A stretch of DNA of 64,000 nucleotides from Cytauxzoon felis (Eukaryota > Apicomplexa > Aconoidasida > Piroplasmida > Theileriidae). This document shows, piece after piece, positions 1 through 64,000 of the stretch; positions within the stretch are counted from its first letter, which is position 1, and the number at the start of each line of letters is the position of its first letter. The stretch is from the NCBI GenBank assembly GCA_020283715.1, contig JAIQCW010000317.1, positions 93,454 through 157,453 on the forward strand. The letters run 5' to 3'. A program made the position numbers and the translations under genes. A model generated the notes under the pieces. It worked only from the letters and a program-made list of their open reading frames with translations. It was not told the DNA's origin and ran no database searches.

Positions 1-868
1 AGCTAGAGATTCATTATATTTTAGGAATAATAAAATGCTGAATATGAGTACAATAAAGAATGACAGCGCTATACAACAAACTCCAAAGGCAGCCACAATA
101 TTCGATCTAATAATATGAACAGCTTTATTAAATTCATGCTGGCTGGGATCATCAGCCCATTTTAAGCCTTCGATATCCGTTTTAGTAAGATTAGTGGCAC
201 TTTCAGCGGGCCGATTAGTTTTCAACTTAATGTTGACATCTTTAAGATGATACCTTTCATTATAATTTGCAATTAATACGCCTGCAAGTATGGCAAATGT
301 AGATGTGACGGATAAGGAAATTCCTAAATTCCTAATTTTATAATAAAGCTCTAAATCTCCAGGGTCAAGGAATGCAGTTGTAAAAATCCCAACAATTAAA
401 CTCGATAAAAGGAGGAGGCTAAATATACCTAAAGCCACAAAACCAGAGGAAATAAGTTTGCATGAATGGGACGTTAACTTCTTTAGATTTGTAATTTGGA
501 TAAATGGTTCAATTACAAAATTCAAATAACAACTACTTCTATCACCATGTATTTGCGAATGTAATGTTGTTTTATCTTCCCATATTATATCACGCCCATC
601 TCTTAATATATATGGTACGCCCTTGTAGGTAGCATCGTTTAGATATTTAGCAATAGCCCCAGAGGTATCGAAGTTAATCTTCTTCCTATCAGCAAGAGCC
701 TTTTGAGCATCAGTATCACCAGTTTTATGAGTTATTTGAGTGGTACCATTATCAGCTAATAATTCGTCAACTGATGTTTTATTCGCTGATAAAAGCATGG
801 GGAGGACATTAAAACCAAAGTAAGTTGGACGCAATATATTCCAAAATTGATCGACAGTCCATAGGATG
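1..868 (-). CDS. Array unit 8, multi-TM variant (runs off the left edge)
   Basis: An open minus-strand frame runs from the VDQFWNILRPTYFGF block at about 868 down to base 1 without a stop, so the C terminus lies outside the window. After about 130 polar residues it has hydrophobic segments (SGFVALGIFSLLLLSSLIVG, then a second, third and fourth cluster), with EFNKAVHIIRSNIVAAFG between them. That arrangement matches the unit at 2488-3399 (EFNKVVDLARCNFVAAIG), not the two-TM units next to it, so this is the second copy of a four-or-more-TM variant. There is no obvious own start methionine: the frame enters from the sequence that follows a WHLT stop in the preceding unit. Function unknown; surface or organelle membrane protein is inferred only from hydrophobicity. 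Confidence 0.5.
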
Positions 869-877
869 GATGAATAC

Positions 878-1447
878 TCACGTAAGATGCCACAATTTAT
901 GATCATTAGTTCTCTTCGGGGGGCCAGCATCCTGATACCATTTGCCATTTGGTCCTACTGCACCACTATTCGTATAATCAATATCCAATAGTGCAATCAT
1001 GTTAACCTCAGCTATACCCAACGTTTGATCACTAATATCAGCTGTAACTCTAATTTTAGGGGCATTACCACCACTCGTCTGAAAATGGTTAGCATTATTA
1101 ACTCTATTGGCAGCAATTTTTTGATCTCCACCGGGAACAGTACTGGAAGGATCAGTATTAGTATCTTCAGCACCTGAAACTTCATTAGTATCATCTTTTC
1201 TGGTATAAATCTTCTCAAAATTGTAATATTCGTATTGCTCTCCAGTTATTCTTATTTCATTAAGATTTTTCTTGTCCTGATAATTCGCCATAATTAAGTT
1301 CATAATAAATAAAGAAATAAACCACATGGAAAAAACTAAACCAATTAATATAAATATTTCTGTATAGTCCTCATTCCATGTAATAAATAACCACATTAAT
1401 ATAGAAACAAATGAGGTCCCTACAATTACAGTAGATATTGCAAGAGG
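878..1447 (-). pseudogene. Array unit 7, second half (frame broken from first half)
   Basis: Encodes two hydrophobic segments, the GEQYEYYNFEKIYT block, PGGDQKIAANRV, APKIRVTAD, then IALLDIDYTNSG and GPNGKWYQDAGPP before a stop after KLWHLT. The matching first half lies just upstream in a different frame (ending WNEEPIL then stop near 1450). The shift sits where paralogues read continuously from the W..EP block into the membrane segment, so it looks like a small indel and not an intron. Either a decayed unit or a sequence error. Confidence 0.5.
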
Positions 1448-1449
1448 TT

Positions 1450-2438
1450 TTATAATATAGGTTCTTCATTCCAACCTCTCCAAGCTTCATCAAGTTTCCC
1501 TCCAACACCATTATCTGTATGATTAAGTTCACCAGCTAATCCTTCAATGGCAGTTTTCCTATTACCTGCATCTGTAGCTGCATCAACATTAGTAGGACTA
1601 ATACTCGGAGTTCCACCAGCTTGAACACCTGCACCATCTAGTATACCCAATAAGGCAATAATATTACCCTCAGCTAGATTATTAGTTCCAGCAGCTTCAG
1701 CAGTATGACCAGTATTCACTTTAACTATAAGATCAGTCATATTCTTAACTTTAAAATAATATTTGTTGTTTCCAGCACCTTCAACAGCAGTTACAGTAGG
1801 ATTATCAGTACCAGAACTATTAGTATCAATTTTATACCAATTTGTGTGGCCAGTATATGATTGAAAATCCCCCTTTCGAATATTTACATTCTTCAACTTC
1901 ACTTTATCAACATAGTTTGCCATAAGCAGATTGACAAATATCACAGCAATTGTCAAGATTGAAAACGAAATGCCAGTAGATATAAAAAGGACTATAAATT
2001 CCCCATTTATTGGGGTAAATATCCCCATTAATATATAGATGAATGATGTTCCAGACATTGTACCAGATATAACAAGAGGTGCATAAATAGGTCCTTCGTT
2101 ACTCGTATCCCAACAATTCCATAGTTTGTTTTTAACATCATTAGTCATTTTATCAGCGACAACACCCCCATCTCATAAAAAAGATCCTCACCAGCATCAA
2201 CTTCTGTAGCATTAGCAGGTTTTTCCCATTTACCACTATTGCTTTGAGGCGTCGCTGTACCGTATGAATAGCTTATGCTTGTTGCCTTGAGATTATTAAC
2301 CGTCTTTTCATTATTAGCTGCTCCTAGGATGTCTGCGATATTAAATCCAAAATAAGTTGGATTCAATATATTCCAACATTGATCGATGGTCCATAGTATG
2401 TGACAAAGGCTACATGTGTACAGTGCCAATATGTACAT
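1450..2438 (-). pseudogene. Array unit 6 plus start of unit 7, frameshifted near 2150
   Basis: The 5' part (2438-2145) carries TIDQCWNILNPTYFGF, AANNEK and a DAGEDLF block, then stops. The rest (2148-1450) continues in another frame with KLW, a pair of hydrophobic segments, MANYVDKVKLKNV, NKYYFKVKN and then NIIALLGILDGAGV. That last stretch is notable: it fuses the IALL end of one unit directly to the GILDAA-like start of the next, skipping the GPNGRWYQD and DQCWNIL blocks, which is what an in-frame recombination between units would leave. Ends WNEEPIL-stop. Confidence 0.5.
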
Positions 2439-2487
2439 TTATCATTCCATTGAGAACCTGGGCCATTAGCTGGAATATTTGCACCAT

Positions 2488-3399
2488 CTAATATATCCAG
2501 AATGAAGTTACTATAAAAGACGGAAGGAGTACACAACTACTAGCTCTGGCATTCTTGAATGGTTGAGTATCAGTAGCTCCACTTTCTGTTAGTTCATTGA
2601 ACACGTGTATTGCAGCCGCGGCACTCGATATTGCGATTCCTCCAAATGTTAGAACTGAAACTGATACAATGAAAGTGAATAGAAATAGGGGAGCTGCGAG
2701 GGAATCTGACTTGTTGTAAAGTACAATAGAAAATATCAGGACGAAAAATAGAACCAACAAAAGACATCCTAAACCTATGGCTGCAACAAAATTACATCTG
2801 GCTAAATCCACAACTTTATTAAATTCATGATCAGTAGCGGTAGTGCTATATGCTTCATTAGCTTTATGAGCATTAAGATTATCTGACGTACTTTTAAGTT
2901 TGATTGTGGCATTCTTAAATGAAAGTTTTTCGTATGCATTTGCAATTAATACACCAACAATTATAGGGAAAATTGAAAGAGTACCACAAGATATACCAAA
3001 GATTCCTATGACATTATTAATATCCGGATGATTTATATGTATCTTTATGAAAATTATTATACCAACAACAACAACTAATATCCCTAGAACACCAAATGAA
3101 ACTAAAGCTGCAATAGAAGCCTTTTTAACATCTCCAGCCGCACCTTTACTTGGCCACTTTGTAATTGCATCTTTAAGTTTCGCTCCAACTCCTAGGGTTC
3201 CATCATTAAGTCTATTTGCTATGGCTTCGCCTTTCTTAAAAGTCAGCTTTTTATCATTAGCATCAGCGCCACTAAGAGAACCACTAGTACTACTCAATAT
3301 ATCATCTATTTTATCTCTGTTTGCTGCTCTAAGAATCCGTTCCATTTTAAAATCCAAAAAAGTAGGCTGTAATATATTCCAACATTGGTCGACGGACAA
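2488..3399 (-). CDS. Array unit 5, multi-TM variant, 303 residues
   Basis: Starts MSVDQCWNILQPTFLDF and contains MERILRAANRDK, a polar region to about residue 85, and then at least four strongly hydrophobic segments (around residues 95-115, 125-150, 205-230 and 235-260). EFNKVVDLARCNFVAAIG lies between TM2 and TM3. No stop interrupts it. It differs from the two-TM units on either side and pairs with the partial unit at the window edge. The frame ends shortly after FNELTESG. Function unknown. A methionine start exists, but the conserved block begins at the third residue, so the true start may be upstream. Confidence 0.5.
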   Translation of the reverse strand: MSVDQCWNILQPTFLDFKMERILRAANRDKIDDILSSTSGSLSGADANDKKLTFKKGEAIANRLNDGTLGVGAKLKDAITKWPSKGAAGDVKKASIAALVSFGVLGILVVVVGIIIFIKIHINHPDINNVIGIFGISCGTLSIFPIIVGVLIANAYEKLSFKNATIKLKSTSDNLNAHKANEAYSTTATDHEFNKVVDLARCNFVAAIGLGCLLLVLFFVLIFSIVLYNKSDSLAAPLFLFTFIVSVSVLTFGGIAISSAAAAIHVFNELTESGATDTQPFKNARASSCVLLPSFIVTSFWIY

Positions 3400-3419
3400 T
3401 AGAAATGTAGGAATGGTTA

Positions 3420-4240
3420 TTAAACGTCAATAATATTAGCCTTAGCTATACCTTCTGCTTTTGTAGTAGTATTACCGGTCGTAACTCTAATTTTAGGAGC
3501 ATGTTTCGGTTCATTACCATTTGTCTTGAAATGATAATTATTTTGAACACTACTTGCAGCAATTTTTTGATCTCCACCGGGATTAGTTTCAGTATCATTA
3601 TTATTATCTTGAGAGGCAACTGTAGTAGCAGTGCTACCCGTACCAGTATATAGTGCCGCAAAATTGTAATATTCGTATTGCTCTCCAGTTATTCTTATTT
3701 CATTAAGTTTAACCTTATCTTGGCCATTCGCAGGAATGAGGGAAGAGAATGTTGATGTTGAGGTTAAAACAGAGAATGATATCCCTGTAATGATGAATGG
3801 CGTAACTTCATCAATCTTAAAAACAACTATTATCCCCATAATTAACAATAAACCCAATACTCCTCCAACAACAGATAATATTATAACAGGTACTTGGAAT
3901 GGTGGATCCTTCCATAATTTTTTAGGTTCACTCCGCAAAGTAACTGTCCAATACGTTTGAAGTTTAGTTTTAACACTTTCATCTCCATTGTTTAGTTCAT
4001 CAGCTATTTTAATATATTTGGCGAATTTCCTATTCCCTGCATCTTGAACATCAGTAACATTAGTAGAGGGACCAGTATTACTGGTACCACCCGCTTGATT
4101 GTTCCAGGTGTATGCTGTGCCTGCTGGCGTTGTAATATTTTTATTATTTGCTGCATCAAGTATTCCTTGTATCGCCCATCCCGCATAAGTGGGATGTAAT
4201 ATATTCCAACATTGATCGACAGTCCATAGGATGGAATGAT
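3420..4240 (-). CDS. Array unit 4, two-TM protein
   Basis: The conserved part begins at VDQCWNILHPTYAGW and runs through AANNKNI, a G/N/T-rich linker, DAGNRKFAKYIKIADELN, two hydrophobic segments (VPVIILSVVGGVLGLLL and FIITGISFSVLTSTSTF), KVKLNEIRITGEQYEYYNF, PGGDQKIAAS and APKIRVTT, ending KANIIDV-stop. It is the most complete uninterrupted two-TM unit in the array. It lacks the GPNGRWYQD tail seen in other units, which would lie beyond its stop. An upstream extension of the same frame to 4310 is possible but is shared with the preceding unit's tail. Confidence 0.5.
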
Positions 4241-4263
4241 GAATACCGGAGTAAGATGCCACC

Positions 4264-4898
4264 ATGCATGATCCTTCTTTCTTGGCGGGGGACCATTGTC
4301 CTGATACCATCTACCATTTGGTCCTATTGCAGCTTTATTGTCATTAGGTTTATAATCAATATCCAAAGTGCAATCACGTTAACCTCAGCTATACCCTCAG
4401 TTTGGACACTGATATCGGCAGAGTTTTGTTTAACTTGTACTTAGGAGGATTAGGGTTACCCTGACCATCTGCTGTCACTTGAAAGTAAACTTTATCGGTT
4501 CCAAGATCACTAGCGTCTACAGTATTACCACTAGCAGGAGTTTGAGGAGTGCCAAGATTAGTATAACTGGTCCCTGTGTGATAATTTTCAATATTCGTAT
4601 ATTCTAAATGTGTCTTTTGAATATCTACAGCCTTAAGATTAACTTTATCCTCCTTATTAGCATTTAAAACTCCACAGAGAATAGATGCTGTTGTAAATAT
4701 CGAAAAGAGTGTAACGAAATACACGTATAATTTAGAAGTTTCTATGGACCATATCATGGATAACCCAATGAATATACCAGGGAATGATAATCCAGCCATG
4801 ACAGATGATATAATAAGAGGTGTTAAAATAACATCTGCCGGATTAGTAATTCTATTTTTAGCTTGATCAAGTTTTTTTTGCAACTCCATCATCTCCAT
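4264..4898 (-). pseudogene. Array unit 3, remainder, with three frame breaks
   Basis: This continues the unit whose first part is at the end of the 4867-6000 frame. The first break is a run of eight T on the plus strand (4872-4879) where the coding frame slips between ...DDGV and ...KKLDQAKN. The membrane pair (LIISSVMAGLSFPGIF and LYVYFVTLFSIFTTASIL) and VYFQVTADG follow. The frame slips again near 4430, just after PPKYK, and a third time near 4375, where one base is missing relative to the IALLDIDY coding of other units. The last piece reads GPNGRWYQDNGPPP and WWHLTP. Three small indels in one unit argue for decay, although homopolymer error cannot be excluded for the first. Confidence 0.55.
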
Positions 4899-6000
4899 TA
4901 AATTTATTGGCAGCTAGATCCCATCTCTTACCAAGATCAACTTCAGCTTTAACTTCTGTAGCACTTGCAGGAGGCGGATATTTGCCACTATCTCTAGGAT
5001 TTTCAGTTGCTTCTGTATGATGGTATTTATATCCTATTTTACCGAGGTTAGTTTCGGTTGTATTCTCATTATTAGCTGCTCCTAATATCATAGGCAATGA
5101 CCACACTTCATATTTCGGATCCAATATATTCCAATATATATGGTGTTCGTGAGCCAAATTGAATAAAGCACCTGCTTTATCTTTATTGGCCTCAGTAGCG
5201 CTGTGAGTTCCTGGTGGATGATGATACCATCGTCTATTTGGTCCAAAGACGTAGGCCGTGTTTATCTTAGGATTAAAATCGATATCCAATAGTGAGGTAA
5301 TATTAGCCTTTGATAGTCCTTTAACCACAGGTGCTGAATTCTTAGTGACTTCTTCACCGCTGTAACCTTTATTGACTGCGGATTTAAGTTCAGTTTCACC
5401 AGGAGCTTCATTACCGTTAAGATAATTGACATCATTTGCGTTTTTAGCGTTAGTACCTGCGGGTTGATTAGCTTTAGGTTGAATCTCGATAGGTTTCCCT
5501 TTATTCCTCAATGTGGCCTTGTCTATATAATTACTGGATATTAAGCAGTGAAGTATAGTGGCAATAGTGAATAATCCAAACGTAATTGAGTTTATTAAAA
5601 TTATATAGACATTTACAGAGCTGTTTGAGTGCAGGAATGATGCAACAATATCAGTAATAAATACCGAAAACATTGACCATACAATGGTACCAATTGAGAT
5701 AGGAAACTTGGGATTCTCAATAATCTTTTTATTTAATTCTCCACCAGCACTTCCAATTGTATCCCCTTTCCCAACTTCAGTCGTTAAATACGATGCAACC
5801 GCGACAAACATGTTAAATCTATCTATTCCTTGCTGCCCAGCAAGAGTTTTCACATGAGCAGGATTAGTTGCATCATAATCAGTTTTCCATGGTCGTATTT
5901 TTGAAACTAATTTAGTCGTATTATGATTAGCCGCTTTAAGAATTCCTTCCATAGCCCATCCCTCATATGTTGGCTTCAATATATTCAGACATTGGTACAA
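4867..6000 (-). CDS. Array unit 2 fused to the start of unit 3, 377 residues
   Basis: Starts MYQCLNILKPTYEGW, AANHNTT, a polar stretch, then ELNKKII and two hydrophobic segments (about residues 95-120 and 125-150). It continues through ANQPAGTNAKN, VVKGLSKANITSLLDIDFNP and GPNRRWYHHPPG. Here the frame stays open across the unit junction and goes straight into HIYWNILDPKYEVWSLPMIL and AANNENTT of the next unit. Other junctions in the array are out of frame, so this one may show the ancestral arrangement, a single multi-unit protein. The frame ends at the A8/T8 run near 4875. Function unknown. Confidence 0.5.
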   Translation of the reverse strand: MYQCLNILKPTYEGWAMEGILKAANHNTTKLVSKIRPWKTDYDATNPAHVKTLAGQQGIDRFNMFVAVASYLTTEVGKGDTIGSAGGELNKKIIENPKFPISIGTIVWSMFSVFITDIVASFLHSNSSVNVYIILINSITFGLFTIATILHCLISSNYIDKATLRNKGKPIEIQPKANQPAGTNAKNANDVNYLNGNEAPGETELKSAVNKGYSGEEVTKNSAPVVKGLSKANITSLLDIDFNPKINTAYVFGPNRRWYHHPPGTHSATEANKDKAGALFNLAHEHHIYWNILDPKYEVWSLPMILGAANNENTTETNLGKIGYKYHHTEATENPRDSGKYPPPASATEVKAEVDLGKRWDLAANKFNGDDGVAKKT

Positions 6001-6036
6001 GTTATATAAATTGTTGAAACAATGATAATTAAACGC

Positions 6037-6807
6037 CTATAATATTAACTTAGCTAGATCTAGCTCTTTAAGAACAGCATTACCCGCCGATGATACCTCC
6101 ACCCTGGGTTTTGTATTTGTTTCAATATAAAAGTGATTTGTAGCAGTAGAAAGACCGGAAGCATCTTCAGTTCGTTCACCAGTTTGACCTGGAGTAATAG
6201 TTGGACTAGTGGGATCAGTATTATTTTGTAACTTTAGTTTCATTCCTCTATACTGAAATGAGATCTGGTCAAATGTCATGTCTTTCAATTTAGATTTGTC
6301 ATGATTGCTAGCTCTTATTATACAAAATAGTATAGATGTGATTGAAAATATAGATAATAAGATAGCGATTAATATGTAGATTATCGGGTAATTAACAAGC
6401 CACGCTATAAATAACCCCAAGAATATACCAGCGAATGATAGACTTGTCATGACAGAAGATATTATAAGAGGTGTTTTAATAGGAGACGCAGTAATAGTAT
6501 CAGGCCAATTACTATTCATTTCACCAAGTTTTTTTTCAACTTCTCCACTAATATGAATTCCTACGGCACTCCATCGATCGAAGGTATCTTCAGCTTCCAC
6601 AACTGTTGTACTACCATCAGGAATACCAAAACCACTACCACTTTGTTTCCTAATTGTTCCACTGCTATATGTATATTCCGTAGTGCCATTACTATTTAAT
6701 TTAGTTAGAGTACCAGTATTCTGATTATTAGCCGCTTTGGCTATTCCTTCCATACCGAATGCTAGATGTGTTGATAATAACATATTCCAACATTGATCAT
6801 AATACAT
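6037..6807 (-). CDS. Array unit 1, two-TM protein, 256 residues
   Basis: Starts MYYDQCWNMLLSTHLAFGM with AANNQNTG, followed by a T/S/G-rich linker, VEKKLGEMNSNW and two hydrophobic segments (LIISSVMTSLSFAGIFLGL and IIYILIAILLSIFSITSIL). After these come NHDKSKLKDMTF, NHFYIETNTKPRVEV and LKELDLAKLIL-stop. It is the 5'-most unit on the minus strand and has no frame break. The region directly upstream is a palindromic element cluster. No signal peptide is evident: the N-terminal block is conserved in internal units too, so it is a repeat block and not a leader. Confidence 0.55.
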   Translation of the reverse strand: MYYDQCWNMLLSTHLAFGMEGIAKAANNQNTGTLTKLNSNGTTEYTYSSGTIRKQSGSGFGIPDGSTTVVEAEDTFDRWSAVGIHISGEVEKKLGEMNSNWPDTITASPIKTPLIISSVMTSLSFAGIFLGLFIAWLVNYPIIYILIAILLSIFSITSILFCIIRASNHDKSKLKDMTFDQISFQYRGMKLKLQNNTDPTSPTITPGQTGERTEDASGLSTATNHFYIETNTKPRVEVSSAGNAVLKELDLAKLIL

Positions 6808-6825
6808 ATAAACTTAATAATCAGC

Positions 6826-7083
6826 ACTCCACTCGAGGTCCAATCTACCTCTCCTTCCACTCGCCGTGGAGGCTTCTTCTAATTACTTCTCCCTCCGCTT
6901 CCCTGAGATCAGCTACGGGTTCCATTTGAGGTTACATCCATACCACATTCATCCTCGCCACGATCTCTGGGAGTGGCTATACTCTTTAGAGATAGGTAAT
7001 TAGAAGAGCTCTCTGCAGGAGAACGCGAGGTTGTAACTTCAGGTGGAACGAAGAGTGGAAGAGAGTTGGTTTGGACTTCGAGT
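6826..7083. repeat. Palindromic element cluster, intergenic
   Basis: Contains the module series seen across the window: CCACTCGAGGT, the CACTCGCCGTGGAGGC hairpin, the TACTTCTCCCTCCGCTTCCC linker with GAGATCAGCTACGGG, then CGCCACGATCTCTGGGAGTGG, CTCTTTAGAG and a CTCTCTGCAGGAG hairpin, ending ACTTCAGGTGG. It lies between the array and the 3' end of the B-box gene. Confidence 0.8.
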
Positions 7084-7157
7084 ATGTATCTGACATCAGG
7101 ATGATGGGATGATTTATTGTGTATATTCTTTATTAGGAAATGGGGAATGTTGTATAT

Positions 7158-9971
7158 TCAGATATTATTGGTATGTGTTTGTTCGATTAGATGTGGTAAT
7201 GTATCTTCTGTGATGATATTTAATTGTGCTTCGAGTGTAATATCTGGGAATATATCATAAGGTTTATTTTTATAACTAGAATTATATAATTGATATCTTA
7301 ATTTACAATGTCTTAACCAAGATTTAAGAAAATCTGGTGGTAAAAGTATATTTTTCATATATTCTACAAATGATTCTGACCATTTTATTTCATTTAATTG
7401 TCTTTTATTTTCATTTTGTTCTGATAATACAATTTCTAATATATCATTCGATAAATTTTTTAATTTTATTAATGATTCATCTAATTTTTTATAACATAAT
7501 GATTCAATCTCATTACAATTTTTATAAATATTATTTTTTATATTCTCAATATTATTTAATATATTATTTAATTCTTCTTTACGTTTAATTAATTTTATAT
7601 TTGTTGTTGTCTTCATTTCTCTTATAGATGATTCATATGCTGTCATTATAGGTATAAATGATGTACATGATTCATCTAATAATTTAATATATTAATTAAT
7701 TATTTATATTCATACTCACCATCATTCAATTTATTATGTATATGATTCGATGTACATAATTGACATATCGGTACATTACATACAGTACAATACATATGAT
7801 ACGTTTTTGTAGGATGATATCTACATAATGTCATAGGCCTCGGCATCTATAACAAATTATACATTAATACATATATATAACCTTAACCCACATCTCATGT
7901 CTTTCTACCTGAGGTCCAATTCACCGTAGGTCGTCTTGCAGACAGCTTCTCTATTTATTTCCCCCTCAAACTCCCGTAGATCGTTCCTGGGTTCCACTTG
8001 AGGTTAATTCCTATCTCGCTGAGATATGACTAAAGTGACAGATTTCATGTTTGTTCGGATATCTCAATGAATATAAATTGGAATTAAGTGAGGATGATAA
8101 AATTAAATACAATCATCAAAGTCCTCTTCAATGAGATATTAACATCAGATGTTCATTCAATATTCACTCCACAATCTTCAAAAGTTTCCCCAGAAATTCA
8201 TAATTTCCCTCAAATTTTGGAGGTAAAAATGAAGGTAGTGAAATTAGTGATTTTGACCTCAGGTGGAGACCCCAAGTGTAATACCTGGAAGCGATCTCAG
8301 GGAGCTGGAAGGGGAAATAAATAGAGGAGCTCCATGCAATGGGAAGTGAGTAGGATTGGACCTCAAGTGGAGAGCTGTCTGCAAGACGAAGGAAGGTGTG
8401 TGGAAGAGGTGAAGGTAGTGATTGAACCTCAGGTGGAAGGTATATAGGTACATAGTAGATGGTTAATTTGTGATAAACATACATCGCTGAGTGGTACTCT
8501 GATATGTTTTGAGACAACTTTATTATTCGAATGTAAAAGTACATCACATTTAATGCATATTCTAAATGTTTAATAATATTATTATTTGTAATTTACCTTG
8601 CAATATCTGATGGACAATATATCGTAGCTACATCATTATGACAATTATCACATAATGGTAATGCATATAATTCATCCGATTGATAATCACACTCAAATTG
8701 TATCAAATAACGAGCCAATATCTATATATCAATATCACCTCATACTATCCAACTCCACCACCCAAAGTCCAATCCAGCTCTCTTCCTCTTGCAGAGAGCT
8801 CTCCACCTGAGGTCCATCCTGCCGTCAGCTCTTCCAATTACCTATCTCTAAAGAGTATAGCCACTCCCGGAGATCGTTCGGATTTTAACCCGGAAGAACG
8901 GGATCTTCAACCCCTAAGAACAGGAATTCTACCCGGAGGAACAAAGAATGTTAACCCGGAAGAACAGACTTCGAATGTAGTTAATGGACCTCAAGTGTAA
9001 TACCCGCAGCTGATCTCTGGGAAGCGAAGGGGGAAATAAATAAAGGAGCTGACGGCAGGATGGACCTCTGGTGGAGAGGCACCACGCCTAGTGGAAAGAC
9101 CTCAAGTGGAGAAGCTGACGGCAGGACAACCTCAGGTGGAAGAGCTATCATTATGTAATTTGATTATTACTAACCTGTGAGGAGTCGTAGATGATATAGT
9201 CATGTTTGAAGGTATATTGTGGTAGTATTCCTTTAGAGTGGATATCATCATTGATGATATTATTATCATTATCATGATTATTGAAGAAGGTTAATGTATT
9301 TAATTTTAAATCTTGTGTATTTTTGATGAAATATGAATCGTATTCTATAGGCATTGATACTCTGGATCTTTGTGCTTCTATAATATCAGTTACTTCAATA
9401 GATTTCCCTAGACCTAATATAATTAAAATTTATAATAATATAAAACATACCAACATCACATATAAAATATTCAAATATACGTTTATCAGGATATAATTTT
9501 GGTGTATTTAATGACATTGTACTATATTTTGATTGAATTAATTTACCATTTGTATTTAAATTTCCAGTAGCTGCATCATTTTCAAATTTTAATAATGGGA
9601 AATCAGGTAGACTAAAAAATTTCATTAATGAAAATGAAATTAGATACTTACCTTAGATTACCAAAACTAACTAGAAAACCTGATGAATTAATCTCAAATC
9701 CACGAGTACATACATCTTGTATGGAATTATAATAATCTAAATCTTCAGTATTAATAAACGTATCTAATGTAGACATATTCTATAAATTTATATATTATCA
9801 TAAATATTATCATAAAAATACCTTTGTTCTTCTATTAAACATAGCTAATGATTCAGTATTTATTATATTCCATGCTTGTAATAATTTAACTCTAGATGTA
9901 CGACAACGTAATTGTAATGAAAACTCAATCATATTCCATTCATCACTATCACGTATAACAGCATTCTCCAT
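7158..9971 (-). CDS. B-box zinc-finger, coiled-coil protein
   Basis: A multi-exon gene reconstructed on the minus strand: ATG at 9971, exons about 9971-9832, 9779-9652, 9611-9451, 9413-9175, 8722-8598, 8575-8487, 7851-7722 and 7687-7158, with GT/AG borders. One B-box is split over two exons (CDYQSDELYALPLCDNCHND then CIKCDVLLHS). A second is in the 7851-7722 exon (CRYHPTKTYHMYCTVC, ICQLCTSNHIHNKL), with the C-x2-H...C-x2-C...H spacing of B-boxes. The last exon encodes a charged helical region (KRKEELNNILNNIENIKNN) typical of the coiled coil that follows B-boxes in TRIM-like proteins; no RING or SPRY is visible. Conserved single-copy B-box proteins occur in apicomplexans; partner and role are unknown. 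Two of its introns are enlarged by palindromic elements. Confidence 0.7.
7905..8445. repeat. Palindromic elements flanking a second repeat, in a B-box gene intron
   Basis: The intron about 7852-8486 begins and ends with palindromic modules (7905-8012: ACCTGAGGTCC, GTCTTGCAGACAGC, TTCCCCCTCAAACTCCCGTAGATCG; 8255-8445: ACCTCAGGTGGAGACC, GAGCTCCATGCAATGG, AGCTGTCTGCAAGACGA). Between them lies a different sequence of about 220 bp that recurs at 46810-47030. Confidence 0.8.
8013..8245 (+). repeat. Second repeat family, copy A
   Basis: About 220 bp that matches 46810-47030 over most of its length (shared strings include TATCTCAATGAATATAAATT and TTTCCCCAGAAAT). Both copies sit inside introns and are embedded between palindromic modules. 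Both contain a partly shared plus-strand reading frame with a peptide like DISMNINWN..R.IKL.TIIK.LFNE, which suggests a captured fragment of a coding gene. The host B-box gene is on the opposite strand. Confidence 0.65.
8750..9145. repeat. Palindromic element cluster in a B-box gene intron
   Basis: Fills the intron about 8723-9174. It includes CTCTTGCAGAGAGC, CTGCCGTCAGCTC, CTCTAAAGAGTATAGCCACTC, an array of CCGGAAGAAC / CCCTAAGAAC units (about 8880-8985), GAGCTGACGGCAGGA twice, GGCACCACGCCTAGTGG, and ACCTCAGGTGG at the end. Confidence 0.8.
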
Positions 9972-10134
9972 TATTTATTATTATCAATCTATTTAAAAAA
10001 TCATTTCATTTTATATAATAATCATCAAAATGTGTAAAACATATATATCATATCAATTATCCAATATATATAAATATCGGGGGCTAACTCATACATAATA
10101 ATATACCAGTTCTATACAATGTAATCATTAACAA
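9972..10134. promoter_or_regulatory. Short divergent promoter between B-box gene and NOSIP-like gene
   Basis: Only about 160 bp separate the start codons of two divergent genes, so one AT-rich stretch must carry both promoters. I see no palindromic modules and no individual motif I can name. Confidence 0.4.
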
Positions 10135-11575
10135 ATGACTCGACACAGTAAAAATAATACCGCTAATTCATTCTTCACTTATCATGAACGCAAATCCGTC
10201 AAAGGTTAGTCAACAATTCATAACACAAAGGAGTTTAACAACTTAAATGTTGTATATCGAAGTTTAATATTATCCGAGGTTAACTCTATCATTTTACTCA
10301 AAGTGTAATACTACAACTTTATTACCATTGAATCAAGTTCCTGTACCTGAGGTCTTTCCACTAGCCGTGGTGCCTCTCCACCAGAGGTCCATCCTGCCGT
10401 CAGCTCCTTTATTTATTTCCCCCTTCGCTTCCCTGAGATCAGCTACGGGTTCCATTTGAGGTCCATTAACTACATTCGAGGTCTGTTCTTCCGGGTTAAA
10501 CTTTTTTTGTTCCTCCGGGTAGAATTCCTGTTCTTCCGAGTTGAACTTTTTTGTTCCTCCGGGTAGACATCTCTGTTCTTAGGGGTTGAACATCTACGTT
10601 CTTCCGGGTTAACATTATACCGAGGATGATCTACGGGAATCCAAGGGGAAGTAAATAGAAGAGCTCCATGCAATGGGAAAGTGATGTATAGTAGAATGCA
10701 ATATTGGACCTACTGTGGAACTCTTAGTGGACAATCTTCTAATCCCTGGTGGAGGTAATCTATGAGATGTTATAGTTCATTGAACTTTTGGTGGAGATGA
10801 TCTTCGATATACAGCAGTTTTATTATTAGATTTTTTTATTAACTTTAATTCAGATTTCAATTCGTTGAAGGAGAGATTGGGTTCGTGTTCGATGCGGAAG
10901 TTTGAACAGTGTTGGTTATGTTTATCAATAGCTACAAAGCCTGTATGTACACCGCTGGGTTATATATATTGTCATGAATGTATTATATTATCATTATCTA
11001 AGCAGATGGAAGAGAATAAGAGGCGTTTATTACAGTGGGAGAATGATGTTAAAGAGTATAAAAATCATTTATCGCAGTTAGAGGAGGAGGAAAAGGATCA
11101 GAAGAAGCGTAGAATTATACAGGAAAATTTATATGGTATATCGAATAAGATAAGTAAAAAATCTGATGATGATGTTAAACAAAAAGATTTGTCTAAGAAT
11201 TTTTGGTTAAGTAATGGTGATGATAAGAAGATCAGTAGTAATTCGGGTGATAAATTATTGGAGAAGCCGAAGAATATATTAAAATGTCCGATTAGTGGTA
11301 AGCCTTTGAAAATTAAAGAATTGATTGGATTGAAGCCTGAGATAGTTAGAGAAGGTGATGAGACAATGTGGATATGTTCAATTTCTAAAAAACCGATATT
11401 ACATCATCAATGTTATTTAATAAAATCTACTGGGCAATTAATATTAAAAGAGTATGTAGAAAATAGTGATTTAGAATCTGATGATAAATTATTATCGGTA
11501 ATACCTGGTGGTACAGGCTTCTCATTGCATAATAATGTACAATTTATAAAATCACGACCAGTTATGCGTATATAA
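10135..11575 (+). CDS. NOSIP-like U-box/RING-type protein
   Basis: Exon 1 is 10135-10204 (MTRHSKNNTANSFFTYHERK), closely matching the conserved NOSIP start. A 649 bp intron (10205-10853, GT...CAG, phase-consistent) follows, then exon 2, 10854-11575 (DFNSLKERLGSCSMRKFEQC). The first zinc-finger-like part has CWLC and GYIYCHECIILSLSKQM; a central acidic/basic helix (RRLLQWENDVKEYKNHL) follows, and the C-terminal half has LKCPISGKPLKIKEL, WICSISKKPI and a final RPVMRI. NOSIP proteins are nuclear E3-type ubiquitin ligases, also found with spliceosomes in other eukaryotes; that role is from family knowledge. The protein is about 260 residues, a normal family length. The intron is almost entirely palindromic element. 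Confidence 0.85.
10340..10760. repeat. Palindromic element with CCGGGT array in the NOSIP intron
   Basis: Modules in order: ACCTGAGGTC, CACTAGCCGTGG, CACCAGAGGTCC, CTGCCGTCAGCTCC, TTCCCTGAGATCAGC, then an array of GTTCTTCCGGGT / GTTCCTCCGGGT / GTTCTTAGGGGT units at about 10480-10620. After that come GATGATCTACGGGAATCC and GAGCTCCATGCAATGGG. Confidence 0.8.
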
Positions 11576-12541
11576 TTTAATATATTAATTTTAATGCATG
11601 TATTTATAATTAAAGTGCATAATTGCTTAATTTTTAAGTGGTCTTGGGGAGTAGGTGTTATAGATGCGTATTCGGCGACGCGGTGGATAACAATGTGATA
11701 ACTGTGCAATTAGAGCTGGTAAAAATTATAATTTCATATATGAAATATTGGTGCCATAATTTTAAGGTATAATCTACAGAGGAATTTTTAGTATCTTGTA
11801 TGTATATTATGCCCCAAGTATATGAGCTTGGGCAATAGTGTATATTATAACTATGGATTATTAATTTTTTTAAATTGTAAATTGTAATTATGTAACATGA
11901 ATTTCATGTAAACTTTTACTGTATTAAATTATCTTTAATCATCAATTTTACTACTGTCCAATACATTTCTACACCTTCTCACACCCACAATCACTAATAC
12001 ATGAATATTTACGGGTATAAACCAAGTGTAGCAACTAAGGAGCTCAGGAAGGATTGTAAAGAGGAACATAGTGACAAGATTATTGACGAAGGAAGTTAGG
12101 AACTAGCGAAGGAGGATATTATCAACACGTGTAATGATTAAAGCATATCAACTGAGGACTTTGAAATTCATTTACATTACTGAAGAGTTTTGAGTGATAT
12201 AATTCCACTCTTTCATTGATTATACATTATTTCATTAACGGTACATTGTTTTGTACCATTGAATACCTGTGAGTGGTATATCATTCCATTGAATGACTTT
12301 GAATGATACTTGTAGATCATTATACTCTTCGTATAACTTGTACTTCATCCTATCTTCGGGAAGGTATGTATTATAGGAGATTTTTGATTTGGTAGAATAT
12401 TTTTTTTTCTAGAGAAGTTGATATTATTCTCTGATAATATTTGGTGGATATTAAAAGGGAAATAATTTAATATATAGATTATATAATAATAATTCCCTAT
12501 ATTCATTCACTAAAGATATAGATATTAATTCCTTAGTTAAT
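11576..12541. other. AT-rich intergenic region between NOSIP-like and AP2 genes
   Basis: About 960 bp between two plus-strand genes. No palindromic element modules, no tRNA-like cloverleaf and no convincing open frame were seen. It must hold the NOSIP 3' end and the AP2 promoter and 5' UTR; the AP2 leader from about 12400 on is extremely A/T-rich. Confidence 0.5.
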
Positions 12542-14050
12542 ATGAATGTAAGGAGTAAGGGTATAAAGGGTGGTGGGGGTTTATCTCTAAAGGTTGAATC
12601 GGATTTAATATTTGATGGTATAAATAATGTCGGTGTGATGAATAATAATACACCAAATTGTAATTTACCAAATCAACATCATATAATTGATAATAATGAT
12701 GTTTATATGGCTAATAATAATAATTTAGCTATTAATGATGATAAATTATCATTAAATTATGGTATGTATCCATTTAATTATCAACATGAATTAAATGGTA
12801 AAATTAATATTGATAGTTTTACAATGGATGATAAAATACCCAATAATTCTACATTTTATGATGGTAAAATACCCAATAACCCTACATTTCCACAATTTGA
12901 TGGTAAATATCATCCAAATGTATCATTTCCATCTATGGGTATGTTACCATGTCCACAATTAAAAGAAGAATTATTAAATAATATGATGACAACAATGAAT
13001 CCATTACAAACAAAATTAAGTTATATAAAAGAAGAAAATATAAAATCAATAACAACACCATTTATAGAATTATCAGGTGGTGTAATTTATGATAATGGAC
13101 CATTATCTAATGGTGGTAGATGGTTAATATTTTGGTCACATCGTGGACGTATATGGAGAAAGGCTTATTCTATATCAATGTATGGTTATAATGGTGCTAA
13201 AGAATTAGCTGAATTATTTTGGGTTAATAAAATGAGGGCTATACAATTATTTAATAGAAGTAAACAAGAAAAATTACTTTTATTAAATGATAATGGGAAG
13301 ATGATGACTACAGTCGCACCGGCGACGATGATGACGGCGGCAACAACTACAACTACAATACCAACATCATTGCCTCCACATCCACCTCCATCTCATCCTC
13401 CTCTTCCTACAACAAATCTTCCTACATCATTTAATAAAATGAAAAATCAGCAACCATCATCTTCTTCATCTTCAACAAACCTCAATCAACAACCAATAGA
13501 TGATAGTGATGTCTTCTGGGATGAAAATACAAAGTCATGGTGCTTCGAATATGTCTCACCAGATTATAATAATTTATACACTAGAAAATTCAAAGTTGTA
13601 AATGATGACATCAACGATGCCAAAAATGAAGCTATAAAATATAAAAATATATACTACCAAGAATTTTTAAGAAATTATAGCGAATCTAAATATTCTGGAT
13701 TAACCTATGAAAAAGCTAGATGCTGTTGGAGAGTAGCATACTGGATCTCTAGCAAGAAAATTAAAAAGAATAAGTATTTTAATATATCCAAATATGGATA
13801 TCAAATCGCCAAAGAATACTCCGAACAATATCGTTTGCTACTCGAACAATATAACGGTAACGAACCTCCACAACATCTATTAAATGATCAATTACCAACA
13901 CAAGAATTCCTACAACTTAATACAACACAACATATCCATAAATTATTATACTCGTTTAGACCCAAGGAAAATCGGCTCAAATCCGAATCACTCAATACAT
14001 TCTCTAACATCATTAATAACATCATCGAACACGATCAACTTAATAATTAA
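12542..14050 (+). CDS. ApiAP2 transcription factor with two to three AP2-type domains
   Basis: A single-exon protein of 502 residues. The N-terminal 170 residues are Asn-rich and low complexity. Domain 1 is at about residues 195-240 (GRWLIFWSHRGRIWRKAYS, then ISMYGYNGAKELAELFW). A Pro/Thr/Ser linker with TTTTTIPTSLPPHPPPSHP follows. A second, less clear domain is at about 322-375 (VFWDENTKSWCFEYVS). The last, clearest one is at about 388-435 (CCWRVAYWISSKKIKKNKYF, NISKYGYQIAKEYSEQYR), with the W-R-V, K..YF and KYG...AKE pattern of the three-strand-plus-helix AP2 fold. ApiAP2 proteins are the main sequence-specific DNA-binding factors of apicomplexans and act in the nucleus; the target is not predictable here. 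Confidence 0.8.
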   Translation: MNVRSKGIKGGGGLSLKVESDLIFDGINNVGVMNNNTPNCNLPNQHHIIDNNDVYMANNNNLAINDDKLSLNYGMYPFNYQHELNGKINIDSFTMDDKIPNNSTFYDGKIPNNPTFPQFDGKYHPNVSFPSMGMLPCPQLKEELLNNMMTTMNPLQTKLSYIKEENIKSITTPFIELSGGVIYDNGPLSNGGRWLIFWSHRGRIWRKAYSISMYGYNGAKELAELFWVNKMRAIQLFNRSKQEKLLLLNDNGKMMTTVAPATMMTAATTTTTIPTSLPPHPPPSHPPLPTTNLPTSFNKMKNQQPSSSSSSTNLNQQPIDDSDVFWDENTKSWCFEYVSPDYNNLYTRKFKVVNDDINDAKNEAIKYKNIYYQEFLRNYSESKYSGLTYEKARCCWRVAYWISSKKIKKNKYFNISKYGYQIAKEYSEQYRLLLEQYNGNEPPQHLLNDQLPTQEFLQLNTTQHIHKLLYSFRPKENRLKSESLNTFSNIINNIIEHDQLNN

Positions 14051-14129
14051 CTACCTTTATATACACTCTAGTTATACACTTCAATTAATCCAACAAATTT
14101 AATTAAGTGAAGTTTACAGCCGATGTCCA

Positions 14130-14230
14130 TCTTTTCCATTGCATGGAGCTTTCCACTTGAGGTCTATCCTGCCGTCAGCTCTTCTATTTACCTCCCCCTT
14201 CGCTTCCCTGAGATCCGCTACGGGAATTAT
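14130..14230. repeat. Short palindromic element, intergenic
   Basis: Carries TTTTCCATTGCATGGAGC, CCACTTGAGGTC, CCTGCCGTCAGCTC, CTATTTACCTCCCCCTTCGC and TGAGATCCGCTACGGG. It is a half-element: the right-hand inverted part is missing here. Confidence 0.75.
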
Positions 14231-14866
14231 TTTGTCAGTTTCGCACAGTAGATTACTTGTTTAAAAACACCACAAAGGTAGGGCTAGGTGGATAATAAAC
14301 ACCACATTCCCTACATTACTAATGTCTAATGAAGATTTCTCTATGAATATAATATATGCCACTATATTAATACAATTGAAGGATGATGTATAGTTATATG
14401 ATGTTGTCGATGTATTAATAATAAATAATTATTATAATATATATACTATATAACTACTAACATGAACTGATACTATTCTAGTAACTATATTATATTGATA
14501 AGAATACTAACTTAACTAACTTCTATAAAATTATTATAATATTAAACTTCAGTTGTAAATGATTGAAGGAAGATAATTATTGTATTTCTAGATTATTAAA
14601 GGATTATTAGAGTACTGGACCTCGAGTGGAACCTGGAAGCGATCTACGGGAGCTGGAGGGGGAAGTAAATAGAGAAGCTGACGGCAGGATAAAGACGAAA
14701 TGTGGATATATATCAGTAGATAATAGCTCTTTCATTACATTTTATTGGATATTAACCTTTGCAGAGATTAATGTTGATTAGAATATGAACTAGGTGTATG
14801 TTATGGAATTTGGTTGAAATAGTTATAAGCATATAAATGTATTTTTTAAATTATTTTATTAAAATG
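14231..14866. other. Intergenic region between AP2 and ENT-like genes (convergent 3' ends)
   Basis: Between the stop codons of two converging genes. Apart from a second short palindromic piece at about 14617-14693 (GGACCTCGAGTGGAACC, GAAGCGATCTACGGGAGC, GAAGCTGACGGCAGGA) it is plain AT-rich sequence with no gene I can support. The right-hand piece is in inverse orientation to the one at 14130-14230, so the two may be the halves of one element separated by about 390 bp. Confidence 0.5.
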
Positions 14867-16889
14867 TTATTTAGTGCCTAAAATGACATCTACAATTTCT
14901 TCTGTTAAACCTCCAGTGTTATTAGCGATCAAATACGTGCGATTAGTTCTATGTGCCTCAAATGATTTAGTTATGAACGACGCTAGTAATGCAAATAACA
15001 ACATGATTACAGCATCACAGAAGTTTACGAAATCAAACATTGCGTTAGAATACTTTCTCACTTCATCTGGTATGATCTTCTTGTCATCACTTCCTTCCTT
15101 ATGCTTATTGAAATATGCGATGGCCCAGTTTATAGAGTTCATGGTTCTTGTTAATGTTATTCCAAGTCCAATAGAGCCGAATAAAATGATACAGAAGACA
15201 AACGCTATAGATTTGGAGTATTCGTGATTATTCCATGTCATTACGATGAGTGATATTATTGATGCATGGACAAGTGAAATCAAAAGAATGTATTTCAAGT
15301 CTTTCATGAAAATATAAAGAGAATGTGATTGTGACTCTGATTTATCTTTATCATCCAATTCTTTATCTAGTGTTGATCCTATGGTTCTTCCAATTAAATC
15401 ACCATATGAGAATAGTAGTGATCCAAGTAATTTCATTGGCCTTGGTATATTCAAACAGAATGGTACAATTACTGGCGAATAGAAGAACAATAAACTTGAT
15501 CCAGTGAAGAACATTAATGGACGCCAATAGAAGTGTTTCATATATGGTATAACCTTTACAACTTGCTCCCATTTACCTAATTCACTACCACCGGATGGAG
15601 AACCATCACCTGTAGAAGCTCCCTCTTCAATCCTCTTTTTATCACTTTCATCATCTTTTACATTCAAACATTCAATATATAATACAAATGCCCATATAGC
15701 ACCAATAAGTGTCAATAATGCGCGTGTAGTATGACATAAGAAAAGGATACGTCTGCATTGCGATATAGTTTCGGTACCTACAATTTTCTCCAATATACCC
15801 TGTAATGTACCTAATGCTATACGTGAAGATGTGAAACCGATATAAATTGTAGAGAATGCAGAATTTAGCAAAAATCTATTCGTTACGTACGATGCTGTAG
15901 AAATTAATATGAAGATGAATAACAATGGATGGATAAACACTTCAGCCCTATCTTCTTCTTACAGAGAGCTTCTACACATTACATTCTACTGTCACATCCA
16001 CAATTCGTATCCCTCTTCGTTTCTCTGAGATCAGCTACGGGTTACAGCCACGATCTCTGGGAGCGGCGGATAGCAGATTAAAAGAGCTCCATTCAATGAG
16101 ATAATCATACACTCATTTCTTAGAATTCTGTTCTATTTATTCCCCCTTCCAGCTCCCTTAGATCGCTTCCAGGTAGATCCTGTTCATCCGTACTAAAGCC
16201 GCGATTTCCGGGAGTGACGTATATCAAATAAGATCTTTCTCTGCAAGAACGTAACTAATATCCTCGACACATCTTTTATTTACATTCCCCTCTCTCCAAT
16301 AATAACAACTAGCTCCGGCTATGTTGGTTTTTAACGGCACGCTAACCGGTGAGCGATAATCAGGAGATCCAAGGGAACGTAAATAGAGGATGCACCGCTC
16401 TTTTAGGGCAATAAGAAGTATTATAACATTTTACTGTTAACTTTATGACAATATAAACATACCAGATTGTGTGATTAAAGGATCTAGGAATCCACAGACT
16501 AGGTACGCTAATGTATATAACACTTTAGCGGTATAACCGGATCCTAACGCTCCTAAAAGGGCTTGTGAGAATTGCGATGATGCCATTAAAAGCGCTATAA
16601 TTGATAAATATTCCGGTTTGTACGATATGAAGAATGTAGAAATTACGTACGCGGTAGCGAAGCCGGAAATATAAGCTACAGCGCAGTTATTTGAGAAGTT
16701 TTCACAGTTGAAAACGATTGGTGTTAATAAGCCTGTGTTGAGATTTAAGGCTGCACTTAATCCTATGAATATCAATAGGAATCTGTGCTTTCTAGATCTT
16801 TCAGATTTCGCCTTTAAGTAGGCATCCTCTTCAGCCACGGTCTTCTTCTTTACGACTTTTGACCGTAGCCTATGCGATGTTATCCTCAT
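14867..16889 (-). CDS. Multi-pass membrane protein, ENT/Tpr-like
   Basis: Exon 1 (about 16889-16463) encodes a basic N-terminal tail and about four hydrophobic segments (LLIFIGLSAALNLNTGLLTP, AYISGFATAYVIST, LSIIALLMASSQFS, VLYTLAYLVCGFLDP), ending at a GTATGT donor. Exon 2 (from about 15938 to 14867) adds IHPLLFIFILISTASYV, TTRALLTLIGAIWAFVLY, a polar loop (about 30 residues with DESDKKR) and six more hydrophobic stretches. A phase-consistent junction exists, although its acceptor (GAAG) is weak. About ten to eleven TM segments with a hydrophilic middle loop resemble equilibrative nucleoside transporter folds and the Tpr-type families of Theileria; substrate unknown. The 0.5 kb intron holds palindromic modules. 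Confidence 0.6.
15955..16415. repeat. Degenerate palindromic elements in the ENT-like gene intron
   Basis: Recognisable modules are CTTACAGAGAGCTTC, TTCGTTTCTCTGAGATCAGC, CCACGATCTCTGGGAGCGG, AGAGCTCCATTCAATG, TTATTCCCCCTTCCAGCTCC and CGCGATTTCCGGGAGTG. They are more diverged than copies elsewhere, which suggests an old insertion. Confidence 0.65.
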
Positions 16890-17400
16890 TATACTAGGGA
16901 AAAATCTTTAGAAGTATTACTACATTTACTTTAACGGATGTTAATCTCCAATCGAGTTTACTACTTCATTTAAAACAACTACATTAAGTTTTTAACAGAA
17001 TTTAAACATTAAAACATGATAAATAATATATTTAAAGCTACATTTATGCGATTTATAAAAAACTTAAGCCGATTTTGTAAAGTTTTACGGCTATATCAAC
17101 ATGTTACAGCAATACATAACTGAAATCTTGAAGTTAAAACTACTTTTATACGAATAAAGCTACTGACCTCCGTCCAATCGTGTATTTGGAGTTTCAAATT
17201 TCAATCGCTCGTAAGGGCCGTCTATAAATCCTTTAGATTTTCGAGATTTATAACCCCATGGGAAGAAATGGTAAAAAATTCAGAATATATTTATTTGAAT
17301 AAAATTCACACATTAATTATATCTCAATGAATTCTTATTCATTATCATATAATTAATTCTTACAACGTGTTGATCATTTGCTCATTTATCGCATTGTGTA
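16890..17400. other. Intergenic, AT-rich
   Basis: Upstream of the ENT-like gene start and downstream of the small minus-strand candidate gene. No palindromic modules, RNA gene or open frame that I can support. Confidence 0.4.
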
Positions 17401-17716
17401 TTACATCCAATCTTTGTAACCACTCACAAATCTATTTTCAATTTCATCAACTAATCCATATTCAGATATAATTTCGAAATTTTCGGGCTGTAAAAAATAT
17501 TATATTTTATATTTTAGTAGAATCTTTCATCTGTGTTTAAATTTGTAGTATTTTTCGATACTTTAATTTTAGGGTCATATTGCCATATCACCCACTGGTC
17601 ATAGGGGAATATTATCGCTTATTTTATAACCATAATGGAATATTCCATTTATACAATACCTCAATTTTGATGCCACTTCTCACTCTCAACACTTGTGGCC
17701 AACTTGCTCTAGTCAT
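17401..17716 (-). CDS. Possible tiny three-exon gene (about 58 residues)
   Basis: On the minus strand an ATG at 17716 opens MTRASWPQVLRVRSGIKIE up to a GTATTG donor. A short exon WVIWQYDPKIK (acceptor ...GACCAG, donor GTATCG) and a last exon PENFEIISEYGLVDEIENRF ending at TAA (17401-17403) follow. All three junctions are phase 0 and the introns are 40-65 nt, as in the confident genes nearby. The Trp-rich short protein is not one I recognise; small mitochondrial complex subunits look like this, but that is only a guess. Alternative splice choices are possible. Confidence 0.35.
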
Positions 17717-18560
17717 AGGAAGAGCAAATTAAAGAAAGCTTCCACATTTACTGGTAAACCTCTTTATCCATGTTCCAATTATAGGAAACATTACATATTA
17801 TCACATTCTGTATTATATACTTCATCACTCTATCTCTGCTGTTTAACTTGATCATCCGACTCTTCGGCGAGCTTAATTTCAGTACGAACCGTACTTTCCA
17901 CACATTGTAACATTTAATAGTTTTTGGCATTAAATAATATTTTAGAGGTGATTTAAAGTACTTATAAGCTCTACAAACACGTTTTAAGATGAGAAGATGA
18001 TATGTCACTATATGAGATTTTTGGAAATTTAATAACTAAGACCTTCTACAATGGAACTACATTCAAATGAATGAAATGGTTATTTTATATATTAAGAACA
18101 ACATTTAACGCTATAAATTCGCTCTGAAGAGTAACATAGATATAGGAAACCATCTTGCATCGAATTCACGTAAAAATCTCCAAGATTTATAACTACGCTA
18201 TAATGATTATTTATTTATTTAAATTAATTAATTTAACTATCTATATATTTATTAATTAAATTTGGTGGATTTCTATTAAAGACAGTATTGTTGATTATTC
18301 TGCGACTGTTGTACACATTTGGTTATAATAGCTCTAGGATATAAGATAAAATTAAATAATTAAGGTTTAATATGATATTTTGATGTATAAATGAGTTATT
18401 GATATATTTTTTATACGTTTACATGTTGATTCTAAAAATCGCACTTTCATGCATTATGTAGCGGTATTTTATCGGATTCTAGCGCGTTATTTTTTATATT
18501 AATGAAGAGTCTTATTATTTCTTTAATGAATTTGGATGGGAATTTATAATTTAATAGAAG
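17717..18560. other. Intergenic with one weak open frame
   Basis: About 840 bp upstream of apicortin. A minus-strand frame at 17748-18008 (86 residues, basic, MTYHLLILKRVCRAYKYF...) could be coding, but it has no recognisable domain and its composition is close to background. The rest is AT-rich without palindromic modules. Confidence 0.3.
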
Positions 18561-19932
18561 ATGAATAATTTTATAAAATATGTGGATGATAAATATGATA
18601 GGAATCAACAGGTTTGTTCTTATATGTGTATAAATGTTATGATTTATATCTAGCCGGTTGATATTAAGGGTGAGAATGATGTGTTAAATGTTGGTTATAA
18701 TTTAAATGGTAATATACCAAAATATAGAAATGTCTTTGAAAGGTTAACTGATCCTAAATTTTTTACTGGTATCCATAGGGAAAGATTTGATGAATATGGT
18801 AATGGTAGAGGTCTAGCAGGTAGAGAATATGTATATTTATTCGATGGTAATACGGAATCATATAACAGAGTCCATGAAGTATATTCATCTGTTATTAAAA
18901 AGGATAGAAAATCATATAAACCTACCACTTTAGGTATACAAAAGTATGGAATACAAATTGCTACACCTAAATTGATGTGGTTATATCGCAATGGTGATAA
19001 ATATCATAATGGAACTCCATTTTATCTTAGACCATTCATCAAGAATATGAATGTCTTATTATTTGAAATGTCTAAGGTATGATCCTTAACATCTCTAACA
19101 TTATCATAATCCAGGAACTAACATTAATCGCCGGACCAGTAAGGAAAATATACGACCAAAATCTCAAACCCATCAATGATATCAAAGATATAGTGGATGG
19201 AGCCAAATATCTATGCACATCAGGTATGTTACAATCAAAGGTCATTAATCACTCTCTTTTTTACCTAAACATCTCCTTGATCTGCTATTACATACGAGGT
19301 TGCAAAATTTGTTCGTCCTACTTCCATCGTAGGTCTAGCAGACGGGTATTACACCCGAGTTATTCTTGCCGTCAGCTCTCTACCTGAGGATACAACCTTG
19401 TCTTCCACTAAGAGTTCCACTTTAGGTCCAATCCTACTCACTTCCCATTGCATGGAGCTCCTTTATTTACTTCCCCTCGGATTCCCGTAGATCATCCTCG
19501 GTATAATGTCTACCCGGAAGAACGTAAATATGTCAACCCCTAAGAGCAGGATGTTAACCCGGAAGAACAGAAATTCTACCCGGAGGAACAAAAAAGTTTA
19601 ACCCGGAAGAACGAAAAGTACCTACCCCTAAGAACAAGACCTCAAGTGGAATACCTGTAAGCGATCTATGGGAGCTGGAAGGGGAAATAAATAGAAGAGG
19701 CTCCACGCCTAGTGGAACAGTGGTTGTAACCTCAGGTGGAGAGTCGTCTGCAAGAAAATGAGATGACCTCAAGTGGACGTGTAATATAAATTGGTTACAA
19801 TGTTATGTTGATAAAAATTGGTTTATAAATTTCATAGTTTTATTATATAAAATTTTTATTATAGGTGAGCAGCCTGCTCCTAGGAATAGATTGGATAAAT
19901 TTTTGAGTGAATGGGTGATACAGAGTTTTTAA
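18561..19932 (+). CDS. Apicortin (partial p25-alpha plus doublecortin domain)
   Basis: Four exons, all phase-consistent: 18561-18611, 18654-19076, 19115-19223 and 19865-19932. Exon 2 holds the p25-alpha/TPPP signature FERLTDPKFFTGIHRERFD with GRGLAGRE. Exons 2-4 hold a doublecortin domain (LMWLYRNGDKYHNGTPFYLR, NVLLFEMSK, AGPVRKIYD, DIVDGAKYLCTSGEQPAP). That domain combination defines apicortin, a microtubule-associated protein abundant in apicomplexans and placentozoans that supports the apical cytoskeleton. Length, about 200 residues, is normal. Intron 3 (19224-19864, 641 bp) splits the last doublecortin strand and is filled by a palindromic element. Its stop lies only 26 bp from the eIF3B stop on the other strand. 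Confidence 0.92.
19300..19785. repeat. Palindromic element with CCGG array in apicortin intron 3
   Basis: Runs from TTCGTCCTACTTCC and GCCGTCAGCTC through CCATTGCATGGAGCTCC and CGGATTCCCGTAGATCATCC. An array of CCCGGAAGAAC / CCCCTAAGAAC units follows (about 19515-19640), then AAGCGATCTATGGGAGC, GGCTCCACGCCTAGTGG and ACCTCAGGTGG. Confidence 0.8.
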
Positions 19933-19958
19933 GAGATTTAAAAGATTATAATGGGTGA

Positions 19959-22900
19959 TTATTCTAATACTTCTTCTTTAACTTCGATAATTTCTTCAAA
20001 AATGAGATCGGTAGTTTCATATTCATGTGGGTTATAGAATTTATCCCAGCCATTTTTGAATTCATAATAATTATCCTGTGATTTATACCAATGTACTAAG
20101 CTATCCATAATTTTTATAAATTCATCATTATTTTCTTTTCTTTTTTGTAAATATGCTTCTTTATAATCTCTTTTGGCCTTTTCATCTATCGAATCATACC
20201 TCTTTGTATATTCCTTCAAATTTCTACGTATCTTATCAATCTCAGCACTCTTTAATAATGATGGCGGATGAGGACGGAAATCGAAACTGAAAAAATTCTC
20301 AAGTTTTACCCTATACAGCAATTTCCCTTGAAATGTCCATATACAATACCCAGCCTCTGCGCTATACCTATAAAAAATTGAAATGATTATTGTATATTTT
20401 CAATCCAATAAAAAAATAAACCAATCTCATCCACCTGATATCAAATCCTACTCTCTTTTCCACTCGCTGTTCCACCTGAGGTCGTCCTGCCGTCAGCTCT
20501 TCTAATTACCTATCTCTAAAGAGTAGAGCCACTCCCGGAGATCGTGGCGGAAGAGAAGGTAGTAAGGATGTAACCCCAAGTGGAGAACCCGTAGCTGATC
20601 TCAGGGAAGCGGAGGGGGAATTAAATAAAGGAAGCTGTCTGCAAGACGAAGAAAGGTGGGAGTAGAAGAGGGAATGTAGTGATTGGACCTCAGGTGGAGT
20701 GGGAAATGGTTGTATTAATATTTGATATGTAACATTGGTTATTGAATTTCTTGTATTTTATTAGTTTATGTTATAAATACCTGAATGTATCCGATGTTGA
20801 GGTTGAGTTATATGTTGGCATGGGTACATTGACACAGGTTGCGAGATATCTACCACAGCTGCTCCATCTGATAGCGTTCATCATAAAGTGTTCATCTTTA
20901 TATAAGACCTGAGTAAGAATATGATTTTCTTATTGAAATAAACATACTTCAACCATATCATTATCATTGAGTGTACAAAAAAATAATGTGCCTTCGGCAC
21001 CTAAACCACCGAGTATGAAGTAATTACCAGATGGTGACCATTGCATATGATTTAATTGTGATGTTATATCAAATGTTGATGTCCACTATATGTAAATATA
21101 AAAGTAAGAACAAAAGAACATACAACTGTATCTCTAGTTGTACCAACTTCTGATACTTTATAAAATCTAATTGAATGACTTCTAGTTTCTTCATCTTTAA
21201 CAATTAATGCAAATCTTTTACCTTTAATAATAATAAATAATATATTTTAATTAAATCAACATACTACCACCTTCTTCCCAATGTAATTGTTTAACACCAG
21301 CATCTTCTATCTGTATAGTATCAACTGGTACATTCCTTTCCCTCAAACGAAATATTTCAAGTTGATTAAATTGTTTCCTACCCTTTTTACCAGTCTTTTT
21401 AGATATAGTAGTCTATATTTATTTTAATTCAATCAAATAATAATCAACATACTCTAAGACATAAACAATCACCCTTTGCTTGCCAATGCATAGCTGTACT
21501 ACATACATTATAAACATTCCTAGAACTCAATTCCTTCCTAGATGGTATCTCTATCAATACCAAACGTGCTATAATAATATATATATATATTAAACGAATA
21601 TATAAGCAAGTCGTCATCTATTCCAATGATGTCCAATAAGTACTTCAGCTCTTCCACTCACACCTATTTTCGTCCTGCAGACAGCTTCTCTATTTACTTC
21701 CCCTTCCAGCTCCCGTAGATCGCTTACAGGTATTCCACTTGAGGTCCAGTAACTACCTTCACCACGATCTCCGGGAGTGGCTATACTCTTTAGAGATAGA
21801 TAATTGGAAGAGGCACCACGCCTAGTGGAAAGAAGAGGTAGAGGTAACCTCAGGTGGAAGTTGTCTGCAGGACGAGGATAGGTAGAAAAATAGGCTAATG
21901 GTATAAAATATTGAGATGTATGGGTGTTGATATGTACCGTAGGGATCATTAATGGTATGAGTTTGAAATAAATACCATCAACATGACAACGGTATTAATA
22001 TCGCAGATTTAAATTATAATATAAATAAAATATATATCATACTCAATAAAATCTGCTTACATGATGTACAAATAAATTACATCAATAATCATTTTATACC
22101 ATTATTACCAGATGGAGTCTAATCTCTATATAATCCACTACACCTTGCCTTCCACCTGAGGTCTAGTCCTGCCGCCAGCTCCTTTATTTACTTCCCCTCG
22201 GATTCCCGTAGATCATCCTCGGTATAATGTCTACCCGGAAGAACATAAATATGTCAACCCGGAACAACGAAGAGTGTCTACCCCTAAGAACAAGACCTCA
22301 AGTGGAAAACCCGTAGCTGATCTCTGGGAAGCGAAGGGGGAAATAAATAGGAGAGGCTGACGGCAGGACGACCTCAGGTGGAAGTGGAAGACAAAGTGTA
22401 TTGGACATCAAGTGGAGTAAGAGATGGTTATATTAATATTTGATGAAACAAACCTGGTGCATCTAAAGATCCGGGTATGACGATGGAGAGTATATTATCG
22501 GTGGGTGACCAATCGAATTTTTCTGCTGAGTATTTGAGTGGTGCAGGTTTATTATCATGTCCTGGTATAAGTATCATTTCGGGTAATTGATATACTAATA
22601 TTTCACTACCAGTTTTTGTTTGATTTAATCTTGCAATATAATTTCCATCATGACTCCATAATAATTGTGGAAAATCACCACCTTTAGGTGACATTAAAGG
22701 TGTAGGAAATGAACGTAATAATTCACCAGTTATAACTCTCCATATACAAATAGATTTATCATGTCTATCTTGTCCTTTAGTACCATCCCATGTTAATAAA
22801 TATTCTTCACCGGGTGAAAATTGTATTTGAAATACACCTTTATGCTCAAATCTTATTTTTAAACTAAAATCATCACCACCATATAATGCAATACCAGGTC

Positions 22901-24332
22901 TTTTATATACAGCTAAATATGAACCACTAGGACTCCATTCTACTTTTTGATCAGCCCATGAACGTTTACCTTCAGCACGTTCTCTAGCACCATCATATAC
23001 TATTGATGTTTCATGCTCTAATGCATCAAACCAATGAACCTCTGTCTTATCAGCATAACGTATCACAAATTGATCTCTCATATTATCACCAACTAACCAC
23101 CAATCATTTATACCCTTACGTATAAAACCAAATGTTTTCAATGGAGGTATACATTTATTTTCATCACTCACTATCCTATCAAAATCATCCAATAATACTA
23201 TTTTAAATACATGATTCGCATCCAATTTATAATTATTCATATACTTCAATGCCATATTCGCCTCAAATGATGTCGAAAATGTCATAAACGCTATACCCTT
23301 TGTCATCTCATTCGAATTAGTAGGCAACTCCAATTTAAATTCAGCCTGCTGTACCTCACAACCTATAAATTTATATCATAATTAAAAAAACATCACAAAT
23401 GAAACTTTTATATTGATGGCCATTCACCTATCTTCGTCTTGCAGACGGCCTTCTCTATTTATTTCCCCTTCCAGCTCCCGTAGATCGCTTCCAGGTATTC
23501 CACTTGAGGTCCAATCTATATACCCGAGGTCTGTTCTTCCGGATACAGCGTGTTATGTATCATACCGCACTTATAACCGTCCTTTAAGCAGTGATCTTCT
23601 TTTTTGTCTATACAACATTTGCACTCATAAAATTTTGGCTTGGGTCCCTGAGTAGTTAGATTCGTTTCTTGGCCATTTTCGACCTTACCATTCTTAGAAT
23701 TTGGACCAGTAAACATTTTGGAGACGATGTAGAGAGAGTCTAATACCATCTGAAAAATTATTTTGCCAATTTCAGGTTTACACTCGCATTTAGCCTTCTT
23801 CAATTCATTCGTATACACCTCAACAAGTTTGAAGTAAAAGAGTATGCCCGTAGCTGATCTCAGGGAAGCGGAGGGGGAAGTAAATAGAAGAAGCTGACGG
23901 CAGGACCAAGAGAGGTGGATGAAAAATGGCATAAGACCTTCGTTAGACAGCAGATTAATTATAACATTTCTTCAGATGATAGAATGTATAGTTACCTTTC
24001 TTTTCTAGTTCTTTGGTGATGATTTTTTTGAGTACATCATGTAGACGTGTAAATCTATCTGGGCCGACTTCCGGTACACCGAGTACTGAAGTGATGATTG
24101 ACGGGTATATGAATAGAAATACCTATTAATGTATTTGGAAATGAATGTGAAAGAGTAATGGGTGGCTCATTCTCTGCATATTTTTTCATAACTTCTTGAT
24201 CGAAATCTTCATCATGATCGGATATCCAATCCATTAAACCAGATTCAAGTTCATCTAATAAAATAATAATATCAAGATGATTTAATTGTTTAAAATACCT
24301 GAAGTGAGATCAGATTCCAATATTTTTACCAT
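19959..24332 (-). CDS. EIF3B: Translation initiation factor eIF3 subunit B
   Basis: The gene begins at an ATG at 24332 (MVKILESDLTS joined to DELESGLMDWISDHDEDF across a short intron). A segment with GVPEVGPDRFTRLHDVLKK follows, then the RRM (GIAFMTFSTSFEANMALKYM) and the eIF3B beta-propeller (VEWSPSGSYLAVYKR, FQIQFSPGEEYLLTW, HMQWSPSGNYFILGG, IRWSSCGRYLATC). The conserved C-terminal tail has YCIWTFQGKLLYRV and FDFRPHPPSLLKS, then a charged helix ending KEEVLE. About ten exons are joined by GT/AG introns; the blocks come in the order known for eIF3B, a scaffold of the 43S pre-initiation complex. Long introns at 20369-20790, 21600-22450 and 23363-23995 carry palindromic elements, and the last also carries a piece of a Cys-rich antigen-type gene. 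Confidence 0.9.
20455..20705. repeat. Palindromic element in an eIF3B intron
   Basis: Modules: CACTCGCTGTTCCACCTGAG, CCTGCCGTCAGCTC, CTCTAAAGAGTAGAGCCACTC, CGGAGATCGTGGC, CCCGTAGCTGATCTCAGGG, GAAGCTGTCTGCAAGACGA and ACCTCAGGTGG. The two terminal hairpins belong to different types (CTGCCGTCAG versus TGTCTGCA), an example of module mixing. Confidence 0.85.
21640..21885. repeat. Palindromic element in an eIF3B intron
   Basis: Left end CGTCCTGCAGACAGCTTC and linker TATTTACTTCCCCTTCCAGC. The centre has CCACGATCTCCGGGAGTGG and CTCTTTAGAG; the right side has GGCACCACGCCTAGTGG, ACCTCAGGTGG and GTCTGCAGGACGA. Left and right CTGCAGAC-type hairpins are inverted relative to each other. Confidence 0.85.
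22145..22425. repeat. Palindromic element with CCGG array in the same eIF3B intron
   Basis: Contains TTCCACCTGAGGTC, CTGCCGCCAGCTCC, CGGATTCCCGTAGATCATCC and CCCGGAAGAAC / CCCCTAAGAAC units at about 22230-22300. These are followed by CCCGTAGCTGATCTCTGGG, GGCTGACGGCAGGACGACC and TCAGGTGGAAG. Confidence 0.8.
23420..23540. repeat. Palindromic half-element, 3' side of the Cys-rich fragment in eIF3B
   Basis: Contains TCTTGCAGACGGCC, TATTTATTTCCCCTTCCAGC, CCCGTAGATCGCTTCCAGG, CCACTTGAGGTCC and GAGGTCTGTTCTTCCGG, and then joins directly to coding-like sequence. Confidence 0.75.
23540..23850 (-). pseudogene. Fragment of a Cys-rich antigen-type gene inside an eIF3B intron
   Basis: About 95 codons on the minus strand (same strand as eIF3B) match the gene at 49336-50553 in order. 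Shared blocks are LVEVYTNELK versus LIEVYTEKLN, the KCECKP versus ECTCNKP region, GPNSKNGKVENG versus GSNSDNGKVENG, and KPKFYECKCC followed by CLKDGYKCG. It has no start of its own and no 3' end; both ends run into palindromic modules. It looks like a captured or duplicated internal piece and not a working gene. It sits wholly inside the intron 23363-23995. Confidence 0.75.
23845..23935. repeat. Palindromic half-element, 5' side of the Cys-rich fragment in eIF3B
   Basis: CCCGTAGCTGATCTCAGGG, GCGGAGGGGGAAGTAAATAG and AAGCTGACGGCAGGACC, in inverse orientation to the half-element on the other side of the gene fragment. Confidence 0.75.
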
Positions 24333-24411
24333 TTTTTTTACAATTACGATCAAGATGTTAGTTTCTATAGTATTCCACTCATAATTTAGAGTAACATAAT
24401 TTTTAAATCCA

Positions 24412-24555
24412 ATGGATATGTTAAATGAACAAAAGTATAATGTACTACGTTTTAATAAATTAATGGATTATTATCAACTACAAATTATATTATTCTATGA
24501 ACTACTTGGTCATTCTACTAATACATGGGGAATACGGTCATTTAAATCACTATAG
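24412..24555 (+). CDS. Small open frame, 47 residues, upstream of eIF3B (divergent)
   Basis: ATG to TAG with no internal stop, starting MDMLNEQKYNVLRFNK and containing YYQLQIILFYELLGHSTNTW. It begins 79 bp from the eIF3B start on the opposite strand. It looks more protein-like than random AT-rich frames (balanced polar and aromatic content), but no domain is recognised. It may equally be a chance frame in a divergent promoter. Confidence 0.3.
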   Translation: MDMLNEQKYNVLRFNKLMDYYQLQIILFYELLGHSTNTWGIRSFKSL

Positions 24556-25046
24556 TAAAAGTAGAAGATTGAATGATAGAAAGCTTAAATTAACATATAA
24601 TATTATTATTATCGCTACTTTATAAATTTCACTAGTCTAGACATTGACTTTACCATGAATAGTAGTTACCCCTGTATAACAAGCCTTGATATTTACTATT
24701 CTCTTACATTCCTTCCATTAAAACACAGTAAAATACATTATAATTCACCCTCACTTTAAATCATTTAAACTTCTACTATTTCTTTGGATTGGACATCTTC
24801 TAGTAGTTCGCATCCAACATCACGTTTGCATCCATACTGACCTTTATAGCTTGTAGTATATATTTAAAGTCTGGTAAATTTATCAATTTCTTTAAACCAC
24901 ATTTATAAATTGTGATTCTTTACAATGTTTTTACCCTTTGGTTTATAAAGCTTGTTTTTTTTAACAATGATAGCCTTGACGAGGCTACTACATACGAAAT
25001 CGCATAATATACCAGCATCTTCCACGGTATTTTAATTACCAGCTTT
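24556..25046. other. Intergenic, presumed COX10 promoter region
   Basis: About 490 bp of AT-rich sequence before the COX10 start. No palindromic modules, RNA gene or other open frame seen. Confidence 0.4.
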
Positions 25047-28000
25047 ATGAATTCTATATATTTAAAGGTGGTTAAAAAATTAATTTATTATCCAAGCCGA
25101 AATCGCAAAATTTTCTCGTTACTATAAGTGTATGTACCCCAATCTCTTCTTGAATTCTGTATCTTACTCTCTATTTTATAGCATTTGAGTAAAGTAAAAC
25201 TATCATTATGGGTCACTGCTACTGGAGCAAGCTCGTATTTGATGACATTACCCGTAATTTCATTGGACTTATTGAATACTTGTGGAGGTATATTCTTTTG
25301 TAGCACTGCCTCTCATACATTCAACCAAATTATCGAGCGAAAACAAGACGCATTGATGAAAAGGACATGTAACAGGTTTGTTGAAACTGTAATCTTCATC
25401 TGAAGCTTTGATGGGTGATGATGAAGGTGGTCCAAAGCTTATTGATGATGGTGGAGGTTTAACATTGGCAACAGAAATTACATTGGATATTAATGAAGGT
25501 ACTACTACTCTTTCTGAAGGTGAAACTACAACTTATACTAGTGGTGCCAGCGATAAGGTGAAAGTTAAGTATCAAAGTTCAGATTATAAAACCACAGGTT
25601 TCCAATTCTACATCCATACATTAGTAGCTGGAGGGAAGTTTACATTGAAGAAGGATATAAAGTATAATGCTAGTGGTGGAACTGCTCCATTACAAGGTGA
25701 AGATAATCCTATTCCAAACGTATATGAAGTTTATTATTACAAACATAATACTCAAGATAAAGGAGCTTTGAAGATTAAAACTTCTAGTGAGGCAAAGATA
25801 TTTTATAGTACAACTATTAATACTAATAGCCCATGGAAAAATGAAGAAAAAGAATCTGTCCCCAGTACTGAAACTGAACTTAAAGCTCTTGTTGAAAAAA
25901 TTAAAGATGAGGTTGAGATTAAAATTGATAAGATTAAGCCCTACGGCTGTAATAAACGAATTAATGTTGAAAAGACTCCTGGTAATGGGACTACAGTACC
26001 GCAAGGTTACGTTAGATATGAGCATAAACCTAAGAATATCGCTACAACTGATTCATTCAAATTAGGTCTCGTTAGGTATAAAGATATTCCATTGAAGTTC
26101 GAGCCAGCTCCTCCAACTACAGGTGTTACAGCAGTTTATGTATATTATAGTGACAGTGACAATACCCATGAGTTTCCATTAATTGTTTGCGTCAAAGTAT
26201 CACAAACTAGTCGTACGTATTATAAGAGAGGTAACACGTGGACAAATATTGGTGGTCAGCTTGCTGGTAAAGACCCAGAAAGTGATGAAGTCTCTTCTCT
26301 ACTTAACACTGAATTTAATAAAATCATCGATAAATATGAAATTAAGCTTGAGCAAATCGGTAATTACAAAGCAACCCCTCAGGGTGATATAATAACTCCT
26401 GAAGCAGTAGAGGAAAAAGGTGCTTCTCCTACATATAAAGGTTTTAAACATGAAGTTCCTAGTGGAAGTGTTATAAACCGCGTTACAATCCACAATCAAG
26501 TGATAACACAAATTAGCGCGGCCGATCTTCGAGAAAAACAACAGGTATTCGTATATTTTACTGAGAGCGAGGCTAATGGAAATCGTGAGAAACCACTCTT
26601 GATATGTCTTTCTAAAGATGGAATTAGCGATAATAAAACTGTTCCTGGTAACAATATTTGGTATAAGCGGAAGGAGAGTAATGGAAATTTTATATGGGAA
26701 AATGTTCCCAATGAATATGATAGAATAAAACCAGGTGGAACAAACGGTAACACAATTGAAACTAATCTTAAAAATCAACTTAGTACAATTAATGGTGCAG
26801 TTTCTGGTGATCCAGGTTATCCTAAATTAGAGCCCAATTTAAGTGATACAATGAAAAGTAATCCCGATATAGGAATTATGGATTTCTTCAATTTGTGAAT
26901 TATTAATCTTACCGTTGATGAAACAATTTCATATTATTGGAATAAATTCTTTTGTCTTGCCATTATTTCATCAACAGAGGTTCTTTACTCGCCGTTCCAC
27001 CTTTATTCGTCTTGCAGACAGCTTCCTCTATTTACTTCCCCCTTCGCTTCCCTGAGATCAGCTGCGGGTTCTCCACTTGAGGTTACATCACTAACTTCTT
27101 GTTCTTAGGGGTAGACATTCTCCGTTCTTCCGGGTTAAACTTTTTTTGTTCTTCCGGGTAGACATACCGAGGATGATCTACGGGAATCCGAAGGGAAATA
27201 AATAGAGAAGCTGTCTGCAAGACGAATAAAGGTGGACAGAAACTATGTTGAAACGGGTATTTATGATGAGGACCAAAAATAAATCTCTATCGTATTGAAT
27301 ATATCACAATTTATTTCAATATATAGGCCTTTACCTTCATCTTTAATAACACCAGCTCAGGCTGGTATGGTAGGATTGACATCATCAATTATTGGAGCAT
27401 CATTATTATACATGGGTGGTGGTATATACGCGTCATCATTAGCCATACTTAATATCGGTCTTTATACATTGGCGTATACACCTTTAAAAAGTATTTATAC
27501 ATGCAAATTCATATTATATTATATTTATAGGGAAAACGGAATGGAATACACATATCGGATCATTAGTAGGAAGCATACCACCACTCATCGGAACACTCGC
27601 AGCGGGTGTAAGTTTTTATACACTCTATCAACTTCCATTCGACGACCGATCACTATCACTCCCACTCGCCGTGGTGGTTCTTTTAATTAGTTATCCCTCA
27701 AGTTCCCATAGATCACTTTCGGGTTCCACTTGTGGTTACATAATCACTAACTTTCTGTTCTTCCGGGTTGACACTATTTGTTCCTCCGGGTAGAATTCCT
27801 GTTCTTAGGGGTTAATAAAATACCGAAGATGATCTACGGGAATCCGAGGGGAACTAAATAGAAGAGCTCCATGCAATGGGAAAGAGAGTAGGATTGGACT
27901 TTATGCGAAACAGCCATACCCTCCTTAGATTTCGCTTATACTTCGCTTCCATATTTGATAATGTAATCTACAGGGTACATTGATGTCTCATGGTCCATGG

Positions 28001-28500
28001 TTATTATTTGGTCTGATGTATGTATGGCAATTACCACACTTTTATTCATTGGCATGGTTGTGTCGTAAGGATTATATAAGAGCGGAATTTAAAATGTATG
28101 GTATACATGATGATACCGGTAAAACTACAGCACGCGCATCATTAATATGGCTATCATTATTAACTGCACTGCCAATGGTATTTATAATTATATAATCCAT
28201 CATATGTATCTATAGATTTATAACCTATTAGGATATACACCTCCACATTTACCAATCATCGCAGCAATTCCAAATTTCATTATTGCACATAAAGCAACTC
28301 AATATTACAAAAACCCAAATAACAAAACCGTCGTCAACCTCTTCAAACACTCCCTATGGTACGTCATACTATACACAATAAGGAACGTACAAGGCATTAC
28401 AACTAAGTCAATCCATCTTCTCTTTCTCTTGCAGAGAGCTCTTCTTTTTACTTCCCCTCGGATTCCCGTAGATCATCCTCGGTATATCTACCCGGAATAA
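25047..28500 (+). CDS. COX10: Protohaem IX farnesyltransferase (haem O synthase)
   Basis: Exon 1 at 25047 encodes a basic leader (MNSIYLKVVKKLIYYPSRNR) that looks like a mitochondrial presequence. The next exon gives SKVKLSLWVTATGASSYL and the catalytic NQIIERKQDALMKRTCNR motif (UbiA type N..x..D..MxRTxNRP). Its donor at 25376 is phase-matched to the acceptor before 27327, where PLPSSLITPAQAG continues. A short intron then leads to TEWNTHIGSLVGSIPPLIG, and after another intron to SHGPWLLFGLMYVWQLPHF with the second Asp motif region KDYIRAEFKMYG. The last exon ends IAHKATQYYKNP and VNLFKHSLWYVILYT. COX10 farnesylates haem B in the inner mitochondrial membrane. The 1951 bp intron 25376-27326 contains a 496-codon antigen-type frame, and the last about 26 codons plus stop lie in a palindromic element. 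Confidence 0.88.
25408..26898 (+). CDS. Antigen-type repeat frame nested in the COX10 intron (496 residues)
   Basis: An open frame on the same strand as COX10, wholly inside its intron, starting 32 bp after the donor. It carries the repeat domain of the membrane antigens at 30955 and 40565. The first block (KVKVKYQ, GFQFYIHTL, AGGKFTLKKDIK, YEVYYYK) closely matches residues of the 40565 protein. Two to three further units of about 140 residues follow, with [40 protein letters not shown] and TYYKRGNTW. It has no signal peptide and lacks both transmembrane halves that flank these repeats in the complete genes, and it ends abruptly (MDFFNL). It is best read as a truncated cassette; whether it is ever translated is unknown. 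Confidence 0.65.
   Translation: MMGDDEGGPKLIDDGGGLTLATEITLDINEGTTTLSEGETTTYTSGASDKVKVKYQSSDYKTTGFQFYIHTLVAGGKFTLKKDIKYNASGGTAPLQGEDNPIPNVYEVYYYKHNTQDKGALKIKTSSEAKIFYSTTINTNSPWKNEEKESVPSTETELKALVEKIKDEVEIKIDKIKPYGCNKRINVEKTPGNGTTVPQGYVRYEHKPKNIATTDSFKLGLVRYKDIPLKFEPAPPTTGVTAVYVYYSDSDNTHEFPLIVCVKVSQTSRTYYKRGNTWTNIGGQLAGKDPESDEVSSLLNTEFNKIIDKYEIKLEQIGNYKATPQGDIITPEAVEEKGASPTYKGFKHEVPSGSVINRVTIHNQVITQISAADLREKQQVFVYFTESEANGNREKPLLICLSKDGISDNKTVPGNNIWYKRKESNGNFIWENVPNEYDRIKPGGTNGNTIETNLKNQLSTINGAVSGDPGYPKLEPNLSDTMKSNPDIGIMDFFNL
26990..27235. repeat. Palindromic element, 3' side of the COX10-intron cassette
   Basis: TCGCCGTTCCACC, CGTCTTGCAGACAGCTTCC, CCTGAGATCAGCTGCGGG and CCACTTGAGGTTAC, then GTTCTTAGGGGT / GTTCTTCCGGGT units, GATGATCTACGGGAATCC and AAGCTGTCTGCAAGACGA. 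The left and right TGCAGACA hairpins are inverted copies of each other. Confidence 0.8.
27655..27900. repeat. Palindromic element in a second COX10 intron
   Basis: CACTCGCCGTGGTGG, CAAGTTCCCATAGATCAC, TTCCACTTGTGGTTAC, GTTCTTCCGGGT / GTTCCTCCGGGT / GTTCTTAGGGGT units, GATGATCTACGGGAATCC and GAGCTCCATGCAATGGG. It lies in the intron from about 27608 to 27970. Confidence 0.8.
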
Positions 28501-28640
28501 CAGGAAGTTAGTGATGTAACCTCAAGTGGAACCCGAAGCTGATCTCAGGGAAGCGAAGGGAGAATTAAATAGAAGAGCTGTCTGCAAGACGACCTCAGGT
28601 GGTGAAGCTCTATGTAATGGGGAAGAGAGTTGGATTGCAC
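28405..28640. repeat. Palindromic element overlapping the COX10 3' end
   Basis: CTCTTGCAGAGAGCTC, CGGATTCCCGTAGATCATCC, CCCGGAATAAC, ACCTCAAGTGGAACCC, GAAGCTGATCTCAGGG, GAGCTGTCTGCAAGACGACC and TCAGGTGG. The COX10 frame runs into its left part and terminates there at 28498-28500. Confidence 0.8.
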
Positions 28641-28791
28641 TTTGGGTTGATAGAATTCCATTCGTTTGATATATATAACTTCATATAGGCACATATTATT
28701 TTTGATTGGTTGTACATCATATTATGTGAATATTACGGAAAAGAAACGAGATTGAGATATTAATTTATAATGTGTTTTATGATTTACATGT

Positions 28792-29199
28792 TTATTTCTT
28801 TTTACCGGCTGTGCATTTGGCCTTTTCTTTACCGCGTACTTTTTTCCTTCTATTTTTGAGTTCTTTCTTGGCACGTCTACCCATTTTAGTTTTGGCTTCT
28901 TCAATACCTAATCTAATTTGGCGATATTTATGTTCATATCTTTTTAATGATGACATGTTATCATAGATTAGACCGAAACCTGTACTTCTACCACCACCGA
29001 ATAAAGTTTTTAGACCGAATAATACAACAGTTTTAGGATCTTTAATTTTAAATTGTTTAGCAATTTTATCTCTGAGTTCAGTTTTAGGTATATTTCCTAT
29101 ACCTGGATGTAATACTTCAATACAGAATTGCTTTCTGCTTAATAGAGGATTAGATAAGAACTTTTTAACCCTAACGCTAAATTGATCAGGATTCACCAT
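28792..29199 (-). CDS. RPS24: 40S ribosomal protein S24 (eS24)
   Basis: From ATG at 29199 the frame reads MVNPDQFSVRVKKFLSNPLL, RKQFCIEVLHPG, KTELRDKIAKQFKIKD, VVLFGLKTLFGGGRSTGFGL and IYDNMSSLKRYEHKYR, ending in a basic KKEL.NRRKKVRGK tail. This is the eS24 family over its full length (about 135 residues), including the FGGG(R/K)(S/T)TGFG core. The frame is open further upstream to 29292, but that stretch is hydrophobic and unlike eS24, so it is taken as leader sequence. It is a component of the small ribosomal subunit. Confidence 0.95.
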   Translation of the reverse strand: MVNPDQFSVRVKKFLSNPLLSRKQFCIEVLHPGIGNIPKTELRDKIAKQFKIKDPKTVVLFGLKTLFGGGRSTGFGLIYDNMSSLKRYEHKYRQIRLGIEEAKTKMGRRAKKELKNRRKKVRGKEKAKCTAGKKK

Positions 29200-29576
29200 G
29201 ATTGATAATTTTATGAATAAAATTTTTTGAATTAACAAATGAAATCTGAATGTAATTTTAAGAATCTTAAGATACCCCAACAGTAGAGCCAAGATGGCAA
29301 GTATGGAGTAAATGTAAATGAAAACTAACCTTTAACAATAAAAATAGTGTATTAAAACAATCCTATAATGATTATTTAAAACTAAAAATTTCTCATTTAT
29401 TCAATAATATTAAAACATAAAATTTAATAATTTAATGGGGTGATGGCGCTCTTACATATCCTCCGGTCAAATTATATAAAAAATATCAATGCAATCTATG
29501 GAATTTATTGTTTATACTTTTTAATAATAATTACTTATCATATATAATAATATAAATTAACATTTATTAAATTTAA
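29200..29576. other. Intergenic: RPS24 promoter and PRP28 3' end
   Basis: Both neighbours are on the minus strand, so these 377 bp hold the PRP28 3' UTR (left of 29577) and the RPS24 promoter. AT-rich; no palindromic modules. Confidence 0.45.
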
Positions 29577-32500
29577 TTAAGTTTTATTACTACTAGTGGT
29601 AGTAGTACTTGTTGATCCAGGTTTAACCTTTGATGCTGGATGTTGACTTAATTCTAATGGTACAATATTATCTGTAGATAATAGTAATTGTTTAAGATCA
29701 TAAAATATCCCCGAGTCTTCTTCAGTTACAAATGATATAGCGTTGCCCTTCAATCCAGCACGTCCAGTACGACCTATTGTATTATAATTTGAACACCAAT
29801 ACATATAAACATACCAATTCTATGAGTATAAGTTTGTATATCTTTAGGCATGTCAAAATTGATCACATATTTAACACCTTCTACATCAACACCACGACCA
29901 GCAACATCCGTGGCAACCAATATATCATAATCACCCGATTTAAAACTCGACATCGCCTCCTCCCTACTCTCTTGAGTTTTACCCCCATGCAATGATACAG
30001 CACTGTAATAATTTATTATATAGAGTAGCTTCAAATGATGTCCAATCACTGTGCCTCTTATAGAGAGATATCCACTTGAGGTCCAATCTACTCTTCTTAC
30101 ACTCCATTCGAGGTCGTCCTGCCGTCAGCTCTTCCAATTACTTATCCCTGAAGGGTAGAGCCACTCCCAGAGATCGTGGCGATGATAATGATTGGACCTC
30201 AGGTGGAACCCGCAGCTGATCTCAGGGAAGCGAAGGGGGAAGTAAATAGAGAAGGCCACACGGCGAGTGTAAGACGAGGATGGTGATTGGACCTTGAGTG
30301 GAGTTCTTTCTGTATTGTTACATGAAACAAACCGATAGTTCATTTTGATGATGGTTTTTGCGATGACATCTGCGACTTTTTTGAGATTGGTAAAGATGAT
30401 GATTGGTGGTTCGCATGTTGCGAGAATTTCTTCAAGCCTTTGTTTCTTTTTAGATTCAGGAATGAATTCTAATTGTTGTGTAATTGAACGTTTACCACCA
30501 CCGACATCTCCAATTGATATAAAAGCTGGAGCTCTTAAATATTTCCTATAGAAAATTATAATATATAAATACATTCCGTAAGTAATCTATGGGAAATTAA
30601 TAGGAGTAAATGAAAGACAATATCTGAGATCCAATTCTTTACAACCACTGTTTCCACTCGCTTCCACCGTAGGTCCAATCACTATCTTCCTTCGTCTTGC
30701 AGACAGCCTCTCTATTTATCTATCTCTAAAGAGTAGAGCCACTCCCAGAGATCGTGGCGATGATGAAGGTTATAGTTATTGGACCTCAAGTGGATGTGGA
30801 ACCCGAGAACGATCTCCGGGAGTTTGAGGGGGAAGTAATTAGGAAAGCTGTCTGCAGGACGAGTAGACGCAGGATAGACCTCGAGTGGAGAGCTCCATGC
30901 AATGGAAAATGAAGGTGGAGATGATATATAGATTGGACCCGGAGTAGATATATGTTAATACGAGAGAAAATTATGTGGCGTCCCCATAATTATGGTGTAT
31001 TTTATCCCCATATAAAATAATGTTTTTTTCAAATACCCATCACATGAGAACATAGTAAATACACATGTTATAAGCATTAATAATACAGAAAATTGATTGA
31101 TTGATCCTACAAATCCTACATTGCTCTGCTTAGCTCCACCACCAAATGCTGTGGACTCCATAAATTCCTGAACAGTATTGAAGACAACTCCAAAAAATCC
31201 AACGACATAAGGATTATCCTTGACATGTCTACCGATAAATCCTTCAGGAAAGTGTAATGTACTGAAGAATACATAAAGACAAATCAAATAAGGGACACCA
31301 CCTATAAGCCACATATAATGATACAAAGTTCTATTTACTTTTATCTGATCATGAGGTGTATCCCATGAATTATAATCCTGTTTGAAATCAATCCATCGTT
31401 TCCCAGGGCCTACTGGACCGATTTTAGGAAGTTCCAAATCTATTATCGCTAGACCAAGATTTGGTAAAGCGCAAATGACGACAATCCACAAGTCAATTTT
31501 CTCCGCTCTCTCGGGATCAATTAAAGAATATGGAGAAATCATGGGGTAAAAAGCATAAATTGTCCCTAATGAAAATGTTAACATTAATATGGGGGACCAG
31601 TGATAGGGGTTGTCGAAACATAATAATTCCTTGAATGTACCTTCCCGCTTTAATATAACTTCAATCAAGTGTTTAGCTTGAGTGCCAATATCAGTAGAAC
31701 TATTATCATTTGGATCTCCTCTCACGGCGCTAGTTTCTTCCCATTTCTTAGATGTATGATACCATGTATCACTACTATTCTCATAAATATATATTAATAA
31801 TGGATTATCGAGTTTCGGATGACCTGTGGCAGAATTAAACTCATAATATACCCATAAATTTTTGGTATTAATATCTACACTTTTGTCAGGTAGTCCCTTA
31901 AGTTCTTTACCGTTGTGCTTATATTTAACCGTGCCACTTACACTACCAGAATGAGTGTATGCCACATATCCTTGAGGTACCTTATTACCATCACTATCCT
32001 GCTTCGCAACGGTAATGTCTGTACCGCCTGCATTAGATTTGTATCCAGACCCGGTGTTATCAAGTAAAATTTCATGTATATCTTTGAGCTCATTAAGTTT
32101 ATTTGCAAGTGGCTGACCTGATTGTCCAGCAGTATTCGAATCTGGATCTATTTTATTAAGTGCTGAACCAGCGTCGTTCCACGTTTGACCCCTCGTATAA
32201 TATGTCTGAGCGGGTGAACCACTACTTTTCTTAACACAAACAATCAATGGGAATTCGTGACCCGTATCATCGGTTTTATAATATACATAAACAGCTGAAA
32301 CATTTTCCGTAAATGGAATTCCACTCAATAAAACATCATTGTGCATGACAAAACCTAATTTGAATTGAGAACCACCAGTTTGAAGTGAATGCTTATATCT
32401 CTTGTAACCAGTTGGTACTCCATTACTAGGAGTGGTTTCTTGAGCAACTTGAATTTTGGAACCATCAGCACTTGCTTTGTATGTATCATTACCTGACTGG

Positions 32501-35500
32501 GTATTAGTATGTTCAATTCTAATTTCATATTTAACTTTGAGCCTGTCAAGTTCATTTTTAAGTGGACCTTCTTGAGAACCTGCATTTTGATCATCTGGAT
32601 CTACAGTGGAAAGTTTAGATTCGACAGACCATGAGAAACCTCTGGTATAATACGTTCGTACAGTAGATGATATTTTAATGCATACGATTAGGGGGAATTC
32701 GTGACCCGTATCATCGGTTTTATAATATACATAAAGGGCTTGAACACCTACAGTTTCTGGTATTCCATTCAATAAAAGATCATTGTGAATGACGAAACCT
32801 AATTTGAAGCTACCACCTTGAAGTTTATGTTCAAATCTCTTGTAACCTTGTGGTACACCATCGTTCGTCTTATCCTTCTTTTCAACTCTAATATCATCAC
32901 CAGCCGCACTTGCTTTGTATGTTTTAGGAGAACTACCGCTTTGTACTTCTTTAATATCAATTTCATATATATCTTTGAGTGCCTCAAGTTTATTTCCAAG
33001 TTTAGAATCAACGGATCCAGTTGACGGATCTGGATCCACATCTTTAAGAGAAGGATCTTCAGACCATGAGAAACCTCTGGTATAATATGTACGAGTCTGT
33101 GCATCTTTCTTAACACAAACGATCAGCGGAAACTTATGATCATCGTCTTGACCGCTTCCACGATAATATACATAAATGGCCTCAGCACTCCCTGAATAGG
33201 ATAGTCCATTTACAATAACACCGTTATGTTTAAATATAATTGTGCCATTAATAGAAGTTGTGTGTTTATATGATATATATCCTTGAGGTACTTTACTATT
33301 TCCTGCGGCTTCGTATTCTATCTTCTCAACCTCAACATATTTATCCTTCGTTCTATATTTAATTGCCTTAGCAGAAGTAGCTTCCTCCGGCCTCTTGTCC
33401 AATTTAATTACATAATCGTTACCGGGGGTAATAGTAATTGGTTGAGCACTAGCGGCTTCAAGGTCTGCTGCAGTGACTGCATTTTGTCCAGAAGGATCAC
33501 TTGGATTTTTATTGGCAAAAGTATTCGTATCTTCACTCCAACTATTTTGATCTCCACCTGCTGTGTACCACTTGTTCTTAGAAGTATCTGAAGGAGGACC
33601 CTCAGATATACATATTACTTTAGGCTTGGTTGTATCACCATCCTTATAATAAACATATACAGCTCCCCCTTGTCTAATTTCCTTTTTCATATTATCACCC
33701 AATTGAGGTTGCCCATTTGTACTCTTCATAGTGACATCACTGTGAGTTATCTTTTTAAGTGTAAATGCTTGACCATCACTATTAGAATGTTTATAGCCAA
33801 CCCATGTAGTACTAGGAGTACCACCAACAGCAGTTTTAACTTCTTTCTTCTCCACTTGAATCGTTACACCTCCAGATCTATAGAAACCTCCACTATCACC
33901 AGTTACTTCTTTAGGCGCTTGACTTATATCAATTTCAACGTCTGTACCTTCAATCCCGCGGCGCAAGCGTATTCCACTACCTCCACCACCCAGTTGCTTC
34001 ACTTCGTTCCACGTCCATAACGCGCCAGTGAGAGCAAGAAAGAATGATGTGAATGCATATTGTACGACAACCAATTTATAATCATAATCATTCCAAAAGT
34101 ATTTGTTATAAAAATAATTATAGGATTTGTGAACAATGAATGTGACGAAAGATGAGGTCGGCATTCCAGCTCCGTACATTGTTGCATTGAAATTAACAGC
34201 AAATCCAAAGTTGGATGAGAATCCATTGGCAAAGGTAATTGAAACAACAGACCAATAGAATGATTCAAAATTCCCATACTCTTCACCACTAATGAATATA
34301 AAGTAAGATATAACCGTAGCAAGGAACATAATCCATATTGCGATACATGAAATTATCCTTTTAAATTTCATTTTATTATCATCCTCAGCCTTCACCGCAT
34401 CAGTAATCCATGCTACTACGTTTGCAAGAAATGTAGAAATTAAACTTGATAATTCCATGGGAGTGTGAATTTTATAAATGAACAATGGTACAGTGCATTG
34501 TGGAAAATGAAATCTCTTGATGACATGATTGGCACAGAGCATAGCTATCCGATGAGGAGTTAACATAACGAATCCATTTAAAAACATACAAACTACGCCC
34601 AAAGATATCATCTTCTAACATTTTTACACATGTCATCCATCATTGTTACTCCAAATTATCCCTCTCCCCATTTATTTAAAATGAACGTTCCAATCGTCGT
34701 GGTAACCTCTTCTATTTACTTCCCCCTCCAGTTCCCATAGATAACTTTTGGGAATTTAAAATTATATTAAATCCCCATATTTATGTGTATTTTATGCAAA
34801 CTTACTTTGTTAGTTTTTCTACGGCGGGTGGCATTGTGGCGGAGAACATTTGTGTGATTCTGTATCTTCTATGACCAGCTTTAGTACTTAATTCCTATAA
34901 AAATTGATTAAACTAATCATGTTTTAATCAACTCAACCTGTTCTAATGCTGTAGCTTCATCTTCATTTTTAAGATTTGTCGTTGGTATACAATCAAGAAT
35001 ATCATTTACAACATCCTCAAATCCCATATCAATCATACGATCAGCTTCATCTAATATAACATAATTACATTGATTTAATACTGTATATGCACGATCTAAA
35101 CAATCTTTAATACGACCAGGTGTACCCACAATAACTTCAGCACTATATATAAATTTAGAATCATCAATAAATAAGAATAACTAACCCCCTTCTAAGTTCA
35201 AATGCCTGAGCCTCAGCACTCCTACCACCAACAACCGCTACCGTTCTACACTTACAATACGTAGCAAATTTATTTGTCTCATCAAATATCTGCAAAGCCA
35301 ATTCCCTATAATGAAATTTATATAGTAAACTAAACCGAACCCGAGGTCTTCCAGTCAACGTTCCACCTGAGGTCCAATCCTACTCTTCTTCCACTCGCCG
35401 TGGAGGCCTCTTCTAATTACTTCCCCCTCAAACTCCCGTAGATCGTTCTCGGGTTCCACCTGAGGTTACATCCATAACTCCACCTTCTTCACTGCCACGA

Positions 35501-37350
35501 TCTCCGGGAGTGGCTATACTCTTTAGAGATAGATAATTAGAGGAGGCCTCCACGGCGAGTGGAAAAGAGTAGGATTGGACCTCAGGTGGAGAACCCGTAG
35601 CTGATCTCAGGGAAGCGGAGGGGGAAGTAAATAGAAGAGCTCCATGCAATGGAACGGATGGTCTTCAGGTGTGATACCATCTTCGTTCATGTAGCGTACC
35701 GTGTTGGTGCGAGGATGAGTGCATATGGTCCATCTTGTGATGTTTCATCTGTGAGTGGTGGTAGAGATTTGACGTATGTTAGCATAGGAAGTACAAAAGC
35801 GGCTGTTTTACCGGATCTGAATTAATTTAGGATTTTTATATAGTATAAATACCCGGTAACTGCGATTCCTATTAAATCTCTCATTTCTAATGCTATTGGT
35901 ATTGCTTGCATTTGTATTGGTGTAGGTTTATTATATCCTGCCTAATGAAATATATAAAGATAAAATAATATATAATACTTTATACCTTTTTAATTGCTTC
36001 TAATAATTCCCATGGTAATGGTGATTCAGCCCATGTACGAATAGGTGGTGGTACACGACCACCTTTAATATAAATATCAAAATCTTCTCTAAATATTCTC
36101 CAATCTCGATCTGTCATATCATCATATTTCTTTTGTGTCCAATGAGTATTAGATGAATCATTATCCTATAGTGTTATTAGAAAAAAATAATAATAAATGG
36201 GGGGATAAATAATATACCTCTAAATCTTTAGCTTTACGTAATTTAGATTCAGCATGTAATTTCATCATTGTATCAGCCCATTCAGGATGTTTAGATCTTC
36301 TTTTTAATAATTCATCATAGAAATTATTTTTTTTTCTTTGTTCTCTAACATCAATACCTATTTGAATGATGTATAGAAGTATATATAAAATTAAAAAATA
36401 TACCAGCCCTAAATCCTCTACCAAATAATAATTGTGGTTCAGGACGATTTTGATATATAGGATTATTATCATTTCTTGTAGTATCTTCTGATTCATCCCA
36501 TTCAAAATTAAAAATTGTCTTGAATTTTTCTGATGGCTTTTGTATTTTTTTCTTTTCTTTATTTAAACCCAAATAATATTCACGAATTTGTTCTAATTCT
36601 TTCTCAACAATTGTAGCTCTAATATCCTTTTCAGGTAATTTTAATAAATTTAAATATGCTAAATCACTATTAATTACACCTGTAGTATTGTCTTGTTTTA
36701 ATTTATCATCTCTTCTTTCTCTTTCTTGTTTAATCAATTCATTCTCTTTCATCCTCTGTCTTTCTTTCCTTTGCCTTTCTCGATCATATTCCTAATGATT
36801 TAAAAATTATATTTTAAAGGTTAAACTTACAGCTTTTTGTTGCATTTCACGCTTCTTACGTTTCAATCTCTCTTCCATTAATTGTATTTCCATTTGTTTT
36901 CTTTTTTCTTCTTCTTCTTTATTCTTTAATCTTTGCGATTTTGATATGTAAACAGCCTAAGAGAAATTTTTTAGGTTAAAAGGGGTAATTTTAGAGTAAA
37001 ATTTACATACCTTTGGAGGTTCTGATGTTAAATTACGTTTATCCAAAATATCTTCAACTGATATTATCCTCTTTTTCCTATCAACTAAACTTATACCAAC
37101 AGATGATTCTCTTGGAGGTGGTATAATCTCTGGTGTAGTAGTATCCTTGAAATTAACAATAGGACGAGGTCTAATGATTAATATTATTTAATTAAAGAAA
37201 GAATATGACTTACTTTTTAAATTCCATTTTTTCATCATCTCTAGGAGGCGATTTTACGATTTTTTTAAAGCCTTTGGTATCATCATCACCCTTGATTACA
37301 TCCTCGGTCTTAGGCTCTTCAGGAGGGGTCTTTCTGAAGAACGAAAACAT
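29577..37350 (-). CDS. PRP28: DEAD-box splicing helicase PRP28/DDX23
   Basis: ATG at 37350 ([18 protein letters not shown]). Charged N-terminal exons ([20 protein letters not shown]) and the PRP28-specific [18 protein letters not shown] and [17 protein letters not shown] follow. The helicase core reads [25 protein letters not shown] (split by an intron), [55 protein letters not shown], then [43 protein letters not shown] and [13 protein letters not shown]28 displaces U1 from the 5' splice site in the tri-snRNP. The intron 30546-34805 (4260 bp, phase-consistent) lies between the SAT motif exon and the YLRAP exon and holds a complete 1218-codon membrane antigen gene. Two further introns carry palindromic elements. 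Confidence 0.93.
30055..30320. repeat. Palindromic element in a PRP28 intron
   Basis: CCACTTGAGGTCC, CACTCCATTCGAGGTCG, CTGCCGTCAGCTC, TAGAGCCACTCCCAGAGATCG, ACCTCAGGTGGAACCC, GCAGCTGATCTCAGGG, GGCCACACGGCGAGTG and ACCTTGAGTGG. Confidence 0.82.
30650..30945. repeat. Palindromic element cluster, 3' side of the nested antigen gene in PRP28
   Basis: CACTCGCTTCCACC, CGTCTTGCAGACAGCC, TCTAAAGAGTAGAGCCACTC, ACCTCAAGTGG, CGATCTCCGGGAGTTTG, AGCTGTCTGCAGGACGA, GAGCTCCATGCAATGG. Confidence 0.8.
30955..34611 (-). CDS. ENT-like membrane antigen with expanded repeat loop, nested in PRP28 intron (1218 residues)
   Basis: An uninterrupted frame. N-terminal half: [37 protein letters not shown] and further TM segments to about residue 215. 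The central region (about 220-990) is five to six divergent units of about 140 residues, each with [42 protein letters not shown] and a DPD.N spacer. C-terminal half: [26 protein letters not shown]-type [22 protein letters not shown] and [20 protein letters not shown]. Both TM halves match 40565-42649 closely. The six-plus-five TM layout with a hydrophilic loop recalls nucleoside transporter-like folds, but transport is not shown. It is encoded on the host's sense strand inside the intron 30546-34805. Confidence 0.8.
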   Translation of the reverse strand: MISLGVVCMFLNGFVMLTPHRIAMLCANHVIKRFHFPQCTVPLFIYKIHTPMELSSLISTFLANVVAWITDAVKAEDDNKMKFKRIISCIAIWIMFLATVISYFIFISGEEYGNFESFYWSVVSITFANGFSSNFGFAVNFNATMYGAGMPTSSFVTFIVHKSYNYFYNKYFWNDYDYKLVVVQYAFTSFFLALTGALWTWNEVKQLGGGGSGIRLRRGIEGTDVEIDISQAPKEVTGDSGGFYRSGGVTIQVEKKEVKTAVGGTPSTTWVGYKHSNSDGQAFTLKKITHSDVTMKSTNGQPQLGDNMKKEIRQGGAVYVYYKDGDTTKPKVICISEGPPSDTSKNKWYTAGGDQNSWSEDTNTFANKNPSDPSGQNAVTAADLEAASAQPITITPGNDYVIKLDKRPEEATSAKAIKYRTKDKYVEVEKIEYEAAGNSKVPQGYISYKHTTSINGTIIFKHNGVIVNGLSYSGSAEAIYVYYRGSGQDDDHKFPLIVCVKKDAQTRTYYTRGFSWSEDPSLKDVDPDPSTGSVDSKLGNKLEALKDIYEIDIKEVQSGSSPKTYKASAAGDDIRVEKKDKTNDGVPQGYKRFEHKLQGGSFKLGFVIHNDLLLNGIPETVGVQALYVYYKTDDTGHEFPLIVCIKISSTVRTYYTRGFSWSVESKLSTVDPDDQNAGSQEGPLKNELDRLKVKYEIRIEHTNTQSGNDTYKASADGSKIQVAQETTPSNGVPTGYKRYKHSLQTGGSQFKLGFVMHNDVLLSGIPFTENVSAVYVYYKTDDTGHEFPLIVCVKKSSGSPAQTYYTRGQTWNDAGSALNKIDPDSNTAGQSGQPLANKLNELKDIHEILLDNTGSGYKSNAGGTDITVAKQDSDGNKVPQGYVAYTHSGSVSGTVKYKHNGKELKGLPDKSVDINTKNLWVYYEFNSATGHPKLDNPLLIYIYENSSDTWYHTSKKWEETSAVRGDPNDNSSTDIGTQAKHLIEVILKREGTFKELLCFDNPYHWSPILMLTFSLGTIYAFYPMISPYSLIDPERAEKIDLWIVVICALPNLGLAIIDLELPKIGPVGPGKRWIDFKQDYNSWDTPHDQIKVNRTLYHYMWLIGGVPYLICLYVFFSTLHFPEGFIGRHVKDNPYVVGFFGVVFNTVQEFMESTAFGGGAKQSNVGFVGSINQFSVLLMLITCVFTMFSCDGYLKKTLFYMGIKYTIIMGTPHNFLSY
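34645..34685 (-). promoter_or_regulatory. Conserved 5' flank shared with the antigen gene at 40565
   Basis: On the minus strand, GGGGAGAGGGATAATTTGGA followed by GTAACAA lies about 35-65 bp before the start codon. Nearly the same block (GGGGGAGGGGGATAATTTGG then AATAATAA) lies at the same distance before the other intact antigen gene. It may be a family promoter element or 5' UTR carried along with the duplicated gene. Confidence 0.5.
34690..34765. repeat. Palindromic half-element, 5' side of the nested antigen gene in PRP28
   Basis: AATCGTCGTGGTAACC, TTCTATTTACTTCCCCCTCC and GTTCCCATAGATAACTTTTGGG, a diverged single arm of the usual element. Confidence 0.6.
35345..35670. repeat. Palindromic foldback element, best-preserved long inverted repeat (PRP28 intron)
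   Basis: From 35363 the left arm reads CCACCTGAGGTCCAATCC, TACTCTT, CCACTCGCCGTGGAGGCCTC, TAATTA. The right arm, ending near 35590, is its reverse complement: TAATTAGAGGAGGCCTCC, ACGGCGAGTGG, AGAGTAGGATTGGACC, TCAGGTGG. That is an inverted repeat of about 55 bp around a core of about 140 bp, which holds CCACGATCTCCGGGAGTGG and CTCTTTAGAG hairpins. A further half-unit (GATCTCAGGGAAGCGGAGGG, GAGCTCCATGCAATGG) follows. This copy best shows the foldback design. Confidence 0.88.
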
Positions 37351-37617
37351 TTTTAAAGAGGATATAAATTTAACCCTTGAGACATTATAAAAATTAATAC
37401 CAGTTAATATTAAATATACACAATTTGGATAAAAACTAAATGAACAAATAAATTATAACCATGATAGTACACAGCACTCCAATGGGTATGTAGACATTAG
37501 ACATAGAGAATTGAAATCATCAGAATCTTCAATAATTATACAGTAAATTAAATTATTTAAATTTATAAAATTAATTAAACACGGTTAAATGTCATTTCAC
37601 TAATTGAAAATTTATAT
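37351..37617. promoter_or_regulatory. Divergent promoter between PRP28 and the WDR26-like gene
   Basis: 267 bp between two start codons on opposite strands, AT-rich and free of palindromic modules. Confidence 0.4.
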
Positions 37618-39773
37618 ATGAAAATGGGAGCTGATGTCAATATCGATATCTGGAATGGCTTCTCCAAATCGCAACTATTAAAATTAATAATGCAAACATT
37701 ACGTGATATGGGTTACAAGTTTGTTATTTCTATGATATATTCATTTATATTTCAATTTTAGTAAGACCTTTAATACACTTCAAGAAGAATCATCCGTAAT
37801 TTATCAGGATGAAAAACTTAATAAATTTGAAAGTTTAATCCTAAATGGTGATATTTTTACAGCAAAACTATTACTAAATGAATTCGATCTTGATCCTGAA
37901 ATACTCAAAGCTTGCAAATTTTTATGCTCCAATCAAATTTTCCTCGAAACTCTACACAACTCCAACATCTCAGAATCTTTACGTATACTCAGAGGTACGC
38001 TATAATTACATATTATTTAAACATTCAATACATATATTTCCACTCGAGGTTACATCAACCTCTATTTGACTTGCAGACAGCTCTTCACTTGAGGTTCACT
38101 CCTCAACACCTTCCTTTCCACTAACCGTGGAGGTCTTCTCTATTTACTTCCCCTTCCAGCTCCCGTAGATCGCTTCCAGGTACCACTTGAGGTCTAGTAC
38201 TACTCTTCATTCCATCCACACCTCCACCTTCGCCACGATCTCCGGGAGTGGTTCTACTCTTTAGAGATAGGTAATTGGAAGAGGCACCACGCCTAGTGGA
38301 ACACTCTCTGTAACCTCAGGTGGAACGGTCGAAGAGTAGTTAGACAAGTGTTTATATATTAATTATTATTATCATCTTTTTTTGTAGATGTATTGACTCC
38401 GGAGGCATTTGATGAGGAATCTACTAATAGAGTTCATCAATGTGCTGCTTTATTATTATGTGATTCATCTGATGTTATAAAATCTGAATTGAATTGGGTA
38501 TATGAGGTTAGTTTATTGTATTTGTACTTTATTTAATTATTATTTAATAGACTTCTAGATCTGAATTATGGAAGACTATACAATTTATTATATCTCCTAC
38601 AATTACATTACCACCTAATCGTTTATTGGTATGTGGATTTATTATTATTGATGAAGTTAATTTTAATAGACATTATTACGTCAAGCATGTGAGTTGCAAG
38701 AATTGCATTGTCAAAATCATTGTGAAGTTGAATTTGGTATGAATTATGCTCCATCATTATTATTAGATCATAAATGTGATGAATGGATATTACCATCAAA
38801 AAGTTTATTAACATTAGAGAAACATACAGATGAGATATGGGATATATCGATATCACCTAATAATAAATATTTTGCTACAGCAAGTAAAGATGAAACAGTT
38901 ATACTTTGGTCTGCTATATATCCATTTTATTTAATTTATCAATGGAAAGTACATCAAAATGTTGTATCATGTATAGCATGGAGTTATGATAGTGAATTAT
39001 TAGCATCATGTGGTAATGATGGATTAATAGTAATATGGAATCCTAATATTAAAGATTATTTAGTTAAGATAGAACCACATACAGCTGTAGCTACATCTGT
39101 TTCATGGTTACCAAAATCTTGGAAATTTATAACAGCTGGTATGGATAAACAAATGATGTTACATGAAGTTATTAAACAATATGATGATACATTTAAAATT
39201 ATTACAATACAAAAATGGTTATTTGATTCAAGAATACGTACTATAAGTATAAATATGAATGGTACTTTAGCTATATTTGCTACTATTGATCGTATATTAA
39301 GAGTATGGGATCTTAATTTAATGAAAGAAATTACACCTATACCTGAAAATGCATCTATAACTACAGTCTGTTGTAGTAAAATATATAATCAAATCTTAGT
39401 TAGTGTTGCAGGACAACGACCTGTTATGAGATTATGGGATATAGATGAAAGAAGAGTTATACAAACATATCGTGGACATAGAGAAGATCGTTATGTATTA
39501 AGATCTATATTAGGTGGACCTAATGAATCATTTGTAGTTAGTGGTAGTGAAGATGCACAAATTTATATCTGGAATAAAATATTCGGTTCATTATTAGCTG
39601 TTATACCAGCACACTCATCCACAGTCAATGCAGTCGCATGGTCTTGCGGACCAAACTCTAATTATATCTTCAGCGTCTCAGATGATCAAACAATCGCCGT
39701 TTGGGAACCAAAAGTCAAACATTATAATAATAAATCAAATAATACACTCGATGAAGATTTAACTCAATCATAA
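37618..39773 (+). CDS. WDR26/GID7-like LisH-CTLH-WD40 protein
   Basis: Exons 37618-37718, 37762-37994, 38388 onward and further short exons to a long last exon ending at 39773. The N terminus has a LisH-like LLKLIMQTLRDMGYNKTFN followed by LQEESSVI. A CTLH-like region comes next (LNKFESLILNGDIFTAKLLL, FLCSNQIFLETL, SESLRILRDVLTPEAFD, VHQCAALLLC, SRSELWKTIQF, TLPPNRLLTLLRQACELQ). The WD repeats are HTDEIWDISISPNNKYFATA, VSCIAWSYDSELLASCGND, TIAVWEPK and others. This order is that of WDR26/GID7, a subunit of the GID/CTLH ubiquitin ligase. An initial thought of CstF-50 was dropped because of the VHQCAALLLC and SR..LW..IQ blocks. The intron 37995-38387 is filled by a palindromic element. Confidence 0.85.
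38040..38345. repeat. Palindromic element in a WDR26-like gene intron
   Basis: CCACTCGAGGTTAC, GACTTGCAGACAGCTC, CACTAACCGTGGAGG, TATTTACTTCCCCTTCCAGC, CCACGATCTCCGGGAGTGG, CTCTTTAGAG, GGCACCACGCCTAGTGG and ACCTCAGGTGG. Confidence 0.85.
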
Positions 39774-39789
39774 CAATAACCTTTTTATT

Positions 39790-40070
39790 ACATCCAACTG
39801 AAGTCAAATCCAACTCTTCTTCAACCTGCCGTCAGCTCTCCACCTGAGGTCCAATCCACCTCTGTCCCTCTTGCAGAGAGCTCTTCCAATTACCTATCCC
39901 AAGGGGTAGAGCCACTCCCAGAGATCGTGGCGGTGAAGAAGGTAGTGAGGATGTAACCTCGAGTGGAACCTGGAAGCGATCTACGGGAGCTGGAAGGGGA
40001 ACTAAATAAAAGATGCCACCACGGCGAGTGGAAGACAAGATTTAGAGGAAAGGACCTCAGGTGGAATGGG
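39790..40070. repeat. Palindromic element, intergenic, after the WDR26-like gene
   Basis: AACCTGCCGTCAGCTC, CCACCTGAGGTCC, CTCTTGCAGAGAGCTC, CCACTCCCAGAGATCGTGG, ACCTCGAGTGG, GAAGCGATCTACGGGAGC, GCCACCACGGCGAGTGG, ACCTCAGGTGG. Confidence 0.85.
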
Positions 40071-40564
40071 AGTTTGTATAACATTCTAAGACAACGGCAG
40101 AATTGCTGTATTATTTCGGTGAAGTTTGATATAGTATTGACTTTTTAATTATAATTTTAAATATATCAATATTTTGATTATAGTAATTTATTATATATAT
40201 TATATTATCAAAGTTTAATGTATTATTGGGCAGCACCATAATTATGTGGCGTGCCCCATTATTTCATCATTTTACAACGATTACGATATTAATGCACTGA
40301 TGTAGAATGAATGTAAATAGTTTATATACAATGGATATTGATGTATTATTCTATTTACATATTCAATTACTGATGTTGTAATATATTATTAAAGTATCCA
40401 TCAATAATTTGTGTTTACATGAATTGAAGTATAGTGAGATATAATACTAGAGTAATAATATTATTAATTTTATATAATTATATATATAATTATTATTTCT
40501 TTAAATGACGGGGGAGGGGGATAATTTGGAATAATAAAAATGGAACCAAGGATATGGATATAAA
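40071..40564. other. AT-rich region upstream of the antigen gene at 40565
   Basis: About 490 bp. A GC-containing imperfect stem-loop lies at about 40231-40260 (GGGCAGCACC ... GGCGTGCCCC). The conserved antigen-family 5' flank (GGGGGAGGGGGATAATTTGG) lies at 40510-40530. The rest is very AT-rich, with no frame I can support. Confidence 0.5.
40503..40540 (+). promoter_or_regulatory. Conserved 5' flank shared with the PRP28-nested antigen gene
   Basis: GGGGGAGGGGGATAATTTGG followed by AATAATAAAAATGG, about 25-60 bp before the start at 40565; counterpart at 34645-34685 on the other strand. Confidence 0.5.
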
Positions 40565-42649
40565 ATGGGTGATTGGCTGGGTATAACATGTATGTTTTTA
40601 AATGGATTCGTTATGCTCACTCCGCATAGGATAGCTATGCTTTGTGCTAATCATGTCATTAAACGATTTCATTTTCCACAATGTACTGTACCATTATTTA
40701 TCTATAAAATCCATACTCCCATGGAACTGGCAAGTTTAACTTCCACGTTTCTTGCAAACGTAGTAACATGGGTTAGTGATGCAGCATTTAGCGATGGTGA
40801 TAAAAAGATGAAGTTTAAAAGGATAATCTCCTGTATCGCAATATGGATTATGTTTCTTACTTCCGTTGTATCATATTTCTTATTTATTAGTGATGAAGAG
40901 TATGGGAATTTTGAATTATTCTATTGGTCCGTTGTTTCAATCACATTTGCCAATGGATTCTCCTCCAACTTTGGGTTTGGAGTTAATTTTAACTCAACAA
41001 TGTACGGAGCTGGAATACCTGCATCTTCGTTTGTAACATTCATTGTCCACAAATCGTATAATTATTTTTATAATAAATACTTTTGGGATGAATATGATTA
41101 TAGGCTTGTTGTCGTACAATATTACTTTACCATGTTCTCCCTTGGTCTCACTGGCGCATTATGGACATGGGATCAAGTGATGCAAATTAATACAGGACCT
41201 CCACCAACACCAACAATTCAAGTGGATATTAGTCAAATACCTGATGGTGTAGGTAAAACTACAACTTATACAGACAGTAGTAGTAATAAGGTGAAAGTAA
41301 AGTATCAGAATCAAAATGTTGCGGGTTTCCAATTCTATATCCATACATTGGCAGCTGGAGGGAAGTTTACATTGAAGAAGGATATAAAGATTAATTCTCA
41401 ACAAAGCAATAATACTGCTACATTAACAAGCAATGATATTCAAAATTTTTATGAAGTGTATTATTATAAGAAGAGTAACGCGGGAGCTTTGAAGGTTAAA
41501 ACTTCAAGTGAAACCAAGGTATACGCTAAGAATTCAGATGTCACACAAACTACCGGTTCATGGTTACAATATAACGATAATAGCTCTACTGATAATAATA
41601 CTTTCAGTAATCTTACAGATCTATTTAGTGAACTCAAATCTGAGGATGAAATTAAAATTGAGAAGACTACAACTGGCTATGGTTTTAAGAAAACCAATGG
41701 AACTGTAGATAATATAACAGTTGCCAGTGAAACTGTTGGAACTGGTAAACTTGGTGTCACTGATTATAAATGTTATAAGCATACTTTACAGAGTGGCATG
41801 AATATCAAGAAGATAAGATACAATGATACACTTTTGTTGGGTTTTGATGAAATGCAAAGCGTTACTGCTGTTTATGTATACTATAAGTCTGAAGATGAGC
41901 AGTATAAAAGACCATTATTGGTATATTTTGAGTATAACACAAATAACCACAAAGTTTACGGGAGGGGTACAGATTGGAGAGACATGAATATAACGGGAAC
42001 CCAAAATCAAAACGAACCAAGTGCCAATGGCCTTGAACCACATCTTGATAAGATGGTTAGACAGGGTACTTTTAAAGAATTGATATATTTTGATAATGGT
42101 TATCACTGGTCGCCTATACTTATGTTAACATTTTCATTAGGCACGATTTATGCTTTTTACCCCATGATTTCTCCATATTCTTTGATTGATCCTGAGAGAG
42201 CTGAGAAGATCGATTTATGGATTGCTGTTACATGCGCAATACCAAACTTCGTTTTGGCTGTAATGGATACGATGGATGCCATGAACCCCAATAGTGGACA
42301 TGGCCCAGGTGCTAAATGGGAGAAGGACGATAATGTAAATAGAGAATACTATCATTATGTATGGATTATAGGTGGTGTCCCTTATTTGATTTGCCTTTAT
42401 GTATTTTTCACTACACTACACTTTCCTGAAGGATTTATCGGTAGACATGTTAAGGATAATCCTTATGTGGTTGGATTTTTCAGTGTAACCTTCAATACAG
42501 TTCAGGAGCTTATGGAATCTACGGGATTCGGTGGCGGTGATAAACAGAGTTATGATGGATTCGTTGGATCAATAAATCAATTTTCTGTATTATTAATGTT
42601 AATAACTTGTGTATGTACAATGTTCCCATGTGATGGGTATTTGAAATAA
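40565..42649 (+). CDS. ENT-like membrane antigen with short repeat loop (694 residues)
   Basis: A single exon. TM half 1 (residues about 8-210): [58 protein letters not shown] and [17 protein letters not shown]. Central loop (about 215-505): one block with KVKVKYQNQ, GFQFYIHTLAAGG and YEVYYYKK, then one unit with [19 protein letters not shown] and RPLLVYFEY. TM half 2: [40 protein letters not shown] and [15 protein letters not shown], ending CDGYLK. It is the short-loop relative of the 1218-residue protein nested in PRP28; the TM halves are nearly identical while the loop differs in unit number and sequence, as expected for a variable exposed region. It sits free between genes. Confidence 0.82.
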   Translation: MGDWLGITCMFLNGFVMLTPHRIAMLCANHVIKRFHFPQCTVPLFIYKIHTPMELASLTSTFLANVVTWVSDAAFSDGDKKMKFKRIISCIAIWIMFLTSVVSYFLFISDEEYGNFELFYWSVVSITFANGFSSNFGFGVNFNSTMYGAGIPASSFVTFIVHKSYNYFYNKYFWDEYDYRLVVVQYYFTMFSLGLTGALWTWDQVMQINTGPPPTPTIQVDISQIPDGVGKTTTYTDSSSNKVKVKYQNQNVAGFQFYIHTLAAGGKFTLKKDIKINSQQSNNTATLTSNDIQNFYEVYYYKKSNAGALKVKTSSETKVYAKNSDVTQTTGSWLQYNDNSSTDNNTFSNLTDLFSELKSEDEIKIEKTTTGYGFKKTNGTVDNITVASETVGTGKLGVTDYKCYKHTLQSGMNIKKIRYNDTLLLGFDEMQSVTAVYVYYKSEDEQYKRPLLVYFEYNTNNHKVYGRGTDWRDMNITGTQNQNEPSANGLEPHLDKMVRQGTFKELIYFDNGYHWSPILMLTFSLGTIYAFYPMISPYSLIDPERAEKIDLWIAVTCAIPNFVLAVMDTMDAMNPNSGHGPGAKWEKDDNVNREYYHYVWIIGGVPYLICLYVFFTTLHFPEGFIGRHVKDNPYVVGFFSVTFNTVQELMESTGFGGGDKQSYDGFVGSINQFSVLLMLITCVCTMFPCDGYLK

Positions 42650-42769
42650 TACTCATCAATAAATATAACAACTGATAATAAAAAACTTACTCACCGTAAC
42701 ACCACATAATTATTCACTTGCACTATAAGATTTAATTAACCCCACTATTATAATCATGTCTTAATACAG

Positions 42770-43045
42770 GTTCCACTCGAGGTCCAATACTTGCCTTCAC
42801 CCGAGGTTGTCTTGCAGACAGCTCTCCACCTGAGGTTCATCCTGCCGTCAGCTTCCTCTATTTGGTTATCCCTTCGCTTCCCTGAGATCAGCTACGGGTC
42901 CACTTGAGGTCTAATCTTACTCTTCATTCCATCTACAACATCCTTGCCACGATCTCTGGGAGTGGTTCTACTCTTTAGAGGGAGGTAATTAGAAAAGCTC
43001 CATGCAATGGAAATGTGAGTTGGATTGGATTCCAGGTGGAGAGCT
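42770..43045. repeat. Palindromic element between antigen genes
   Basis: CCACTCGAGGTCC, TCTTGCAGACAGCTC, CCACCTGAGGTTC, CTGCCGTCAGCTTCC, CCCTGAGATCAGCTACGGG, CCACGATCTCTGGGAGTGG, CTCTTTAGAG, AGCTCCATGCAATGG, CAGGTGG. Confidence 0.85.
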
Positions 43046-43129
43046 CACTTTATATATGGAAAGGTTTTATACTCTTTAAATAATTTGGAATGTGTTGTCC
43101 TTTGTACATTCGAAATAGAACTAGAATGA

Positions 43130-43954
43130 TTGGATATTGGATTGGATATGTACGAACAAAGCAATGGAAAATTGAAAAACCGCGGTTATGGTACAATGAA
43201 GAAAGATACTGATAAAGGTATTGATCAAGATAATGAACCTAACAACAAGGGTATTCTAAGTTTATTTAGTTTTGAACGTGATGGTACTGCTGGAGAAAAT
43301 CTTGGCCATGCCGCGGATTGGTCGCCTATAGGCATGTTGGCTGCATCATTGGGGACGGTTTATTTTTTCTATCCTTCCATCTCTCCATACCAACTCGTTG
43401 AGGATGATATTATGGGTAAAAAGATCGATTTATGGATCTTGTTCACTGCTGCCATACCTAATTTTGGGGTTGCACTTCTGGATATAATTGAGGAAGCGGC
43501 AGGTGGTGGTACTCAGGATTTACGTGTCGGTCCTAGCGGCAGATCATGGACGCAAAGAGATTCTTTGCCTTGGCAACTGTCATGGCTAGCTATAATACCT
43601 TATTTAACCTGCATCTATATTTTTCTATCATTTATGAATTAACCGGATGGTTTTTTTGGTAGACATATGAAGAGTAAGAAATGGCTTGTATATATCGTCT
43701 GTATAACATTCAACTTCTTCCAAGAGTGGTTAGAATCCATCGGATTTTCAGGAGCAGGCGCGCAAATACAGGATGATGCAGGACAATCCATAAAAAGTGA
43801 GGACACTAGCGGTACACATACTGGCACATATACAAGACCCGTTCATTGCTACCAAGATACAGATACGACCAACGGCACTGTTACAACCGCAGGTGAAGAC
43901 AAACCATTTTTAGATGATGGAAACATAACAGGTAGAATTAATTTCAAAACTTGA
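43130..43954 (+). pseudogene. C-terminal half of an ENT-like antigen relative, interrupted by a stop
   Basis: Encodes a polar start, then DWSPIGMLAASLGTVYFFYP, SISPYQLVEDDIMGKKIDLW, AAIPNFGVALLDIIEE and YLTCIYIFLSFMN. A TAA stop at 43640-43642 falls exactly where the intact relatives read on into their PEGFIGRH block. The same frame continues after the stop with PDGFFGRHMKSKK, TFNFFQEWLESIGFSGAG and a new polar tail of about 60 residues (ending GRINFKT) not present in the relatives. The N-terminal TM half and the repeat loop are absent. It is a broken, truncated paralogue. Confidence 0.7.
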
Positions 43955-44029
43955 ACCTTCAACCATAATATAACTTAACATTTAATAACACTCATAATAT
44001 TCAAGATCTATACCAAATCTATAACACCT

Positions 44030-44590
44030 TTCCACCTGAGGTTACAATCACACCTTATATTTCATCTTATCTTCCCACTCGCCGTTCCACCTATGTCGTC
44101 TTGCAGACAGCTTCCCTATTTACATCCCCCTTCGCTTCCCTGAGATCAGCTACGGGTTCCACTTGAGGTCCTGTACTAGTCTTCATTCCACTTCTACACC
44201 TCTTCCACCTGATGTCGTCTTGCAGACAGCTTCCCTATTTACATCCCCCTTCGCTTCCCTGAGATCAGCTACGGGTTCCACTTGAGGTCCTGTACTAGTC
44301 TTCATTCCACCTCTCTTTGTCTTGCAGACAGCTTCTCTATTTACTTCCCCCTCCGCTTCCCTGAGATCAGCTTCGGGTAGTCCACTTGAGGTTACATCCG
44401 ACACATCCTTAGCACCATCTTCCATCATTCCCATGATGGATGATCCATCACTACCTTCTCTACCGCCACGATCTCCGGGAGTGGCTCTACTCTTTAGAGA
44501 TAGATAATTGAAAGAGCTGACGGCAGGACGACCTCAGGTGGAACAGCGAGTGGAAGATAAGATGAAATAGAAGGTGGTGATTGGACCTCA
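44030..44590. repeat. Palindromic element cluster with a direct duplication
   Basis: A block of about 130 bp is present twice in tandem: GTCGTCTTGCAGACAGCTTC, CCTATTTACATCCCCCTTCG, CCTGAGATCAGCTACGGG and CCACTTGAGGTCCTGTACTAG, at about 44095 and again at about 44213. A third, more diverged copy begins at about 44320. A CCACGATCTCCGGGAGTGG / CTCTTTAGAG core and GAGCTGACGGCAGGACGACC follow. It sits between the broken antigen gene and the PUF 3' end. Confidence 0.85.
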
Positions 44591-44660
44591 GTGGAGAAGT
44601 ATATTAAAGATAGATAGTGATATATAATTAATCAAGTAATAGATTACAATGTAATGTATG

Positions 44661-47481
44661 TTAATTGATCCAGAGGTTATTTTTATGATTGATATTATAG
44701 TGTTGATTATAGATGAGATTGGAGAGATCATGATATTTTTTATTAAGATCATCATGTATGATATGATTGGATTTTTTGGTAATTTTGGCGGCGATTCTTT
44801 TACCTGCGGAAGCTACTTTTAATTCTTCTAGATGTGGTTGTATACGATCTAATAATATAGTTAATTCATCAGAATGTGCAACATTAAGTACACGTTGTAT
44901 TACATAATTACCAAATGGATCTAATATTAAATCTTTAAGTATATTAAATGGTACATTAAGAAATTTAGATATTAAAATATTACGTATTTCTAATGGACAA
45001 AATAATAAACATCTTTCAACAACATTAGAACTAAATTTTTGTTTAGCTAATTCTGTTACATTATCAGCTAATAATGTAACAATTCTTTTATTAATATTAT
45101 CATTTTTAAGTCTTAATACATATTGTATTACATAATTACCATATGCATCTTCAACTAAATCTAATGTATATTTAGATATAGTATCTATTAATATCATACG
45201 TTGTTCATTATTAGCTGCATCAATACATCTTTGCATTACACAACAACCATGACGATGTGTAGATAAATATATACAATTATCATTCATAGCTTTATATATA
45301 AAATCACAATCATTATTATTTAATGATATTAAACATTTTTGTATTACATGATTACCATTTAAATCATTTATTAATTCTACTACATAATCATTTAATATAT
45401 TTTTTATTATTATTATATGTTTTGGATCATTTACTACTTCTATTAATTTTTGTATTGCACGTGTACCATGCATATTCATACATATTGTTATAAAATCTTT
45501 CTCTGTACCCATTATTATCTTACCTAATTGATCATTATTACATACCATCATTAATTTCTGACATAAATAATTACCAAATGGATCCGTCATTAATATATAT
45601 ATATTCTCTATTACTTCATCTAATACTGATGATATAAATAATTCATCACCATTATCTAATTGCCTTTGTAACATTCTACAACCTGTTTGATCTTTTGCTA
45701 TATTTAATATATTACCCATTATTTGATTATATGATGGATGTTGAGGATATAAGGATGAAGATGTCAATGAGGAATTATTATTTGATGTCAATGATGTATT
45801 GATGTTTGATGTCAATGATGCATTGTTATTTGATGTCAACGAGGAGTTGTTACTTGTCATCATTGAGGAATTGATGTTATTATTCGTCACCAATGATGTA
45901 TTCATATTCGTCATCGTTGTTGTATTGGTAGATAAATAACCATTATAATTATAAAACTTCATTCTATTATTAATTTTCAAATTACCATTACAATTCAATC
46001 TATTTGATGATATAAAATTATTACCATCATAAATCTTTTTATTCCTACGACGATTCAATGATGTAGATATAGCCCTACTACTATTACTATAAACCTTTAA
46101 TCTATTATTATATATACCCATTACATCATCTTTATAATCAGGAAATAAATCATCAAATATTTTATTAGATGTACCAGATATACCCATATCAGATAAACGC
46201 CTAATTATATTACTATCCATCATAGTCATCTTATTATTAAAATCCATCATATCATAATCATTACAACTACCCAATTTTGGAGTCTCCAATTGCCTCAACA
46301 TCGTCTCTGATAATGTATCAATATTACAATTATTACCATTATTACTAGTATTATTATTATTTACATCATTAGATATATCAGAATAACGTGTCGAAAATGA
46401 TTCACAATTCATATAATCAACATTACGAACATTACCATTCATATACATATCACTACCACTCAATAATGAACTAAAATTAACATTATCACTATAATTTATT
46501 AATATATAATCAATAAATAATATAACTTACATCATTGTATCTATCGTTGATGATTTCTCAATACCATAAAATGCAGGCAAATTTATCTTCTCCAAAACAC
46601 TATAATCCAATTGATCACTCTTGAAATCTATATTTTATCATTAAATAATATCAATATAAAAAAACAATTATAAACAACATATATGATGAATGTTATTTCA
46701 ACTCTATGTTACAACATTGTTTTCCACTCGCCGTGGAGGCTTCATCCATTTATTTCCCCTTCCAGCTCCCATAGATCGCTTCCAGGTTCCACTTGAGGTT
46801 ATAAACCTAATCTCGGCGAGATATGTCGAAGGTAGTGGTTTTCACATAGATGGAGATATCTCAATGAATATAAATTGGAATGAAGTGAGGTTTATTAAGC
46901 TAGATACAATCATCAAATTCCTTTTCAATGAAGTATTAAAATGTAAATTTCATCCAATATTCATTCCACAATTTTCATAAGTTTCCCCAGAAATGCAGGA
47001 TTTCCATCAAAATTTGCAGGTAAAATGAAGAAGTGGAAAAAAATGATTGGACCTCAAGTGGAACCCGTAGCTGATCTCAGGGAAGCGGAGGGGAAAATAA
47101 ATAGAAGAGGCACCACGCCGAGTGGCAACGGCAGGACCTCAGGTGGAAGCTGACGGCAGGAAGAAGAGAGGATGGAGTGGAAGGAGAGATAGATGTAACC
47201 TCGAGTGAATTGTGGAGAGAGATGGAGATTATATGAGCATCTTCAGACATGAGGTACGTGTTTACCTAGCTCTATTGATTATAGAGTTTCATAATAGGTT
47301 ATGATATAGATCTACATGTATAAAGAGAGATGACCATAATATGATATATAATGGGTGGTTATATTGATATGTATGGTCAGTTAACAATGTTAGATCTAAA
47401 CATGCATTATAGGATCCATTGGGTAAAGAATAATAAGATATGGAAATAAAACGTACCGTTATTGAAATTGTGTTCTGTCAT
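44661..47481 (-). CDS. PUF (Pumilio-family) RNA-binding protein
   Basis: Exon 1 47481-47457 (MTEHNFNN), then an 820 bp intron, an exon ending near 46530 (DFKSDQLDYSVLEKINL...), a short intron, and a long exon to 44661; the junction phases agree. The N-terminal about 240 residues are Asn/Ser-rich, with tandem SLTSN-type repeats. Eight PUM repeats follow at about residues 245-570: GCRMLQRQLDNG, GNYLCQKLMMVC, GTRAIQKLIEVV, GNHVIQKCLISL, GCCVMQRCIDAA, GNYVIQYVLRLK, SSNVVERCLLFC and GNYVIQRVLNVA. Such proteins bind 3' UTR motifs and repress or store mRNAs in the cytoplasm; in apicomplexans they act in stage conversion. Intron 1 carries palindromic and second-family repeats. Confidence 0.9.
46720..47215. 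repeat. Palindromic elements flanking second-family repeat, in PUF intron 1
   Basis: Left part 46725-46805 (CACTCGCCGTGGAGGC, ATTTCCCCTTCCAGCTCCC, CCACTTGAGGTTA). Right part 47045-47215 (ACCTCAAGTGGAACCC, GTAGCTGATCTCAGGG, GGCACCACGCCGAGTGG, ACCTCAGGTGG, AGCTGACGGCAGG). The middle is the second repeat family. Confidence 0.82.
46810..47030 (+). repeat. Second repeat family, copy B
   Basis: Matches 8013-8245. The plus-strand frame is better kept here (GDISMNINWNEVRFIKLDTI, then LFNEVLKCKFHP) and ends at a TAA at about 46978. Like copy A it is bordered by palindromic modules inside an intron of a minus-strand gene. Confidence 0.65.
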
Positions 47482-48766
47482 GATGAAGATGCCTAGATTT
47501 AAAGTATTGATATGACAGGAGACAGTGGTTACAGATATTAAAACTAAATTAATAAAATCTTTATTTGATATCACGTTTTAGGATTTAGAAATAATTTGTA
47601 TACATTTTAAAAAAAGTAATGAATAAGTATAAGATTTAAATGATATATTACAAAATTAGATGAAGAAAAACCACATTGTCTAATTAAATATAAAACAGTA
47701 TATTAAATATATAAATTTATACTTGTATCATTTATAGACAATTAATATTACAATGTAAAATAAATCTTCATAACAAGACATATGATATCAAGTAGATACA
47801 AATAAACATTCTTATTATACCTATAAATATAATACAATTATAATTTGACAATGGGGTATCATTAATAGCACATACCTTCTACACCTTTTGTGGGATACAA
47901 CATATACATTATTTAATCTATACCCTACAAACTATTAATTATAATTAGTCATTGTGCATTTTATATATTTATATCATCACTATATCATTAATATAATCAA
48001 TTGTCATTTAATTACAATATAATAATAATAATTATTATTTACCTTCCATTTATAACTTAATATTTATATAAATTATATTGTCATATTTAGAATCTTAATT
48101 ACATAATCTGTCTTGATCCATGATATATATAATATTATTATTCATCTAATAGCATATCTGGTCATATGTATTCATTACAACGTATATATACATATATATA
48201 AATATATAACGTTGGATAATATAGTGTTTTTTATATTAGACATGATGAATAGAGCCATCTACTAGGGTCATTTAGATCATTTATATTTAATCATAATATT
48301 TTCAAGTAGATATTATATTAATTTAAAGTAAATTAAAATATAATATATATAACATTATATAATTCTATATATATTATAGAATAAAAGTATAAATTATTAT
48401 AGTTTCCAAAGTAGTTTAAAAAAAGATAGTTATAGTAGTGTATATATTAAATCTGTTGAGATATAATTGAATAATTATTAAATGTTGTGTAAAATAATTA
48501 TATATTTATATGATAATATTATCTTAAAGTAGTTGAACCATTATAATCTATCATTATTGCTAAATCATTTATGATTTTACAAATGGGGAATATAATTAGA
48601 TGATTATACATATATTTAATGCCATCTACAAATGTGTAGATAATATAATCTTAATTGTATATAATATATTATATTTATATATTATTATGTATTAATTATG
48701 TCTAATAAAATGTATAATTATTATAAATTATTATAATTTATTGTCATTTTTTATATACTTTTTATA
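47482..48766. other. Very AT-rich divergent intergenic region
   Basis: About 1.3 kb between the starts of the PUF and TOE1-like genes. It is among the most AT-rich stretches in the window, with long runs of TATATA-type sequence and no palindromic modules, RNA genes or open frames I can support. It presumably contains both promoters. Confidence 0.5.
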
Positions 48767-51700
48767 ATGATCGATGATAAAGATTTAGATATCACCGATC
48801 TTATTAATCGTATACCAAATTCACATTTTATCGCTATCGATTGTGGTATGTTTATATCAATTACTCAAATGTGTATACATTATAATATAGAATTTAGTGG
48901 TATCGATCCTAAACCAAAATCTATAAAATCTCTTAGTGAATATCTCTTAACATTAAAAACTAACGCAGAAAAATATACATTACGTTTGTCTTAAATTTCA
49001 AACCTTATATAATTTTCATAAAATTCCCACAATTTAGTACAAATCGGCTTCTGTCTTGCTGAATATGTCAATACCGTACAAGGACATAAATGGATACTCT
49101 ATCCTTACAACTTTTATACACTCTCAACTAATGTACGTTTATACATTGATCCAATGAAATGAAGTAACCATTGAATTACACGAGTGTAATGAATCTATAC
49201 CCGAAGTATAATCCACCTTCAACTTCCCACTCACCGTGGAGGCTTCTCCGCCTGACGTCGTCTTGCAGACAGCTTCTCTATTTAGTTCCCCTCAAACTCC
49301 CGTAGATCGTTCTCGGGTAGTCCACTTGAGGTCCAATGACTATGCTTCGGCCACGATCTTCCTGGTTATCTAATTGCTTGAGGTTTGTTGGTAAGGAGGA
49401 GGCAAAGAAATGTGAACTGGATGATAATTATACATGCCGCAAAGCTAGGTATGCAAAAGATTCTAATTGTAATAAGAATAAGGTTAATACGTTGAAGAGT
49501 AAATATGATGCGATGATTAAAGCGGCTTCTGATAAATTGAAGGGAGTTACAGATAATATAAATAGTGTAAATGGTTGTAATAGTATTGGCACAGCATGTA
49601 CTACAAATACTGAATGTTCAAGTACTTCAACTTGTTCAGGTCAACCATGTACCTGCAATGGACAAGAATGTAATTGTACACCTACTACTACAGATAATCC
49701 CAACGGTGTCTTTAAGAAATTATGCGATATAATGTGTTGCAATGGAACTACATGTAATTGTAATAGTGGGAAGTGTAATTCTATATCCACATTTTGTACT
49801 GAAGTGAAGAATTTCACGGATCTAGTGAATGAGGTTATTAAAAATGCAACAACAACCTCTGCTGAATCTACACCTCCTCCAACATGTAACTGTAAGGGTA
49901 AGAACTGTGAATATTGTAAAACCCGTCGCTTCATTAAACTCATTGAGGTGTATACGGAGAAGTTGAATGGAAATAAAGAATGTACATGCAATAAACCAGA
50001 TTGGGGTGATGCAGTCATTGATATAACGTTAGACGTCGGATTTACTGTCATTAAATACTTCTTCAATATGTTTAATGGTTCAAATTCTGATAATGGTAAG
50101 GTCGAAAATGGCAAAGGAACAGGTGAAACTTCTCAAAAATCCAAGCCAAAATTTTATGAGTGCAAGTGTTGCAACGGTAAAAAAGAAAACTGCTTAAAGG
50201 ATGGAGAACATTGTGGAATCTCTAATATTATGAAAGAGTGGTTTTGTTGCAAGGGTTGCAGATGTCTTGTTATTTCTGGGGAGGGAAATTCGGATGTGGG
50301 GCAAAATGGAAAATCCGAAAATTCGGATCAACCCCATAAATTATGTAAATGCTTAGTGAAGGTATTTAAACAAGTGGCGGGAAAGTTAGGGATATGTAAG
50401 GATAAGAATCAGAAATGTCCTTGTTCTTGTGCTTCCGATTCCTGCAGCGTTGTCTACTATGACATTGTTTTCCACTCGCTTCCACCTGAGGTTACAATCC
50501 ACCTCTCTTCTTTCCACTCGCCGTGGAGGCCTCTTCCAATTACCTATCTCTAAAGAGTAGAGCCACTCCCAGAGATCGTGGCGGTGAGAAGGTAGTGAAG
50601 AGGGTAGTGATGGATCATCCATCATGGGAATGATGGAAGATGGTTCTAAGGATGTATTGGATGTAACCTCAAGTGGAACCCGAAGCTGATCTCAGGGAAG
50701 CGGAGGGACAACTAAATAGAAGAGCTCCATGCAATGGAAAAGATGTAACTTCGGGTATTAATTATCGTGTTTTTTTATTCTTATAGTTTTCAAATATAAA
50801 TTATATATATATTAGATTACTACAACTGTTGTATTAAATGATACATTGAAATGGTTGAGGAGTAATGGTTTTAGTTTGGATCGTTGGATTGATGAAGGGT
50901 AATTTGAAATTTTATTTGTAATTGACGTTTTTTTTTCAGTATTGAATTTAAACGTTTAGTTGATATAAGAAATGATGAATCTATTGGTACTGTTACAAAA
51001 AGGCATAGGAAGAATGATTTACATCATATCTTAGAAGCTTTAATTGAATCTAAGAAACCTATTGTATTCCATAATGGTTTACTTGATATATTTCATATTT
51101 ATGATAAATTTATTGGTTCTATACCTGATAATCATGTCGATATATCTAAAGAATTAACTCGGTATATTTAAAAAAAATTTATATTATTTCTTTATAGATT
51201 ATTTGTTGGTGGTGTATTTGATACTAAAGTTATTGCTAAATATATTTGTGAAATATGTGAATATAATATATTACGGTATGTTGGGTTATAGTGTTTTTTA
51301 TCCCTACATTACCCCCATAGTAATACAACATTACCTAATTTACATACGAATTTGAATAGGTATATAAATAATTATATATGTATTAATAAATATAGTTTAC
51401 ATGATATGAAGAAATTAACAGAAATATCACAAGATCGTTTAAATTTTAATTATATAGATAAAGTGAATAGATTATATTTAATAATATTATTAAATTCATT
51501 AGGAAACAGGTGATATAAATAAAAAATATTATCATGAAGCAGGTTTTGATGCTACAGTAACCGCTATGGTGTGTTAATGAATTGATAAAGAAATTATTTT
51601 ACCCCATTTAGATTTTTTGTGTGGAGTTACAAATATTAGCGGATTTAGATAAAATAAATAGTTTAGATTTATTAAATTGTGATGAAACAAAGTAGGTTTT

Positions 51701-51878
51701 TTTTAAAAAAGATTATATACTTTATTATAATAGAAATAATGGATCACATGTCGATATAATTATAAATACACTTAATATACACGATACAATAAATCATTCA
51801 TCATATAACTTTAAAACACATTATCAAGAACATGAAGTTTGTTGTAAACACATACATCATATACACTTCCAGTATTAA
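48767..51878 (+). CDS. TOE1-like CAF1-family 3' exonuclease
   Basis: Exons 48767-48845, 48891-48983, 49038-49132, 50816 onward and several short exons to 51878. Splicing restores the first catalytic motif HFIAIDCEFSGI (D and E of the DEDD set) across intron 1. LLQIGFCLAEYV, LYPYNFYTLSTN, LRSNGFSLDRWIDEG and KPIVFHNGLLDIFHIYDKF (third region) follow, then LFVGGVFDTKVIAKYI and YHEAGFDATVTAM, the final H..D motif. Phases agree at the joins. HNG.LD..... and EAG.DA are typical of TOE1/PARN-type deadenylases, which trim snRNA or mRNA 3' ends in the nucleus. Intron 49133-50815 (1683 bp) contains a 405-codon Cys-rich gene on the same strand, with palindromic elements on both sides. Confidence 0.82.
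49200..49350. repeat. Palindromic half-element, 5' side of the Cys-rich gene in TOE1-like intron
   Basis: CCACTCACCGTGGAGGC, GTCGTCTTGCAGACAGCTTC, GTTCCCCTCAAACTCCCG, GATCGTTCTCGGG, CCACTTGAGGTCC, and a broken CCACGATCT where the antigen-type sequence begins. Confidence 0.8.
49336..50553 (+). CDS. Cys-rich antigen-type protein nested in TOE1-like intron (405 residues)
   Basis: An uninterrupted frame on the host's strand. It has about 50 cysteines, many as CNC/CKC pairs: CTCNGQECNC, CCNGTTCNCNSGKC, CNCKGKNCEYC, ECTCNKPDWG, FYECKCCNGKKENC, WFCCKGCRC and CPCSCASDSC. A hydrophobic-amphipathic stretch (VIDITLDVGFTVIKYFF) precedes the NGKVENG block. No signal peptide is visible: the first about 20 codons partly derive from a palindromic module, and the last about 25 codons (after SVVYYD) also run through palindromic sequence. 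The natural ends therefore appear to be missing or replaced. I do not recognise the family; disulphide-rich surface protein is inferred. A fragment of a close relative is in the eIF3B intron. Confidence 0.65.
   Translation: MTMLRPRSSWLSNCLRFVGKEEAKKCELDDNYTCRKARYAKDSNCNKNKVNTLKSKYDAMIKAASDKLKGVTDNINSVNGCNSIGTACTTNTECSSTSTCSGQPCTCNGQECNCTPTTTDNPNGVFKKLCDIMCCNGTTCNCNSGKCNSISTFCTEVKNFTDLVNEVIKNATTTSAESTPPPTCNCKGKNCEYCKTRRFIKLIEVYTEKLNGNKECTCNKPDWGDAVIDITLDVGFTVIKYFFNMFNGSNSDNGKVENGKGTGETSQKSKPKFYECKCCNGKKENCLKDGEHCGISNIMKEWFCCKGCRCLVISGEGNSDVGQNGKSENSDQPHKLCKCLVKVFKQVAGKLGICKDKNQKCPCSCASDSCSVVYYDIVFHSLPPEVTIHLSSFHSPWRPLPITYL
50468..50755. repeat. Palindromic element, 3' side of the Cys-rich gene in TOE1-like intron
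   Basis: TTCCACTCGCTTCCACC, TGAGGTTACAATCCACC, CACTCGCCGTGGAGGCC, CTCTAAAGAGTAGAGCCACTC, AGAGATCGTGGCGG, ACCTCAAGTGG, GAAGCTGATCTCAGGG, GAGCTCCATGCAATGG. Confidence 0.85.
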
Positions 51879-52608
51879 TCAATGAAATATAAACTACTCG
51901 AAATTAATACATCAATACTGTAAAACATGTCTAAATCTCATTAAATATATACATTTATATCAGTCGATATTATATATGAACAGTAGAGTATATATCGTCT
52001 TCCACCTGAGGTTACAATCCACCTCTCTTCTTTCCACTCGCCTCCACCGTTGGTCCTGCCGTCAGCTCTTCTATTTACCTATCTCTAAAGAGTAGAGCCA
52101 CTCCCGGAGATCGTGGCAGAAGTGTAGTGATTGGACCTCAAGTGGACTACCCGCAGCTGATCTCAGGGAAGCGGAGGGGGATGTAAATAGAAGAGCTGAC
52201 GGCAGGATGAAGAGAGTTGGATTGGACCTCAAGTGGAGGCGAGTGGAAAGAAGAGAGGTGGATTGTTACCTCAGGTGGAGAGCTGTCTGCAAGACGACCG
52301 CAGGTAGAGGAATAAGCTGTATAATTATTCCATTAGATGTGGCGTTTTCTATACTTGTTCTAAAACTATTTGATATAGTTTTTAGATATTTTATGGATGG
52401 ATAAATGCCGAATTTTACACTTTTCAAAGTCATTTTCCCACTCTGTACAAATAAGAAAATAAAATATTGATCAAGGAGTTTCCCACCCTCCTACAGTATG
52501 TGTATTACAATGGATGGTACATTTTATCGATGGAGGTGTAGGTGTAAATTTATTATATATATAAAATCTATAATATTTGTGCAATGTTAATTAAAGTGTG
52601 TATTAGTC
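51879..52608. other. Intergenic between TOE1-like and CENP-C genes
   Basis: Both genes are on the plus strand. The centre (51993-52310) is a palindromic element cluster; the rest, including about 300 bp before the CENP-C start, is AT-rich with no supported frame. Confidence 0.5.
51993..52310. repeat. Palindromic element with matched long arms, intergenic
   Basis: The left arm TTCCACCTGAGGTTACAATC, CACCTCTCTTC, TTTCCACTCGCC is mirrored on the right by GGCGAGTGGAAAGAAGAGAG, GTGGATTGTTACC, TCAGGTGGA. Inside are CTGCCGTCAGCTC / GAGCTGACGGCAGGA as a nested inverted pair and CTCTAAAGAGTAGAGCCACTC. A second clear foldback copy. Confidence 0.88.
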
Positions 52609-55439
52609 ATGGGTAATTTTAGTATCGGCGAGCATAGCTCTATACGCCGATATTATATCGACACTAGTCAGTCTATAAATCGAACGCCACTTATACCATT
52701 GACGCAGGTATAATTTTCCTTCCAAGACGTTTAATTTAATTATTTTTACCTTTAGGAAGTTACTGATGGTCTAAAGTTATATGTAGTAGCGCGTAAGAAC
52801 TATTTGACATACGATAGGCCATACATCGCACCTCCATTATTCCCAAACGTACCACAGGAGGTAGTTTTATTACCTACAGAGCGTCTTGGTGATTTTTTTT
52901 GATCGTGGTATACTATCTACTGACGATGAAGATGAGACATCACCGCCATTACAATCAAAATCTCGTTCCATTTTACACCGTTCAAATACTCCAAATAAAT
53001 TATTCTCTATAAAACACCATAAATCAAGCGAAGACAATCTAAGTTCCATAAGAAGTAGAGGGAAACGAGATGGCGCCTCTCTCCATCATCCAGACTCGTC
53101 TAGACGAAGCGGTGCCAGAGTAATAAGTAGTAAAGATTTACGTTTGTATCAGTTCAATTATGCTCAAGATGGTCATGATACATTAGCTGCTGATGTTCCT
53201 CATGAAGATAATGATATACCTATCGAGGACGATATCCCTCCCATCGAGGATAACGAATTTCCTCCAGAGGAAGACAATTTCTTCCTTGAAGATGTTGATC
53301 ATCCTCTGGAAGATAATAATTTCATACAAGATGAAGTTGAAGAGTTTAGGAGTGATCGGAAAACACCTAAGCGTCAAGTACAAAAAGGTAGCTCCAACAA
53401 GACACCAATTACCTCAGTGGATAAGAGCGTTAAAGTGTCGATTGGCTCAGCTAGGAATCGTAAATCGATATCAAAGATTATAAACTCTGAACCAAGTGGT
53501 TTGTATTATAAATTAGGTCGAGATTTAAAAAATAAGGCCTTAAGTTCAAATAATTCAATAAATGGTAGCGAATTATCACACATTTCATTGTATAACCCAC
53601 CACCAATAGATGATACTACAAAGAAACCTGAAGTTACCTTCGATACTCACGATGATAATGAAGGTATCGATTATTTTGAAGAGGATGAACTTTTACACGA
53701 AACTGGGGATAATTATCCCGATAATGGGGAAGTTTTTGAGGAAGATGGGGATAATAAAAGAACATCAAAGGTATATAAAGTACGTAAAGCATTATCTAGT
53801 GCAGCTTTGTTAAATAGTTGGTATATAGCATATGGATCGGATAGGGATAGTGGTGATGTGAATACTATAGACTGGTCATTATTGACGGAATATAATAAGC
53901 GTAATTCACGGTATCCTAGGAGGTCGAGATTACCACCAACACAACATTGGTCATCGTATAGGGTACCTGATGGTTCATCAGTGGTATTTATAATTGGTAT
54001 ATCAACGTCGGAAGATGATAACACTACATCTACGGGTGATGTACCATTGGATAAATTATTTGACCTCAATGAGGATAATACCACAACATTCGTACCCAAT
54101 ACGTCATTAGTATTAATGGATAATAAGGGTGAATCACATGTGAAGTTAGTTGAGGATACATCAGACAATAAATTATTGACACTTGAAGATAAGAGGAAGC
54201 CTAATACAACAGCTGTTACACCAACAGCTACGGCTACGAAAAAAGCAAAGAGTAAAACCAAAGCCAAGAAAAGTAGAAATAATGGGTTGACCGTAGAAGA
54301 AGCATTGGAATATCTTAAAAATAAACCAGCCATATATAAAGATGATGAATCTATACAAGGCACATCTCCTCTTTTACATATCGAAGATTCATCCACCAAT
54401 CAACCAGAGGTCCAATCCAACTCTCTTTCCACTAGCCGTGGAGGCTATCCACCTGAGGTTATAACCTCGCGTTCTCCTGCAGAGAGCTCTTCCAATTACC
54501 TCCCCGTAAACGGTATAGCCACTCCCGGAGATCGTGGTGAAGATGAAGGTAGTGATGGAAGTAGAGTTAAGGACGTAACCTCGAGTGGAAAATCCGAGAC
54601 GATCCATGGGAGTCGAGGTGAGGTAAATAGAGAGGCCTCCACGGCTAGTGGAATCAAGAATCGTACTAGACCTCGAGTGGAACCCGCAGCTGATCTCGGG
54701 GAAGCGGAGGGGGAACTAAATAGAAGAGCTGACGGCAGGACTAAACCTCAAGCGGATAACCGTCTCCATGACAAAGTTTCATCTAAGCCTAAAAAATCAC
54801 CGAAAGGTAAAAAAGACAAAGTACTAACAGTAAATGATGCACTAGATATATTGAATAAAGATGATGGTAAACAAACTAGACGAAAATCAATTGAACCTAA
54901 CCTCGTATGTTAAATTTTATAGTGTTTTTATCCCCACAATTATAGGGTTTAAATCCTGATTCTAGTTTGATGCATGAAGGTAAATTACTGAAATATAAAT
55001 CTGTACATCGTCCGGAAGATGTGGAAACAATTGTAGATGAGGGTATTAAGGTGAGTTTTAAAATTCCTTTATTAAACCCCATCCCCATAGTTTAAGCCAA
55101 TGATATTAACAAGCCGATGTCGTACCTCTAATGTTATTATACCTAAGAATAGTATATTAGATTTTGGTAATATAAAATCAAATTTTATTGTATGTTTAAA
55201 AAAATACTTCATCATTCATCATCTCCATAGTGCGTTTATTTATATTCTGGGGTTGATATAAAAATATCGGGTATGGGTAAAGAAATTACAGTCAATGAAA
55301 AATCCATGTTCTTTCTACCAATTAATAATGTATGGTCAATTAAAAATAATAGCAGGTAAATTAACATTAAAAAACCCAATAACCCCATAATTATAGGGTA
55401 ACTGATGCAAAAATGGTGATAATATTTGTAAATGTATAA
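52609..55439 (+). CDS. CENPC: CENP-C (kinetochore protein, C-terminal cupin), with an apparent frameshift
   Basis: Exon 1 52609-52707 (MGNFSIGEHSSIRRYYIDTS) and exon 2 from 52756. The frame slips by one at a run of eight T (52893-52900) and continues as DRGILSTDDEDE. A long acidic region follows. The CENP-C signature-like motif is RYPRRSRLPPTQHWSSYRV (basic cluster, PP, W), close to the R-R-S-R...P..YW motif that binds CENP-A nucleosomes. The last exons, joined in phase, encode a Mif2-type cupin: TSNVIIPKNSILDFGNI, VYLYSGVDIKISGMGKEI, SMFFLPINNVWSIKNNS and AKMVIIFVNV-stop at 55437-55439. CENP-C links centromeric nucleosomes to the outer kinetochore. About 115 codons (54405-54760) derive from a palindromic element inserted in frame between motif and cupin. 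Confidence 0.8.
54405..54760 (+). repeat. Palindromic element inserted in frame in the CENP-C coding exon
   Basis: Carries the usual modules: CCAGAGGTCCAATCC, CCACTAGCCGTGGAGGC, CCACCTGAGGTTA, CTCCTGCAGAGAGCTC, GGTATAGCCACTCCCGGAG, ATCGTGG, ACCTCGAGTGG, AGAGGCCTCCACGGCTAGTG, CAGCTGATCTCGGGGAAGCG and GAGCTGACGGCAGGAC. It has no stop codon in the host frame. Translated pieces ([37 protein letters not shown]) recur as frames of non-coding copies elsewhere. Compared with those, this copy has small changes (for example CTCCCCGTAAACGG in place of CTATCTCTAAAGAG) that remove the CTCTTTAGAG hairpin. Confidence 0.9.
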
Positions 55440-55502
55440 AATGTAGAATAATAATTTTTAATAATAAATTAATCTATAAAATTTTTTAATCCTAATTGAT
55501 TT

Positions 55503-58500
55503 TTAAATTTGTTTAAATATAAATTTACCCTCTAATATTAATTTTTGTTGGAAGATTTTACCAGATGCCTATAATAAAATATTATTATTCAACATTAATT
55601 TACATTTTAATACCTTCCTTTTAGATTTTATTATATTTGCGATAAATCTAATTAAATTGTCCTCTTGGCTAACAACCTTAATGTAAATCTGGGGTAAATT
55701 TTTATTATTGTGGGGAATATTTTCCAACCTTTACATCGATAGTTGAATGCCATTTATTAGATAATTTTGAAAATGCAGGATTCTCAATCTCTATATTAGG
55801 GTCATATGGTTCTTCCTATAAAATAAATATATTAATCATCCAATAACTCTCTCCAATGAAGGTCTTCACACTCGCCGTTCCACCTGAGGTCCATCTTTTC
55901 CATTGCATGGAGCTCTTCTATTTAGTTCCCCCTTCGCTTCCCTGAGATCAGCTGCGGGTTTTCCACTTGAGGTCTCCACCTGAGGTTATAATCACTACTA
56001 TCTCAACGCCACAATCTCTGGGAGTGGCTCTACTCTTTAGAGATAGGTAATTGGAAGAGCTGTCTGCAAGATAATTTACTGACATCTAACTGTTTTATTC
56101 ATGGATAATTCTAGCGACTTTCAAAATTTATATGCCGAAATATTATAGCATTAAGCTTAGAAGAAATTTTATTATGATTAGGATTGTTCTTCTCTGGTAG
56201 ACCTCCTGATGCATCTACTTTATCCAAATTCGAATGTTTTACCCACTTCTTACCTTTGCCGTACCAATTATTTGAGCTATCATCACTCCTCTTAAAATAC
56301 AGAAGTAGAGGTGTTTCAAGGTTAGGATTACCCTGTCCATCATCCTCGTAAAATACCCATACTTTCTTGTTCTGTTCAATAGTTATCCCAGTGGGAACTT
56401 TAGGCAACGCTACACCATTATGTTTAAATGTAACATTAGTGATATTACCAGTACATTTATGCTCATACGCCACATATCCTGCTATAGTAGTATTCTTCTC
56501 AACAGCAATTACTCTCTTCGAAGGATCAGGATCATTACCCGTTACATATGTAATACCATTCGTAGTGTCTTTGGCAACATAATCTAATTTTAGAACATAA
56601 TCTGGTTTTTTATAACCTTCATCATTATCGGTAAGGTCAGTTTTAATTTTGCCGAGGTTTTCTGCAAGTTGACTAATTTGGCCTGGGGCTATACTATCAT
56701 ATTCCTTTTTAGTATTTGCATCTTCCCATGTATAATTAGGACTACTTCCCGTACGTTTATACCATTTATTATTAGGGCTAGCCGATTCACTTTCAGCTAA
56801 ACATATCAAAAGAGGTTTCTTACGATCATTTTCCGCGTCAGTCTTTTCAAAATATACATATACATATTGTTTATTTTCAATAGTCCCACCAGTTCCTAAG
56901 TTCCCAACATTTACTATATGTCCGTGTATAGTCATACGGTTTATAGTTTTATCAGCAGCTTTAAGATCATGTTTAAAACCTTGATAACCGCTATTTGGAC
57001 CAACTGTTGTAACAGTAATTGTATCAGCAGTAGACTGAGGACGTCCTTTGTAACCAGTAGCAGGTTGATTATCCTTCTCGAGCTTAACTTCGTATTTAAC
57101 TATGAGTTGGCCAAGTGGACCACTAAGTTTATCAGCAACTCCAGAAGAAGTTGGACTGTGGCTAGCAAGGGCAGGTATTTGCGTCCATCGATTCCCTCTC
57201 TTGTAATATTTCCTAGTACTATCATTGCCTGTATCAACGCAAACAATTAGAGGAAATTCATGGTAGGGATCACCTGCACTGTCACTATAATATACATAAA
57301 CTGCTTGAACATCAGTAGGAAGATTTTCAGAAAATTTCAATGGAATATCTTTATACCTAACGAGACCTAATTTGAAGTCACTTGTAGAGTAATGCTTATA
57401 TCTAATATAACCAGTTGGTACTTTTTGAGGCTCATCAGTATTGGTCTTCTTTTCAACAGTAATTTCGGAACCAGCCGCATTTGCTTTGTATGATTTATTA
57501 CCTTCACTGAGGCCAGGAACCTCTTTAATATTGATTTCATATTTATCTTTGAGTTTCTCAAGTTCATTTCTAATCTTATCAATCTCAGTAGCTACTGTTG
57601 ATTCTGGATTTACTTGATTAAGGGAAGGTTCAACATTCCACGTTTGTCCTCTCGTATAATATGTTTGACCAACTTGCTTCTTAACACAAACAATCAGTGG
57701 AAATTGATGATCACGATCATTTTCCTTCTCGTAATATACATAAACTGCTGTAACAGTCTCCGAAGGAGTTGGATTGAGCGTCAACGGAATATCATTATAC
57801 CTAACAAAACCTAATGTGAATGGATCTCCGTTATTAAGTTTATGATCATATCTAATATAACCAGATGGTACATGAGCTGTATTTCCTTTAGCAACAGTAA
57901 TTACTCTCTTACGAGGATCATTATTATCGCCTGTCACATATTTAATATTGTCATTGCCTGCAAGAACATAATCTAATTTTAAAATATATCCTAATGGAGG
58001 ATAACCTTGATCATTAGGATTTTGAAGTTCTTGTTTAATTCCTTCGAGTTTTCCTTTAAGTGTAGCATTAATTGTACCTGGTGCTATATCACTATAACCA
58101 GTTTCAGCAGAAACATCTTTCCATGTCTTATTTGGTTGACGTGAATACCATTTATTACTAGCATCAGCTCTACCAGTTTGTGATAAACATATCAATAGAG
58201 GTTTCTCTAGTACAGGGGTACCATTCATTGGAAAATATACGTATACGTATTTTTTACCATCAATAGTTTCACCATTGCTTAATCCAGGAATTTCTACTAT
58301 CTGTCCATGTATTGTTATGCGATTGATTTCCCTACCGGAACCTCCAAGATCATGTTTAAAACCTTTATATGTATTATTAGAATCAGTAAATGATGTAACA
58401 GTAATATTTTGATTAGAAGAATCAGGACGTGCTGTGTATGTTGGAGTTGGTTGATTAGTTTTTTCAAGCTTAACTTCAAATTTAACTTTAACACCATTAA

Positions 58501-59974
58501 GTGCGGTTTGAAGATTACCAAGATCAGCACCTTTTAAAGTTTCCGGGCCTTTATTATCAAGGTTGCCAATTGTTGTCCATTGATTCCCCCTTTCATAATA
58601 AGTATGGGATGATCCAGCGCTAACACAAACAATAATGGGAATTGATGTTCAGTATCATTATCTTTGTGATAATATACATAAACTGCTTTAACATTTTCAG
58701 TTCCACCAGCTGCAATTACTATACCGTTCAACACTTGATCATTATGTTTAACTGAACCTAATGTGAATCTAGGAGTAGTTTGTGAATCCTTAGGTTTATG
58801 ATCATATCTAATGTAACCATTTGGTACTCCTTTAGTGGGATTATTCTCCACCTTAGTAACATTAATTTGATTAGATCCAGATCCATATAAAGCTTCACTC
58901 CCTGATGCAGTTTGAGTAGGCGTTACACTTGCATCAATTTCAATTGATGGTGTATCATTACTATTATTTTTACCATCCTTAATGATAATATTATCCTCTT
59001 GCAGAGTGCTCTTCTTTTTTGCTATCTCTAAAGAGTATAACCACTCCCAGAGATCGTGGCGAGGTTGAGTACATGACCTCAAGTGGAATACCCGTAGCTG
59101 ATCTCAGGGAAGCGAAGGGGGAAGTAAATAGAGAAGCCACCACGGCGAGTGGCGAGACGACCTCAGGTAGAAAGCTGCCGGCATGAATCAAGTGGTTGGA
59201 ATGAATAAGGTCTATAACCTTCAAATGATAACTTATGTCCTTCATCGTTGGTCAACAAACATTTGAGACCTTTAAATTCGTTAATCCATTGGAGATCTGA
59301 ATATGAGTGATATGGGTTCATAATGGATTTACTAGTATATTGCAGTTTAGTTCATTTGAAATGTCGCGCAATTTAATGGCCAATGCGGCGCTATTACCTG
59401 AGGTTATAAAGATGATGGAGGATGTGTTCATACATTTCATGTTTTTAGAATCCATAGATTCTAATAATGAATTGAATGCGTCTATAACGATTAACTTGGG
59501 TTCAGTTTGTATTAAACTTGTGTTTGTCCCGCATTTATATTCAGATTGTGCGATACCATCGAGGATATTTATGAACTCGACACATGAAATGGTAGAGATT
59601 ATATAAAGCCTTCTAAACATGTTGCTGATGTCATTTTCGATGTTTTTAATCTGATGAGGATGAAATTTAATATAGAATTTTACGTACATAACCAAATCCA
59701 TTAAGATAATTATAGCAGATTTCATACATTTTGTACTCATTTATAGCACCATCTAGAGTTTATAGGAGCTCTTAATGTCTAAAGACATGACATACTTGTA
59801 GTAATGATAATTACATCATTATTAGGATTACTATACAGATGATCGATTATAATATACATTAAAATCTATAGAATTTCATCATCTTCCAGTGTTGTTACAA
59901 GGTACCTCTGAGTTTATAAAATGGTCTTCACTGAAGAATTCAATAATCTCTCTAGAAGAGTCTCCATCGAACAT
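55503..59974 (-). CDS. RAD51-paralogue-like RecA-fold protein
   Basis: The C-terminal exons 55811-55739, 55688-55614 and 55568-55503 read PYDPNIEIENPAFSKLSNKW, STIDVKIYIKVVSQEDNLIR and FIANIIKSKRKASGKIFQQK, ending LEGKFIFKQI. That is the RAD51-family end pattern (PA...W...v..r......R...v.KS......F.i...G). Upstream (59740-59318) is a Walker B-like EPKLIVIDAFNSLL and LNCNILVNP, then (59319-59219, shifted frame) DLQWINEFKGLKCLL. An exon starting near DGAINEYKMYEICYNYL occupies the Walker A position but lacks GK(S/T). A start at 59974 (MFDGDSSREIIEFF) is tentative. The frame change near 59320 is either an unrecognised splice or an indel. Intron 55812-59218 (about 3.4 kb) contains an antigen-type repeat gene on the same strand. 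Confidence 0.5.
55865..56075. repeat. Palindromic element, 3' side of the nested antigen in the RAD51-like gene
   Basis: CACTCGCCGTTCCACC, CCATTGCATGGAGCTC, CCTGAGATCAGCTGCGGG, CCACTTGAGGTC, CCACCTGAGGTTA, CCACAATCTCTGGGAGTGG, CTCTTTAGAG, GAGCTGTCTGCAAGA. Confidence 0.85.
56111..59075 (-). pseudogene. Antigen-type repeat gene nested in the RAD51-like intron, frameshifted
   Basis: Two frames, 59075-58534 and 58530-56111, together encode about 880 residues of six to seven repeat units ([51 protein letters not shown], with alternating units YVYVYF...KPLLICL...KWY). One base is missing near 58636, within the FPLIVCV coding that relatives keep, and this breaks the frame. Both TM halves of the complete antigens are absent; the 5' end fuses into palindromic sequence (CTCTTGCAGAGTGCTC) and the 3' end stops at INFESR. 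It is on the same strand as its host. Read as a truncated, inactive repeat store or decayed paralogue. Confidence 0.7.
58990..59185. repeat. Palindromic element, 5' side of the nested antigen in the RAD51-like gene
   Basis: CTCTTGCAGAGTGCTC, CTCTAAAGAGTATAACCACTC, AGAGATCGTGGCG, ACCTCAAGTGG, CCCGTAGCTGATCTCAGGG, GCCACCACGGCGAGTGG, ACCTCAGGTAG. Confidence 0.82.
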
Positions 59975-60803
59975 ATAATTTATTAAATCACTAAAAAAAT
60001 TCTATAATGTGTAATTTTTTACACCAATAAACCAGTTAAAATTTGTAAAAGTTGCGGACCTACGGTCTAATTTATCCAATGAACTCTTACTATACCGTTC
60101 AATGAAATCTGATACCTCCAGATCTACAGATGTCGTTGTTATATACATTTACACATACACAATTCATTCAAATCTATAGGCTGCACAGTACTTTCATCCA
60201 TAATAGGATGATAGATGTATAATAATCTACGCTATAATTACAGGTCTAGCCATTCTACACTTATAAATCAATATGGTGAGTGTGGGAGATGGGAATGAGG
60301 ATAATATTATAGTGACGTTAAATCAAGAAAAGATCACACAAATCTTATATATATAAGTGTAATAAAGGTATTTTTAAATGTAAAATTTAAAGGTGTAGAC
60401 ATTAAGAGTGATAATTATGGACGGCTATGGTAGTCGGTGTAAAATTTTTTTATAAGCTACAGCTGTAGTTATATATTTACACAATATTCTTTTAACACTA
60501 TAATAATTACATGGTTATTTTATATTTAATTTCGGTAAAAATCAATTTTTGTAAAGAGCGGTAATTTCTACACATCCCAACTGTAATTGGATTTATAGCC
60601 CTCTATGTTATAATGTGGGTACACAATTAATTATTGTTATTCTAATTCAATAAGCCTTATTTAATTACACATAAATCAATTTTGAATACATTTAGTATGA
60701 AGATGAATAGTTTGTTGAACTATATTTTTTATAAAAGTTCATATATGATGGGATATACGTTTATAGATAAGTTTACTAGAATTCGATTGATGTAGTATTT
60801 AAA
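59975..60803. other. Divergent intergenic region before RRN3
   Basis: About 830 bp, very AT-rich, between the tentative RAD51-like start and the RRN3 start. No palindromic modules, RNA gene or supported frame. Confidence 0.45.
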
Positions 60804-63751
60804 ATGAATAGGATATTTAGATTTAGAGATAAATCTAAAGATTTAGATAATAGTCCATTAAATTTGAAACAACATGATGGTACAGGTAATTCTATAGTGA
60901 TTAGGTATGTTTATGTATGTTGATGATATATATTTTATTTATGTAGTAAATTACAATGTATAATAAACAATGGTGTATTTGGTGAGGAGGAATTGTCTGA
61001 ATTTACAAATTTAGTTATAAATGAATTTGATTGGAGGAATGCAGTAAATGATGATGTTGATAAATGTAAGAATATGATATTGGATTTGATAATTGTTGAT
61101 TGTACATGTATAAATTATTTGTTACAACGTTTGATATCACAATTTCGTTCTAGTGATAAAGAACATTTGAAAGTTGATATATGTGGTAAGACATTTGATA
61201 GTATATTATTATTGAAGAAGCATTTAAGACAGATATTAATGGATAGTCCGGATGATATTGAATTGGATGGTGATAATTATGATTTATTATTTGAATTATT
61301 AAAATATCATCCACGTCTTGATAATTTTAGACAAAATGTAGTATCTATATATCCATCTACTAATAAGAATCCTAAATTTAATGGATTACGTTGTTATTTC
61401 TATCGTTTATCTGATGGTTCATGTGAATATTTTAGTTATGCTAGATGTTCTGATAATGTGAAGACTAGGGGTGAGATATTTCGTGAATATATTTCTGATA
61501 TTATTATAGAGATTTATAAATTATATCCTAATATATTAAATGTTATAATGGATATATTAGAATCATTATATCCCCATCATAATATAGCTATTGAGCATCA
61601 TGTTAGTGTTACAAAGGCTATTTTGTATATTTCTAGGCATATTATACCAGGTCGTTTATCATTATATAGATTGTTAATAAATAAATTGACTATAATTGAT
61701 GCTGAAATTAAGTTGGAAGATCCTAATTCTATAGATGTTGTTAAGGTTGAAAATTTACGTTCACAAAAATTAAAGGAGCTTGCTGATAAATTACGTAGGG
61801 GTGATGCTGATATTAATGAGACTAGATTACAGCTTGAAAATCCTAATTGGTTTAAAAGTATTTATGAAAAACTTCGTACTGAAGAAGATATTGATGATAT
61901 GTCTCAGAAATTAGATGTTCTTATGGGTATACTTTTCCATGAGTTACAGCATATACTTAATGAGAACATTAATGTACCTGCCAAGGGTGGATCATTTTCA
62001 CGTTGCCTTGACTCATCATTTACTGCGAGTGAGGTTGAGAGTCTAACACCAATGAAGTCATTTGAAAGTAGTAGAAGTAATGGAGATGTTAATATAAAGA
62101 GGGATGATGGAATTTTTGCTGTTGTGGATGGAAATTCTACAGTTGAGAATGGAAAGGTTGATAATGTGAATAACCCTTCAGGTATCAAGAGATGCTCTTC
62201 GTTACCTGTTGTGAAAGATACTGCGCAAACACCCACTCTTCGTAATTTAAATTCCTGCATCTCCTTCGATTCTAGTGAAGCTTCAACACCACCTTCTATA
62301 AAGAGGGAGTATGAATCAGATAATGAATACGGTACATTCTATAGTGTTTCTGATATGATTGTAATGGACCTCATTAATGTGTTTGTAGATATCGTGCTGC
62401 CTACATACAACTGTAAATATGTCCAATTCATCTACTTTTATATATCCTCATTAAATGAAAGATGGTGTAGATTCTTCCTTCAACGTCTATTTGTCATCTT
62501 ATTCGATACCAATGAACATGTTATTAAACGTAGAACAGCACTCTCCTATATTTCATCCCTAGTATGCCGATGTAAATATATGAACAAAAATATTATCTAT
62601 ACCGTCGTCAATTATCTCTTCAAGATGCTCTCTGTCTTCGATTATATACTCCTAAAATCAACCTCACTTAAAAATGATAAAGTGGGGTATAATAACAATA
62701 GAAATGTGGGGGAAATTAAGTTACCATTGAGTTTATTGTATTCATTATTACAGAGTATATTATATATATGTTGTTATCGTATAGATATATTATCTGAATC
62801 ATGGGGTATATTAAATTATTTACAAGATGATATGAATGGTTTTATGGGGTATTTAGATTCATATTTATATCCATTATCATATTTTAAATCATCGATAATA
62901 ACAACAGCAATAAATGTTACAAATAATAATATGAAATTTAAGAAGTTGAATAATTATTTAATTGAATGTAAAAAAAAGTTATTATCAAATGATATAAATT
63001 CGATTTATTATAGCCCCATTGATTCATTTTTTCCATTTGATCCATATTTATTACATCATTCTATATATTTTATACAAGATAAATATATGTATTTACCATT
63101 AGAATCTAGTGATTTATGTGATGAATTTATTAATCTTAAATTAGATGTTAATATAAAAAAAGAAGATAATCAATATGATGTTGATATATTATTAAATAAT
63201 AATGGGGATAATTCTATAAAAGAAACCCCATTAATTAATTATAATCATAGATTTATAAAGACACCAATAATAAATGCAGTAATAGATTCTATAAAAGATG
63301 ATTGTATAATAGATGATGATACATTAAAATCAATTAGTAAAGAAATTAAGGATTCAATTGGATTTGTATCAATACCAAGAATAGTAAAAGCAAGATTAGA
63401 TCGTGAAAATAAAAGAGATGATGATATAGAAGCAGATTATGATTTCTGGGGTTATTGTAATGTAACAGAGATTAAATTAGAGAAGCGTAATAAAAAATTT
63501 AAAAAAAGAAGAAATAATAACAAATTAAATTTAGAAGAATCAATCAACAATCGTCATGTAATATTAGAAATTGATCAATTAGATGTATGTTTTATCAATA
63601 TAAAAATAATTATTCTTTATAGGGCATTGAATTAACATTACCAAATTCTATATTTTTAACAGTTAATGATAAGAAAAAATCCACACTATTGGACATGCTA
63701 ACATCTTCAGCTGCATACAAATCCGCTACAGCCAATTCTAGCAGATTATAA
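60804..63751 (+). CDS. RRN3: RNA polymerase I initiation factor RRN3 (TIF-IA)
   Basis: Exons 60804-60904, 60947-63594 and 63623-63751, phase-consistent. The HEAT-like RRN3 fold is recognisable from LYPHHNIAIEHHVSVTKAIL, YISRHIIPGRLSLYRLLINK and LTIIDAEIKLEDP. A low-complexity Ser-rich insert follows (about residues 335-460), then VDIVLPTYNCKYVQFIYFY, FFLQRLFVILFD, KRRTALSYISSLVCRCKYM, YLYPLSYFKSS and SFFPFDPYLLHHS near the end, as in RRN3. The last exon ends SATANSSRL. RRN3 bridges RNA polymerase I and promoter-bound factors at rDNA in the nucleolus. The insert makes it longer than yeast RRN3, common in apicomplexans. Confidence 0.88.
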
Positions 63752-63795
63752 AATCAAATAATCTCACGATTATTTCTTTTTCACAATACACATTT

Positions 63796-63924
63796 TCAAT
63801 CTTTTGGTCTAAATGGTTCATAATCTTCATATTCCATTGATATCTTCTTCGTCTGATACCTAATCACCTTTAGTATCGATAATGTGTAATCCGTTATCGC
63901 ACCCCTATAACCCGCCTTCCTAAT
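63796..63924 (-). CDS. Last exon of an unidentified minus-strand gene
   Basis: After a CTTTAG acceptor the frame reads IRKAGYRGAITDYTLSILK, VIRYQTKKISMEYEDY and EPFRPKD-stop (63796-63798). The rest of the gene would lie to the right of or beyond the window. It is protein-like (charged, no low complexity), but I cannot name the family from 42 residues. It converges with RRN3, with only 44 bp between stop codons. Confidence 0.5.
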   Translation of the reverse strand: MRKAGYRGAITDYTLSILKVIRYQTKKISMEYEDYEPFRPKD

Positions 63925-63971
63925 CTAAAGATTAAAAATATGAAATAATTACAATAGTGATATTCAAACGA

Positions 63972-64000
63972 GACGTTCCATCTGATATTACATCCTTATG
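63972..64000. repeat. Probable start of another palindromic element at the window edge
   Basis: ACGTTCCATCTGATATTACA resembles the TTCCACCTGAGGTTACA beginning of other copies; cut by the window end, so only weakly supported. Confidence 0.35.

Follow-up and report, generated by a model that had tools for sequence, protein, structure and literature searches.

Sense-oriented cassettes of two multicopy gene families in introns of conserved Cytauxzoon felis genes

Described systems of nested and dispersed genes

Protein-coding genes that lie within an intron of another gene are known from human, mouse and Drosophila, and they are mostly on the opposite strand to their hosts, with 220 of 296 in human and 193 of 248 in mouse in the figures taken here from that account (PMC8467205). 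The genes described below share this nested arrangement but, unlike the known cases, all are in sense and come from two dispersed multicopy families. The ves1 and ves2 genes of Babesia are also multicopy, move between loci, are largely interstitial in B. bovis and have shortened forms, ves2 being described as derived from ves1 5' ends; the portions of the account used here describe no copies in introns of other genes (PMC4066756). Our families resemble them in being dispersed over loci and having shortened forms, but whereas the short Babesia form corresponds to the 5' end, the short form of the Cys-rich family here is the 3' half.

Pack-MITEs and foldback elements carry a gene or gene fragment between inverted repeats. 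The present cassettes likewise have inverted repeats around gene cargo, but their outer arms vary among copies of one cassette, a pattern more suggestive of cores being exchanged than of a unit transposing. Introner elements of the alveolate Amoebophrya are described, in the section drawn on here, as abundant repeats with inverted repeats that lie in introns (PMC7789003). Abundant inverted-repeat elements are also found within the introns studied here; in contrast to introners, the splice sites (GT..AG) lie outside the modules. The relevant part of a 64-genome survey, which covered five Babesia, four Theileria and one Cytauxzoon, reports no class II transposons, and MITE candidates were dropped there as likely false positives (PMC9141347). 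The palindromic repeat reported below is very abundant in a group surveyed as being without such transposons.

Guest genes in introns of conserved hosts

The original prediction placed antigen-type genes in introns of five housekeeping genes within the 64-kb stretch of DNA that we analysed (the window). This stands for four hosts, eIF3B, COX10, PRP28 and a TOE1/PARN-like nuclease of the CAF1 family, in which exons assembled by hand, here as elsewhere, join in phase across the guest with homologous sequence on both sides. In eIF3B (intron 23363..23995, minus strand, GTAACT..TTATAG, phase 1) a PDB alignment spanning 52-200 crosses the junction at residue 86. The COX10 intron (25376..27326, plus strand, GTTTGT..ATATAG) gives an in-phase join at residue 65, within a UbiA domain match of 10-144, and that of PRP28 (30546..34805, minus strand, GTAAGT..CTATAG, phase 2) gives one at residue 30, within a Prp28/DDX23 alignment of 6-96. 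The TOE1-like host (intron 49133..50815, plus strand, GTACGT..TATTAG, phase 0) has a CAF1 match at E 2.5e-49, split into two stretches, and a PARN match with a whole-sequence E of 3.1e-9, for which the stretch 14-121 over residue 89 alone reaches only 0.0087.

The fifth host does not stand on the same footing. It had been called RAD51-like, and searches of Pfam, PDB and protein databases, made in part with uncertain exons, gave neither RAD51 nor any other homolog, so this identity is unsupported. The intron ends proposed for it, 55812-59218, also had to be changed, because an in-phase join needs 55817..59261 (minus strand); the join was made by eye and is weak without a homolog.

Searching the window with 34 proteins of the guest families (E 1e-3) gave seven guest-family tracts, five intronic and two judged intergenic. 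The guests fall into a repeat/transmembrane-like family and a Cys-rich family, which we label REP and VES-like, both names being our own. A Cys-rich fragment lies in eIF3B (23471..23836, minus strand; tblastn E 1.6e-21 to the TOE1 guest), and COX10 holds a REP fragment with an open frame of 501 codons (25393..26898, plus strand) that matches the middle of longer REP members. The PRP28 guest appears to be an intact REP gene, with a single frame that stays open for 1219 codons from one stop to the next (30955..34614, minus strand). In the TOE1-like host only the 3' half of a Cys-rich gene is present (49330..50553, plus strand), fused to the element at a 5' breakpoint near 49363, and the tail of its open frame is element-derived. 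The fifth host carries a REP tract (56111..58990, minus strand) consisting of an 845-codon open frame and a 5' remnant. The intergenic tracts, both on the plus strand, are a REP paralog at 40538-42811, with a 703-codon frame at 40538..42649, which served as a comparison copy, and a further tract at 43130-43816.

Outside the window, nested guests were found in OLA1, adenylate kinase, XPD, a WDR83-like gene and an EF-hand gene, with one further probable case (L041). The ADK profile matches 10-51 to the left of the adenylate kinase guest and 45-94 to its right, and in XPD the HBB profile matches 2-90 to the left and 123-188 to the right. Together with the four window hosts these five genes make nine firm cases in which host exons join in frame as one gene; the evidence for such a join is weak in the fifth window host and in L041. 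Several loci were rejected as nested: L003, where OMP decarboxylase begins beside the guest, and L036, L038, L039, L050, L058, L062 (the same place as L015), L066, L069 and L073/L074, all judged non-nested by eye. Loci with a missing or unreadable flank were left out of the nested count, namely L013 (RPL5-like on one side), L027, L063, L064, L065, L067, L068, L071, L072 and L075, along with any others among the 11 loci that had no neighbour in the strand count below.

With the PRP28 guest as query, none of the 8000 candidates scored in a protein search reached E 0.001; 14 guest-family frames gave no Pfam match above the curated cut-off, with DUF4973, EAF and TPR_ZSWIM8 below threshold; and Rfam had no match in the window at the gathering threshold. 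A comparison of four full-length members with Pfam alone, which has limited sensitivity, gave no VESA-type match at E 0.1. One weak PDB match of the guest family is lectin-like (E 0.02). That the guests are antigens is something we can only infer.

Palindromic elements and cassette structure

Palindromic element clusters number 35 in the window, about one per 1.8 kb, and one 15-mer of the element has 2094 copies in the genome, about one per 4 kb, against none in the control. Palindromes had been said to border every guest. The COX10 guest has a recognised element on its 3' side only (27007-27225), and the element forms a general background in the window, so bordering palindromes are in any case weak evidence.

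The cassette architecture is nevertheless real. Inverted A modules flank the eIF3B guest (23434-23510 and 23847-23905), and the TOE1 cassette lies between a left arm c4- c2- A- d- (49225..49332, minus strand) and a right composite element d- c4- B- d+ A+ c3+ (50481..50739, no single strand). All five nested Cys-rich guests follow this plan, with a minus-oriented left arm before the guest and a right arm ending in plus-oriented modules after it, and so have the inverted-repeat flanks of a Pack-MITE or foldback element; COX10, without a left arm, does not. In the WDR83-like gene no A module is recognised on the left, and the arms of adenylate kinase, PRP28 and OLA1 are less regular. B modules, by eye, look mixed in orientation relative to the host.

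In all eight alignable truncated Cys-rich loci the 5' breakpoint is the same within a few bases, as judged by eye, and two fusion sequences occur at it, each found at unlinked loci. The introns of XPD and the EF-hand gene, which are unrelated hosts, have in common a 1265-bp block of 76% identity, bounded by TCTATTTA at its start and by TAAATAGA/TAATTAGA at its end, these being A-module edges. Beyond the block the outer hairpins differ, so that the ends of the unit are not conserved in this one pair, and a common core ending at A modules between differing hairpins suggests that cores are exchanged between arms. The common chimeric junctions, the element-bounded blocks and the five further cases support the predicted process by which cassettes of the guest families reach introns. 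Wherever a recognised module is present on a given side of the nine confirmed guest introns, the outermost one stops 38-146 nt short of the splice site; in none does the element carry the splice sites, and therefore it does not define the intron.

Strand orientation and origin of the nested guests

All five window guests were predicted to lie on the strand of their hosts, and they do: eIF3B, PRP28 and the fifth host on minus, COX10 and the TOE1-like host on plus. The 34-protein scan at E 1e-3 found no antisense tract in the introns of the window. Five of five is weak alone (two-sided p 0.06), and the five firm cases outside the window, also all sense, give the same value; L041, weak as a case, is sense as well. 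Overall, sense orientation holds for 9/9 firm guests (two-sided p 0.004), or 11/11 with the two weak cases. In a count over 47 loci, 11 of them without a neighbour and with the family set masked for elements beforehand, the non-nested guests had 24 neighbours on the same strand and 20 on the opposite one, with no clear bias. The difference from the nested guests has a Fisher p of 0.01, with neighbours that are not fully independent. The predicted preference for sense is supported by every nested case found.

Our best guess at its cause, unproven, is selection on the host transcript. Over ten guests, decoy splice acceptors number 14 in sense and 35 in antisense (p 0.004), whereas donor-like sites hardly differ (16 and 20). 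This 2.5-fold difference in acceptors alone seems too small to give nine of nine. Read in sense, the guests contain more AATAAA/ATTAAA hexamers than in antisense (55 versus 21), and by the usual argument this would disfavour sense guests. In mammals it is the sense L1 insertions that interfere more, according to the part of the study used here (PMC3192792).

The reading we prefer, and to which we give slightly less than an even chance, is that the two lineage-specific multicopy families, REP and Cys-rich, spread as cassettes between arms of the abundant palindromic repeat by exchange followed by sense-only survival. A palindromic repeat already inside an intron would provide the docking site, its core being replaced by a guest when arms recombine ectopically or undergo gene conversion with one another. 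Such swaps should yield both orientations, and antisense outcomes would then be lost through harm to the host transcript, either from their more numerous decoy acceptors or from head-on or antisense transcription. Seven of the ten guests have no demonstrably intact start, so avoidance of head-on transcription from a guest promoter cannot explain these. Intact guests may be autonomous genes, and the truncated copies probably do nothing or serve as an archive of donor sequence. In a compact parasite genome, the nesting of multicopy families of surface type in sense alone would be a tolerance rule unlike that of mammals, and introns may hold a hidden store of variant genes missed by gene finders that treat them as empty. 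A wider claim, which we consider possible but rather doubtful, makes housekeeping introns docking sites of a genome-wide exchange in which thousands of elements swap cores, including surface-type genes, only co-directional guests persist and part of the repertoire is kept in essential genes.

It is unlikely, in our view, that dispersed families simply landed in introns in proportion to the space available, with a strand pattern due to chance. Repeats and guests do also occur between genes, element clusters are dense and the nested sample is small, all of which suits neutral landing, but the consistent sense orientation of the firm guests against the mixed strands of the non-nested ones argues the other way. 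We see less promise in a silent donor archive, where intronic pieces would be gene-conversion templates for expressed members and would be retained because essential genes are linked to them. The truncated pieces with sharp common boundaries are consistent with it, and segmental gene conversion is described as major for B. bovis ves genes in the passage cited here (PMC7485966); an archive role does not itself account for sense orientation.

Equally improbable, or slightly more so, is a reading close to one suggested in the original prediction, in which guests are expressed from the host promoter because their intron is retained, alternatively spliced or joined to host exons, and only sense copies work. 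Sense orientation and the several long open frames that are kept would fit, and an AG reading in frame into the guest is present in eight of nine introns, eIF3B and XPD having one in common inside an A module. Most of these are poor acceptors, however, PRP28 has none, and the survey of in-frame AGs in the nine introns found no splice link from host to guest common to all. Of the ten guests, at least six are cut short; those of PRP28, OLA1 and adenylate kinase, the three that appear intact, have long open frames and a conserved REP start-proximal block of their own. This block, found by pattern match and alignment, lies just upstream of the PRP28 guest frame (34647..34667, contig 128100-128120, minus strand) and has 24 copies in the genome against none in the control. 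Its identity is 0.54 over 30 bases outside the selection pattern, against 0.29 in the preceding 30, and 0.67 when the bases used to select copies are counted. An assembly or gene-model artefact, conceivable in an assembly of 181 contigs with thousands of repeats, is very hard to credit given that unrelated genes, spread over six different contigs, have canonical in-phase GT..AG junctions with two-sided homology.

Guests nested in host introns

We found four firm cases within the window, in which the host exons on both sides of a guest (a gene copy or fragment inside a host-gene intron) belong to one gene and are joined in frame. The exons were joined manually and the junctions then tested for homology, and the joins of the original prediction were borne out by matches at the junctions (marked here by a slash) of eIF3B (KELEKK/GCEVQQ, spanned by an eIF3B PDB match at 52-200), COX10 (MKRTCNR/PLPSS; UbiA match 10-144), PRP28 (VEKLTK/KYLRAP; Prp28 match 6-96) and a TOE1/PARN-like nuclease (TLSTN/ITTTVV; CAF1, E 2.5e-49, in two stretches). 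In the nuclease, the PARN match stretch that spans the junction (14-121) reaches only 0.0087 by itself. The fifth window host, predicted to be RAD51-like, allows an in-phase join with an intron at 55817-59261, and no identifying homolog was found for it. As predicted, all five guests lie on the host strand. A scan of the window with 34 guest-family proteins returned no further intronic guest tracts; a piece of the REP (repeat/transmembrane-like) family at 43130-43816 (plus) adjoins the 3' side of an intergenic REP gene at 40538-42649.

Guest-family copies are numerous elsewhere in the 8.62-Mb assembly (181 contigs), where four overlapping searches matched at least 85, 53, 121 and 107 stretches, all lower bounds. 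Flanks were tabulated for 57 loci (including four entries for copies in the window, and with L062 at the same place as L015) and two later places, with host-like segments read on both strands at most loci and many flanks unreadable or absent. Five of these loci are firmly nested, each with its guest on the host strand. The joined OLA1 protein matches Obg-like ATPase 1 at 7-162 (intron GTATGT..TTTTAG), and adenylate kinase matches the ADK profile at 10-51 before the guest and 45-94 after it (GTAAGT..ATATAG, phase 0). XPD matches the HBB profile at 2-90 before and 123-188 after (GTAATT..ATTTAG, phase 2), while a WDR83-like gene has WD40 exons on either side (RKHNHG/GKVLCC, GTATGT..ATATAG) and an EF-hand gene has EF-hand pairs on either side (IVNE/IWDHIC, GTTTGT..CTATAG); the names XPD and WDR83 are based on domain matches and our reading of the protein sequences. 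A sixth, weak case, L041, joins with GTATGT..AAATAG without a homolog, and its guest is also on the host strand. At L013 (contig C20), which may be another nested case, a REP gene lies directly 3' of an exon that we interpret as ribosomal protein L5 and whose end is close to a donor-like site.

Neither guest family, REP or Cys-rich (VES-like), matched a known family, and the label "antigen" was given by appearance only. Titles and abstract openings, mostly from outside the subscription journals, contained no description of antigen-type families within introns of other genes in piroplasms.

Strand bias and its possible causes

All nine firm guests are in the sense orientation (two-sided binomial p 0.004), as are all 11 when the fifth window host and L041 are included (p 0.001) and the five firm cases outside the discovery window (p 0.06). 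More nested guests than these may exist, so the number is a minimum; reading by eye could overlook cases on either strand. As a control, we took 47 loci not counted as nested and noted, to the left and right of each, on which strand the closest coding-like open frame lies; 36 loci gave 24 same-strand versus 20 opposite-strand neighbours (L041 supplying two of the 24), and 11 had no neighbour. The difference between 9/9 and 24/44 gives a Fisher p of 0.01, with the neighbours partly dependent and some of them small open frames. Nesting in sense alone is unusual, because nested pairs are mostly on opposite strands in human (220/296) and mouse (193/248), according to PMC8467205.

Selection on the host transcript is our preferred but unproven explanation for the bias. 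Using splice-site matrices built from 27 predicted introns, we compared both strands of ten guest sequences. Acceptor-like sites were more frequent in antisense (35 versus 14 in sense, p 0.004), which favours selection against antisense guests, whereas the excess of AATAAA/ATTAAA in sense (55 versus 21) points against it; donor-like sites numbered 16 in sense and 20 in antisense. In mammals, L1 insertions interfere more when in sense, as stated in PMC3192792. At least one AG able to fuse the host and guest frames occurs in eight of the nine introns examined, the PRP28 intron having none. Most are poor, a common in-frame AG lies inside an A module in eIF3B and XPD, and these AGs neither show nor exclude splicing of guests to hosts.

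The palindromic repeat and guest boundaries

The palindromic repeat is composite, with hairpin-like modules that we label A, B, c1-c4 and d. The window holds 35 clusters of it, or one every 1.8 kb, and one of its 15-mers has 2094 exact genome copies versus none for a reversed control, so that a repeat near a guest says little and the arrangement of modules says more. The group in which this abundant composite occurs is described in PMC9141347 as being without class II transposons. The expectation of palindromic elements at every guest held on both sides of the five nested Cys-rich guests and failed at the COX10 guest, where the left element is absent. Read in host sense, those five run from a minus-oriented left arm through the guest to a right arm ending in plus modules, with exceptions at TOE1 (right side composite, minus modules first) and WDR83 (left arm without a recognised A); the remaining REP guests have less regular arms. 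Splice sites of the nine confirmed introns lie 38-146 nt beyond the outermost module, and the median length of other short introns is 42 nt (from 27 predicted introns of 20-110 nt), which argues that introns contain the element but are not created by it. A long open frame at 52865-54913 (plus) contains an element at 54427-54756 without being broken; this element is either translated or a stop-free intron.

The 5' boundary of Cys-rich copies was alignable, by eye, at 16 distinct loci (the WDR83 and eIF3B guests are not among them). Eight extend upstream as longer genes, none of them found nested, and eight break within a few bases of one common point, beyond which they run into the element or other sequence; three of the latter (TOE1, EF-hand and XPD) are nested. 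One fusion sequence is common to the unlinked loci TOE1, EF-hand and L037 and another to XPD and L040, and TOE1, L037, EF-hand and XPD also look alike by eye at their 3' ends. A 1265-bp block (76% identity) is common to the introns of XPD and the EF-hand gene; it starts with TCTATTTA and ends with TAAATAGA or TAATTAGA, which are the outer margins of the A modules, and the hairpins immediately outside it are different modules. For this one pair, transfer of a copied core from one resident element to another fits better than insertion of a whole unit, and the outer difference could alternatively reflect fast-changing hairpins.

Intact guests and other window genes

Three REP guests have intact open frames, of 1219 (PRP28), 1186 (OLA1) and 971 (adenylate kinase) codons, and of the remaining seven guests, six or more are truncated or fragmentary. 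A block lies directly upstream of the start in all three, as it does before non-nested REP genes. It has 24 genome copies versus none in a control, with a search pattern derived from these same REP genes, and in the window it occupies 34647-34667 (minus), where we read CTTTAAATRAYGGGGGAGAGGGATAATTTGG as conserved in the alignment. Mean identity among 12 aligned copies is 0.54 in the 30 bases just before the selecting motif, versus 0.29 in the preceding 30. The block may act as a core promoter or as a leader.

On its contig, which is 157 kb long, the window extends over positions 93454-157453. At 878-6813 (minus) lies a tandem array of repeat D15, a third membrane-protein-like family present in many copies; two of its frames searched against Pfam gave nothing above the cut-off. 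An RRN3 gene at 60927-63635 (plus) has its nearest homolog in Theileria equi (49% identity), followed by T. orientalis and Babesia duncani, a ranking that identifies the source as a piroplasm, and carries a fused DUF3223 domain; the same fusion is present in nine of the ten homologs listed, including all nine from piroplasms.
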